Origin: Dryococelus australis
Taxonomy: Eukaryota; Arthropoda; Insecta; Phasmatodea; Phasmatidae
Length of the DNA: 64,000 bases
NCBI GenBank assembly: GCA_029891345.1
Contig: CM057009.1
Span: 309,755,666-309,819,665 of the forward strand
Direction: 5' to 3'
The position numbers were made by a program, and so were the translations under genes. Positions within the stretch are counted from its first letter, which is position 1. The number at the start of each line of letters is the position of its first letter. Below the pieces are notes generated by a model, which was given only the letters and a program-made list of their open reading frames with translations, had not been told where the DNA came from and made no database searches. Positions 1 to 64,000 of the stretch are shown in pieces.

Positions 1-900
1 TCAGCCACACAGTATTGCATGCCTTAACGCACAAATCAGTTTGAAAAATACCTATTTTCTCTAGCCACCATGCGTGTTTGACATCATAAGTCATTGCCAG
101 CTACATTATTATTTGCAATGAAAAAGTAACCAGTGTTAAATTCGAAGAATGGGCGGTAAAAATATGTTGCAGCAGCTCATAAACTCGTTGTGATCACTAT
201 GTTGCCAGCAACGCATAATGTACAGGTCGTTGCCAAAAATTGACGTTGATACAACAGCAGCAGAAATCATAAATCAGCCCTATCAAAAACACCCAAGAGA
301 AAAATATGTTTAAAAAACACTTCCCCGCAGTCCAAAGTGAGGGAATTCATGCATCTAGAAAAATAGGTCACTTTTTTTCAAGTTGGTAGGATAATTTGAA
401 ATTATTGGTTTCTGTTAAAATCAGTGCATATCACAGACCTGCAATGGTTTACAAGCTGCTAGCTCTATTCGTGTTATCGAGAAAAGTTTGATAATTTCCC
501 GCATTTCATGTCGCATTTTTTCGTTTACCCACTTAGGAACCCACTGCACCAGTAGCAGAATTCGATGGTATTGTGACCAGGAATGACATCTACATAAATG
601 TTTGTGAGGGGAAATGCATACATATGTACATATTACCCAGCTACAGTGGCGTGACATTCCTCCTGGTATGAAACCTAACAAGGCACTGCCGTGATAAAAT
701 GCAGTATGTGAATTCAGGAGGACCCAAGTTCCATTCACAGCTCAGACATCCTGATTTCAGTGTTTTCCACAGTTTCTTGAAATCACTCCAGGGATAGGCT
801 TGGATATTTCTCTAACATAGGTCATGTTCGATTCCTTTCTCCGATACTGATTGTGTGTGCTGTCTGGTTAAAACAAAGTTCAAAATGTTTCAAAGACAAA
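1..900. other. Unassigned DNA at window start
   Basis: No recognisable gene. The minus strand is open for about 105 codons at 421-738, but I see no family motif in it and its other frames are equally unconvincing, so I do not call it a gene. The base composition is somewhat less AT-rich than the stretch at 3.8-6.6 kb. Confidence 0.4.
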
Positions 901-909
901 TGGCGAAGA

Positions 910-1110
910 GTGGTAGAGTAGGGGCTCGCTGTAATGCTAGACACTGTTATTACAAATTGCAAATACAGTTTACTCAATAAGCCATTGATATACTGAGGAA
1001 CCTTGCTATATTTTTAAAGCGAGATTATTGAATAAAATATCCACCTTTTAGGTTTAGAGGTAGGCCTACATAATTTTATTTTAAAATACAAGGAATTTAG
1101 TTTAACTTGC
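910..1110 (+). repeat. Dispersed repeat A, copy 1
   Basis: This stretch is clearly related to 10,295-10,490. Shared landmarks in the same order are 'gcaaatacagttta', 'aaaagcgagatta' (one a shorter here), 'aataaaat', 'gaggtaggcctacataatttt' and a run of a/t followed by 'aattgcga'-like sequence. Both copies lie immediately upstream of a minisatellite, so the repeat and its adjoining satellite probably belong to one mobile element family. Confidence 0.7.
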
Positions 1111-1119
1111 GATCCACAC

Positions 1120-1615
1120 ATACATCATAATCAGCACCACATGTAGCACAGTGAGTGCCACAATCAGCACCACACACCACAATCAGCACCACACACACCA
1201 CAATTGGCACCATAGCTGCCACAACTAACACTACATGCATCACAATCAGCACCACATGTGCCACAATCAGCCACACTAGCACCACAATCAACATCATGTG
1301 CACCACATTCAACTCCACATGCACCACAATCAGCACCACATGCACCACAATAAGCACCACACACAACAATCATCACCACAGTCAGCACCACATTCACGAC
1401 AATCAGCACCACATGCAACACAATAAGCACCAAATGCACCACAGGTACAGCATGCTCCACAATAGCTCAACATGCTCCACAATAGCTCCATGTGCTCCAC
1501 AATTGCATCACGTGTTCCACTATCACTCCAAAATTGCTCCACATGCTACACAATCGCTCCAAAATCGTTCCACAATCGATCCACATGCCCCATATGCCCC
1601 ACAATCTCTTCACAT
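1120..1615. repeat. 21-bp CACCACAATCAGCAC-type minisatellite
   Basis: Roughly two dozen degenerate units based on 'cacatgcaccacaatcagcac' (21 bp) run through this block. The right half (from ~1,450) consists of a diverged subtype around 'catgctccacaatagctcc'. Because 21 is a multiple of three, several frames stay open through the array and spell low-complexity H/T/I-rich or V/H/L-rich peptides; these are artefacts of the repeat, not genes. Confidence 0.85.
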
Positions 1616-1949
1616 GAGAAGACTTGATAGAAAGATTGACTCCTGCTGACTGACTCCTTCCGCAGGAATCAGAGACTGACTCCTGTAGACTGAATCTTGC
1701 ATGCGATGTCTCAGTGCCTGCACGTGATTGGTCAGATTCAATCATGCGGCAACTCGGTGGTTGTCTTGTTTTTTGTCCTCCAATGTCTTATTGGTGTAAT
1801 ATCATTGATTTATTGTCAACATGATGTCATAGTGCTCGCATACGCATATATTATAAGCAATTGGGGACAGGGGTTAGCTGAGAGGCTTAATTTGACAATG
1901 GCTAATGTAAAAGGTTGATCATGTCGACTATCTTCGTGACAGGTATTCC

Positions 1950-2600
1950 ATGGCTGGTTAAGTTAAAGTGAAGATGATATTGCCCGCAAAGTTTTTCGCC
2001 ATCGATTTCTTCTTCGATTGAGATGTCTCCAGTTTTACCAGCATCATCGACTTCTTCCAATGTGATTCCCACATCATTAGCAGTATCCAATTTCACTAGT
2101 TAAGTACCATAATTTAAGATTGGTATGGTGCAATCGATTAATTTCAGTTGGGACACCTACATCACTGCAAGCATTTTCTGCCACCAGTACAGCACGATCA
2201 TCTACATATGGTACAGTACCATCGAATTCTTCAGGTATGACGCCTACGAAATCTTCAATGGAGCCATCGATCTTTTCGGCAGAGGAACCTGGAACACCAT
2301 TGCCAGCATTACCTGCTTCTTTAGCTCCAGCACCTACATCTCGAACAGGTCCATCCGAGTCTTTGCCTGAACCACAACATCGCCACCAGTGTAACTTTTG
2401 TGATAAGACATTTTCTTTCGGCAACAATACACTGCGAACGTTTTAGTTGTGCCAAAAATTATTGTTACATGTCATATTTGTGTGACAGTTGCAGTAAGCA
2501 GTTCAGCTGTAGAGACAATTTACTTAGACATGCAAAGGCCTGTAAGGGTGAAGTGCATTTCTCATCAGTACCTCAGTACCAGGTTTGCTGCTAGCAGGTG
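1950..2600 (+). pseudogene. Broken two-finger C2HC zinc-finger protein, locus 1
   Basis: The plus strand encodes a Ser/Thr/Pro-rich stretch (about 2,120-2,385) followed by a zinc finger starting 'HQCNFCDKTFSFGNN' (C-x2-C, aromatic, then a disrupted His end). After a frame change comes a second finger, 'LCDSCSKQFSCRDNLLRH' followed by Ala-Lys-Ala-Cys. Both fit the C-x2-C-x12-H-x3-C pattern. At least one frameshift separates the fingers and stops precede the linker, so the copy is dead. The architecture resembles the locus at 9,340-9,985. Similar N-terminal fingers precede DNA polymerases of some virus-like mobile elements, so this may be a relic of such an element; that link is inference. A decayed host zinc-finger gene is the alternative. 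Confidence 0.5.
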
Positions 2601-3460
2601 TTTGACTTCAGTACATGTCCTCAATAGTGCAGTTACCTGTATAACCCACCCTTCACAGGTTGTCGGTATAATTAATGTCACTGTATTTTCGCATAAGGAC
2701 AACACAAGTGTGAATAGCAAAATGCATAAAAGACTGTAAATTACAACAATGTTGCATATATTGAGATGCATATATATGGAAGAATAGATATTGTAATTTT
2801 TTTCAACGTAAACGACTGTATTAAAGTAATTGTGTGCCTGTAAATAAAAATGTGACATATTTCATTTTTACTTGATTTGCCAGAATCATATTAAAATTTA
2901 AAAGGCACAGATATAAAATCAATTTAATTAAAAAGTATTGTATAAAGTACCATTCTACTATATGTACAAATATATAATTAAATAAAAATACTTTTTAAAT
3001 TAAAAAAAAATTTATTTTTAAATATATATACATACATTAAATAAATTATGCTGTTATTCAAAGTCCCCCATCATACACTAGGTAGTCAAAGTCCCGCATC
3101 ATGCATATAGGTATACTGCTAATTGGGAAAATAATTTTTTAATAGGATGCTGACAGCACCACATATACTATAAAAACATAAACAAATATAGCCATCACCT
3201 GGTGGCTAAATCATTAAATAATATGCTAGCAACACCCATGCTTTAGAAGTTGAATCAAAGATAGCGTGCCGAGCATAGGCGAAATGGAACGATAGCTAGT
3301 CTGGCGACTAAATCGGGAAATTAGCACTGCCTGGTGGGTAAATCTGTACTTAATGCACTAGTGCCACCTATATGTTGAAAATGAAAATATATGACAAACG
3401 AAAAAAAAAACAAGATGTCTGCATGCGGCAGAATAATTATGAACTCGGGGGCGAAGGCTT
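2600..3460. other. AT-rich DNA without a gene
   Basis: Mostly A/T homopolymer-rich sequence. There is a short tandem duplication near 3,058-3,105 ('tcaaagtccc.catcat.ca' twice) and a few scattered 'ctggtggctaaatc'-like words at 3,190-3,345. No coding signal was seen. Confidence 0.4.
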
Positions 3461-3474
3461 GCCAACTAATGAGC

Positions 3475-3800
3475 AAAAGCAAGTAATTGATCGATTAAAT
3501 AACCAATAAAATAATGGGCAAGGGTGGTGCTGGGGAAACGTCTGGAAATGTTAGATTTTAAAACAAATTTTAGTAATATTTTAAAGTGATTTTGAACAAT
3601 TTTTTAAATAAAATTTTAATTGTATTTTTAAATAAAATTTTAATAATATTAAATACATTTTAATATGTTTTTCAATTTAAATAATTTATGGGATGTTTTG
3701 GGTTTTCAAGGTCACATGTCACCGAAATCAAGGTGACAGTTCAAGGTCACCGACATCCTACATGGGACAATATGGCCGCCGGCCGACCAGAATGACAGCA
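3475..3800 (+). repeat. Dispersed repeat B, copy 1
   Basis: Related to 12,800-13,240. Both copies have, in order, a 'ttaattaa'/'aattgatcgatt' lead-in, 'gg(c/g)(a/g)agggtggt...gg', a block of alternating A/T homopolymers, then 'ttttgggttt.aaggtca' followed by repeated 'aaggtcac' words and 'catggaggacaatatg' or 'catgggacaatatgg'. This copy is shorter. Confidence 0.65.
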
Positions 3801-6056
3801 TGAATAGCTCAGATGTTTCGCGCCCCCACTCCCTTGTCCCAGAATCAGCATATAATTCTACTTAAATATATTTGAGTTATATACATATAAACATATTATA
3901 AATTTTTAAAAATATCATTTACTATTGATTGACAAATACATACATATAAAATTTGAAAAATATAAAAATCAAGACATTATTTGTTATTATAAAAAGTTCA
4001 GAAATATGCAATTTTGATAGATTATAAAATCATTTCTTTGTGGATTTGTCTCTTCTAAATAAATAATAATAGCGAGTTTAAGTGCAACTTAAAAGTCAAA
4101 TATGGGTATTTTTTTTTGATATTTATAATCATGGTTTATTCCAAAACTAAATTTTTTTTGAGTAAATACCGAGAAGATGAAATCTCAGTAGTGGATAAGA
4201 ACTGATATTTTGTATAACATGAGATATACAAATTAAAAGTTAATGAGACAAGTAAATGTTATTTTAACATTGAACAAATGTTAGCAGTTTTAAGAATTTT
4301 AGTGAATAAATTATATTTTTTGATGAAGTTAAAATTTTTAAATAAAGTTAGAGCTAGCTATAGATGCTTTCAATCCTTTGCCCACTAAACATAATTATAT
4401 TTTACGAAAATACAAAGCAAGTAAAAACTAGTTCAGTGAAAACCGAAAATATTTAAAACACCATTTTTACACTTTAATTTGATTACAATATTATCAAAAA
4501 ATTAACTCCAGAAATTAAAAGTTTTTTCTACATAATTTTTTTACTCCTAATAAATTTACTGTTTCCTTATGAAGTATAAGATAAAAACAATTGTTTAAAT
4601 GCCAGAAAATAGTAGAATATCAACAGTGTTAAAATAGGGATTTCAAAATTTGGTTATAGAAAAATCTGAGACCTTAAAAATTCAGAAGAATTTTCGTAAT
4701 GGATGTAGTGATAAAAATATTTATATAAAAATAGTTTCTATAAGGTTCTAAATAAATCCTTTTGGAAAACTTTGAAAAGCAGTGAAATATTCTGCAGTGC
4801 AAAGCTGAGTTTTCGTTTAATTTTTTATCCGTAAACTTTAAAAGTGATCTCCTTATACATTCTTACATGTATTAAACAAATATATTGCAGCGAAGTACCA
4901 TGTTACTAATGTCAAAAATGAAAGGCAGTTATAAATATTTTTGACAAAACTATGCTTTATACACGCCAGCGGATAATCAGCCGATTCTCTGATTTAAAAT
5001 TATTTGATTGAAATATGATACCAGAATAAATTTTAATATTTGATTAAACTAAAAAAAAAAAGTTCCAAAATTAAAAATTAATTAAATTTTTCAAAAATGT
5101 TTATTGTGTTGATGAACTACTAAAATTCTATGTGTTATTGTACAAACAAAAAGGGATCATACTGCTACTGTAACCTGCTAATGATAAAACAAAACATTAT
5201 CTCTTAATAAAATATTTTGCACATATTATTAAAAGAATTATGCTTATTTTAATAACAATTTTTTTAATGTATAGTAATAATTCGATGTTAAAAAATTAAA
5301 TTATAATGAAGATCGTTATAAATGAAATAAGGATATAATATATAAATCCAATGACCAGGAAGAGTAAAGAATTTTCAAAATTTAATTAGTGTAACCTATT
5401 CCTGTTTTTAGATGATTTCCAAGATAAAATAATAACTGTCAACCAAATCAAAGAAAACCCATTGGTTTGAAAACTGTTAAAATACAAACCATATAATTCC
5501 AAGAAGTAATGTGGTCAGATGACACCAGAAAAACGACACAACTCAACCAGAAATGCTGTCAAAATACACAAACAAGTATGGAATACGAATGATATTTAAA
5601 AAAACTGGACCAACAACGTACATACTAACGCAATGGCTGAAATAGATCTAAATATGGACGGCACAACGACGAAAATTCATATGAAAATTAGAAAACTTAC
5701 GTGGACGACAACAGATGAGACTACATCGAAGTGTTTGCAATGGTGTATGTCCATAATTGTTCAAACAATCAAAAACACCAATTATAAGAAATGTGTCCAT
5801 GTACGACCATAAAACGATAAAATTTATCCACTTCATCAAGAAGAATGCAGTCACGCCTTGGTACATACAAAGAAACAATGGAATAAAACGTGGTAAATAA
5901 TAATAAATTTCATATAAAGAAAATTACCAAAAGTATTGTGCAACAAGAACAACAAATGAAGGGGAAGCGATAAACATAAAAAAATCAACTATGCTGGTTG
6001 ATCGTACATGGTACAAATAAAAGAAAGAAAGAAATTTTACTATAGGCATAATTGTA

Positions 6057-6099
<43 letters not shown>

Positions 6100-6640
6100 A
6101 TATATATATTATATATATGCAAGCCCAGATGGAAACTAATTTAGTATTGAATAAATGAAAACATGGTAGATGTGTTTCGGTGTTAATCTTTTCTTTGTTT
6201 ATTAATAGAAACAAGAAAAATTCTTTGGTAAAGACAAGTAGCAAAACAAGAAGAAAAATTATCCATGATTGTAAAAATAGATGTGACAGAAATTGTTAAA
6301 ATTGTTGGCAAACTGGATAGGAAAACTAATGATATCCAGTAATAAAATTACTAAAGTTAAAAAATGCTTCAAAATAATTTTAATTGAACCATTTAAATCT
6401 CTTGGGATGCATCACTAACATCTAAAATAAATTAGCATTACGATAAAAATATGATAACTTCATATAATATTATAAATTTAAATTCCGTTAAGTGTTATAT
6501 AACTCTGACGAATTAATTTAAATCAAGTTGTGTAAATTCACAGGAAGTTATTTGCACACAAAAAATAAATAAATATATTTAGTAACGAATTATCAAATGT
6601 CCGTTGTGACTTAGCTGATTGTAGGCATCGTATTTAGTCC
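3800..6640. other. Extremely AT-rich gene-free DNA
   Basis: About 2.8 kb dominated by A and T runs, with no open frame of coding character on either strand. A long alternating (AT)n tract lies at 6,057-6,118 and could form a hairpin. Confidence 0.5.
6057..6118. repeat. (AT)n microsatellite
   Basis: Uninterrupted alternating at/ta broken only by two 'tt' steps; self-complementary. Confidence 0.95.
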
Positions 6641-7049
6641 ACGGGAACTGGCAAAAAGAGATTTAGGAACGACTGAATCTTGACTAGTTTCAGTCAGTCC
6701 CCAGCAAGGAAGGGGTAGGCCAAACACAGCGAAACAACTTCTGCCGGCAATTGATCTTCAGCAGAAGAGGTTAAGCTCGGCATGTTCAGAAAATTTTAGC
6801 AGCACGTAGCGAAAGTGCAGGAAAGAAAGCAACAACGTGCAAAGACGCTCAGAAAGCGCAGGTGTGTGCACCCTCACTGCAACAGACAAATAAGTTAATG
6901 AAATTAATTAGTTAATTAACGCTGATTGGTGCACAAGAAGAAGCGACCTAAAACAATTGAAACTCTACTCACCAGAGAGGGGAAAAAGAAAATATCCAAC
7001 TTCATCTTGAGTAGTATAATTTAGTATGTTCTGATGCAAAAGGGTAAAA

Positions 7050-8990
7050 CTTCTTATCAACAATTTTTACCTTGTGGGGAACCTTTTTAAATGCAACACG
7101 ACACAGTAAATCTACTGTGCTATGAGTGTCACCCGTATTGAGGTTATGTCGCACTAAAATGAGAACCACTGAACCGACAATATCGCACCAGAAGGTCTTA
7201 TTTTACACGAATAGTGCACCATAATATATTAAGTGTGAATGTTGGCGTTGATAAGGATGATGATTAATGGCATCATAAAGTAGTCAGTGTTGAAGAGAGT
7301 TATATTTTGTTGATGTATATGTACAAATTTGGTCTTCGAGGTATAACAGCAGAGGCAGAAAGTGGACTGCTGAAAAAAAAAATTCGCAAGCACTAAAATG
7401 AAGCTAATACTAAATTTACAAGTTTGGCTGAAGTGAATCCTCGAGCTATTATTTGTTGGAAAACATTTCCAGTATATCAAGGTGTTGTTAATCAGACTAC
7501 TCTAATTAGTATTTATTCATCACCAGGTCTGTTTTATTGTAATAAGATTAACTTTAAGCTTGGAGATGAAATGTGGGTTATTGGAAGTTAGTTGGTACTA
7601 TGGGAAATGTTCATGTTCTTGGTCATGTAGAGCTTGTGTAGAATACATAATTAAGAATAACATTTGTTGGGCCATTATCGGTTCAGTGGGACATAACTTC
7701 TATACGGGCGACACCTATAACACACTAGCTTTATTGTGCTGTGTCGCATTTAACATTTTTTCCATAAGGTATAACATTGTTGATAATAATTTTAACCTGA
7801 GGTTTTTATCTCTTGTGTTCATTGATTATGTTTATGCTATGGATGCTATTTTATTGTGCATGTTATCTATGGAGCTCTCTGATCAGGTTATTACATGTAT
7901 CATGTAAAAGTGGTGTAACTATCAGTCTCTGTTGAGATTATGCCAAGGTAAGTATACACAGACCCAGCTTATGCATCAGTGCACAATATATAAAAACCCC
8001 AAGTTATAACTTGTTATCAACAATGTTATACCTTATGGAGTATCATGTTAAATGTGACACAGTACAGTAAAGCTAGTGTACTATAGGTGTCACCCATATT
8101 GAGGTTGTGTCACACTAAAATGAGAACAACTGAACCAATTATGGCCAAACAAACTTTATTGTTATTTATGCATTCTACACAAGCTCTACATGACCAAGAA
8201 CATGAACATTTCCCATAGTTCCACATAACTTCCTACAAACCCAAATTTCATCTCCAAGCTCAAAGTTCATCTTCTTATAAGAAAACAGAGCAGGCGATGA
8301 ATAATTACTAATTACAGCAGTCTAATCTACTACATATTCAAGTAATGGAACTGTTTTCCAACAAATAATATCACGAGGATCAATTTCAGCCAAACTCATA
8401 ATTTTAGGATTAGTTTCATTATGATGCTTATAAAAAAAAAACAAAATTCCGAAAGTCCACTTCCTGCCTTTGTTGTTATACCCCAAAGACCAAATATTTA
8501 CATATACGTCAACAAAATATAACTCTCTTCAACACTGACAACTTTATGTTGCCATGAATCATCATCCTTATCAACATCATAATTCACATGCAATATATTA
8601 TGGTGCAATTTTCGTGGAAAATAAGACATTCTGGTGCGATATTGTCTTCGTGGCATAGTGGATGTTGTCCCTAAGGATGTTCACTAACTGTCACAACACT
8701 TTTTCTATTGTTATATTTATACTTACCCCTATCTGATCGTGCACATTATCTATGGAGCTCTCTTAACAGGATATTACATGTTATGCACAAGAGTGGTGTA
8801 ACTATCCATCTCTGTTGAAATTATGTAGAAGTAAGTATACATTGACACTGCTTATGTGCCATGCACCAACCACTAGAAAAAGTGTTGTGACTGTTTGTGA
8901 ATATGCTTAGAGATAACATCCACCATGCCACAAAGACAATATTGCACTAGAAAGTCTTATTTTCCACGAGAAGTGCTCTGCCTAACCAGG
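7050..8990. repeat. Compound fold-back repeat with ~475-bp inverted arms
   Basis: 7,180-7,655 and 8,168-8,645 are inverted copies of each other. Shared words include 'atatcgcaccagaaggtctt', 'gttgaagagagttatatttt' and 'gaaatgttcatgttcttgg'. A ~120-bp unit ('gacacagtaaa.cta.tgt', 'gtgtcaccc.tattgaggtt') occurs three times: 7,055-7,170 (+), 7,680-7,795 (-) and 8,010-8,140 (+). A third set is direct (7,855-7,990 and 8,738-8,870), and a fourth is inverted (8,610-8,700 and 8,875-8,985). The arm at 7,285-7,590 keeps a partly open frame with no family match. It looks like a composite of inverted and duplicated copies of one non-autonomous or decayed DNA element. Confidence 0.75.
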
Positions 8991-9339
8991 TTGCATGCAG
9001 GTAGTATTGTATATATTAGGATTATATATATTTAGGTATAGAATAAATTTTAAAAATGTATGTTTCTATATATATATATATACATCTTAAAATTTTGTTA
9101 TTATTATATATATATGTAGTTATATAAGATAGGACTACACATAATTATATATAGAATAAAATTTTAACCTGCATGTTTTATTCTGGGGCGAACGAGTATT
9201 TGGGTTTTCTTAGAGTGGTACCATGTTTTTAAATAAAAATTTTATGATGGAAGGCATTTTGTTGGCACAAGCCAAGCTCTTTATTGAATAAAACACATTT
9301 AAATATAGAATTAAATGACAGTTCATTACCTGACACTAT

Positions 9340-9985
9340 GTGGTAAACATCGATTTGGAAGCACTCTCTCGTCATACCACAAAGATCAATTGCGAATATG
9401 AAGGACTGCTGTTGACCTCAATTATCATGGAGCTGCGACCTGCATCATCGCTAGCTGATTATTTCCAGTGCCAATTCTGCGATCGAGTTTTCACTTATAG
9501 TGAAAATGCTCATTGGCATGAGAGTACGGTCTGTAAGAAGAGTCCTTTTTGCATGATGAAGCATTACGACATTGGTCCCATGCAGTTTGTGCAAGGCGAT
9601 ACATTTAAAGAACATAATGAGATCTGTTAGGATTATTCTGTTGGGAGTCAGCAAGTTTTGATGGCAATACCCCTTGCTTTATCTATGAGTACTAAATCGA
9701 TAGGCGATTATTATGAGGCAGTTAATTCTAAAGACAGAATAAGTGCAGTAGAGACTTTTCGCATGGAATGTACCCTTGCAAGACTTTCGCATGAATTCGG
9801 CTAACTTTAACATAAATGGTCATTTGCACTAAATACTGATGATCATACAACTCCTGGTACAAAGAAAAGACAATTTAATATATAATACAAAAGAGGAGGT
9901 GAAGATGACCATGAAGAGAGTATTGATGAAAATAAACATGAAGACAGAGATAGTGCTGAAGATTAAGATGGCGATTTTCTCGATG
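9340..9985 (+). pseudogene. Broken zinc-finger protein, locus 2
   Basis: The plus strand is open from 9,340 to 9,630. It encodes a finger 'FQCQFCDRVFTYSENAHWH' followed by E-S-T-V-C, then a degenerate second finger ending 'GDTFKEHNEIC'. After a stop at 9,628 the same frame continues readably ('IGDYYEAVNSKDRI') to about 9,800, and an acidic Asp/Glu-rich segment follows at 9,890-9,965. Stops and a frame change show it is not functional as it stands. It shares the paired C2HC-finger layout with the locus at 1,950-2,600 but not the Ser/Thr/Pro linker. Function unknown; a relic of a mobile element is more likely than a host gene because of its repeat-filled surroundings. Confidence 0.45.
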
Positions 9986-10294
9986 CACTGACACATCCAT
10001 CTAACACATTTTCTGCAACAAGCATCATGAAGAAGGCAGAAGGTATTGAGAATACTGGCTACATAACTTATATCATGAAGACCTGAATTATCTTATTGAT
10101 AGGCTCAAGATGACAGTAGATGAGAAGAACTCAGAATCATACACAGCAAATTCACACGGTGGAATGGAACGAAGGAGGTGCGTTTCTAACTTATATCAGA
10201 CTTTTCGAACTACTTTCTTTATAGCCCTCCATGGACAATCTGTACATAGCTCAAGTCACACAATGACCAATTGGGAAGCATGGTGAGGGCATGC

Positions 10295-10490
10295 TGTTGT
10301 TCTAGGCACTTTAAGTGCAAAGTGCAAATACAGTTTACCGAGGAAGTGATTATACAGAGGGACCTAGTTATATACCTTTTTTAAAAGCGAGATTACTAAA
10401 TAAAATGTCTAACTTTCAGCTGTGGAGGTAAGGTTACATAATTTTGTTTTTAAATAAGGAGAATTTATTTCAAATTGCGAAACACACACA
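10295..10490 (+). repeat. Dispersed repeat A, copy 2
   Basis: The partner of 910-1,110, same orientation, with a comparable order of conserved words ('aaagtgcaaatacagttta', 'aaaagcgagatta', 'ggttacataattttg', 'aaattgcgaaacacac'). It is followed at 10,498-10,555 by a short run of 'cacttagca' units and then by the minisatellite. Confidence 0.7.
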
Positions 10491-10559
10491 CAAACACTGC
10501 ACTTAGAAACATACTTAGCACTGCACTTAGCACCGCGATTAGCACTGAAACCAGGCGTC

Positions 10560-11035
10560 ATTTTTGGGTGGTTGTGGGTCACTATGGGTGATTATTGGTC
10601 ATTTATGGGTCATTATGAGTCATTTATGGGTAATTATGGGTCAGTGAGTCATTTATGGATAAATGGGTCATTAGGTCAGTTGGTCATGAGTCAAGGGGGA
10701 GGAGGGGTTATTGAGGGGTTATTATTGGTCATTTATGAGTCATTATGGGGCATTATCAGTCAAATATCGGTCAATGGGTCAATTGATCATTTATTGGTCA
10801 ATGGGTCAGTGGGTCAATGGTTCGAGGAGAAGGGTACATTCAGGTGTCATTGTGGTTAAGTTAAGAGTCATTATGGGCGATTATGTGTCATTATTAGTCA
10901 ATTATGGGTCAATAATTCAGTGGTTCTATGGGTCAATGAGTCAATTGGTCAAGGAGAAGGAGGGTCATTTAGGGGTCATTATAGGTCATTTATGGGTCAT
11001 TATGGGTCATTTATGGGTGAACCTTGTGAGGGGTT
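10560..11035. repeat. GGTCATTTATG-type minisatellite
   Basis: Degenerate short units (about 13-15 bp) built on 'gggtcattatgggtcattta' fill this block, with some variants reading 'gggtcaatgggtca'. Frames through it are open only because the repeat lacks stops in some phases. Confidence 0.85.
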
Positions 11036-11039
11036 GGTC

Positions 11040-12590
11040 TGCCAGTAGTCAGTTGTGTGTGCCCATGAGTTCAAGCTGAGCAAAGATAACACGAGGACGA
11101 AATATATTTTCACATTTAAAAAATGTATTCACTGGCAGGACAGCAATGACACGTTCGAGGCTAGTGAGTTTGTCACAATTTTTTTCAACTTGTCTGGTAG
11201 TGTCCTTCCTGGGCTAACTATAATGTACATTATTTACGGATTAAAGGTAATTTTCTTCCTGTGGCAACATGCATTAGATTTTTTCCCCATAGATTGTTCA
11301 AAATTAACTTTTGTGTAAGGGGTCAAATATTCAAAAATTCTTACTGTATGTTGTTTCACATTTGATGTGCCTGAATATACTCATGATTGATATAATAAAT
11401 ATTTATGATAGAATTAGTATTTCAAGTGTGAAATATTCAAAGTCTTGTTACCTAGTATGAAGTCGCCACTGTAGGCTGGATGCTTGTTCTTTCCTTGGCT
11501 CCAGGCAGCCTCACTTATTCGACAGCTAAGTGTTACAGCCAGAGAAAAGTACAACTCACAGCTACCAACTCGTGAATACTACACATGGTAACAAAAATGC
11601 CTGCCGCTATCGCCGCTAAAACATTACATCTTACATATGCATAGGCCCCATATCCTAAAATAATGTTTTGCTTCCCATCAGTGGTGGCTGCAGATTACAT
11701 TTGCTGTGGATGCCATGCAACCTGATGTAATGGAGTATTTAAACTTATCAGTGCACTCTAGTGTGAGATACTAATAATAAATGGACAGTATATGTAGTAT
11801 GAATATGAAGGAGCCTGGAAGGGGGTGCAGGACACTCGGACTCTGGCTCCCATGCCTGGGTGACTCAGTTCAAGATGGCTTCGGGCGTCTGCTGGGGGCA
11901 GCCTAATGATCAAGGCGGGGAGACTGGGGGCAATCCAGAGGTGCTGGAACATGCGAAGTTGGCGCTCACTGCTGGATTCTGTGGGCTGTCGACTGTAGAT
12001 GCATGTGGAATGGAATGGAACAGCATCGGAACTTGGAAGCAATGGCGTCAGCCTTCATTTGTGAGCCAGCAGATTCGCCTCCACAACTGGTAGCTCCTGG
12101 ATGTCCTGCCGAGCGCTGCTCACCTACGACCGAGAGAGATTTTGGAGGAGGGGGTGGGGGTGGTTACCCGATCCATTACTCCCCACCTTCACCCGCGATG
12201 TGGCGATCTTGATATCGGCGCAGAAGAGCGAAGATGGATTAGGTGTCATGATTGAGCTGCCCGGATTTCTTGCGCCATCGGCTGGAAGCTTAAGGACCCT
12301 GCCTGAAGTCACTGCTGTCGATATTGCTGTGCTGGTAGTTAGGCTGCCCATGCAGGAATATGGATGGCAGTTCCACCTCAAGGGCGCATGTGCCTCTAAC
12401 AGCTGGCCCAAAAGCCCCGTCACCTCTCTACTTGTTCTTCATCACCTATTATATCAGCATGTATTCCATACCTGCTATCACCTGTAGCATTTCTTAATGC
12501 TTCCACAAGTTTTGTACACTTTCGTGTAAGGGGGGGGGTTTACAGTGTCTATCAGGTTTCACCCTCCCCCGTCTTAAGTATAGTACAGCT
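11040..12590. other. No recognised gene
   Basis: Several overlapping frames of 60-130 codons are open around 11,760-12,490, where composition is more balanced, but none shows a motif and forward and reverse frames are equally open. I see no supported gene. Confidence 0.35.
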
Positions 12591-12594
12591 ATAG

Positions 12595-12790
12595 GTACAC
12601 TTAGGGAGGTAGTTATGGCCCCAAATGCTGGCCATGGCTACCCAATCCCTCACTACCGCGATGCCCGCCTCCTTAGCATGCAATTCCCTCTCCTTTTAGG
12701 CATAAGGGGTTCGTCCTAGATGCAATTAGAACCCAACCCTACCTGTGGTCGTACATTTAATACTTAGCAATAGGGTCGATTAGAAAAAAT
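12595..12790 (+). repeat. Dispersed repeat C, copy 1
   Basis: Related to 18,350-18,560. Shared landmarks in order are 'ta.agtacac.tagggaggtag', 'gccatggctacccaatcc' or 'gccatggctacccatcc', '.ccgcgatgc', 'cctataggc' or 'ccttttaggc' followed by 'gt' or 'at', and 'acat.taa.acttag.a'. Not recognised as a named family. Confidence 0.7.
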
Positions 12791-12799
12791 GGGATCGAA

Positions 12800-13240
12800 G
12801 ACTGCTGACTAATTAATTAATGTGAGCAATTGACTGATTAATTAACTAATAACAAATGGCGAGGGTGGTAGAGGGAGTTCGGGAAATGTAGATATTTTTA
12901 AAATGAAATTTTCGATTATAATTTAAAAATTATTTTTAAAATTTTAAATAATTTATTAAATAAATAGTTTTAAAATTTCTTTGGAATTTTTCAAAACATT
13001 TTGAAGTTTTTTGAGATTTTTTGGGTTCAGGGTCAAAGGTCACTTGGGTTAAGGTCAAAGGATAAGGTCACCTGGATCTACTGTGGCAGAAGTCAGTAAT
13101 GTAATATGCTTGCTGACTTCTCTTATTAATTCATTCCATGTTTTTGGGGATTTTGGGAATTTTTGGCTTCAAGGTGATGGGGTCAAGGTCAAGGTTGCCT
13201 GGGTTCAACATGGAGGACAATATGTTTAGCATAACCAAGA
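12800..13240 (+). repeat. Dispersed repeat B, copy 2
   Basis: The longer copy of the element at 3,475-3,800. After an A/T homopolymer block it contains several 'aaggtca' half-sites ('gggtcaaaggtcacttggg', 'aaggtcaaaggataagg', 'ggtcaaggtcaaggtt') and ends with 'catggaggacaatatg'. Confidence 0.65.
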
Positions 13241-13249
13241 TAGCTGATG

Positions 13250-14640
13250 GTTAGGTCTGACTGCAGACCCTGGACCTATGTATCGATTTGGCATACCCTA
13301 TGCCTATGAAACCAATATGGCAGCCACATCTCTGCCCTCGAGAAACGAGCCCGTCAAATTACTTTAACTGGCTGAAAATTGCCTTTCAGTCGCAGGGAAA
13401 ATGAAATTCAAGATGGCGCTGACCGGCACCTGACTCTTATCCCAGGTCCCGTTGCCTCAGAACATACTAAATTATACTACTATCTTGAAAGAAGATGAAA
13501 ATAAATAAATAAAATAACACCACAACAAACTACATCCTCGTGACTACTCTATGCCATGGTTGTGAGTGATAAATCACCAGAGGGGGAACTTATATGCCGA
13601 AAAGTGCCATCACGGCCACCCGTTAACGTAAACACTTCATACCGGCAGCACACAAATGTCAGGCGTTTTAAAAATTCTTAGTGAAAGACTGAGAAGTAGG
13701 GAAAAAAAAAGACAAACATATAGTTCCATGGTCGTCGCTAGATGTCATGGGTAGTCCACAAGAGGTGAAAAGTGCTAGAGTGCACAGCGTGTGTGGCAAA
13801 AATCACGTGAATAAAGACAATTTTTTTTTCCTAGAAATCACGCACGCAGCGGCATGGATACGCGAAGAAAATTGCAAGTACTGCAGCGGCAAGAGAGATA
13901 GTGGAAGGGGCAGCTACAGCCGACAACTGAAAGAATTCGCAACAAAGCATAGCACATCCAGTGGGTAGAGAAACAATCGAATGAAACACGGTCCTGCAGG
14001 CTTCTTACTGTATTAACGTAGCGTTTAAAACACAAACCCAAAACTGAATTGATATCAAAGTAACGAGAAAAACATTCAAACCATTTAATAGTGACAAGCC
14101 GTGATTAAATAGACTGGAATAGTAAAATAACAGAATTTATATAGCCAGATAAACCATATCTCAAAATATATCAAACATTTACCAAAATACAAGAGCTGGC
14201 ACAAATAAATATCTGAAAATCAGAATTCAATTACGGTACTAATTAAATAAGTCTTATATAGATCAAAAGCGGAATAAAGGTATTACCCAAATATAAGACC
14301 TGGCGTAAATAAATATCGTACAAAAATAATTCAATTAGGCCTATATTTAATTAAGATTATATAGTTGAAAAGCTTAATAAAGGTATTGTTTATCACAATA
14401 ATTAAATATAAAAGCAATGAGACATTTAACAGTAATGCTCGAAATAGTTGTAACTGACTAAAAAGATGAAAATTATGTTTCAGAACTGTTTAAATATAAT
14501 TCACTGGCAGTGACACAAAAATAAAAATGATCGTGGCGTGATTTAAAACGGCATTTCGGTACTTCGGCACTTGTGTCTTTGCATGTGTTGTGAGAACGTT
14601 CCTGTACTTGTTCCCAACACAAATAAATATTTGATATTCA
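13250..14640. other. No recognised gene
   Basis: AT-rich sequence with small internal similarities (for example 'aaatataagacctggc' near 14,288 and 'aaaatacaagagctggc' near 14,182, each followed by 'aaataaatat'), suggesting an old tandem duplication of about 105 bp. No coding signal. Confidence 0.35.
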
Positions 14641-14864
14641 AAGTTTCAGACTTTTTGATGGTAACTTTCTGCTCGCATTACAGCTTACATGTTGTTTAAA
14701 TGTAAAACTTTTGGTATTACCATTTTTTCCTTCTGACTTCCAATTTTTATATGCACATGTTAATAGTTGCGATTTCAATTTGTTCTCTGGTAAGCCTCAC
14801 CTTGACTTTTGTGTACAAATCTTTTGTATCTCTTGATTTGCCCTTCCTACAGAAAACACACACA

Positions 14865-14865
<1 letters not shown>

Positions 14866-14906
<41 letters not shown>

Positions 14907-14907
14907 C

Positions 14908-14942
<35 letters not shown>
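14866..14942. repeat. (CT)n microsatellite
   Basis: About 75 bp of ct repeats with two g interruptions, preceded by a short (ca) run. It lies inside the open frame that continues into the envelope-like segment, where it encodes only Leu/Ser. Confidence 0.95.
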
Positions 14943-14945
14943 GTT

Positions 14946-15504
14946 TGTTACCAAATTCCTCATTGATGTAACCTTCTTATGTCAAACTACCTTAGTGCCA
15001 CAACCTCCTGTCACTCTTTTACTGTCTGGAAGTTGTTTTATCAGCAATGCTTCACATTGCGACATTGTCAGCCATTATTTTAGGACTTTTGGTCAAGTTA
15101 ACTCTGCCATTCATTTCAAACAGTCTCTTCCTGCACTTAATTTTCCTAAGCTCAATTCCAACCTCACACCCTTCCAAATTTCAAAATTGCCTACTCTTTC
15201 TCCCAATTATTCCCTCATTAATGAACTTGATTCCCTCCTAGCTTCCCATCCCTATGGCACCAATTTCCGTGATATTAGGCAACTTCTTCATCCCCATACT
15301 ACCCCACCCCCTGAACACATGTCTGTAATTTCCACTAGCCTATCTTCTCTTTTGGTGTGTTGCATCGCGTTACTTATCATTTTTGGGTTGAAATCCAAGT
15401 TTTGTGCATTAATGCATCCCTCCCCACGCATTCAACCATCTAGCCAAGAGCATGCAGTTGTAATTCCTTTTCCAGTTGCTTCTAGCGGCACCTCCTCCTC
15501 TTAA
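14946..15504 (+). pseudogene. Possible C-terminal part of an envelope-like retroelement protein
   Basis: The frame is open from 14,809 to 15,504, but the first 45 codons are microsatellite. The remaining ~185 residues look like the end of a type I membrane glycoprotein. Cysteines lie near the start, there are three N-x-S/T sequons (NAS, NLT, NYS), one strong hydrophobic helix ('SLLVCCIALLIIFGLKSK') about 55 residues from the end, and a Ser/Pro-rich tail. About 130 bp after the stop is a polypurine tract (15,635-15,654) followed by 'tggatgttgtgtgcc', as expected just before the 3' LTR of a retroelement, with an AATAAA at ~15,742. No reverse transcriptase, gag or matching 5' LTR is visible, so the assignment is tentative; an unrelated membrane protein fragment is possible. 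Confidence 0.3.
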
Positions 15505-15759
15505 TATAGGTTTGTTGTGGTGTTGTGTTTTCATGTGAATTTGTGTGTTTATTTTTTTTTGTGGTATTTTTTTGCATCTGTGTCTTTTGCTCTTGCCACA
15601 TCTTTGCACGCGTGTCCTGGTTTCATTGTCGCGTGGGGGCGGTGGGGGGGGGGGTGGATGTTGTGTGCCAGTTGTCTTGGCACTAGTGTCATTTAATTTT
15701 AACTACATTAATCAATTTTTCATTTAGTTGGTATTTCAACAAATAAAATTTTTCTACAG

Positions 15760-18340
15760 GAACGTGCTCTAGTTATGCTAAATTATTTCGTTTATTCAAT
15801 TTGCAGTTTTAAAACGAAAAGTTATCAGCTGAAAATCTTCTAATGTTTCCAGATGTAACTTTTTATATATTTCTATGCTTTGGTTTACAAAAATTATATT
15901 CTTAATGCTTATTAATTATTTACGTAAATAATATTGTATTAACGTCAATTTTGGTGACCAAAATGAAAAAAAGTCTCTCGACTTTCGTGTTACTTATCGA
16001 TTAGTCGCACGAAACTTTGATACGGAACATGCCGTGGTATATATAGGTTTTCACTCAAGGTTACTTCCTTCTTCTCCAACTTCTCTCTACAGCACGTAGT
16101 CAAATAAAGATTTTCTAGTGAAAGTTTCTACAGCCTTCTGATGTAATTGTATTTTCATCCTCCATTTCGTGTAAAATTGTTTGCGGAAAGTTCCTTTTTC
16201 ATTTCGATATGATATTATTCGTGTGTACGTTAAGTGTGTGTGTGTGTATGTGTGCGTATTTTTTTCTTTTCTTTCTGTTACTTTTGTAGCGGTGCCCGTT
16301 TCCAACTGATGGCTTAACCTCGTGGCCATTTTCTTGCACCCTTTCTGGGGTGTGAGAAGCGAGAAGCACATCAATTCGTGGCTTGGTCGTTTTGCACCAT
16401 GATTCCACCTCTTGGCCAGCACCACAGTTTCTCTTAAAATATATCTCCAGCGATCAAGTAAAATTAATTTCATTCTTTTTACCTGCTGCATATGAGGGAT
16501 TGTTCCAAACTTTTTTCTCCATCACAAAACGACTTTCTGTCATGATGTCCTATTGTCAGGAACAATTTAAAAAAAAATTATAATGAATTTTGATGTCAGT
16601 TTAACAAATAAAAAGGAAACAAACCATGTCTAATGTACTGGTGAGCTAAAAGTAATTTCAAATCGAGTCACGTAGGTACCCGGTGAAATGTATATAGCCA
16701 TGCTATATATGAAACAACTCTTTAACATTAATTATCTGTTAATAATATTTAGTAAAACATATGTAACAATATGTTAACACTTAATGGCTAAAGGAAAAGT
16801 AAAGTTTTATATTTTTATGTATTCTCTTTTTGTGGTTACGAAAAAATTGATATTATTTTCATATAAAAATATTCATAATGTATTTATTTGTTTTTTCAAA
16901 TATAGTCTGTTTATAACTTGATGTGTTGATCTGAAAGTTATTATTTTGAGGTGCACCATGAGAGTATGCCTACCTGGTATTATGATGAGTTGTAAGAGCA
17001 ATTATTTTTTAAGCACACCATTAGTGTATATTATTATGATGTTATATGGTTATAAAAGCAATTATTTTTTAAGTACCCCTTAAGTGTACCATATATATCT
17101 TTTTTCTTTTATATTCCACTTTGTAAAACAGGAACACACCCATGATTTATGATTTTAGTAATATAACACTACCCTATACAGGAATGTATAGGCCTTCAAT
17201 GTATGTGCCATCATGTAACGAGAGTACCAATGGGTGCTCAAGTTCACTACATGAAGATTCTACATACCAGAATCATTCAAACAAAGCTCAGTTATTTTAG
17301 AGAAGACGAAATAATATAACTCAATAGTTATTTAAGTAAATTTTATGGGAACAGCCCATTAATATGTTAATTTAAATTGTAATAAGCAACTATTTCTACT
17401 GGTTTTACTCTTTACTTCTCTGTATAAGAGGTTCGTTATTTATTTAGTAACTAGACAAATAATGTGTAGTTATTTCCCTTGTAGTTTAATAAATATACAC
17501 TTATTTCAGTAAAAAATACAAAATGTTGAGAACTATTAATTTTGGTAACTACACATTTACGACAATTAAAACTGATAAATTATCCTAAATTATTGTGAAC
17601 AGCTTACATAGACTGCAGATAGTTTTATAATTTAATAGTATTGTTAGGTCTAGATAAATTAAAATTTAGTTACTGATATAAAATTCACCCGACTTTCCAA
17701 GAATCTAATTCAATGTTGGTGTGCTTAAGAAAGATATTGCTTCGTAAAATTTTTTAGTGGCCTTACATAATACATTCAGTAAGAAAATTAAAATGGAAGT
17801 CGTTCGAAAAGTTACTGAAATTACTCTTAGATTGAATTTCAGACTGTTTATCAACAAGTATCGCAAAAATTGTTATCAATTTGTGTATTAATGGTATACA
17901 AGAATAACGTATTCCATTTAACATAATAAAGGCTACTTAAGGCTTACAGGGCTTGCTCTGTGACACATCCCGTGCTCCTACCGACTTAAGCCACAAACGT
18001 GCAGGAGAACTGAGAAGGGGCTGACGTTGACATGGCGGGATTCGGGGATCCGTCAAAAAAACATATAGCGCCTCAGTAGCTTAACACATCTGCTACCACG
18101 AAGATGACAACTGCAATGAACCAGATTGCTATTCTCCCCACCACAATGGTTAAGCCAGCGCCAACCATCACAAAGGAAATAACGTCCAGCCCACTCTCTA
18201 CTAGTATTTATCTACCCACTAATAAGGTGCGCGGTTCCTGCCCTACTGACTCTTGTAGCATTTTATTTTAATGGATGCAATATTTTGAATTCTTTCCTGT
18301 CTGAATGGTTTTACGGTGGCTATGCAGGTTTTTCCCTTTC
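15760..18340. other. No recognised gene
   Basis: AT-rich DNA. A short (TG)n run lies near 16,230. At 16,960-17,095 a ~70-bp tandem duplication is visible ('ttattatgatg.tat..g.t..aa.agcaattattttttaag'). Nothing with coding character was found. Confidence 0.4.
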
Positions 18341-18349
18341 TCTTCTTAA

Positions 18350-18560
18350 TTATAGAATTACTATAAGTACATCTAGGGAGGTAGTCATGGCTCCAAACGC
18401 GGCCATGGCTACCCATCCATCTCTGCCGCGATGCATGCCCCTTTGCATGAATTCCTTCCCCTATAGGCGTATAGGGCCTAGCTCTGGGACGCACTTAGCT
18501 CCCGTCCCTACCACAGACATACATCTAACACTTAGAATTACAGTGGGTTAAGAAAATAAA
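18350..18560 (+). repeat. Dispersed repeat C, copy 2
   Basis: The partner of 12,595-12,790 in the same orientation. The 3' flank (18,575-18,600) contains 'gccgaaacgtcgggg', a word I associate with the ends of interspersed elements in insect genomes, but I cannot place the family. Confidence 0.65.
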
Positions 18561-18733
18561 CTGCAATGTGTGCCGAAACGTCGGGGTTGACATCAACATT
18601 GAGGGTGCTGAACCGAGAAGCCGAGGCCCTGCAGACAATGACCGTGAAAATTAACATTCACAGAATTCACATGTTTAACATTCGGCTAACAATAATTAGT
18701 TTTGAATGCAGAACTGAGAGTTAGAAGAGCAAG

Positions 18734-18736
<3 letters not shown>

Positions 18737-18783
<47 letters not shown>

Positions 18784-18784
18784 C
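18737..18784. repeat. (TA)n(CA)n microsatellite
   Basis: About 30 bp of ta followed by ca repeats, directly abutting the 3' end of the Tc1-like pseudogene. Confidence 0.95.
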
Positions 18785-18789
18785 TCTAT

Positions 18790-19240
18790 CTACCAAAACG
18801 TAATTGAGCACCTGTCCACAATGTTTGCTTGGTGGTTGTCACTCCGTTAAAATCTCGTAGGCCACCTCTTGCGGATATAACAGCAGGACATCCACGGGGA
18901 TTCGTCGCCATTCCTCTTACAACCATTCCATGAGTTGAGCAATGGATTTTGGCCGTGCCTGACGAGCCCTTAACCAGTGATCCAATTCGTCCCAAATATG
19001 TTCTATAGGGTTGAGGTCGGGGCTCTGGGGGGGCCAGTCCAATCGGCGAACATTGTTGTCGGCGTACCACGGCATAGTAGCCCTTGTAACATGGCACTTG
19101 GTATTGTCATCCTGGAAGTAACACGGGTCCATCCCGTAAAAACGCCACAATGCTGGAAGAAATTATTATCCAGAATGTTACGATATGCCTATGTGTTCAT
19201 GCTACCACGGACAAATACCAGCAGTCCTACGCCGAATGCC
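18790..19240 (-). pseudogene. Tc1-like (DD34E) transposase, C-terminal half, decayed
   Basis: The minus strand encodes 'FQDDNTKCHVT', matching the block around the second catalytic Asp of Tc1-family transposases, then 'DWPPQSPDLNPIEHIWDEL', the highly conserved block around the catalytic Glu. The frame shifts after 'IAQLMEWL' (~18,917), and the remaining C-terminal residues continue in another frame to ~18,790. Upstream, '.VFVRGSMNTYRYRNIL' lies in a further frame. The N-terminal helix-turn-helix region and first catalytic Asp are absent. The family's enzyme cuts and pastes its own DNA at TA sites; this copy cannot. Flanking (TA)n/(CA)n tracts at 18,737 and 19,318 may mark old insertion edges. 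Confidence 0.85.
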
Positions 19241-19317
19241 GTGAAACACAAGTCAGCTGACGTACTGAATTACATATCTTCATGGGTGCCCAATGACTTT
19301 TTCGTAGATAGTTTTTA

Positions 19318-19372
19318 TACACACACACACACATATATATATATGTGTGTGTGTATGTATGTGTGTGTGTTT
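19318..19372. repeat. (CA)n(TA)n(TG)n microsatellite
   Basis: Runs of ca, ta and tg follow each other, forming a self-complementary hairpin-like tract. Confidence 0.9.
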
Positions 19373-19379
19373 ATTCCAA

Positions 19380-21105
19380 ACCTATGAATAATTGCTTTGA
19401 ACATAAAATTATAGGCGATATTAGAAATAACGTTGGCGTAAAGTTAGTTTTATATTTAAAAAAGACACAAAAAGTAAATCACGCAGCCATTTTTTTTTAT
19501 CACAGTAGAATATTTTTAGAAAATTTACAATAAATTCATTTATGGAAAATCAAAATTTCATTCATCAAAACTCTTTGCTAAGGAATGTCTATTTAAGTAA
19601 TTTATAATATTAAGTGTATAAATTCCATTAGAATATAAGAAATAAAAACATAAATAAATACCTAGTCTATATATATGCGGTCCTTTCACTATGATTTGGT
19701 GTTAAACCTTTACAAAAAATGGCATAAAATTTGTATTAATTCAAAGTGAAAAATTTATGCGAAAAAGTTTTATAAAAGATGAATAAATGCTATATTAAAA
19801 TGAAATAATCATGGAAGATAAAATAACTATCTAGCGGGTAAGGCACATAAAATAATTTTATCAAATCTTAAAAAATTACCTTTCTACAAAAAAAAATATC
19901 GTACTACGTAGAGTGATGAAAAATTATAATTTTTGGAAATTGAAATCGTACAGTACCATATTTATACTGCAAATTAACACTAAGCAATCTGCTATAATAG
20001 CTTAAAATTTAATATTTAAGTCAATCCGTTTTAAAAACATTTAAAATCATTAAACGTTTCATCATATTCAACAGAAATTTACACAGGTAAATTTTCGTGC
20101 CTTAAATAAAAAAATTCAGATTCATAATTTTTGTGAATTTCAGAATACTGCTCATGTCATGATAGTAAGCAATACTCATATTTATAATCTGGGAATTTAT
20201 TAACTTATTTCAAGTAAAATTTTAAAACGATTTTAAAAGGATCAAATGTAATTTATTAATAATAATACACAGCTAGTTATATTTTGTTAAACATTAAATT
20301 TCTTAATGTTTCCAATAAACACTAAAAACATTATTTTCTTTGGCTTTTAAATTAGTTTCATGGCCTAATCAATTTTAAAAGATTAAAACTTATTTATATT
20401 CCTAACTATCTAGACAATGCAAATTTACTTTCAAAAGGTATTTAAAGCGAGTGAAATTGGCATAAAAACTACGGAATATCTAAAAACACGACTTGCATTG
20501 GAGTCAAAACTACTCATAGTACATGCGATTACATTGCTTTATTAGTTTGTATAGGGTCAAAAGTGGTCTTGGTTTTTGCCAAGATTTCTGGACCATGGCA
20601 CCTTTTCAATCATTTATGTTTGACTTGATTGGGTTAGTTTCATTCATTAATTTTTATACTTGAAATTAAATTTACTGTGCGGAATCGAATTAAAGCCTAA
20701 GGTAGTTTATGATAAACTTATTAGTACAAGAACTATTTAGAAAATTTACATTTAGAACATTTACTAATTCGACTGTGTTGAAAAGTACTGAATCAGCCAA
20801 TGTTTAATCGTTAATGTGACTATTTTTAAATTAATTATATACATTTAAGAACCGCTAGGGTTTTTTTTTTTACAGTAATCAACAAATCATTTATCTATAT
20901 GTCTGTGAAAACATTTCTTTAGTAGTATTTACGTATTTTCGAGGGTATAAATGAGTATTATATAATATTTTCCTTAAGTAAGGAGCATACGTATAACTTT
21001 CGACCTATGTGACTAACTGGTGGCAGGGTTATTGTAAGAATTGCTCTTATTCTGATGATTTATTTATGTTTTACTCAAAATTGATAGTTTGTATGTTTAC
21101 TTCAT
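19380..21105. other. AT-rich DNA upstream of the first visible exon
   Basis: No open frame of note and no repeat recognised. It probably represents the upstream intron or 5' flank of the host gene that starts at 21,112; the polypyrimidine-like 'gtatgtttacttcataaatag' at its right edge can act as a splice acceptor. Confidence 0.4.
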
Positions 21106-21111
21106 AAATAG

Positions 21112-21608
21112 TTTAATGAACAACATCCAGGACCTGTCTAAAATGGCCTTGCACCCCCAGCAGAGTCGCAATAGTATGATAAGAGGCGGGCGCGCTGTCC
21201 ACAGAGACGAGACGCAGAAGAAGGGGGACATGTTCCTGGACCCGCACGAGAACCTGCGGTTGTACGGCGGCGCGTCCGGCCGCTACCTGGACCTCATGGA
21301 CGGCGAGGAGTCGGAGAACATCCACGACGAGGCAGCGGTGGCGGCCGCAGTGGAGGACGTGAGCTACTCGCCACGCGCCCTCAGCCCGCTGGCGCTGAGC
21401 GACTGCCCGGTGGAGAACGGCGTCGTGTTCACCAGCTATGGGGCCGTCACCATCGCGAGTGTGCTGGCCGGCATTGTGTCCGGCCTCGAGCCGCAGACCG
21501 TGTCCTTGGCGAACCTCGCGTCCACCAGCACGCGCTCCAACGCGCTCAAGCAGGCCGTCTCGTCCAGAGCCACGGCCATCGACAACCGCTGGGCCGCAAC
21601 ACTCGCAG
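21112..21608 (+). CDS. Host gene, first visible exon (extracellular protein, VWA-like)
   Basis: A sharply GC-rich island in AT-rich DNA encodes about 165 residues including 'DMFLDPHENLRLYGGASGR', an acidic stretch, 'CPVENGVVFTSYGAVTIAS' and a hydrophobic run 'GAVTIASVLAGIVSGL'. A 3' splice site 'aaatag' at 21,106-21,111 and a 5' splice site 'gcag/gtgcct' at 21,609 bound it. It ends in phase 1 and joins the exon at 24,322 without disturbing the frame (creating Ala-Gly-Asn-Leu). An in-frame Met at 21,116 could instead be the start codon of a first exon, but no signal peptide follows it, so an earlier exon to the left is more likely. The frame runs on past the donor to 21,754, but that extension has lower GC and no exon character. 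I do not recognise a named gene; the style fits a conserved insect secreted or surface protein. Confidence 0.8.
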
Positions 21609-22109
21609 GTGCCTCCCCACATACGCTCTACTCACAATACTCCGTCGTCCAGCAGTCATCCGTCTGTTGCTTCCATCCGTCAGTTGAAAGCGATTCGCAA
21701 CAATCCGTCGTCCGTCAATCCTTATGTACGGCGAAACTTAGTGTAACGATTTAACATTCCGATCTTTCTTCAGTTGCAGATATATTTTGGTTGGAAACAC
21801 ATTATAATTTTTTTACTTAATAAAAATTTATATTAAATTTTTTTTTTACATTTTAAATTGTTGAATTTACCACCAAATATAAATAAACACACATCCTCTG
21901 CCTTGCATTTTATTTCAATGTGCGTGTTCACATCTAAGAAATGTCGTGAGAATGCGGTGGCTCTTCCGTCCGTCCGTAGAAAGTTAAAGTATTGACAAAT
22001 ATGTTACGGATGGACGGATAGAAAAATGTTGCCCTGCGATCGGTTGAATATCACGTGACCACCGGACAGACGGACTGCCTACGGATGCGACGGACTATTG
22101 TTAGTCCAG

Positions 22110-22390
22110 ACTTACCCGTCACCCACCAAGGCGAACCGGGTTCATTTCCCGGCCGGGTTACTCCTGGAATTTCGCATGTGGGGATCGTGCCGGACGATGC
22201 CGCTGGTTGCCGGGTTTTTATCGGGGATCACACATTTCCCCCGCCCTTTCATTCCGGCGCTGCTCCATACTCACCTCAATCACCCTCATCGTCTCTCAAG
22301 ACCTCGCTGTTACGAGCAGCCAAGATCTCTTCACTCACTCGATCACCCGCCACCATAGCTGCTACGCTGTTCACTCTACGCCTTCGTAAC
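22110..22390 (+). repeat. tRNA-derived SINE, family 1, copy 1
   Basis: It starts with a tRNA-like segment having a B-box-like 'gaaccgggttcatttccc'. The body reads 'atgtggggatcgtgccggac', 'ccgggtttttatcggg', 'cattccggcgctgctccata', and ends at 'aagatctcttcactcactc'. The body matches 23,328-23,572 closely in the same order and orientation. The A-box end is missing or diverged in this copy. Confidence 0.8.
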
Positions 22391-22545
22391 CAAGCGAGGT
22401 GGCGCTTTGTTAACACATCGGGTTCGATTCCCAGTCCAACCATCGTTATCATAGTTTCTGACCATTCTTTAAAAATGCTCCAGGAGAATGTCACCATGTT
22501 TCGCTACTACAGGTCATTACCGATTCCCTTCCTCCTTCTCACACA
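22391..22545 (+). repeat. tRNA-derived SINE, family 2, internally deleted
   Basis: It abuts the previous SINE. It contains an A-box-like 'agcgaggtggcgctttg' and a perfect B box 'ggttcgattcc' at ~22,421. After these comes a tail with 'gctccaggagaatgtcacca' and 'ccgattcccttcctcc', the layout of a SINE family common in polyneopteran insects. That family assignment is from general knowledge, unsearched. Confidence 0.7.
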
Positions 22546-23327
22546 CTGGCGCATACATGCTTACTATCCCTTAACCATTACATATTTGTATATAATTTTT
22601 GCATGCCCCTTCCCATACTAACGGAAATCAATTTTATTTCCTCTCTTTGCCCTGTCGTCCCTGCCTTAGCTATCTCACTTTAAAAAAAAAAGTCTTCATT
22701 ATTCTTAAACCATTTGAGCCTCAGCTTTCATATTTGGAATGTATTCTACCTTCCTTGACCACCTATATTCTCATAACAGCTACATCCTCTTCACATTTCT
22801 CCCACGCTATTTCATCCTAGCTACTATTTCTCTTGATTGTCCTTTTCCATTACTGAACAGTATAAGCTAGAGATTCATACTTGGCGCCAAGTCACCTCTT
22901 CTATTTCCATTGCGGCATCCCCCCCTCCCCTCAATAAACATATTTCATAATACACGTTTCATACTCGACATACATAATACTCTACTTGAAAGCTTCCATT
23001 TACATGACGACACTACACACAATTTTTCGCAACCTTTTGAAATTCGACAACTGTTTCAGATACAGAATTCAAATGTGCAATACCCTACGCGCTAATAGCA
23101 TCTAACCTCTGCTCTCATTAACCCACCACAATACCTTGTCGTCCCATACTTGCGGTGCAGATGCAGCAAGTATTTTCCCTCGAGTCTCATGTCCTTTCCT
23201 GCCAGCAGTATCCCTTAAGAAAAATAAACTGGGGTAATACACCTCTCTTCCGGGTTTATCAGCCAGAGAAGCTGAAATCCTAATTATTGCTGTGCGATAT
23301 GAAGTTATATCGATCATGAAATAAAAG

Positions 23328-23572
23328 GGGCCCATGGTGGTGTAGAGTGGTTAGACTACTTACCTCACTAAGGCGAACCGGAATATTTTCCCTGTTGGGT
23401 CGCCCACGGATTCATTTTGTGGGAATCGTGCCGGACGATGCCGTTTTCGGCGGGGTTTCCTCCGCCCTTGCATTCCGGCGCTGCTCCATACTCACCTCGT
23501 TTCACCTCATCGGTTCTCAATACCTCGATGTTAAGAGATACCCGAATCTCTTCACTCACTCACGAAACATTA
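23328..23572 (+). repeat. tRNA-derived SINE, family 1, copy 2 (more complete)
   Basis: It begins 'gggcccatggtggtgtagag' with an A-box-like 'gtggtgtagagtggttag'. A degraded B box 'aaccggaatattttccc' follows, then the same body as copy 1 ('gtgggaatcgtgccggacga', 'cattccggcgctgctccata', 'tctcttcactcactc'). Confidence 0.8.
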
Positions 23573-24321
23573 TTTCTGAAATATCGCAACTGCGATATGA
23601 TGCTACAGTGTAGAGAAATATAGCACAAATTATCTATATGCGATATTTACGATATCAATGTGACCGATATTTGCGATGTCGATAAAGCTGTATTGCGATA
23701 TATCGCCATCGGGTTTCCAGTGCGCCATCGGATGGATACATTACACCGATAGCGATATGGCGAACATGTACGTAATGGTCGTTCACGATAAAGTGAGCAC
23801 TTTTGAAATCAACCTTAGAAAAAAAGTCACTACACCTTCCTGCATATGTTTTAACGGGAGAACTGGGTGACATGTGCCCAGTAAAGTTGGTAACAATGAA
23901 TGGAACATAATTCCATATCTTAACGTCGAATAAAAAGCGTCAGGTAACCATTTGTGATACTTAAATTATTTATTTTCACTTTCTGTTTTTATGCATCGAA
24001 TTGTAAAAATGAGCAGATTTGCAAAATATTTTCTTTTGTACTAATTTCACAGTTCCACACTTGCCCGACGCTTGAATAAAGTGATGAGACCCATGGCAAT
24101 GCTAAGTCTACATATGGCGGAAGAATACACAAAGTGCATACAAGCAGACCTTTAGCAGGGCTTTCAAGAGTGCTCGTTTGACTGTGAACAGCCTATAAGC
24201 CATATTGGGAAGTGTCGATATATCGCACAGCCCTAGTCGTGAGCCGTGTGTGTGTGTATGTGTGTGTGTGTGTGAGTGGGTAGAGCCAGCAGATGTGACG
24301 CATAGTGCGTGGTGTGCGCAG

Positions 24322-24486
24322 GCAACCTGGCCGAGGTGGCGCTGTACCAGGGTCCACTGGGCACGATGCAGGTGGGGGCTGCAGGCGGCTGGAACAACAC
24401 ACAGATCCCGCGCTGGTACTTCCAGCGCGACGCCAGCCGCAGCTCCAGCCACCTCACCGACACCGAGATCCGCGGCTGCATCGACG
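24322..24486 (+). CDS. Host gene, second visible exon
   Basis: 165 bp between acceptor 'gtgtgcgcag' and donor 'gtgagt', GC-rich, encoding 55 residues from 'GNLAEVALYQGPLGTMQ' through 'GGWNNTQIPRWYFQRDA' to 'DTEIRGCIDG'. The first Gly codon is completed from the previous exon and the last Gly codon is completed by the next, both phase 1. The sequence contains an N-x-T sequon (NNT) and one Cys, consistent with an extracellular protein. The stop-free frame continues into intron on both sides, but GC content drops exactly at the splice sites. Confidence 0.85.
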
Positions 24487-27400
24487 GTGAGTGTTCCCAC
24501 CTCATCTCACATTTCCTCCGCTCAGCTTCGCGGTCACTAATAACATTTCGCGCCGCCAGATGGCCATCGAAATGCACGTGTGTTGGATGTTCGGGATTAA
24601 TTAAGTACTCCAACGTTTCAAAAATGACACTGCATATATTTCAATCGGCACACTGATTTGCAGTTGGTAACAACGTAGCGAAGCGAAAGTAGTTCTATAT
24701 TTGACAGTCGAACTAAAAGTGTTAGGTAAACTTATGTAAATAGTAGAATAATTTGTTTTAATTTCAATTTTTAACGCGTACAAGTGTAATAATAAGGAAA
24801 TTTGTGAAATATAATTTTTCTTATATTTTTGCAGTTACACTTGACATACGCATGAATAAAATGGGCATGCTCGTGGCAACGTTGATTTTTCATACACATT
24901 GTGGAAGACTAAACAATGTACATATAAGTAAATCTCAAGCAAAGGCTTTCAAATGTGTTCAGTTTGATGTGAACACCGTCTACTGGATTATCTCAGTTTT
25001 GTATGTAAGCACGTGCGATAATAGCCATTTCCATTATAATTATATATATGTTATATATAAAGTTATATATATATAATTATATATTTAAGTTATATATATA
25101 TTAAATCTTCTGATTTGTGTTGCGTTGGAACCTACATGAAGAGTGAATTTTGATCTTCGTAATAGCGTGTAAATTCAACATACTACGTTCACTGGTTTTT
25201 TAATATTCGGTCGTTGAACTGGAATAAAAAAAAACTTTGCCTTTCGCAATTACTTTATTTAAATTGTACACCAGAACTGAGAAATTCCTCATGATTGCAG
25301 CTACTTTTATCATGCCCTTAAATTCGTATATTTCTTTTTACTTTAATAAGCGTGTTTAGGAATGCTCGATGCATAACACAATTACAATATTACTCTTTAC
25401 GTTTGCAAAAACCATTTAAGAGAGTGCATAACAATTACAAACTCAAGTTGATAGTTAATGTTGGGGAACGGGAAAGTCTACATAACGATTCAAAACAAAC
25501 ACATAATTTTACGCAAAATTAATATAATTTCTCCGTTTTCCATCAGCTTAAATGCCGCTCCTTTGGAACACCAACATATCTTAGGGCGGAAATGTCCCCC
25601 ATGTGAATCTCTCCCCTGGGGAATATCGTTTTCTTCCCAACGTAAGTGGAGTAAACATTCACTAAGTACTGAGTCGAAATCTATCTCGGGATAGGTTACT
25701 ATTATTTGGTTTCGTTTTTGAAGCAAAATACGCACAGTTATAGTTTCGTGGTTTCTCTTGCGTTTATCTGTATGTCGCAACAACTGCACTATCAGCAAGA
25801 CGTAAAGTTCTTGATTTAAAAAAATATATATATTATTTTAAATATTTTTTAACTAACATATTGGATTGTGGACGTTGTACATGTACTAACATACGTAAGG
25901 GCACGGTGATCAGGAATCAAATCACTTCGTCACCCCACTGGATGACAGCCGGCCAGTAACGGGAGCTGTACTGTAAGGTGTAGTACCCAACGTGGTGCAG
26001 ACCAACAGCACGATGCTAACCGGGAAGACAGTGGCCACAGCACGATGCTAACCAGGAAGACAGTGGCCAGTAGAACTGCTAACCGGGAAGACAGTGGCCA
26101 CAGCACGATGCTAACCGGGAAGACAGTGGCCAGTAGAACTGCTAACCGGGAAGACAGTGGCCAGTAGAACTGCTTTGACTGTAGTTGGGGATGTACGCAA
26201 CTCGCTTCTAGCTTGTCTTTCATGCCGGTCACTACGTGCAGGTCCAAGCGCTCCAGTAGAACTGCTAACCGGGAAGACAGTGGCCAGTAGAACTGCTTTG
26301 ACTGTAGTTGGGGATGTACGCAACTCGCTTCTAGCTTGTCTTTCATGCCGGTCACTAAGTGCAGGTCCAAGCTCTCTTTCCCCACAACGCGCCTTATTTA
26401 GCAAGGCACCGCAGTTTGCCATAAAACTCTGTCAGTTTCAACATACCAGATGAATCATATATATGATTTATTTTGTTTCCACAAAGCTTATTGAAATAAA
26501 CGTACTTATTTTTGTATACCAGAACGCAACCAAATAGTTTATATCTATGAACATTTAAGATTCGTTACGAAATCAATAATTATTTTATGTTCAGTTTTTA
26601 CTATGTCTAGGCTCGCTGGGGCAGATACGTAGCATGCTTAAATTGTGAAAAATTAGTTCTGTTTATTGAACACTATTAATATAATTATACTTCCGAATAT
26701 ACTATACACATTTCGGTGGTATTTTAGTGACCACATATAACGCTGCAAAACAAGCCAATTTTGTTCTTAAAATAGAAAATGTTCAGAATTTCTTATTCTT
26801 TCAGTTGCCCTAGAGTGTTTTCTTTTAAATTCACTCGCGCATAAAATGCTTGTTACGTTGTGTTACCAAAAATATTCTCATCCTTTAGCATAAGTTTGCA
26901 AAAACCTGTTTTAATAAGTTCCAGATGCTGCAAATGTAAATAACATTTTTAAACAATAGCGGTTTGTCGTATAATGAACACGCGAGACATGCTTAGCTAA
27001 AGGCAATCGGTAAACCTAAAAATAAATTAGTTGCCGCGTTACTTTTCCAAATGAAGTCAGCAAATTTTTTAAGTTAAAAAAAAATCAAACTTATGTAATC
27101 TAAATGAGTAGTTATTTTCATTTCGCCTGAAATCCATTTTAAGAGATGCCTGAAAAATGTTGTTGAAAACAAACTTTTTTGCCTAAATTATTTCATTCAC
27201 AGCAGTGTGCACCACGCGCTGCCTTGGCCCGCAATGTTATATTTACAGCAGGACAGCAGCGCTTTCTCTGTCATTGTCACTTTATGAATTCGTTTACAGT
27301 ACTCTTAAATTATTTTTAACAAGCATTAAAATTTAGTAAACAGCTGTTTACTAAACCTAAATCCTTCAGTCTAAAGTGTTAGAGGTATATCTTAAGACTT

Positions 27401-28076
27401 TACATATATTGAATTTGCTTCTTTAACTCTACATTTCTAACAACTTGAGGACTGTCATAACTTAGGTTAATTTATATTAAAGCCCTGTTTTTCTGGTGTG
27501 ATTGAAAAAAAAAAAAGCTGTGTGGCACTAACTAGGAAATTTGGTTCCATTTCACCTTTGGGACATTTATTTGCAAAAGGTACACTTAATATTTTTTAAT
27601 TACTAGTAAGGTAGTTATATAATTTTGTCTTGGAAGTGGACACGAGAACAAAACTTGTTGACAAGTTCATTTAAAATATTTCGCCCTGAAATTGTAATAA
27701 TTAAGTATTAACAAGCTTAGAATTAGGGCATAAAATGTTTTAAATATGTATATCATCGAAAACTTTGGAAGATATAAGTGACATGAACGAAGGATTTAAG
27801 ATAATTTATGTTTTAAGAATGGACATATCTTGTAATACAGTGATCTGTTGCTTTTTAATATCACGTGCACTTCTAGAAAAAGTAACTCTCCTGAGTTTTG
27901 GACAGAACAAAACTCTGACTTATGTTCATCTATTGAAAACAAAACTTTGACTCCTAGGGGGTACATGTCACCTGCGAGTCCTATCGTAGCTAAGCCGCGC
28001 CATTTTCTTCATCTCCAGGCACAAACTAGAAAAGAGATATGACTCAATCATCACAGACTTTATTGTAATTTTGAAG
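24487..28076 (+). other. Intron with an internal tandem duplication
   Basis: It begins gtgagt and ends 'attttgaag'. It is AT-rich apart from the GC-richer repeat block at 26,000-26,385, with no gene on either strand. Confidence 0.7.
26000..26385. repeat. 118-bp tandem duplication with nested ~30-70 bp units
   Basis: The segment from 'gctaaccgggaagacagtgg' through 'gactgtagttggggatgtac' and 'catgccggtcacta.gtgca' occurs twice head to tail, at about 26,142-26,259 and 26,260-26,377, with almost no differences. To its left (26,000-26,165) shorter units of 'gctaaccgggaagacagtgg' are repeated several times with 'ccacagcacgat' or 'ccagtagaact' linkers. Frames open across it are repeat artefacts. 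Confidence 0.9.
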
Positions 28077-28252
28077 GTTTGACCCTGGCAAGAAACATCC
28101 AGTCTTGGTATCAGCAAGTGCCAGAACTGAGACTGTCGGAGGTCCTCGAGATGTATTACTCGCAAACTGGACTGTTCCAGACCAGGTTCCGCGGCTGCAA
28201 GAGGAAAGACAACTTTTTCGGCGTAGCTTCAAGTGCAGAGATGGTGACGCAG
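28077..28252 (+). CDS. Host gene, third visible exon
   Basis: 176 bp encoding 'LTLARNIQSWYQQVPELRL', 'SEVLEMYYSQTGLFQTRFRG' and 'CKRKDNFFGVASSAEMVTQ', ending in phase 0 at donor 'cag/gtatgc'. The acceptor 'taattttgaag' restores the reading frame opened by the previous exon. One Cys. No named domain recognised; the segment looks like a compact alpha-helical region. Confidence 0.85.
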
Positions 28253-28895
28253 GTATGCAACTCTCTTATTTCTCCGTAAAGCTCTAACACGTTAAGCAGA
28301 TTTTAGTTTTTTTTTTTTTTTTGGGGGGGGGGGGGCACGAGCGCGATCACTTTGTAGTAGCTGATCGAAAAATGCTTATCTAACGAATTGGTATTAGATT
28401 ATTAGTTAGCTCTCGCGATCTGTATGTTTCACAATTTCTGTGGCCGGCATGTTGCATGATACTAAAATCATTTCCATCCTTAATTTTAATTTTTACAGAA
28501 AAAATTATTTCCGTTGTTCTTATTTTAGTTGTTTTTACCAAAACTATCGGAACGAATAGTCAAAATATGCATGTAAAATTTCACTCCTAAGACACCGATA
28601 TAAATACTTTAGTTATACGTGAACTAGTGTTTCTACTATAATGAAGCTATGCCGCCATATGATAGGGTGTAATGCTTAAAATGTAACTTGCATTTTTAGC
28701 TTCAGTTTACACTTAAATTATTGTTCATATAAATATGTATTTGACATCTTTATGTAACTCTTCTTGGCTCGAAATTTTAACAACCATCAACAATTTGTTT
28801 TATAAACACTCATTTTAAAGATATTTGCTCAATAAAGCAGGTACCATAAAAAGTAGTTCTCGAGTAAGCAAACAAAATCTGTTTGTTTTATACAG
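28253..28895 (+). other. Intron
   Basis: It starts gtatgc and ends with a good pyrimidine tract 'tttgttttatacag'. It includes a t-run and g-run at 28,307-28,335. No gene. Confidence 0.75.
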
Positions 28896-29010
28896 ACGTC
28901 CAGCTTCGCAGTGGTATTGGATCCACAGAGCATTTCACCGGCTCGCCTCAGTTACAACGCCATTTGGAACTACTCCCAAGTTGCTTCTAGCCAACTGATG
29001 TCTTACGTTC
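28896..29010 (+). CDS. Host gene, fourth visible exon
   Basis: 115 bp encoding 'TSSFAVVLDPQSISPARL' and 'SYNAIWNYSQVASSQLMSYV', between acceptor 'tatacag' and a consensus donor 'gtaagt'. It starts in phase 0, matching the previous exon, and ends in phase 1. It includes an N-x-S sequon (NYS). Confidence 0.85.
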
Positions 29011-31061
29011 GTAAGTAGCTGCAGTTGGGTTCAGCGAGGTAGTTACGAGAAAGGAGATGGAGGACATTTGTACTCCTAGGACTGACGGATATTTAAAGAT
29101 AGTGGTTGGACAATATGTGTTTTATAAGGTGAACCCAGTGCCAAAGTTTAGAAAATGTCTACATCAAAATGTGATATCGCATTATTATATTTCTTTAATA
29201 AAACTATCAAAGTTTTTACAGATTTTTACAGTGGTAAACAAAACTTGCTCATTCTACTTAAAGTCCATCGCACTTCGGATTCCTAGCAGAACATACAAGA
29301 CACACTTTAATCTCACACATTTAGTTGGTTTCTGGTGTGTTAAATAGTAACCAAGTGCGTTTTTCAATGGTACATGTAAATTATTCACTGTTGATTTAAT
29401 AAGCAAATAAATTAAATGAATTATTTGACTTACATCTGAAGAAATAAATATTCACATTTACTTCAAAGACAGTATGGCGATCTCTTCTTTCCAACACTTT
29501 ATGTTATATTAAAAAATCCTGTTTAATTGCATTTTGTAAAATAATATACCTATGGTTATTTGCGGTAGCAGCGAATCCTGTATTTTTGTTATACACAAAA
29601 TACAAACACTTAGCCAGTTGTGACACCTAAATAACTACATATCACCAATGGTTTTTCACGTGACACTAGCAGGCCGACATTTTATGCAACTGTACGCTGT
29701 GCTATTGTATAACTTAAACACTATTTTATGCAACTGTACGCTGTGCTATTGTATAACTTAAACACTATTTTATGCAACTGTATGCTGTGCTATTGTATAA
29801 CTTAAACACTATTTTATGCAACTGTACGCTGTGCTATTGTATTACTTAAACACTATTTTCTTGGATACGGTAGTGTTCTTTCTTGTTTTACTTACCATAT
29901 TCCAGAGTTAATGAATTATGAACTTTACACCAATAACAATGCATTGTCCTTCAAAAGTAGTAACTGAAATGAGCACCGATTCATAGAATGCTATTGCTGC
30001 AAGTTCTAATTTTTCGAACAATATTTAACGTTAAATACTTCTCGCGTCAAGTTAATACTAAGAACTTTTCAGTAAATTATACCAAAATTCATATAAATAT
30101 GTTACTTCGAAAAAAGTGACGTTCATTTCAAGAACACGTGGACAGGCACGTATTTTATTTATTTATTTCCAAGCATAATTAATTTTTCTATAAATTTTAC
30201 TCCAGTAGTGGTGAATATGTGGCCTCTGTGGTGGTAATGTTACTAAAATATAAAACAAGCCACTTTGGTTTCAGCTGTCTTTGATAATAGAACATCGTTA
30301 TAAAAAAAAATCACTCTCATGTCGAATGATTTTTGTATGAAGTTGTCTAAATGTCATTAAAGATATTTTTAATTAAAATGGCTTCGTTGGCTATGTGCAC
30401 CAATGACAGAAAATATGTAACTAGATTTTAAATATTCTTGACTTTCAACAAAATTGACAATAAGTACGTAAACCACTACCACGCAATTATTAAATAAATC
30501 GTTATTTAAATTTCAGTAGCATCTATTTTGCCGATTATTTTCGCCTGAAACCAGTAGTATGAGGTATTTCTTAAACATAAAAGATAGATATGATTTTCAA
30601 TCAAACAATTACTATACCGCAATCAAAATTGAAATTAAACGCTTGAACTTCGTAAGAAATTGTTCGCAAAATTTACCATACCACTGTGTTCGCGTACTGA
30701 GACAGAGCGACTAATACAATATTTTATACATCCGTGGTAACTTTCCTACATTTGTCAAGGGAAAAGTAAAATGTGTACTCAAATTTACAAATTTGGAAAG
30801 GAGTATTTCTATATTTGCAGCCTGATGTATAGTAAATGTGATATATTGTGTATAGGTTAAAAATTACAATTACTGTTTAGAAAGTTTACTGATTTATGTA
30901 ACAGTGAAAATTACTGATATCAGAATGTTAATAAGTTTGAAATATTTAACTCAATACAGTAGTTAATATTATTTTTAAAAAAAAACCTTATTTATTATAA
31001 CGATTGCATTCTGAGACAATTTTTTTTTTTAGTTAATGGTAAATTGCGTTTTTTGTTCAAG
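29011..31061 (+). other. Intron with a 44-bp tandem repeat
   Basis: It starts gtaagt and ends 'gcgttttttgttcaag'. Apart from the repeat at 29,680-29,860 it is plain AT-rich DNA. Confidence 0.7.
29680..29860. repeat. 44-bp tandem repeat, four copies
   Basis: The unit 'tatgcaactgtacgctgtgc' plus 'tattgtataacttaaacac' and 'tatt' starts at 29,683, 29,727, 29,771 and 29,815, with only one or two base differences per copy, so it is recent. Confidence 0.95.
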
Positions 31062-31182
31062 CCTCCGGATTGGTTGACCAAGCATGTTCTTCAGATGTAT
31101 TGACTACATCTAACATGGCTGTGGACCTCCTGGTGGTCCTTGACAGTTCCTGGGATTACAGCTACATCACACAGTTAATGGC
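31062..31182 (+). CDS. Host gene, fifth visible exon (VWA-like start)
   Basis: 121 bp between 'tgttcaag' and a consensus donor 'gtaagt', encoding 'SGLVDQACSSDVLTTSNMA' then 'VDLLVVLDSSWDYSYITQLM'. The segment hydrophobic-strand/D-S-S/helix resembles the first strand and metal-site loop of a von Willebrand A-like fold (D-x-S-x-S), although the final Ser of the motif is not present as such (D-S-S-W-D). It starts by completing the phase-1 codon and ends in phase 2, so the gene must continue to the right. No further exon is recognised before or after the large mobile element, so the rest lies outside the window or is too short to see. Confidence 0.8.
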
Positions 31183-31490
31183 GTAAGTGGAAAGGAAAAT
31201 AAATTCCAACAAAATACGATAAAAATATAAGCCGTATAGCACTTTGCAAAGGCAAAAAAGGGAGGGAGGGGAGAATTTTTGAGGGGGTGGTAGGTTCGAA
31301 GGTTCTAACCTGCTATAGTGTGAGGGTGGAGCAAACAAAAACAGCCTCCCACGAAACCGCGAGTAAAATATATGAAAGTGGGGCAATACAGAAATTCTGG
31401 AAAATGCAAAATGTATCCCCCTTGTCAAGCTATATCCTCCCGGGGGGGGGGAGGTCGGGCATTTGGGTGAGAGGGGGGGGGGTGGCACCC
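31183..31490. other. G-rich intron start
   Basis: It contains g-runs ('gggagggaggggagaattt', 'cggggggggggaggtcgggc') and no gene. It leads directly into the repeat at 31,500. Confidence 0.4.
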
Positions 31491-31499
31491 AAGTAGCAC

Positions 31500-34300
31500 C
31501 ATACCTTGGCCCAATGGTTGGCATTTGGTTGGAAAGGTTGGCAATATGTTGAGTTAGAAAACGTACATTAATACAACGTTGGTCCAACATAATATGCCAA
31601 CCAAACATTTTTACTCGAAAATTTTAATGAAATACCTTAGAAAAGGAGGCATCAACACTTCACTGTCTCAAAAAATGTCACAACATGTTAAAAGAACCAT
31701 TTTTGAGTAATTAAAAATGGTTGGCTAAGTGTTGGCAACAAGTTGGTAGACATACTGTTGGTAATGTGTACATATATCTATGTTGGGCCAACATTGTAAA
31801 ACTAACATTTTATGGCAAAGTTAGGGAATATATATTATCCATTTAAACAAAGCTCCTTTCCTCCACTTTATGAAATACAAATGTTTTTCACGATAATACC
31901 ATTTTTTTTAAATATGTGTAGTTGGTTTTATGATGGGACAACGTTTTAAACCAAACAGTTGGCAATTGGTACTTTTTTTAATTGGGCTGACAATTTTAAA
32001 CTAACATATTTCCAAAAATGCTCAATAAGATTTTTGGAATTAAAAAAAAACAATAACGTGTAATGTTTGCTTAAAATTTATGTTTTGTAATACATAAAAG
32101 TTTTTCTTTCAAATTGAATTTGATGGTCGAGGTTGGCTGAATGTTAACAACAAGTTGGTAGATATACAGTTGGTAATTGGTATTAATTTTTATTTTGGGC
32201 CAACATTGTATAATCAACACTTTAATGTCGAAGTCAAGGCATAGTTATTCTTAATGAAAACAATTCATATTTTCTGTATTGTATGAGACGTAAATTTTCT
32301 TCACGATACTGACAATTTTTCTATTGGATATGTTCAGTTGGTTTTATGTTGGAACAATGTTGGGAACCGAACGAATGGTGTTTGGTCTTTTTTTTTCATT
32401 AGCTAGGCTAACGTGGTATAACCAACATATTTTCAACAATGCTCCATAGACAGTTTGGGATGAGAGAAATTACAATTTTCCATGTTTACTTAAACATTTG
32501 ATTATTTTAAAACATAAACTAATTGTATTTAAAATATATTTTGATGATCACAATTTGCTGATTGTTGGCAACTAGATGGTAAACATACAGAATCTTTAGT
32601 TGGCGCAACATTGGCTTAACGTCTGGCTCTGATGTTGGGCCAACATTGGAAAATGTAAATTGGCCCAACGTCAATATTTTACTCAGGGCAACATTGGCTC
32701 AACGTGTATTTTTGCATTGGCTGCCAACTGAAATATGATGCTCAAACTACTCTATTGGACAAATGAAAATTTATGGTTTGCTACAAGCTTTCCTAAATTA
32801 TCATTCTTTCAAACATATGCCATATCAATCAAAATATCAAATTGCTGTTTGTTGGCTGTACATGGTTTATTGTATGAATATTACAGGTCACCAATCTAAT
32901 ATGGTAGAAACCCAACTACTAATTTACATTGGTATTACGTTGGCTATTTGTATTATTTTGATACTAGCTAAATAATGTTCTTTTCTCTTTCCGAAAGGCA
33001 TTCACGTAGTCATTTATCCACGCTCAGCAATGTTTTGAGAAGATGCATTATGCATACATAATGTCATTTAATAAACTTAATTCTGCCAATGTACTGTATG
33101 ACCATCATTTTAATTCAACATTAGGAAATAAGTAAACTTAATAAAAACAATGCCCCTTTCCTGTATTTAATGAAATGCAGATGTTTTCACATAAATTACC
33201 TTTTTTCTTTTAAATATGTTTTGTTGGTCTTATGTTGGGATGATGTTGGAGACCAAACAGTAGACAAATTAGTAATTTTTCTTTAGTTTGTTGGCCGGTT
33301 TTGCCAATATTATGTAACCAACATATTTCCGACAATACTCAATAATATGTAGGGACAAAAAAAATATCAATAATTGTTCATGTTTGCTTACCAGTTAGGA
33401 TTTTAATACATATTATTTTTGTTTCAAATAGATTTTTATGGTCATGGACGTCAGATTGTTGGAGGCATATTGGTAAACATAGGTGGTAATTGGCATGCAT
33501 TTTGTACGTTGGGTCAAAATTGTATATTCGAATTGAAACGAGATACGTCATTATTTCTCTACTAGGGATAACTAGTTACAGTAGTGTAGCGGGCCTCAAG
33601 TTACAGTGGAATAGTGGATAAGATGTTGGGCTACTATTCGATGGGTCATAGGTTCGAATCTGATATCTACGAATGGGGTTTTTAGGTTCCAATGTGAAGT
33701 GGTATGCGATGAGGTATAGAAGGGTTGTTATGTTTTTGTAATTTTTTTTTATATTGGGAAAAACTTATTTAAAGCAATGGAATCTAATGTTGGCAGAACG
33801 TTGTTTATTAGTTGGCATTATGTATGCAATAACACATCTTCGCAAAACATTGCTAACTGTGGATAAATGACTGTGTGAATGTCTTTCTGAAACAGATTGT
33901 ATTATTTAGTAAATGATCAAACTACTACGAATTACCAATGTAATAACAACTTTAATTAGTGGTTGGGTTTCCGTCATATTAGACTAGTGATCTGTAATAT
34001 ACACGCAATAAACCAATGTAAAGCCAACAAACAGCATTTTTGTTTTTTTTTTTATTAATATGGTATATGTTTGAAGAAATAGAATTCAGGAAAGTGCATA
34101 GATAACCATTAATTGTCATTGGCGGAATAATTTAGGTTCCCCGCCGTATTTCAGTTGGCAGCCAACGTAAAAAATACACATTGGGCCAACATTGCCCCGA
34201 ATGACATTTTGACATTGGGCCAACTTACATTTTCCAATGCTGGCCCAATGCCAGAGCCAGATGTTAGGTCAATATTGGGCCAACAAAAAGTTACTACTGG
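31500..34300. repeat. TTGGGCCAAC-rich tandem and fold-back repeat
   Basis: Four diverged ~415-bp units follow one another (recognisable starts at 31,722, 32,133 and 32,557, and another body at 33,085-33,500). Each contains 'gttggcaacaagttggtaga'-, 'gggccaacattgta'- and 'accaacatatttccaacaatgct'-like words. In addition 32,585-33,080 is an inverted copy of 33,795-34,300, giving ~500-bp arms around a ~715-bp loop. Short 'ttgggccaacattgg' palindromes are densest at the outer ends of the arms. The structure resembles a non-autonomous DNA transposon with tandem subterminal repeats. It is probably intronic. Confidence 0.8.
33590..33690 (+). repeat. tRNA-like SINE head inside the fold-back loop
   Basis: 'gtggaatagtggataagatg' resembles an A box and 'ataggttcgaatctgat' contains a near-perfect B box (ggttcgaatct) about 35 bp downstream, the spacing of an internal RNA polymerase III promoter. 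A tail of about 60 bp ends near a t-run. No clean cloverleaf with paired acceptor stem is evident, so a SINE rather than a tRNA gene. Confidence 0.55.
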
Positions 34301-34399
34301 GGCAATGAGGAAGGATGGGAGACAGATTAAGGGGGTCGGCTTACCCAACCCCCTTAGTTTGGCCACAGCAGCTCCCCAAAACAACACTTTTGGTAAACA

Positions 34400-34980
34400 C
34401 GAATCTTAATTGTGGGGCACAAAAACCCCTCCCCCCGAGAATGGGGGGAGGGGCGTGCTCAGCAACCATAACTTTTCCATTTCCTCATGGCGCACTATTG
34501 ATCACTCTAGGACTCTCTTCCCTCTCTGTTTGGGATAAAGTAATTAATAGGGCAAACTTTTGTTCTTAATTATGGTTACATAAACCCCTTCCCCCGGAAG
34601 TGGGCGGAGGGAGGACAGCAACTATAACTGACATCTTTCCCCATGGGGCACCACCAAATATGAAGAAAATCGGTCGAAAAATTCGCCTTCCAGAGCCTGG
34701 GGGACATAAACCCCAAAAAGGGGGGAGGGAGGGCGGAAACCATATTTCGGGAGGCGGGACAAAGAAATACAACACCAAATCAAATTTCACGAAAATCGGT
34801 CGAAAAATGCGCCTTCCGGGGCATGGGGGCATTAACCCCCCTCCCCAAAAATGGTAGGAGGGGGGAAGATAAACATAAAGTGCCCCCTACCCTCAGGGAC
34901 ACATTCGATCCCCCTAGGCACGTTCCGCCTCCTCTTTGTTTGGCCATAAAGCATTTGATGCTGCAAACTGTCGTTCTTGA
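34400..34980. repeat. GC-rich tandem repeat of ~125-150 bp units
   Basis: 'gaaaatcggtcgaaaaattc' plus 'gccttccagagcctggggg' at ~34,663 recurs at ~34,788 with few changes. Related pieces 'cccc.cccccgagaatgggg' and 'ccttcccccggaagtgggcg' occur upstream, and 'tctgtttgg.ataaagta.tt' near 34,526 recurs as 'tttgtttggccataaagcat' near 34,937. Confidence 0.75.
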
Positions 34981-34999
34981 ATATAGTATAAGATATATC

Positions 35000-36820
35000 A
35001 CATGTTCATACAGTCCCACCTTAATTAATCTATATTCCACCAGTCCAGGATGTTCCAGAGCATTCCAAGTGCCCTAGGCCCAGTAGCACCCTACTCGTCG
35101 GATACCACACCCTCTTGCCAATCCACACCACATACACACTCATCCGGTGTCGTCTCGCATCCTCCACCATCGTCTGTTCTCTCTGCTGATGTCCCTCACT
35201 ACACCATATTTCCTGCTTGCTGCACTTCAGCCAGATGGATACCACAAGCATTGTCAATTCACCAGCTGCAGGAGTGTTTAAAGTGTCATCGACCTTAGTC
35301 CAGAAACATCTTTAAACGTCGGGTTGTACCGAGGAAGGAGATTATCAGAATTTTCATTCAGTAGTCCACCTCCGACTTCTCCAGAAGAGAGATGGGGGCT
35401 GGTGACGACAGTCCAGGTAGTTGTCAACAATTCCTCCCATTAGGCGATGTGAAGGTGGGTAGGTAGCGATGACTCATAGCCAGTGTCGGCCGCATTCACC
35501 CTGTGCCCTACACAGCTGTCTTCACATAACTATACACATTTCCTGTTAAGCTGGTGACCTCAGATAGCCCTACAAGTTCTTGGCCCAATACCAGCAAACA
35601 TCTTATTTATGCATTGCTCCTTGTGTCGAATGCTGATTGTGATATGTTTTTGAGAATGTTAGTGATGCCATCCTCCCCAAACATATTTAAATATAAATGA
35701 GGTATCTAACACTCTAGTGGCATTTTGTCATATAAATCATTAAGAGAAAGACACTCGTACTTGGTGACCACTAGGTGCAAGAGTCTGCACTCGTTGGCAA
35801 TGGTAAGTCTGCAACAGATGCTGAAGGAGTACATTCCATACCATCATCTGTATTACAGGTACATAGTCACCACATGCTTTAGTGCTGACCCTTGTACTTT
35901 ATTGTAAGTGTTAGAGGGTGTGCTCTTACAGATAATGAGTATGAAGCATTTGTGGTCGTCATCGATTCAAAGTACCTACCTCTGATAAAAGTCCTGTCTC
36001 AGCAAGTCGGTAAAACATCGCAACAAATGTTGGATGGTTTGTCTGTGCTCTCTCTAAGAATGCATCATACAACCACATGGACTGTTTCTTATAAACATTG
36101 GCACCATTAATTAAAATCATGTCTGTCTGTTTGTAATAAGAATAATCAGCCAGAATTATGTGTACTTGTGAACTATGGTACATCAACGACACGTAACAAA
36201 CAGGAAAACTAGTGCCAAAAAGTATGAGTAATATGCTACTATGATTAAATCGTTCGAATGATATAACAGTATTAGTAGTGGTTTAGGTGGCATGCAGTAC
36301 ATGCACAGTATGTTAGGTACAGTGGATCAGTGGGACACCATAAGTACAAATGCATTGTATGTATCACAGACACAGGCAAGTCTCCTCTGCCCGACAAAAT
36401 CTCCGGGTATGATGTGTTGCCTAATTACAGGTGCTCCCAAAATATATAGACCATTTATTGTTACATCCGAATTTTCTGAAGCCCTGCTTAAGGTCTATTT
36501 TTACGATATTCCTTTGCCTCATGCAAACAAAGGTTAACCAAGTGTAGATAATTACATTAAATTTTCAATTCATCCCAATCATGGACACTCAATTGAATAA
36601 TATTTTGCATGCACATTATTTCTTACTAGGAATTACCAACATGCCTATTTTTTTCTGTTTTTATTCCTATTAATTTAAAATCATATATCCTAATTTATGT
36701 ATAACATATAAGTATCAGTTAAATGTAACCAAAAAATCTAATTTTAACTTAACAGAAATATAAAACACTTGTCATATATGGTATCTTTAGGAAACAACCA
36801 CACACATCATACTAGGGTGT
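35000..36820. other. No recognised gene, flank of the large element
   Basis: Composition is more balanced than elsewhere and several frames of 60-80 codons are open on both strands, but none shows a motif I can support. It may hold an older unrecognised insertion. Confidence 0.35.
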
Positions 36821-36826
36821 TTTTTC

Positions 36827-37270
36827 AATAGTTATAAAATGGTGGGCTGGAGACAAGGGGACGAGCCAACCACCATCTTGTTTGACATTACTCGGAAAAA
36901 GTCCCATTTTCCCATGAAAATTTCCTGTTCCCCCCCACCCCCCTTGCTCCTGGCAACCATATTGGATCCCAACTTCTTGCTCTGTCAATAATATGATGGG
37001 GTATGCCCAAGTTGCTCCCACCTTTATTTCCTTCCTAGCTAATATGTGCCTGTTAAGCTCTGTCATCCAAAGAATGTAATAGGACTTCCTGTTCATGCAT
37101 TTCGGTGCCAGGGGTGTTCCCCAGGTACTCCTGCCAACGATTTCTTATTAGCAAAGGTGCACCCTCTCATTCCTATACTTCAAATCACCATGCTGAAGAC
37201 CCGGCCTGAAATCCCTACCATAACACCCAGTCAGGGCATTTCCTCAGTGTCATCCCAATGAAAAAAGGGC
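36827..37270 (+). repeat. Left terminal inverted repeat of the Maverick element
   Basis: The outer part 'aaaatggtg', 'acgagccaaccaccatcttg' and 'gacattactcggaaaaa' matches the reverse complement of 61,140-61,250. The inner part 'tttccttcctagct' matches the complement of 'gctaggaaggaa' at ~61,028. 'tgaagacccggcctgaa' plus 'atccct' at 37,193 matches the complement of 'ttcaggccggggcttcatc' at ~60,850. Several small insertions and deletions separate the arms. Confidence 0.8.
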
Positions 37271-37710
37271 CTTTAGATAGCCTCTTTCAGAACCATGCCA
37301 GAACACCCCACAATGAAGACCCTAACTGAAATCCCTACCACAATCCCATGCCAGGGTGTTTTCTCAGTGTCATCCTACAGAGAAAAGCACCTGAGGGGTT
37401 TCCTCCATGCTATCCTGAAGATATCCCATCTTGGCACCATGTGAGAATTCCCCTACCCACCCTACTTCCCCTACAATGATTCTCCAGACTGAATCCCTGC
37501 ATACAGGCCCCCAGCCTGCTTCGATGCCCCACCAGTAGGTTTACTCCGAGCTATCCGACATGCCTAAATCCCCACAATGAAGTCCCTGTCATGATGCCCT
37601 GCCAGGGGTCTTCTCCGAACTATCCCAATGGAAAAAATTGATTCTTCACATACTATTGCAGAGAGCACCTGGGGCGGTTTCCTCCAAGCTATCTCAGCAC
37701 CAAAGCAGAA
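37190..37710. repeat. Subterminal tandem repeats, ~120 bp units
   Basis: Units begin at about 37,193, 37,314, 37,480 and 37,578, each with 'tgaag.cc', 'ctgaa.tccct', 'ccagggtgtttt' or similar, and 'ctcagtgtcatcc' or 'ctccgagctatcc'. The first unit overlaps the inner end of the terminal inverted repeat, so the array grew from it. Confidence 0.75.
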
Positions 37711-37719
37711 TGCCACTCC

Positions 37720-38640
37720 TCACCCAACTTCATCACCCACATCACACACTGGCAGGGAGTATAAAGTCGACTAAGAACAAGTGCTAGCTACCTAGAGGAA
37801 TTGACAAAAAATATAGCCAACTGTGGATGAGGGGTAGGTAGTGAGCTCACATGACCAGTTTGCAGGCCGTGCACTATAGAAAAACACATCCTGGCCCCCG
37901 ACTCACTCATCACGACCCAACACCTCCCCATTTGTGCGCCCTCCGCCTCCTCTTGCAGTTATCCTTGTCTCTGCCACGCACCATCCATTCTATACGCCTC
38001 TGATGCACCCTATGTTTGACACAATCCCTCCCCATCCATTACTACCACCCTTTTTCTCCGAACACACCAGGGCATCGCCATGCCACCATACATGCTGGCC
38101 TGTGCCGACCATGGAGTTGCCACACGACCTGTGACAATGACTAGGGGGACTATAAGTACACATGCATTCCCAGTGCCACACTCAGGCTTACCTTTCACAT
38201 TGCAGTAACATGACATGTGGATAAACTCTAGACTCGGGACCAGCAATTCAATTTGCTGGCAACACCACTAACAATTAACTTTATTCCCATATATGTAATG
38301 CATATAAGGTAAATAAACAACTGCAGTGATGATGTCATTATGTCAGCACATTAAATAGGTGCCTTACAATGTGGAAATGAAAAGGTAACCCAGATAAATA
38401 AAGAGGATGGAATATCAAAGACATATATGACAGCAAAGATAAGGGTCTAGTTGACAGAAAGATGAAGAGTGAAAAGGGGTAGAGCAATGGTTTGAGAAGA
38501 AAATCAGTTATGATATGGGCTACAAGTTACTTCAATGTGATGTGATGCAAATATCATTTACACATTTACAATATCCCACAAGGATAAGCATTGAGTCCCC
38601 CAAGGAATAAAAACTGGCCCCAGGTCGAAGACCCTACAGA
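37720..38640. other. Element interior without a recognised gene
   Basis: C-rich then A-rich sequence with no supported frame. Confidence 0.4.
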
Positions 38641-38739
38641 GACATGAAAACCCCAGGCATTAGAATTGGTAGTGGTGGTGCACAAGTAGTAGTGGTTTGC
38701 ATGAGTGAAGGTGAAGTAGTACATACATCACAAGTACAT

Positions 38740-39480
38740 AAACTACTAGTAACACACTTTGCCAGAGAACTGTACAACTCTTGCAAGAACTACAGCATGT
38801 TACTATTCATCGGCACCATTATCAACAACAGTAGCAACACCCTTGGTAAGAAAAGTTTATAGCTCCTACATGTGCTCCAGAATGCTGTCGGAAAACAAGA
38901 AAACAAACATGCAACAGGGCACTGGTAGTATGCCTGGCGGCATAAGGTGATCTCCTGCATATTATACAGTGTAAGACCAGCCAGCACACTTTGCAAAGAA
39001 ATATATGGCTCCAGTTCGCTGTAACCAAGATTTGGGTTAGTATACCTTACAGAAAGAATTCTGCTCATGCATGTGCTCCAGTAAACTGAAAACAAAGAAC
39101 ACAAAACTGGAGTGGGGACTTAACTGATCATATGCCTGGCAGGATAAGATGGTCTCCTGCAAGTTCTACAGCATATGACCAGCCAGCATACCTGACAAGA
39201 AGAATATTACAACACTTGTATGTTCTCCAGTAAACAGTAAACACTATACCAGGGCACAAAGAATATGGCTGATGCATGTGCTCTAATATACTGAAAAACA
39301 CTCACTTTGCAGACACACACACTGGCAGCACACATGGCAGGAATATTGTACAGCTCTTGCATGAGATACAGCATACCACCAGGCAGCCAGCACACTTGCC
39401 CAGAAATATATGGCTCTTGAATTTTCTCTGGTATGCTGGAGCTGCCAGGATGAATACAGCACATAAGTGGGATCCAGCAT
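38740..39480. repeat. ~200-bp tandem array within the element
   Basis: 'tgcctggcggcataaggtga' plus 'tctcctgca' at ~38,931 recurs as 'tgcctggcaggataagatgg' at ~39,133. 'gaccagccagca.ac' occurs at ~38,972 and ~39,177, and related 'caggcagccagcacacttgc' at ~39,380. 'atgtgctccagtaaactgaa' also recurs. Confidence 0.7.
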
Positions 39481-39660
39481 GCTGCAGAATAAATCTACAT
39501 GCAAAAAATATTTGTTGTGGGAGAGGGGAAAGGAAGTGCTTCAGTTTCAACCATCCCAGGGCAAGGAACTGCCTCTACTCTGCATTCCGACCTGTTTGCC
39601 CTCCCAGAGACAGATACATATATGATGATACATGCCTGTCTCAGAGGTGTGTGTATAGAC

Positions 39661-42600
39661 TTACTCATTGTATCCATAAGAGACAATATGGATGGCATTA
39701 TCCAGAATATTATGTTTGTCATCCATCCACAAGAGAGCAAACTGGTTGCTGCATTCAGTGTACATATCGCGGTGGTGCGACATAATGCTGGTGACCAGCA
39801 GCCTCATGAGTTGGTGGATCAAAAAAACATGCTTATAATGATCCATGGCAATGGTGTTATGGTCAATTCTCTTCTAAACCTACTTGACCAACTTCACTAC
39901 TTCGTCCCTACACCTGTAAGCATATAATTTAGCCATCAGCCCAACAAACTCGAACATGTTGTGGCCACCACACTCATTCTTGAATTTTCCAATGACTAGC
40001 ATTGGCAGACAAGTAGCAGGAATGAGTGGGAGGGCAACCACTGGTATCGAATTCGGCAATCAAAGTCGGGTCTGAGGCAGGGTCCTGGTAGAAGTCAGGG
40101 CAGGTAATTTCTTTGATGTAGGAGTTGGTATCCACATACCCACAGTCCCACATCAGAGCCATACTGTGCCAGCATGACATTGTAGTAGAAGTGGTACAAT
40201 AAAGTTTTGGACAGGCAAAATACAGCTAAGCCAGCATAGATTGGTTTGTCGAACACAATGCTCTCATGATCTAATCTGATGAAAGATAGAAAGTCATTGC
40301 AGATTGTGCAACACTATAAAGCTGGATTTAAAATAATCCTATTTGCCTGTAGCTCAGTGTAGACAAGCTCCATCTAATGACATTTGTGATTGTTCTACAT
40401 CAGCTTGCCATACATAGCAGTGCTCATCAGCTTGAAGAAGTCCCATTCGAAGGAGTTTTGGGGATGCCTCTAGCATTTTGCTGTGTTAATTTCAATATAG
40501 GGCTTCAGCTATGCCTTCTGACTTAACTACAGGACACAATGGACAGCCTTCAGCCTGAACCCATAAGTTAATGTTTGCTTGAGGGTGACATAGTGAAAGA
40601 TGTAGCGTGTCTTTCCCTCAAGAATGGCCATTAGCTTGAGTTTTTTGGACCCTGGGGGATACTCATTCACTGGCAGGAATAGAAGGTCCTTGTGCTCACT
40701 GTGGAATGCTGTAGGGTTATCTAAACATACCCATATTATGTAGCTGATACGGTCATTGTATGGCATGGACATCACATCGATATTCATGCTGGTCCATTCG
40801 AAGTTGCCATATGGCAGTGACAGGGTAAATGCCCATCCATATAAGTTGTTGGCATCTACATACTGAAGGTAGGTAGATGGCTGACTAGGATCATGAATGG
40901 AATTGCCTTCCATTCATGCCTTCCTTGTTGTTTGCCACCACATGAGGCATGATGCATGGGGCCACCCCTCCATGGATACCAGCCTCAATGAACATGTAGG
41001 CATCGTAGTCGATGAGGAGGTCCAAATCCACACATGTCTTGCACAGCAGCTCATCGAAGGAGAACCTTTGGGAATTCAGATACCGGACACAGCCCAATCT
41101 ATACAAGGACAAACACAGCCCCCAGAAGTTCTTGAACATGTCACATGATATCAGAACATCTGTCTTGAAATATAGTTCTGCATACACCTCCAGCATTGCA
41201 CAATCAAACATCATCCAGACCATCTGCACATGGCAGTATTGTCCCTTGCTGATGGTGAATCCAGTGAGCCAGTTCGCCAAGGCCTCAATTCCCGGCAGCT
41301 GTGGATTGGCGAGCCTCCCCCACAAGTCGAAATAGTCTTAGGAGAACACTCTCTTGTGAGTCACCAACTCGAGCTGATGGGGCTCGAAGAACGTCGCTGT
41401 GGTCTTGAAGTTGACAGATAGTAGGTTCTTGGCGAACATTGTGAGGCTGGCCAATATACAGCTAAAGGTGCCAATGAACTGAATTGTAAATTTTTGCCAA
41501 ACTTTTGATAAATGTAATTAATTTTTTCTCTATATGAGGAATAATAAAGATCCGCAGTGTAATATTCAAGTTGTTTTATGATAAACCTGGCATTGTACGA
41601 CAAGTTGTGGAATAAGTTTGGCAGGAGCTTGGGATGACATTGTAGCTAGTTACAGTCATATGTGACATCAGAAAAGCATCAGTGAAGTGGTCATGATTAT
41701 TGACCTTCCAGTTGTCTCTGGTGAAGGGGCTGGAACATAGGTAGGAGGTGGTCACTAGTGCATAGCCAGCCCATTCACATGTGGTCAGTTGGTACATCAG
41801 CTTGGACTGGCTATATATGACCTTCAACATATAGCCAATCCTAATAACTTCCACCATGAACATCCCTGCAGTGTTCTTCCTGGTGTACACTTTTGTGTGT
41901 GTGGATACTGGGGGTCTTTGAGGCCTGTATTAAATTGTTGTCCACATTGACTTATATGCCATAGCTATATGGCAGGTGATGCTGAGGCCTATAAGTATAC
42001 AATGTCACCAGGTTTGGTTGGCAAGTCTGCACCAGCACAACATTGCTTCAATGTCAGTGTACATGACTTAAGGTACATTATCGATGTGTTGATCGTTTTG
42101 TAACTTGAGCAAGGTGTCTCACCATTCTTCTGGGGCACCAGCGTGTCTGCATGGACAGGAGCATGGGCATTACAATACCTCCTGTGATGAGCCCACATCT
42201 TAGCACCTCTGAGCCCTGTCACCCACAGCTGGTTATTGTGGTATGCTCACAGACAGTGATTGGAAAACATGATGGCATTTCCATAACCAGTTACCTGCAA
42301 GAATACCAGGTAGGAGAAATCATCTTTATAGCAGAAATGGGAGTTGCCATCTTCTGCCTACACGAGGAAGATACCAAAGTGGGTAGCCTGTTATCCCTTC
42401 AATACCCATATTGGGATGATCTTAATGTCTTCATCATGCATGTAGATGTTGATGCTGACCCCTGGGTTCTTCCTTTCAAACAGGGATATTTTATATAGAG
42501 GGGTGGCAAACTCCAGCAGTTACAGTGGATCTCTTGGTCTTGTATTTTGTATTTTAACACAGTGCTCTTAACCTTGTTGCCTTACTGTGCTTCGGCCTCC

Positions 42601-44005
42601 CAATAAGTTGGGAGAGGACCATGTCCTCTCAATACAAGAAGGCCAAGATTTATGTGACTGGTGGTTAGATCCAAAGCCTAAACTTGGAAGGTCCACACAT
42701 CTTTGCCCACTCTACCACAGAGGTTCTGAGATCCTCGCCCTCAGAAATCATACATGTGGTCTGGCTAACATTCTATCCATACCCCTAGTGTCTTTCCAGG
42801 GCACAACCAGAATAGGTTTCCACTCACTGACCGGTCTGTCAGAGAGTAGGGAACTTCAGTCAGTTAAAGTCAAAATGTACCTCGCAGGCATGGTAGCACT
42901 GGTTGACACATTCAGGATTCGTCCTCTCTACTGGTGTGCCATGATAGCCCCTTTAAAGTACTGCTGGTCCTGGATTTGTGGATTTATAATTGCAGTTTTT
43001 GCTGCAATTTGCACAAGCAGGGTGATGTAGGAGGAGGCTTGCAGTAGGTCGAGTTTATTGACATGCAGCTGGAGCCTTTCTACAGCAGTGAGGGTCCAGT
43101 CATTTCCTTTCCCCATGTACTCACATCCTCCTGACATATCTTGGTGATGGTGGCCATCACATCATCTTTTATGTCTGCTACATCAAAGAGAGGTACAATC
43201 TTCATTTTGAAGGTGTGCTGTTTCATACCTTCTTCATGTGGTTTGGGCTTACCATAAGAGCACTCTAGGAAAATGTTGAATTTCACAGTGCCATAGTCTG
43301 CTATCTCCTTATCCAGTTGGCAGAATATATTGGCATCGATATGTTCGAGCTAGCAACAAATGTCAACTGCATTGCTCGACATATTCTCAGTAATTTAGGT
43401 CCACATTATGCCCCTAAATGCACTCTATGCCTCTAAAAATCCTTATTCATAGCTAGTATCAGTGACAATAATGCCCCTTTGGTAAGGGTGGCCCTCCACA
43501 GAAATCTGGCAGGCTGAAACAAAAGGCAAGAGCTGAGGATTGGTGGATGGTCATGCTTGGAGGATGGTTGGCACAGCTATGCTGGTGCATTTTGCTGGTG
43601 GTGGGGTGGGTCTGGTATATTTAGAGCTGTGAGCATGCAGTTTATCAGCTTGTGTAAACTGCCTTCCACATTTCCTGCACTCCAGTGACTCAGCAGTGAG
43701 ATAAGTGCAAAAACTGCACTTATGCCATCTGTCATCACCAGTGTGGCTGAAACTTTTGTTGGAGAACTTCGAGCAGTTTGAAGCAGCCTGCCTGATCTGA
43801 CCTGTTCATGAGAAATGATTGTCACAAATTGATCGGTGAGGGAAAATGTCTTCCCACACCAAATACACGTGTGCTGATGTGCCTCCCTGAATGGACAGAG
43901 ATTAAAGTTGTGCTCATGGTGCAGACCATTCATGCAAATGTTATACATACATTTGCAAAATCTGCATTGCAGTGTGAGTCGCCATATCAGTGTTGGGATA
44001 GGCAA
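39661..44005 (-). pseudogene. Protein-primed family B DNA polymerase (Maverick type), decayed
   Basis: On the minus strand the coding trace starts with a Cys/His finger region (43,850-44,000: 'LQCRFCKCMYNIC', 'HTCIWCGKTFSLTDQF'). It continues with 'KAFNIF'-like and 'AIINPQIQDQQYFKGAI' N-terminal segments (42,950-43,290), an exonuclease block with 'YFKTDVLISCDMF' (~41,140-41,180), polymerase motif A 'YVDANNLYGWA' (40,829-40,862), motif B as 'FFKLMSTAMYGKLM' (~40,395-40,440) and motif C as 'YVDTNSYIKEI' (~40,110-40,143). Thumb-end segments 'GLMAKLYAYRCRD' (~39,915) and 'LLWMDDKHNILDNA' (~39,690-39,735) follow. The enzyme would copy the element's own DNA from a protein primer. Motif B has Ser for the usual Asn, and motif C has Asn for the second catalytic Asp. 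Many stops and frameshifts split the gene, so it is inactive. Confidence 0.9.
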
Positions 44006-44009
44006 ATGT

Positions 44010-45220
44010 GATTGCTGGAATGGTGCGAATGAAGACGAATATTGTGATGATGGGTGAGATGCTGTGACAAGACAAAAGTGAATGATAGAATGGAAGAATC
44101 CATCTTAGAAGTTAAAATTTACAACTACCATCTTCTCTCTACTGGGTGGGTTGGGGTGGTGGAACTTGCAAAAATCTGCTGTTGCTCGACACTGGATTAT
44201 GAAGGCCAGGAGGAATCCCCTGTGGATCAATGTGTAGACCTAAGAGCACCGCAAATATAGCAAGGTATGGTAAAACCTAGCATATAGTGTCAGCTTGCTC
44301 GAATTGGTTATCTCAACACATTCCCATCACCACTACATTCCATTATTGCTCTGGCCACAGCATATGGCAAGGCTCTTTCCTGTCTCTGGTCCAATAAGAA
44401 TAGGCAAGAGAGGAACAAGTTCTCTGACATATACATGATGACATACTCTGCAAGCAACTCTTCGAATTATATATATATTACATATAGTATATACTTGCTT
44501 TAACAGGTTATCTCAGAGTACTCCTGTTGACACCACATTCCCACTTTGCTACTTCCCCAAGTCGCCTCAGTAGATCGAGCAGCAATGCACTTGCTTACCT
44601 CAGCTGGGAGAAAAAACCAATCCTCTGGCACACACAAAAGTGACTGTGGTTAAATGAGAAGGAAGTGACTATGATAAATATATATGTGTGGAATTATAAT
44701 ATTATATCTGTAGACATTAACTATTGAGTGCAGAGGAAAACCCACCAAATATGTTTATTAGTTAAAAAGAAAAATGTAACTAAAGCCTGAAACAAACCAT
44801 ACCCACATTCCCATGAATATCCTAAACACACAATGTCACAGTATGATGTGCAATATGCTGACAGGTGTGCAACTCTTTTCTAAATGCCATAGCCTTTTAA
44901 AGAAGATGCTTCTGATTGCAAGTACCAATGTATGCACACAGGGAACACTAGCCTTTACAAGGTTGACCAGATGGGGCAAGCATGTATTTGGTTTTGCTTC
45001 AGACCAATTCTGAGTGGAGCATAGCTGCTGACCTGTATCTTGTTTGATTTTTCTCCATGTTACCTACATGACACACTGCATAATTGAGGTAGCTACAGTG
45101 AGCTGTGTAATAGGGAGGAGAACACACTAAACATTCTACCACCCTGAGGTTCACAGCAGAGTAAGCACCCTATGCCATTGATGTAAGAAACACAGTGTGT
45201 ATATGCCACACAGCCTAGAA
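44010..45220. other. Element interior, mostly repeats
   Basis: Two related ~210-bp segments ('gcttgctcgaattggttatc' near 44,293 and 'acttgctttaacaggttatc' near 44,492, each followed by 'tca', a short 'ca/gtac' stretch and '.ccacattcc') suggest an old duplication. No gene. Confidence 0.4.
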
Positions 45221-46010
45221 GTTAACTCGAAATATATTGACACATATCCCACATGACAGGGCTTTCAAAAAAGTGCTCACATTAGCATGCATATCCTATG
45301 GAGTTATTGCTACACACACCATAGAGTCGAACAAGTAGGTTGTTTACAGTAAAATAAGCATCCAGATCGAAATTATATTGACATACGTCCCACATGATAG
45401 GACATTCATAAAAGTGCTCACATTAGCATGAATATCCTATAGAGCTATTGCTACACACACCACAGAGTCGAATGAAATATAGGCCAATGGTGGTAAAGTA
45501 AGCCATGTATGTAATTAACATAGTGTGTATATTCCACAAGTAAATATGTTTATTTACTAGTCTTTTGGATGAGAGGCAGCTTTCAAAAAAGTGTTTACTT
45601 CACCATGATAATCCTATAGGGGTTAGTTCAACCACCAGCAGCAAATGTTGAGCTAGTCCATTCATGGTAACGTAAGCATTTTAAATCCATAGATTGTTGC
45701 ACAGTTATGAAACAAAGTGTGTATATTCCACAGCATTTGGATGTTATATAGTGAAACCAAATTCCAAAAGGTAGTCCTAATGAGATGGCTTTCAAATAGA
45801 GATCATCTCAATGCAAAGTTCCACTGCCACAGAGCTAGGTATAGGTCTTATACTGTACCATGAGCACTTTTAAGCCACATTGACATGTATGCTATACTAA
45901 CAGAGTGTGTATATTTCACGAAATATGGAAGTAACGTATATATATATATTTCATTGATAAGCATTGCATATGAGATGGTGTTCAAAAGGGCTTGCTTTAC
46001 CATGAAAAAC
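45220..46010. repeat. Tandem array, ~140-190 bp period
   Basis: 'aaaagtgctcacattagcat' with 'atcctat.gag.tattgct' occurs at ~45,271 and ~45,409. Further diverged units carry 'gtgtgtatattccac' at ~45,525, ~45,718 and ~45,905, and 'ggctttcaaa' at ~45,575 and ~45,788. Confidence 0.75.
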
Positions 46011-46225
46011 AAGAGAGAAAGTCACTCACCAAAACCATTGAGTAGAAGATGTGTTGGACAGTGGAGGCATCTGCAGAGTGGAAGTCAGTTTGGTGATCTG
46101 AACATCTCAGGTGCTAGTACAAGAATGTATATGGAATGGTGGAAGGTTGGCCATATATAGTAGAATCATATGACAGATGGTTGAGGTGGAACGCCACCAC
46201 AATGATGTACCAACCACATTTCCCC

Positions 46226-46229
<4 letters not shown>

Positions 46230-46275
<46 letters not shown>
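46230..46275. repeat. (CT)n microsatellite
   Basis: About 45 bp of pure ct; a second, shorter ct run lies at 46,491-46,509. Confidence 0.95.
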
Positions 46276-46278
<3 letters not shown>

Positions 46279-46839
46279 CCTCCTGTTCGTCCCTCTGTGC
46301 CACAAGTACAGGTCTACCCTCCTACCCTCCTCAGATCCAGTGGCCACAGTTTCCGGAGTATGTACATTGTTGGAGTGCCAGCCCCTTTCATCTTCGGTTA
46401 TTGCAACATACTAGTGCATATATTGATCGCCCCCCTCCACAGTTCATATTTATTACCCTGTACTGGCATGCATACCCAGCCTTGCATGACCTCTCTCTCT
46501 CTCTCTCTATAGAGAAAATAATGTTACCATACCTTGACTCTCCTCTCCACAGTTTATATAAAATACTTGCAACATATATGCAAGATACTTGCACTTACAC
46601 CTGCTCTCTTTAGAGAGAATACTTTTCCTCTAAAGGTCGTAACCATTACAGGTAACAAGAAAGTAAATTTACTTGTGTTTGACACTCCGGGCAGGTATTC
46701 AACACACTTCATATTTGTTACCATTACAGATAGTTAGAATAAAAGTACTTGTTTTTGGGTATTGTTTGCCACTACAGATGGTTAATGTTGAATAAGGAAC
46801 ACAATGGAGTACATTTGTATATATTTTTTTATTTCATGA

Positions 46840-47500
46840 GCATATTCTACAACCTCCTCACTCTCTCCTTCACAACACTGTTACATATATTTCTACATGG
46901 AAACACAACATTACATTCAGTTATGATTATTTATGTAAAAAAGAAAAAAGGCCAAAACACACATTAAATATAATTACATTAAATTTTTATATACATTTTA
47001 TTGCACAGTCATATTTTAAAACTACCTCACTCTCTCTCCCTCACAACAGTGTTACATATATTTTTACGTGAAAATACAACAGTATGTTCAGTATTGACAA
47101 CACACATGAAATACAATTACATGAAAAGATATGACAAAAACACTATGTTCAGTTATGATTATTTATTTCAATTGACAACACATTACATACAATACATTCA
47201 GTTAGGGTTCCTATAATGCAATAAAGCAAGTGTGAGTATATGCAACACCTTAGTTTCAATACTGGAAAACTTTTTATATGAAAATACAATCTAATGTTCA
47301 TTTTTGAATACGAATGCACAAATGGCAACACACTTGATATACAATTACATAAAAAAATTTGTAAAATATTTTGTTCAGTTAAGATTATTGTCAACCTGCA
47401 TCTGGTATATATTTAATTGGCAACACATTACATTCAGCTAGGTTTCCTATACTATAATGGAGCATGTGCAAGTACTTGAGCACTTTAATTTCAAACCTGA
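46840..47500. repeat. Tandem array, ~180 bp period
   Basis: 'caacactgttacatatattt' at ~46,875 recurs as 'caacagtgttacatatattt' at ~47,043. 'gttcagttatgattatttat' occurs at ~46,917 and ~47,150. 'acattcagttagg.ttcctat' occurs at ~47,195 and ~47,431. Confidence 0.7.
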
Positions 47501-47879
47501 AAATATTACAGGACAAACAATCTACACACTATTCAGTCACAATGTGTTTACACACATGTGTATATTACTTTGCTTATCCTACAGCAATGCCATGTTATAT
47601 TACACCTATTTTCCACAATGACATAGTTACTTGAAAAGTTGCCTGTGTCTACACCACAATTTCTCTCCCACAAACTACATTTTCTGTCACCTTATATTAT
47701 ATTTTTTATTTAAAAACATTACCAATGACTCTTTTCACAAACCAACTAAACTGCACGAACACTGTATATATGGGATACTCAGAAATTGCCCTTACAAACT
47801 TATAGGACTTGTAGAGGGGACTGAGTAGACTATCTTTTGAATAGGAACCTACATCCAGAAATGTACTGTTTCCATGCTA

Positions 47880-48650
47880 CAGCCATTTCAAATCAAGTGT
47901 ATCGCTCATCTCCTTCCGTTGAGGGAAATAACAATGTATCGGATGTGCCTGTGTTGGTATGCCACAGGGAAGGCAGTATATTACTTGAGATAATCACCTG
48001 AGACATGATCCATGTGTATCGCACAGCTGAAGATAATGGAAGAGTAGCTCATTAGCTGTATCAAGAGCGTTATCCACAATGTGCGACACCATTGCATGCC
48101 CTATTTGCCACAGTTATGCAAACTCTCTGAGAACAAGGTACATACACTGCCTACATAAAGGACTGTGGTGCTCCAAAGATATGCCACACTCTTGAATTGA
48201 AATAGGCTGTGCTGCATCATGATGAACAGAGCCTATCAGTGAGTACGTGAACAATTGTGTGTGCAATGAGTATTGCTCCCAGCATAGTCTGTGAGGTTCT
48301 GCATGAGCAACTACATCTTTACCACCTTCAAAATTTACAGTCTTTGGGTCCAGCAGATTTTGCACCATGCATTGACCTCTGCATATTGTTACCATATCGA
48401 GTTCTGTTCACAGATGAATATAAATTAACCAGGGACAGTGTTCTCGATTCTCGAAACAGCTATGTTTGGGCAGACAAAAACCCTAATACTGCTCATGTCC
48501 AGGGATTCCAGCACAGATTTTCTATCAATGTTTGGGCAGATATACTGGATGGTCATGTGTTAAATACCTTATTTTAAATGGTTGTAGCACAGAAATGGTA
48601 TGTTTCCAGACAGGGGGACTCTATTCAAAAGATCATCTACTGAGTCCCCT
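47880..48650 (+). pseudogene. Nested DDE-type transposase (Tc1/mariner/IS630-like), decayed
   Basis: A plus-strand frame open at 48,257-48,577 contains 'LQSLGPADFA', 'VLFTDEYKLTRDSV', 'SRNSYVWADKNPN' and 'FSINVWADILDGHVLN'. This is the central block of a DDE-3 transposase family widespread in arthropod genomes, and the Asp in FTDE is the expected first catalytic residue of this block. The upstream helix-turn-helix part (47,880-48,250) is readable only in pieces with stops, and the C-terminal catalytic Glu region is not recognised. It sits inside the Maverick element without relation to its genes, so it inserted later. Confidence 0.75.
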
Positions 48651-48899
48651 CTACAAATCCTTGGGGTTTGTAAGGAGAGTTTCCAATCAGCTTGTATACA
48701 GTTATTGCAAAGTCTATTTAGACTTGTGTGTGAGTACACATATTTCATACGTGAAAAAAATATATGCCTCTCTTAGAGATGCAAAGATAAGTAACTCACT
48801 ATTCACTGTAAAATTTAATTAAGCTTGTGGGCGAGTACACACACATTAAAATTTATGCTTCTCACAGTATCACTAATGAAGATTCCAAGAGTGAGTGGA

Positions 48900-50560
48900 G
48901 GATGATTTTCCTCTCAGTGATGGTGAGCAGACTGATGTCGGGTAGGCATGTAAGCTGCTGGCATCACGGGGCAGCCCTGGATGTCTGTGTAGACATTCTC
49001 CAGGTGGTGATGGTGGGGATACAGGTGGTGGCATCGACCTTTGCTGGCCACTTGTGCCAAGGTTCCAGAGCCACAGCTCAATGCCTATTTGCTGGCTCGC
49101 TGGTTATTTGCATTTTTGCGGTTGGCTGGTGGTGGCTATCATCAAATCTGCGATGTCCAGCAGCAGCTGGGACACAGTGCACTCCTCTGTCTGAGCGACA
49201 GCTTACAGCTGGGTGTTCGCCAGCTGCTTGTGCCTTGGAGTCAGTGGTGGTGGCAGCTGGCTGGTGATGTTGGCCATTATCTCGGCAACATCCAGCTGCT
49301 GGGAGGCAGCATCCGCCTCCTGCTGCATGACCTGAGGCTGGGTGTCCTGGGTGATGATGACAACTGAGGAGAGTTCGCCCACATCGATGCTGTTGGTAGC
49401 CAACAACTCTACCAGGGTGTATGCAGCAGTGCAGTGGAGAGTATCGTACAGCAGCATGTACGACACCACCTCTTCACCTCTGCATGGCAGTGGTGTGTCC
49501 AGCCATATGTATTGCATGGACACTTTCCCTGTGGCATGCATTCCATCTCCTGCTGGCTATGCTCGTACTTGTTTGGTGTATGTGCCAGCAGCCAGTGCAA
49601 TGCTCTGTTACATGTCTCCATATACGTCCTCTCACTGTCATCTGGGTCCTTGATGCTTTAAGTTATGCTGCCATTGCCTTGCATCACATTGGCATAGCTA
49701 GCCTCTGGTGCAAATGGCAGACTCATGTTGGTTTACTGATGGCAGCAGGTCAGACATGCAGGTCCTATAAAGTTCTTTCTCACATGTAATGTCACAGCTA
49801 CCACCACTACTTCAGGTGTTCGGACACTCACATCATGTGTGCAACAAGGGTACATAAAGCTTCCCAACACATGCACTTGTTCTGATATGCCAGATCGCCC
49901 TCAGCGGTCATCGTACTTGCAGCTTCCGCATCCATACTGTCCAATTGAAGTAATTACAATTATTTTTTACTTATGTACACAGCAGACTCTGGCCGAGCAG
50001 GACAGAATTCATTTACTGTCTTCCAGTGTGGTAGTATGTTGTGGCCAGTACACTCCTCGGTCCACCCCAGACCTTACTGCTGTTTTCACCACATAGACAA
50101 TAGTCTGCTTTCCTACTCTCACACTGCAGTTGGGTAATGTCTTCGAAGTCAGCATGTACTTTGAGAATATATCAGTTTGTAGGCAGCTGACTGTTTGGCC
50201 AGATATCGATGATGGTACATTGGTTGTACTTGCCTCATGGCTGAACCTCGATGTAGGCTCAGGTTTAAACAGTCACTTTATTCGAATGTATTGCTCATGG
50301 TGGCAGCAGTTGTCTCTCCTGAATGTTGCACTGCCAAAGACTGCAGGTGCAATGTAACACTCTTTGCTTCTTATATGTACAGTACTTTGCAGCCAAAAAC
50401 ACCTTGCAGATGAGTGGAGAACACATTGTATTCCATGTAACTCTGCCCTGCTTCATGATGGTCGTATGCTGTGCATGTCTTGGTCTGGCAGGTAAATTTA
50501 CCTCTGGCAGGATGCTACAGCTCATATGCAATTTTCTGCATTACCCATACCTGGCATATA
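48900..50560 (-). pseudogene. Degenerate minus-strand coding region, unassigned
   Basis: On the minus strand, runs of coding-like sequence appear in changing frames: 'SIKDPDDSERTYMETCNRAL' (~49,600-49,655), 'ELLATNSIDVGELSSVV' (~49,350-49,400) and a Gln-rich helix repeated twice ('QQLDVAEIMANITSQ' ~49,265-49,310 and 'LLLDIADLMIATTSQ' ~49,130-49,175). Position and direction (downstream of the capsid gene, before polymerase) suggest a third structural or accessory gene of the element, but I recognise no family. Plus-strand frames here are open too and look less natural. Confidence 0.3.
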
Positions 50561-51209
50561 TTATATTGCGATGTTACATGGTATCTGGCCTCAGATAAAA
50601 AACTGGACATGCTACAATACTGCATGGTGTCGGATAGAGGATTAGGCATTCCTCTTAATTTTCACTCACCCAGTGTTGGAGTCCAATACATCATTCTACT
50701 TGCTCTGGCCATCCAGGAAGTTTGAAGTGAACACATAGGTAGCCAACTGTAATGCCATCATACTTGCTCATGTCCACTGTAGCACATGCATTGTTTCACA
50801 TTACCAATGTGTTCGATGCCAGTGTAAACTATTTGCACAGTTGCCTTGTTCAGCATCGCCATGTTGTCTGTAATGAGCTGTACATATCAGGATGGCAGCC
50901 ATACCTGGAATGAGCCATCCAGCAGACATGACACACACTTCCCATATGATGTTGCAGCCTGTCAGATATCTTCTGCGACATACCTCTTGTAGAGAGTCAC
51001 GTCCATCGGTGGCTTGCACTGAGCATTACTGTTCAATTTCACAAGCAACCCATCCATTCTGCTATAGTGCACAGTACAGTGGTCAACCTTAATCATCGGA
51101 CCTACATTTTTATTATTTCTCTCCTATCACCACCATTGTGGCTCTTTGAAAACTTAGTATTGCATAAATCATGATGCAGGTCCTTCATATAATGTGCATG
51201 ACCAACCGG

Positions 51210-51610
51210 ATAATTACAAGTGATCATACCCTGTCTTCATAACCTGCACTCATGTACCAAGCCTTCAATGTTCGTAATTATGAGCAATCATACTTTGTCT
51301 CCAGCATGCACTACACTGCTCATAATTAGAAGCAGTCATACTCTGTCATTAAGACTAGCCTGAACACATTTGTGCACCAAGCCTTCATTGCTCTGGGCAG
51401 TCATACTCTGTCTCCAGCCTCCACTTGTGTACCACACCTTCAATGTGTGTAATTACATGCACTGTGCCCTTCACCACTGAGGTTCAGGGCACAACCCCAT
51501 AGTAGTAGTGCTTTCATGCATAGACATTACCTGCCTAACCTGCAGTTGTGGCACTCGTGGTTCGTCGTGTACCAAAGCACAGTCATACTCTGTCTGTACA
51601 TCACATATGT
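51210..51610. repeat. ~70-bp minisatellite ('catactctgtctccagcct')
   Basis: Four to five diverged units with 'gcagtcatactctgtctcca' and 'tgtaccaagccttcaatg', sometimes with an intervening 'taattatgagcaatcat'. Confidence 0.75.
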
Positions 51611-51949
51611 TTGTGCTGCTTCAATGAGTACTCAGCCATTGTTTCTGTTCTGAACCAGTGACAAAGTTGATGCCAGCCTCTTCCAACAGAGGCGAGTACT
51701 TGTATTTTATCATACTCATTGTTCCCATCATCCAAATTAATACAGTAATAGTGTTTCTCAAGCCACATATTTGTCACCATACTTTTCCTGTCGAGCACAT
51801 ACAATGGGAAGGGTGACAGGAAAGTGCTTGTGACTATACTACTGTCCACATGTGCTATTCACATATGTTTAGTTATGAAACCACACAGTGACATACAACC
51901 CTAGACATTCACGAACATTGTGATGACCGGGTAGTGAATGAGCTATAGG

Positions 51950-53150
51950 TACCCTTTTGGCCATTATTTTAACTATACAATTGCATATATTACATGTCAC
52001 AAGTGGATCATGGATTATTAGGGCATATGCTTAAGTGTTAGCCAAGAAATTCCCAGTGGTAGTCAATTCTGCAATTGGCAACTGCTGTCTGTATTCTATT
52101 GTCCTGTTTACTTATGTCGAAAACCAGTAGGGGAGCTGTATTTATGAATTTGGCAGGTGCTAGTATTGGAGATTAAGTTTGACCAAAATATGCTCTATGA
52201 AAGGTTGCGTTTATTTGGTATAGCAACATGTAGATACTGTTTGCAAAATCAATGTTTAGGTCTCCATATAAATAACACTCTGAGTTGAGATGAACTTTCA
52301 TGTTCCCTATATTTGCATGATCGAATTGCGAATGGTATGTGCCAGAGATGTTTTGTTTGCCAGTCTGAAAGTCAACAATTATATACTGCAGCTTCTTGCT
52401 TGTAAAACTCATTCCAATATTCCAATTTAGGCTCATGACTTGCAAGACACTCGGATGTTTCTAAACTCCAGGATTGGAACACCATGTCGGCATTCCTGTA
52501 TTTCTCTGCATATAAAAAAATTCCACTCATTCCAACACTCTCACCTGCATGTGTGGTAATAGCCATTCGAGAGATTGGAATGCTAGCATTGTGATTTCCA
52601 GTGCAGTTGCATCATCCATAAAGGCATTTTCTCGCATGTTGGCCATGAGAATAATTAGCTCCTTCTAGAAATTAATAATTATGTGAATGTAGTCCATGGC
52701 AAAATATATCAGTATGGCCAGCAGAATACTAACTTCGAATTTTCCATTCAGATAGACTGGGAGCGTATGGCCCTCTTCGATCACCCAGCTGGCCATTTTA
52801 GCCACAGGAAGTTGGTTGCACATTAGCGAGAGGTAATTTTAAATGGTTACTGTGATTCCCACATCCCGAGTAGCATTTACTTCTCTCCCACTTAGATTGT
52901 ATGCGATTTGCCTTATCATGTGTAATATTCCATTTCTAATGATTCTAGTTGTCACTGATACTGTGTTTCCTGCCTTCATAATTGTACCGCAAAACCACAA
53001 ATAAGAATTACATTTTACGGTGTAGATGTCTTGGTTCTGGACCAGGATCCAAACCTAGGACAAGGATACATATGGATCTGGCAGATACTGTATGTACAAG
53101 TGGATTTTCGCCTCCAAGATCGAGTCTTCAAACCCTGTCTCCTCTGTCAC
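51950..53150 (-). pseudogene. Major capsid protein (double jelly-roll), Maverick type, decayed
   Basis: The minus strand reads with several in-frame stops through 'NQDIYTVKCNSYLWF' (~53,000-53,040), 'VIEEGHTLPVYLNGKFEVS' (~52,735-52,795), 'YIHIIINF' (~52,665-52,690), 'MKVHLNSECYLYGDLNIDFA' (~52,245-52,310) and 'PLLVFDISKQDNRIQTA' (~52,075-52,130). These segments, in this order, are characteristic of the double jelly-roll capsid protein of Maverick/Polinton elements, which forms the shell of the predicted particle. A frame change occurs near 52,440-52,560 and stops lie at about 52,840, 52,665 and 52,515. The C-terminus fades after ~51,960, making it shorter than intact relatives. It lies directly downstream of the probable minor capsid gene. 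Confidence 0.8.
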
Positions 53151-53289
53151 ATTTAAAATTTCCACATCCATATCTGTTGACTGACAGTCCCAATCTATAC
53201 AGGAAACTAACATTTGCAGATGTTAGCATGCTGGACACTCGCCTTGTACTGACTTCTAGTTTGGTATGGTAAGTGATTTTTATTACTTT

Positions 53290-53860
53290 CGACTGCTTAA
53301 ATTTCAGTCCCATCTTTGTGCAGATGCTGGCAAACGGTAATTTTCTTGCAACAGAAATTAATCAAATGATGGTCTTGGTCTACTCTGGAGATGAGCACTT
53401 CTTGCATGCTCTCTGTGACAATTAGCATGTAAATAGGAGTCTTTGGAATGCACACTATTTTAAACCCCGGTGGCACCATTGTGGAGAATTTGTGGAGCAT
53501 TTGGATAGGCTGGCCATTAAGGTATGAGCTGGTTACCAAATTAAAATTTATTCTTATCGTGATCACTGGAAAAATATTTACTGGGAGGTCGATTGTTGCA
53601 GTTTATTTGCGTTGTATTTCATGTTCAAGAACCCTATCATGGCGGCCAGCATGTCGTTCTGCATGAAATATATCTGGTTGTTACATTACATCTTGCTGTG
53701 TAGAATATTGGAGTTCCCTTGCAGTATCAACATCACATCCAGTCCCAGTTCGCACTTAAATACTAGCCTACATCCTCGATTTCATAAGAACTTGTGGGTA
53801 TACACATCTCGCCTCTCTTGCCATTCTCCTTGATGTACCAGAACGTGCAATTGTGTTGTG
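53290..53860 (-). pseudogene. Probable minor capsid (penton-like) protein, decayed
   Basis: A minus-strand frame is open at 53,297-53,566. It encodes 'NGQPIQMLHKFSTMVPPGF' and ends 'DQDHHLINFCCKKITVCQHL' followed by a short tail. The ending has the look of the last strands of the single jelly-roll minor capsid protein of Maverick elements. Upstream, readable pieces ('DMLAAMIGFLNMKYNANK', ~53,600-53,655) lie in another frame. The position just before the capsid gene on the same strand supports the call. Sequence support alone is weak. Confidence 0.4.
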
Positions 53861-53869
53861 CCAGTTTTA

Positions 53870-54850
53870 GGCACGTTCCTTGTTTTAATTATGTTTTGTA
53901 CTTTACCTAAAGGATTTGTGTGAGGTATTTATATTTTTTTGTACCTTATTGTGAATTTTTTGAGTGAAGTAATTTTTTTTGTGGTAAAGTGCTAATAATC
54001 TGTTTGCCTTCCTCAATATAGTATTTATTTGAATATTGTTATTTACAGTCGTCATTAAACAGATAATTGGTTCAGTTGTTAAAAGGATCCATAAGAAAGT
54101 CATATTTAATTGTGATTATAACTTTTTTGTGTCTACAGGACATATAAAGATTGATCAGATAACTAACCTTTTTAGTGCTTCTCTGTGAAGTATTTGGTAT
54201 CATAGTTCAAATATTCGCCACTAAAGTACTCTTTATATAGTAAAACAAAAAATTTTAAGGGCAAAGGAAAGTGAGTATTTTGTGTTAATTAAAGTTGCCT
54301 AAAATTCTGAGATGATATGATAAATATTTTGTGATAAATATCATAACATGTAAATGTATAAATTATATTTTGACTTCATAAAACTATACCATAGATTGTT
54401 CTATGTACGAAGTAATTCGAATATCGTCACATCGATGTACAGGCTTTTGGAGAGTCTTTCTTGTCGCTATTCTTTGGTGCTGCATAAGGCCTCTTTCTTC
54501 GCCATCTTCAACATGTAATTAAAAACTTCGCCATTTTTAACTCTCCTTATTGATTCGACTGTTTCTCAAGATTATGTAAATCATCGAAGTTACAGCTGGT
54601 GAGTAAATTGTTATTTTTTGTCATTGTCGGCAATATTGTATTTGATGGTGGCGAACATTATTTATGTCCCTTTTTAATGATTTTAGCTATAGCTCGACAC
54701 AATCAGCATTCCAGACATGACTGATTGCTACATGTAGTGTGTCCTCATTAAGTATGTGAAAGGAATAACAGATATAAGCGTCCACAGTTCCTTTCTCGAG
54801 GCTGCTGTTCTGTCATATAGTTATAATAAGTTCTCGTGCCTCTCAAGTTT
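53870..54850. promoter_or_regulatory. AT-rich gap between divergent gene blocks of the element
   Basis: About 1 kb with no coding trace separates the leftward capsid block from the rightward block. By position it would be the place for promoters of both, but no specific box can be defended. Confidence 0.25.
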
Positions 54851-55396
54851 GTTTTCAGTATGTGTGGGCCCTTAAATTACCGAAGGCTATCACAGTAACC
54901 AGTCCTATTGCTAAGCTTCTTATATGTGGTTCAATGTATACCCAGACCTCCACTGGAATCCAGGTTTATTATTCCACTCTCCACTCGCCATGGTCAGTGC
55001 AGGAGGTGGTCATGCATGAATACACCCCTGAATTTATGTATTTTTTAGTTTCCGAGTGAACTTTTGTATAACAAAGTTTGTGAGTGGGAGGTCTGGCAGG
55101 GCCCTTAAGACAACATGTTTCTTCTATCATGCTTTCTTCTTTCCACTGTCCTTTGCTTCCTCCTGCCTTCCCCCTAGCAATAGGGATGCAAGTACAGGCA
55201 TTGCCTGTTTTTATCTCCTCTAGCGAACAATTCCATTTTTCGATTATGCCAAATAGCTTCCTAGATTGTTGATGTTCTCCTTTTCCCAAGTTGATGGCAC
55301 AAGTGATCCCACTAGCTCACCAATTTAACTTCATAATAGTCTGGATGCTGGGAATATGAAAGGCAATATCCCTCCACACGTATCTGATGCATCTTT

Positions 55397-55669
55397 TCAA
55401 CGAGGTTTCCTCTGTGACTTCCTAGATTTCCTTCCAAACTGCAAACACATTCTATATTTAAGTGTATCTCGCATTATCTTGGGAACACCCCAAGCAGCTA
55501 GTTGTTCGCTGAGTTTAGAAGTAGGCGATAAACCTACCATTCGAACTTTGTCTGCAAGTATACTATCAGCAATGTGTCTATCCTGCAACCAACTACTTGT
55601 TGCATAGTCAATGTTGTACTCCTTGCACACCTCATCCAAGAAATTAGTTGGGATATCACCTTTTTTCAA
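55397..55669 (-). other. Unassigned open frame in the element
   Basis: A 90-codon minus-strand frame ('NFLDEVCKEYNIDYATSSWL', 'SKLSEQLAAWGVPKIMRDT', ending in a basic 'GRKSRKSQRKPR' tail) looks more natural than the overlapping plus frame. The composition is that of a soluble helical, basic-tailed protein. No family recognised. The adenovirus-type protease expected in this kind of element was not found here or elsewhere. Confidence 0.25.
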
Positions 55670-55839
55670 TCTCTGTGCTAGTACTTGGCCTGCATAATTT
55701 ATATCCTGGAATGTGTGCTTCGAATGGGAGGTTGTTGATCAGTGTATTCACCAGTTCACATCCCCTCTTGACCTTGCTTCCATGATAAATTACATCATAC
55801 TAACACTACTTGTTAGGTACATCTACTTTATAATTTCTC

Positions 55840-56640
55840 TTGGCCGACCAAATCTTGAGCATGGACCTGCTGCTTATGGTTTACCATTCATGCCTAAGTG
55901 CAATGGAGAAAATGCCCCAGGCCACCACACTACCAGTTCGCACCACTGCCAATGATGAATATACTACTCACTTAATAGAATCACAGGAAGCTACTGCCGA
56001 AAACCATCCACAGTACTATATAATTGTGGGTCCAAGCAACTGAGGGAAGGCATGTGGTATTTTCAGCCTTCTGGAAGAGCCCACTGGACTTTGCTTTGAG
56101 AATGCGTACCTCTACTCAAATTCCCTCCAACAACCAAAGTACCTATGCTTAGCAAATATTCTACAGGCAGTGGATGGGCTTCGATATTTTCTATTTAGCA
56201 ACAATGAAGCAGTTGTGCTGCCGAGTGAAGCTTTGCCAAACTCTCTTCGTGTTCGATGATGTCTCATGTGAAAAACAGAGCAAAATAAAACATTATTTCA
56301 GTATGGGCCGACATGTAGCTGTGGACTCAATTTACTTATGCCAAACATATTATTATTATTTTATGTCTAAGCAACTTCTGTGTGACCATGCTAATTTCCT
56401 TGTTCTGTTTCGTATGGATGACTTAAATTTACACCATGTGTAGTCTGATAATGTGCATACTGATATGACTTTTGATCATTTTGAAAACAAATGTTTGTGT
56501 TGCTGGTGGGAACTGCAAGGTTTTCTCATCATACCCAAGGATTTTCCACCTCATGAAGGACATTGCCCCATGGTTTTGATCAGGTTCTTGCATAGCAGCC
56601 TTATGTGTGCACCATACAATTGTATCACTCCTACTAATGA
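55840..56640 (+). pseudogene. FtsK/HerA-type DNA packaging ATPase, decayed
   Basis: The first frame (from 55,840) ends at 'YYIIVGPSN', followed by a TGA at 56,041-56,043 and then Gly-Lys, so the stop sits inside the Walker A loop. The next part ('FENAYLYSNSLQQPKY', 'SNNEAVVLPSEALPNSL') continues to ~56,255. A second frame carries Walker B 'LFVFDDVS' (~56,242-56,265), 'HYFSMGRHVAVDSIYLCQTY' and 'LCDHANFLVLFRMDDLNLHHV', all signature blocks of the Maverick packaging ATPase that pumps DNA into the capsid. A stop at ~56,441 and further decay follow. It lies at the head of the rightward gene block. Confidence 0.9.
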
Positions 56641-56869
56641 TGATAAATGCAGTTTTCGTGGGAAATGAGCCAAGCATATTGGAGGCCTAAGAATGACAGG
56701 GATGCTGCCAATGTCCCCGTTGCCTGCATCATCTCTTCCGAGGCTTTGCAACTGCTGGTCGCACTGCAGACCTCATCTACTAACACTGAGACACATCTTC
56801 ACTTACTAATGTCTGATGTGTCTTCGCTTGTGAATGTGTAGCTGAAGCTCGCCAGTGTGGGTGAGTGAA

Positions 56870-57991
56870 TAGCCAGCAAAGTGACTGCTGAATTACAAAC
56901 ACTGACCAACAATGTGCGCAAACTGACTGCTTCAGGCAAGAAGCTGGCAGTGGTGGAGAGCAACCTCTACGATATAAATGAGCTGACTACCAACATGGAT
57001 ATGTGGCTTATCAAGTTGATCGAGATGGTGGCCAGTCAAACTGGTTTTGTGTCTAGCAATGCACTCAAGGTCATGGAAGGATGACTATTAACCGACACAA
57101 ATTCACTGTCTGCCAAGATGGAAGCCTAGAACCACTCATTGACTTCTAATGCGAACATGTTAACCACTCTAGTGGCAAGCTTGCGGCCCTGGAGCAGAAA
57201 CTCGATGTAGTAGGCACACAAGTTGCAGACAGTTGCCTTACCAACCTGACCTCAAAATTAGACAGGAAATTTGATGTCCGGACTGAAAGCACAAATGCTC
57301 TGGCCACTTTAAATACAAAGCTAGCCTACCTGGAATCGAACATCACTGCTGTTGGTGCATTGTCCGGCCAAATGAATGCTCAGATTCAAACATTAACTAC
57401 TGATGTGCATACTCTGTGCACCTTAGGCAGTACACTTAAGACTATGGAGAAGAAAGTCGATGACTTGGGTGATTGTGTTGACAACAGAGAGCTTACAGCT
57501 CTGGCTACGAATTTGAAGGATCTTTTGCTCATTGCAAATGAAGGTGCAAGCAAACTGGCCACTCTGAGTATGCAGCTAGCAAATGTATCCGGCATGGCCT
57601 CGTACTTTGATGGGGGCACGTGGACAATGAAATTATTACAGCCCTGTCTGTGAAGCTGGACAGACACCTTAATACTTCTGCGGAGATTGTAAGCAAGCCG
57701 ACAGCTGTAAGTATGCAGCTAGGGTCTGTGGTCAACCTGGAAACGAAATTCTGCACTATCATGGCCGGAATGTCTAATGGCAATCTTAATAGCATTGCAG
57801 AATTGCTGTCATCCTATCTCAGCTCCTTGGGTGTGTGGCTTATACTATGGAAGATGTTGTATGCCACACAATCACACATATTTCCGACATTCATGCCAAT
57901 GATAAGTGGACACATTGTAAACATGTTAGAGCACATTGGCAAGTCGGGAGAAACTTTTAAGAAGTTGATCGAGCGGAGGGCCACTTACTAA
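56870..57991 (+). pseudogene. Long coiled-coil protein of the element, decayed
   Basis: Three overlapping frames (56,881-57,084; ~57,180-57,653; 57,620-57,991) together encode about 370 residues with heptad-like spacing of Leu/Ile/Val: 'LQTLTNNVRKLTASGKKL', 'LTTDVHTLCTLGSTLKTMEK', 'LATLSMQLANVSGMA'. The composition is Thr/Asn/Ser/Leu-rich with almost no Cys, suggesting a long trimeric or dimeric fibrous protein. Two frameshifts and several stops break it. It stands between the packaging ATPase and the integrase genes. No family recognised; a fibre- or scaffold-like structural protein is an inference from shape and place only. Confidence 0.5.
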
Positions 57992-58031
57992 TTATATGTA
58001 TTATGTGCATTCGGCATTCTTTTTCAGTGCA

Positions 58032-58394
58032 ATGTCTCCCACCACCGAATATTTGCACCTTGTTATCAGCATTCGCAATAGATATCTGCTCAACAAGCAG
58101 GTGCATATGGAGTGTAATGCTGTATTGTCGGATGTCTTCCAGCTAATAATGTCTTGGCTCGACCAACAGCAGCCTATTCCCCCTGCTGCTGCTCTGAAGA
58201 CTGAACTGAACCTCGGGCCTAAGAGGAAATGCAAGAAAAAGTTATCTAATGTGCGCTCAGTGACTGTTCAAAACTATCTCTCTTTGTATGCACCAAGCTT
58301 TAACAATTCGACATATGGTGTATATAAGCACAATAAGAAGTTGTTATTAAAAAAAAAACAAATTTCCTTTCTGCCAATGATGTTATACAAATAG
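58032..58394 (+). CDS. Small basic protein of the element, unassigned
   Basis: An uninterrupted 120-codon frame starting 'MSPTTEYLHLVISIRNRYL', with 'VFQLIMSWLDQQQPIPPAAA' in the middle, a basic cluster 'GPKRKCKKKL' resembling a nuclear-localisation or DNA-binding patch, and a Lys-rich end. It sits 40 bp after the coiled-coil gene and about 100 bp before the integrase frame, in the same direction. Compared with its neighbours it is strikingly intact, although the 3' part passes through an a-run (58,349-58,360) where a frameshift could hide. Its function is unknown. Confidence 0.45.
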   Translation: MSPTTEYLHLVISIRNRYLLNKQVHMECNAVLSDVFQLIMSWLDQQQPIPPAAALKTELNLGPKRKCKKKLSNVRSVTVQNYLSLYAPSFNNSTYGVYKHNKKLLLKKKQISFLPMMLYK

Positions 58395-58498
58395 GCAATT
58401 AAGTAAAGTGCATCTCTCCTGGCTTATATGAGCTGCTATTTATATACGAGTCAGGGGATTATTTCCGTGCCATGCTTCGTCAGTACAGGTGATTTATT

Positions 58499-59765
58499 AT
58501 GCTCACAAGCACACATGTGACAGGGAACAATGCCACAAGCAATAGTTATAAGGACAAGTCACATCCAAAATTCGACATTATCGCTGATCTGTTCCTAGGT
58601 GTGTCAAGTAGTTCGGATTTGACTTCGAAGCTTGTAGGTGGCAGTCACCTTTAATATGTCTACTGGGACGACAGCAACAAAGTAGTGGTACATCTATGGC
58701 TGCTCATTGCATCCCAGCAAGCTGTAAATACATCTCAGATGAATGAAATTGTGAATACTTGGAGGAGCTGTGGGAGGCTGGCTAAATCCAGTGAAGATGA
58801 CCAAAATTACCTGACCTCAACTATGTCAAGAGCACAGATCGCCGCTGAGCTGCATCGCCCTGCCTGCAGGTATTATCCCCGAAGCAAGGTACTCCTGTTT
58901 GGACTGCAAGACCTGTATCAAGCTCATTTAGTCGAAGTGATTCCTTATGCCCGCACTAATAAGGGCTACAGGTACATTTTAATGGTTATAAATTGCTTCT
59001 ATAAATGTGGATTGTCCATTACTGTGCACAGAAAGTGTGGCATGGATGTGGCTACTGCTATGAAATGGGTTTTGGCTGAGGGGGTGCACCTAAGAATCTG
59101 CAAACTGACTATTCTAAAGAATTCTACAACCCTGCCTTCCATTAACTTATGGCTGTGAATAAAATTAACCCCTACAGTTCATTTGGATATGTCAAAGCTT
59201 CTATAGTGGTACAATTTAGTCGACCGCTCAACCTGTCATGTGTAAAGAGCTTTGAGTACAGGGCAGTTACAAGTGGCTGAACCAGCTCCTGTGCTTCTTT
59301 GCTGAGAAAAAATGTGTACGAGCATAGAACTATTGGAATGAGCCCTGTTGATGTTATTGCTGAAAACTCCTTTTTGTTACATCGCAGTTTACAACAATGA
59401 CAAGAAGTTCGATTCCCGCAGACCAAAAGCTAAATTTGGAGATTTTGTGAGAATCTGACAAATTAAAGGGACTTTTTGATAACCCTTATTTTTCATCTTG
59501 GAGCGTGGACGTATTTCATGTGGCCAAGGTGTTGGATTATGTGCCTCTCACTTATGCCCTCATAGATATGGCTGACCAACAAATTATTGAATCCTTCTAT
59601 AAATTTGAGATTTTGACTACAAAGTACCCACATGACCATTTGGTCGAGAAAATTTTCCAAGGGCAAGGGGATAAAGTTCTTTTGAAATGGTTCGGATTTC
59701 CAGCTCGCTTCAATCAGTAGGTGTCAAAATCATTGCTTACAACTGTGTAAGTGCAAGACCTGTGT
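58499..59765 (+). pseudogene. Retroviral-type (DDE) integrase with chromodomain, Maverick type, decayed
   Basis: One frame from 58,499 runs to 59,158 with a single TAA at 58,652-58,654. It contains 'AELHRPACRYYPRSKVLLFG', then 'LYQAHLVEVIPYAR' and 'NKGYRYILMVINCFYKCG', the core of the Maverick integrase that joins element ends to target DNA. The second catalytic block 'LQTDYSKEFYN' (~59,096-59,130) is in another frame. After a broken third block ('ASIVVQFSRPL', ~59,200-59,230) the C-terminus resumes at 59,505-59,720 with 'YALIDMADQQIIESFYKFEI' and a chromodomain-like 'VEKIFQGQGDKVLLKWFGFP'. The first catalytic Asp is replaced by His (QAHLV) and the expected catalytic Glu by Val. The gene is inactive. 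Confidence 0.9.
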
Positions 59766-59979
59766 ATAAGTACCAGCTGTTGTAATTTTTCTGTAATAAA
59801 TTCACTCTTCACAATGTTGTGTGTCTTGTAAACTTACTCACTCTGTGTGCTTCCCTCACCTTGTACCAACTGTCAGTGACAAGTAGCAGCCACATTTCAA
59901 TTGTTTGGGTCTCACACTGGTCTGTGGGACCAAATGTTAAATAGGGAGGTTCCTTGTCTTGGCTTAATTGCATCTGGAC

Positions 59980-60460
59980 TGCCTAGGACATTTTCAATGG
60001 CTTTATCCACATTACACTATCTCTCTTCCTGAATGCTTGGGAAACAACCTCCTCATTATTACTAGTTGCTTCGGGCGATGAGGGAGGTTGGAGGCCTTGA
60101 TCTTTCTTGGCTAACAGGCAATTAGGACAGTTCATTATTTCTGGAAGCTCGGTGGCCTTGAGAGGGAGGGGGGAGTAGGCAGCACTCATTCATTCTCGAT
60201 CCTCCTGACAATCCATGAAAGTGGTAGGACCTCCGACCTTTTCTTGTCGGTGGGAACCTCCATATGATCTGGTGGACAAGTGGGGGAGGGAGAAGAGATC
60301 ATCGAGATCCTCCATGCTGATAGCACACAACTTTATATCTGTATGTAAATCTGACACAGGCATTTTTTTGGCCGCCCACTGCAGTGCCCTGCTAATTGTG
60401 GAGGCTCTGTATATGAGCGATAGAGTATGTTCCATGTGTAGCCATACTGGCACCTCTCAT
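59980..60460 (-). other. Unassigned minus-strand frames near the right end
   Basis: Two adjacent frames (60,190-60,453 and 59,983-60,189) could be one broken small gene opposite to the integrase ('CAISMEDLDDLFSLPHLSTR', 'ELPEIMNCPNCLLAKKDQGL'). A Cys-x2-Cys pair is present. No family recognised. Confidence 0.2.
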
Positions 60461-60774
60461 ACATCTCGTTCGTGTTTAACTGTTCATTAATTTTCATATA
60501 TACTATTTATTTCCACTTTATTTATACATGCAATTGTTTTAACTACTACTATAGTAATGTTGTGTGTATATCGAGGAAGGGGATACACGCACATTCTGAT
60601 GTTGTGTGCATAGGCAACAGGATGGCTCGGAGGAAACCCACATGACAAAGCGTAACTCAACAGCCCCCGACTCCACACACAAGGAGCCATAGCCGTGTTG
60701 TAGAGTCATTGGTGAGCATTGTGTGTGCGGAGGGATGCATGCACTGCTGGTGTGTGTGCAGGCCACTAAATATT

Positions 60775-61262
60775 TTGGCGCGATACCTCGGTGAAAACCC
60801 CCTGGTGGGAATTCTTGGCAGGGATTTTTGGTGGGGGCTTTATCGCAGGGTTCAGGCCGGGGCTTCATCGCAGGGCTCCGGGAGATAGGATTGGAAGGAC
60901 ACACTTTTGCTAGGAAGGAATCGCGTGTGGGAGCATCCGGAGAAACCCCCCTGTTCTGGAATGCACAAGCAGGAAGTCACTAGTGCATTCTTCCCTTGGA
61001 ATGACAGAGCATGACATGCGCACTTTTGCTAGGAAGGAATCGGGCAAGGAGCACCTGGAAACACCCCAGAATAGGAATGCAATATAAGGATGTTCACAAC
61101 CAAGATGGGCACCACAGGCGTGAGGGGAAAGGAAAATTTTCGCTTGAAAAATGGGGAAAACTTGACATTTTTCCGAGTGATGTCACACAAGATGGTGGTT
61201 AGCTCGTTCCCTCATCGCCACCCCCAAGCCCCTGCACTGGAATCACCATTTTCTTTAATACT
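60775..61262 (-). repeat. Right terminal inverted repeat of the Maverick element
   Basis: It reads, in reverse complement, the same landmarks as 36,827-37,270. A ~117-bp tandem duplication lies inside it: 'cttttgctaggaaggaatcg' occurs at 60,906 and 61,023, whereas the left arm has one copy. The outermost bases are 'ctttaatact'. Confidence 0.8.
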
Positions 61263-61268
61263 TTTTTC

Positions 61269-63470
61269 CAAATGCTTTATTTAATAATTATTAAGATACT
61301 TTGAATAGACTATAGCAAAAGTATTGTCATCTTGCCGCATACAATAAGACGTCTCCGGACTCACGAACTACTCATAAGGCCTTTTGTGGTTGCACCACAC
61401 TAATAATCTAAATACATGGTACATAAGTTGTTAACATTAGCTGTTGACAAAGCAGAATTTGCGGGAGTCAGCGAATATAAGCCATGGGTAGGGCACTGGC
61501 TGAGGTGGACACTGTTCCCTTACCATTTATGGTGCCAATCATATGTTCTTCCTCCGCTACATGTTAGTGGAGGGACACAGGGACTGAACCGATTCACAGA
61601 AAAACACATCACACCATACTTTTTTTTTTTTTAATTTTTTTCTCATGCTCATTTCATATTGTAGTCCACCAACATAATTTTAAGTGTTCGTCCGTTAATG
61701 TACGTCTGCCACGCAACTCCTGATTATCTCAAGTGTGATATGCGTTGACTATGTATCCAGGAAAGGGGTATTTTAGGTTGAATATTTTAAGCACGAACTC
61801 CTCAAAAACTAATGGTTTATGCAAAATCAGGCACGACTACAATTTTGTTATTTTTAACATGTTCAGTAATGTTCCATTACTGGAAAATTAATTAATCTAC
61901 GGGATTGTGGAATCTTACGAAAAAGCAGATATATCGACTCTAGGTTTCTCCCAAATCATTTGGTGGAATAGACACATGATACATTTGTTGCATGTCTGTT
62001 CTTTTTAACACTATCCAGAAGTATATTGTTCGATTGTAAGTACTTTTTGAAATTGTGCATCAACCTCGTCTTCTTGCACCACTTTCAAGTGTGTTTACCA
62101 CCATTAGAAAGCAATTAAGGCCCTGGGTCGTATATGTTTCCATCCTATTTTTTGTAACGACTACACATATGGAGTTCGTGAGTTTGTTCATCCAGTTAAG
62201 TTGCAATCTGTATTTTAAGAACAATGAAATTTATTTCCATCAAAATATGTGCACACTTTTACTTTTAGCCAGATAACCAAAATTTGCAACGTTTCAGTAG
62301 GGCATACATTTAAATCCCAAATAGTGCTTATTCATGTTTAAAGATTCCATGTTTATCTAGAGAGCTTAATGTTTTATAGGAGTAGCAACAACTGAAAATG
62401 TTTATCTTCTCTTATTCGACAGCAGGAGCAGAACTGTATTAAGGGTTATTATTATAGATCTCATTAAATTTGGTGTTTTTTGTTTTTTTTTTTTTTTTGT
62501 TTTTTTTCCAATGGAACAGAATGAAGGATTTTTGTGTTTTTTATAGAAATAACTTAAAATTTTACAAAATAGAACTTACCATTTTCCGAAATGGTAGAGT
62601 TCAGTATATCTGATAATACATGAAATCTTTAAACTGGAATTGCAACATAATTATTTAACAATGTATTTGTAGTGCACAGACTATTTGATGTTTTATGTAC
62701 ATTTTATGGCTATTTTGGAAAATAGTGCAAGACAAATTAAGGAAAACACTTACTTTGTACTATAAGGAAATGCCTGAATTTGACAGTTAAGTAGAATTGA
62801 TTTTATTTGGTGTTTTTAGTCCCCCTGAACCAATATACATATTTATTATTAGGCTCAATGTTGTTTTATATAAATGGCCACCTACCAAAATGCTATTGCC
62901 AGCATACTGTGTGATATCTCTGGAATTATTTTACTGCTGTTGGCAGAAATTCTAAATAAAGGTAGTTATACACTCTTTGATTTTTCTGTGACTTTTTAAG
63001 TTCTTTTGTCAAATGTCATCTTCGTTTTATAAAATAATATGCTCTTGAATTTGCATTTAAATCCGTAATAGAAGTAAAAACGTCTCAAACATCTGCCCAT
63101 AATTTCTTAATAGTTTTTAACTTGCTGAAATTAAGCTGTAAAATATGGTTATAGCACCACACTAAGTAAATTTTATGCAGTAATAAATTGAACTCAGTTT
63201 CAGGCAAGCAAAGTAATTGAATTTGGTTTACAGAAAGAAAAAAAAACCGACAGAAATTTTAAATTAATGTATGAACATATATTTTTGGGACCAGTGTGGA
63301 TCCAGTGCTGTTCACATCAAAAAAGAAACTGGAGTGATTTGTAAATTGACACTAATATGACATCAGTGGAAAAAGACCAACGTAACATACTGTCAGTGAT
63401 TTTTATAACACGTAATGTAGCATAAAAATTATGATTTCTTCAAAGCCAAAAATTACATGAACATTATTTT
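61269..63470. other. AT-rich DNA right of the element, no gene
   Basis: Contains t-runs (61,618-61,633 and 62,485-62,508) and no coding signal. It is probably the continuation of the DNA interrupted by the element. Confidence 0.45.
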
Positions 63471-63519
63471 TAATGAATATTAATTGTCCTTGCAATGCAA
63501 TAAAACTTCAAATCCATGT

Positions 63520-63800
63520 TCTATCTCACTGTGCCTTTTGGCTACGAAAGCCTTGTCCTCCCTGGAAAAGGAGGGCAGGGTATATAACTCGGCCGTGACA
63601 ACAAAAAATCTCGAAAGAATGCGGTTCTGCTGGGCTGGCCGTCGCCTCAAGAGCGGGCGGACGAGGGTAAAACCCAGCGAGCCAGTCAGAGGCGAACAGC
63701 TGAACACGAACACGTACAGTCTGTACTGCATGAAAATCGACAAGGCCAGTCTTGGTTGGTGGTAGTAATAAACGTAGTCTGAAGGAGCGCCTATTTACCA
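63520..63800. other. GC-rich island, possible promoter or LTR fragment
   Basis: A stretch much richer in G and C than its surroundings carries 'gggtatataactcgg' (TATA-like, ~63,577) and an AATAAA (~63,767). Both strands are open for 80-100 codons, with no motif in either. It could be a solitary LTR piece, a host promoter or an exon; the evidence does not decide. Confidence 0.25.
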
Positions 63801-64000
63801 GTACCCAAGTAGTTGATCGTTCCAAACGTGTACATATATTTGAGCGCCAGTGTCAATGTTAATAACATTATGGCTTCGTGTAGTAAAAAAACGTCCCCCT
63901 ATTCATAGTGAAGGCCCCAAAATAATAGGAAACGTAATTTCATTGTTTGATGAAGAGAAGGTACCTGGGAAACATACGTATCCAATTGAAAATGCAACAA

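What the first reader, a model, noticed from the sequence alone, without database searches (positions are those of the whole stretch)
36821..61268. A complete-ended ~24.4-kb Maverick/Polinton fossil
Inverted ends, a candidate target duplication, and a full virus-like gene set (polymerase, two capsid proteins, packaging ATPase, integrase) are all visible in one piece. The two gene blocks point outward from a ~1-kb AT-rich gap. Elements of this kind link transposons with large DNA viruses, and copies with both ends and all modules identifiable are useful for dating and lineage placement.
Basis: partly seen in the sequence, partly recalled or inferred. Interest (0 to 1): 0.88.

Follow-up and report, generated by a model that had tools for sequence, protein, structure and literature searches.

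The report
Ancient virus-like transposon in stick insect
A dead, heavily mutated virus-like jumping element (a Maverick/Polinton) sits complete from end to end in what appears to be a stick-insect chromosome; it is a well-preserved example of a known and, in stick insects, common kind.

Summary
The finding holds up. The element spans 36827-61262 (24,436 bp). Its ~400-bp terminal inverted repeats align far above chance; an exact TTTTTC duplication flanks ends that each lie one mismatch from the published (AGT)2 motif. Searched in pieces, it carries a Maverick-type DNA polymerase, a double-jelly-roll capsid, a poxvirus-A32-like ATPase remnant and a retroviral-type integrase. A second capsid-like piece is conserved in a sister copy, with third-codon-position bias; its name is recalled. 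Stops and frameshifts break it. Contig sizes match the Dryococelus australis assembly. Corrections: opposite-strand blocks diverge near 55.8 kb, not at the AT-rich gap, which is probably a later insertion; the middle ~7 kb showed no core gene in five pieces tested and holds a nested transposon. The element is CpG-depleted (0.30 vs mean 0.74 in sampled bins), as is the sister copy: past methylation is possible, unproven. New member of a known kind.

The parts
36821..36826 (.). left copy of the 6-bp target-site duplication (TTTTTC)
   Evidence: exact match to 61263-61268, adjacent to the end motif
36827..37229 (+). left terminal inverted repeat; begins AATAGT, one mismatch from (AGT)2
   Evidence: K2P 0.292 over 384 ungapped sites
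39679..43119 (-). broken protein-primed type-B DNA polymerase (PolB); three frames and several stops; a conserved acidic position of motif C is replaced (motif recalled)
   Evidence: tblastn with the L001 relative against the window: 6e-79 (753-aa frame) and 8e-9, 7e-4 (335-aa frame); piece 40530-40913 matches P0001/P0002, E=4e-17 and 2e-14 in 5.8 billion sequences
43554..43805 (-). C2H2 zinc-finger-like piece upstream of PolB
   Evidence: PF13465 E=3.9e-4, 21.1 bits against a cut-off of 40: weak
47761..48702 (.). nested ~0.94-kb inverted-repeat transposon remnant, with a transposase-like piece at 48251-48574 (+)
   Evidence: inverted arms; the transposase likeness is recalled, Pfam gave nothing
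51604..51858 (-). possible capsid maturation protease remnant, downstream of the major capsid gene
   Evidence: position and recalled likeness only; Pfam gave no protease
52041..53054 (-). broken double-jelly-roll major capsid protein; matched pieces lie in one frame, cut by stops
   Evidence: four colinear pieces on PF21738 positions 5-36, 38-90, 166-253, 258-295 of 316; E=0.017, 0.017, 1.3e-18, 3.4e-4; positions 91-165 not matched
53300..53602 (-). conserved coding remnant, probably the minor (penton-type) capsid protein
   Evidence: 65% protein identity over 78 residues to the sister copy in L024; mismatches concentrate in third codon positions, p=0.003; the name is recalled
53858..54692 (.). 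AT-rich (29.6% GC) stretch, not CpG-depleted (0.78), with only 110 unmatched bases in its place in the sister copy: probable later insertion
55400..55738 (-). conserved small ORF, possibly a lipase-like virion protein
   Evidence: 42 and 62% protein identity to the sister copy; no codon-position signal, no convincing Pfam match; the likeness is recalled
56153..56440 (+). remnant of the genome-packaging ATPase (poxvirus A32-like)
   Evidence: PF04665 E=7.6e-5, 22.7 bits against a cut-off of 22.8, positions 97-140 of 242
56869..57988 (+). coiled-coil protein remnant between ATPase and integrase
   Evidence: 3.5-residue hydrophobic periodicity in 56869-57081 and 57150-57650 (2 and 4 of 1000 shuffles reach it), not in 57611-57988; sister-copy protein identity 61, 54 and 45% for the longest segment of each
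58631..59355 (+). broken retroviral-type integrase; frameshift near 59089 and stops; two of three catalytic acidic positions replaced (positions recalled)
   Evidence: E=1e-20 to P0003, which bears PF00665; tblastn 8e-34 against the window
59451..59717 (+). conserved coding remnant, probably the integrase C-terminus
   Evidence: 56% protein identity over 50 residues to the sister copy; third-codon-position excess p=0.006; no Pfam match; the name is recalled
60832..61262 (-). right terminal inverted repeat; begins AGTATT on the minus strand, one mismatch from (AGT)2
61263..61268 (.). right copy of the target-site duplication (TTTTTC)

Best explanation
This is a dead Maverick/Polinton. An ancestral copy was integrated as a linear double-stranded DNA by its own integrase, duplicating 6 bp of host DNA (ends and duplication are shown; the mechanism is inferred from the family). 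In life it would have copied itself with its protein-primed polymerase and, if virion-forming, packed its DNA with the ATPase into double-jelly-roll capsids (inferred). After insertion it decayed by point mutation, frameshifts and nested insertions (shown), probably with CpG loss through methylation (inferred). Nothing in the sequence suggests that it is active now.
For: Inverted repeats far above chance; exact 6-bp duplication beside (AGT)2-like ends, 0 of 5000 control pairs (motif from PMC8097293). PolB, major capsid, ATPase and integrase all lie between the ends. A related copy on the same contig repeats the right-hand order: penton-like piece, 55.4-kb piece, coiled coil, integrase. Length 24,436 bp and ~400-bp repeats fall within the published ranges of intact vertebrate elements, 12.7-24.6 kb and 46-1447 bp.
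Against: The ATPase score is just under Pfam's cut-off and covers a small part of the profile. No tool named a protease or minor capsid gene. The 6-bp duplication is low-complexity. The related copy shows no match to the ATPase stretch, to the element's DNA left of 53352 or to the end repeats, and the polymerase beside it matches only at protein level, so that locus may be rearranged or of a different family.
Confidence: 0.95

Rival explanations
1. An endogenised adintovirus: the remains of a free-living animal virus of the Adintoviridae that integrated, rather than a transposon lineage. The two share the same gene set and overlap in the literature, so this is a question of placement inside the same kind.
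For: Capsid, polymerase and integrase are all present; a coiled-coil gene fits the 'Cah' class, and a lipase-like piece would fit the 'Macc' class, both described for this wider virus group (passages of PMC11071296).
Against: No phylogeny was possible with the references at hand; a related copy on the same contig and the abundance of Mavericks in other stick insects (passage of PMC5691397) fit a multiplying genomic lineage at least as well.
Confidence: 0.35
2. A composite: separate fragments of more than one Maverick brought together, so that the two ends do not belong to one insertion.
For: The related locus looks rearranged; about 7 kb of the middle showed no core gene in the five pieces tested and holds nested repeats.
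Against: The matching target duplication beside matching ends indicates a single insertion event.
Confidence: 0.04

Closest known systems
Vertebrate Mavericks (Barreat and Katzourakis 2021, PMC8097293; abstract, first of two parts of Results, and one found passage seen)
   Same: Size, repeat length, 6-bp duplication, (AGT)2 ends, PolB, ATPase, major capsid, integrase; 96% of the 3,511 vertebrate loci are likewise degraded.
   Different: Vertebrate modules generally point towards the centre, those of the cane toad away from each other. Here PolB and capsid share the minus strand while ATPase and integrase lie on the plus strand, pointing outward.
Stick-insect Mavericks (one passage of PMC5691397 seen)
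   Same: Same inferred host order and repeat class; [quoted passage not shown]
   Different: That passage gives repeat-class counts; no element anatomy was seen there.
Adintoviridae and related viruses (passages of PMC11071296 seen)
   Same: Capsid, PolB and integrase genes; coiled-coil surface proteins and lipase-like core proteins are reported in the wider group.
   Different: Described there from assembled sequence datasets; this is a broken genomic copy, and kinship was not tested.
Methylated endogenous adintoviruses of Amoebidium (passages of PMC11244446 seen)
   Same: Virus-like elements set apart by a methylation signature in the host genome.
   Different: There methylation was measured; here only CpG loss is seen.

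Membership tests
Maverick/Polinton | long terminal inverted repeats | tested here: met
   score 179 against control maxima of 42 and 44
Maverick/Polinton | 6-bp target-site duplication and (AGT)2-type ends | tested here: met
   each end has one mismatch to the motif
Maverick/Polinton | protein-primed type-B DNA polymerase | tested here: met
   homology shown; the labelling of the relatives as Maverick-type PolB is recalled, since Pfam named neither the pieces nor P0001/P0002
Maverick/Polinton | retroviral-type integrase | tested here: met
   (PF00665-bearing relatives); the window's own pieces gave no Pfam match
Maverick/Polinton | double-jelly-roll major capsid protein | tested here: met
   (PF21738, four colinear pieces, one of them above the cut-off)
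Maverick/Polinton | A32-like packaging ATPase | tested here: met
   E=7.6e-5, 22.7 bits, 0.1 bit below the curated cut-off
Maverick/Polinton | minor capsid protein | tested here: inconclusive
   conserved coding remnant; no named match; single-sequence structure model unusable, pLDDT 42.7
Maverick/Polinton | capsid maturation protease | tested here: inconclusive
   no protease match at 51604-51858
Maverick/Polinton | intact open reading frames (active element) | tested here: not met
   stops and frameshifts in PolB and integrase; capsid pieces cut by stops
Vertebrate Maverick subgroup | polB+ATPase module and integrase+capsid module pointing inward | tested here: not met
   PolB and capsid on the minus strand, ATPase and integrase on the plus strand
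Adintoviridae | phylogenetic placement of polymerase and capsid | not testable with these tools
   too few references could be fetched (all 3 protein searches used)

The most novel reading that the evidence does not exclude
In this insect, Maverick copies were singled out for DNA methylation after insertion and decayed by CpG deamination, leaving CpG-poor islands in a genome that is otherwise only patchily depleted; that would be virus-element silencing by methylation in an insect.
Probability: 0.25. Interest if true: 0.55.

Novelty: new member of a known kind. Interest (0 to 1): 0.3.

Why it matters
A copy with both ends, its target duplication and most modules identifiable is a usable anchor for dating and placing insect Mavericks, once orthologous sites in other stick insects are checked. 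It does not change what is known about the kind. The CpG contrast is the one part that could open a question: whether insects methylate virus-like elements.

Tried and rejected
Pfam saw 32 of the 119 stop-free pieces of 65 aa or more in the element, plus nine shorter ones; the rest were not scanned. Weak matches below cut-off (such as Cys_rich_VLP, N1_PEX6, RDD, Tad8) were taken as chance; the coiled-coil piece 57150-57650 drew eight sub-threshold families, one of them described as a coiled-coil region. No relatives came from viral contigs: five protein scans and two DNA patterns. The homologue search with the capsid piece found no candidate. PDB sequence searches with integrase, capsid and polymerase pieces gave 0, 0 and one chance match. 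Phage-collection tblastn found nothing. PF21738 in the genome behind L001 found nothing, and none of the 14 controls rang, so that is not evidence of absence. Structure models of 55400-55738 (pLDDT 48.6) and 53300-53602 (42.7) were too poor to use. Rfam and tRNA scans of the window were empty. Ten ORFs outside the element gave one sub-threshold Pfam match (NUDIX_4). Codon-position test: of 14 stretches one had too few sites, and 2 of the other 13 had p<0.05; the 55.4-kb piece and the three coiled-coil pieces showed no signal. Heptad test: 2 of 4 window pieces and 3 of 6 sister-copy segments stood out. CpG: the boundary is not sharp (bins at 34-37 kb 0.54, 0.42, 0.38; 62-63 kb 0.35), and CpG sites in the two end repeats were kept as often as changed to TpG/CpA (4 and 4). 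Rejected: that the AT-rich gap is the original boundary between gene blocks.
Full report
Ends. Local alignment of the two proposed ends gives 285 identities, 74 mismatches and 61 gap positions between 36844-37229 and the reverse complement of 60832-61224. The score is 179, against a maximum of 42 in 200 simple shuffles and 44 in 200 other places of the window. Beyond the local alignment, the left end reads AATAGT and the right end, on its own strand, AGTATT. Each is one mismatch from the (AGT)2 end motif published for vertebrate Mavericks (PMC8097293, first of two parts of Results). TTTTTC stands immediately outside both. In 5000 random pairs of blocks from the window, 2687 had some 6-mer match, but 0 had one with both ends within one mismatch of the motif. 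The motif was compared after the ends had been seen, and a second published motif, (AG)3, was also tried and did not fit. The element is therefore 36827-61262, 24,436 bp.

Genes. Pieces were searched one by one; Pfam saw 32 of the 119 stop-free pieces of 65 aa or more, chosen by eye, and nine shorter ones. A minus-strand piece at 40530-40913 matches two database proteins at E=4e-17 and 2e-14. With those, two contigs were found; L001 carries a relative with two long open frames (335 and 753 aa), and these align along 43119-39679 of the window in three frames and through several stops, E=6e-79 for the larger. Four colinear minus-strand pieces, in one frame and cut by stops, match the double-jelly-roll model PF21738 at positions 5-36, 38-90, 166-253 and 258-295 of 316 (only the third, E=1.3e-18, is strong alone). 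A plus-strand piece at 56153-56440 matches the poxvirus A32 ATPase model at 22.7 bits against a cut-off of 22.8, over positions 97-140 of 242. The integrase at 58631-59355 matches an Aphidius protein with an rve domain at E=1e-20; it carries a frameshift near 59089, stops, and replacements at two of the three positions that I recall as catalytic. No tool named a minor capsid protein, a protease, a lipase-like protein or the integrase C-terminus; those labels are recalled leads.

Related copy. One of the 20 stretches taken at round coordinates from the same genome, L017 on the same contig, happened to hold a related element: 53622-59749 of the window aligns to it in five blocks at 66-78% DNA identity, and 53352-53607 to its neighbour L024 at 72%. 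Among the other stretches searched only a weak integrase match in L005 (E=2e-4) and short repeat matches in L008 and L009 appeared. The coiled-coil stretch, the 55.4-kb piece and the penton-like piece are all shared, so they belong to the family. Mismatches concentrate in third codon positions in the penton-like piece (p=0.003), in 59451-59717 (p=0.006) and in the pooled integrase pieces (p=1.9e-4; two of the three overlap, so up to 67 window positions were counted twice). So the copies probably diverged while those genes were still under selection. Eleven of 13 stretches tested alone had p>0.05, including the other two integrase pieces (0.12, 0.13). L017 has only 110 unmatched bases in place of window 53858-54692, the AT-rich gap, which also has host-like CpG content (0.78): probably a later insertion in the window, though a deletion in L017 is not excluded. 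It also lacks a match to 55776-56822, where the ATPase lies; neither L017 nor L024 matches the window's element left of 53352 or its end repeats; and a polymerase about 2 kb beyond its integrase matches at protein level only.

Age and decay. The two end repeats differ by K2P 0.292 over 384 ungapped sites (48 transitions, 44 transversions). With a recalled insect rate of 2-3e-9 per site per year this would be tens of millions of years; the rate was not measured here and the ends may have differed at insertion. A nested ~0.94-kb inverted-repeat remnant lies at 47761-48702. CpG observed/expected is 0.30 for the element. The 20 sampled 10-kb stretches range from 0.36 to 1.10, and their 200 one-kb bins average 0.74, of which 10.5% are at or below 0.33, against 16 of 24 element bins; one of the 20 is the stretch with the related copy. 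That copy is also low (0.27 and 0.37, against 0.55-0.68 around it), and the nested element is low too (0.25), which favours loss after insertion. Against this: the boundaries are not sharp, the end repeats show as many kept as changed CpG sites (4 and 4), some other stretches are nearly as low (0.36, 0.41), and the comparison was chosen after seeing the data.

Host. Eleven contig lengths were seen; the five largest are 403.5, 376.2, 373.0, 326.6 and 262.277 Mb. With the total of 3,415,067,245 bases they fit the abstract of the Dryococelus australis assembly (PMC10268593: 3.42 Gb, N50 262.27 Mb, L50 5, 17 main scaffolds; start of abstract in the listing), if the unseen contigs are smaller. Its Scaffold_4 is the X chromosome (passages); if scaffolds are numbered by size, the window's contig (326.6 Mb) is the X. 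The host name is thus an inference. Mavericks are listed as present in all arthropods investigated in PMC6327564 (passages) and as very abundant in two other stick insects (passage of PMC5691397). Searches for 'Phasmatodea' with 'Maverick' (5 papers) and 'stick insect' with 'polinton' (1 paper) listed no paper whose title is about this element; of these six only PMC5691397 was opened, for one passage. The term search of PMC10268593 found no occurrence of 'maverick' or 'polinton' in its main text.

Verdict. A real, complete-ended Maverick/Polinton fossil, ordinary for its inferred host group, with a possible but unproven methylation signature.

Noticed in passing
window 36827-61262; L017 1-4529; L024 9731-10000: Both Maverick copies examined are CpG-depleted relative to most sampled genome; the nested transposon inside the window's copy is depleted too.
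   Followed up: partly
L017 6719-7479: A Maverick-like polymerase lies about 2 kb beyond the related copy's integrase, on the same strand and similar to the window's only at protein level: a rearrangement or a second, different Maverick.
   Followed up: no
window 56869-57988: A coiled-coil remnant between ATPase and integrase, conserved in the related copy; it may be a fibre- or surface-type capsid protein.
   Followed up: partly
window 45183-45300: A short repeat inside the element also occurs in two sampled stretches on other contigs (L008, L009; 77% and 69%), so a dispersed host repeat may be nested there.
   Followed up: no
window 31719-34288: A cluster of direct and inverted repeats (arms 32595-33089 and 33790-34288, 77% alike): another repeat-rich stretch left of the element.
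   Followed up: no
L001, L002: A bacterial MAG (Candidatus Gastranaerophilales, PL23b_bin.96) in the genome collection holds contigs with long open frames of a Maverick-like polymerase, probably contamination.
   Followed up: partly
window 48901-51000: A stretch of up to 52% GC with several overlapping ORFs of 100-150 aa on both strands and no Pfam match for the two pieces tested; possible accessory genes of the element.
   Followed up: no
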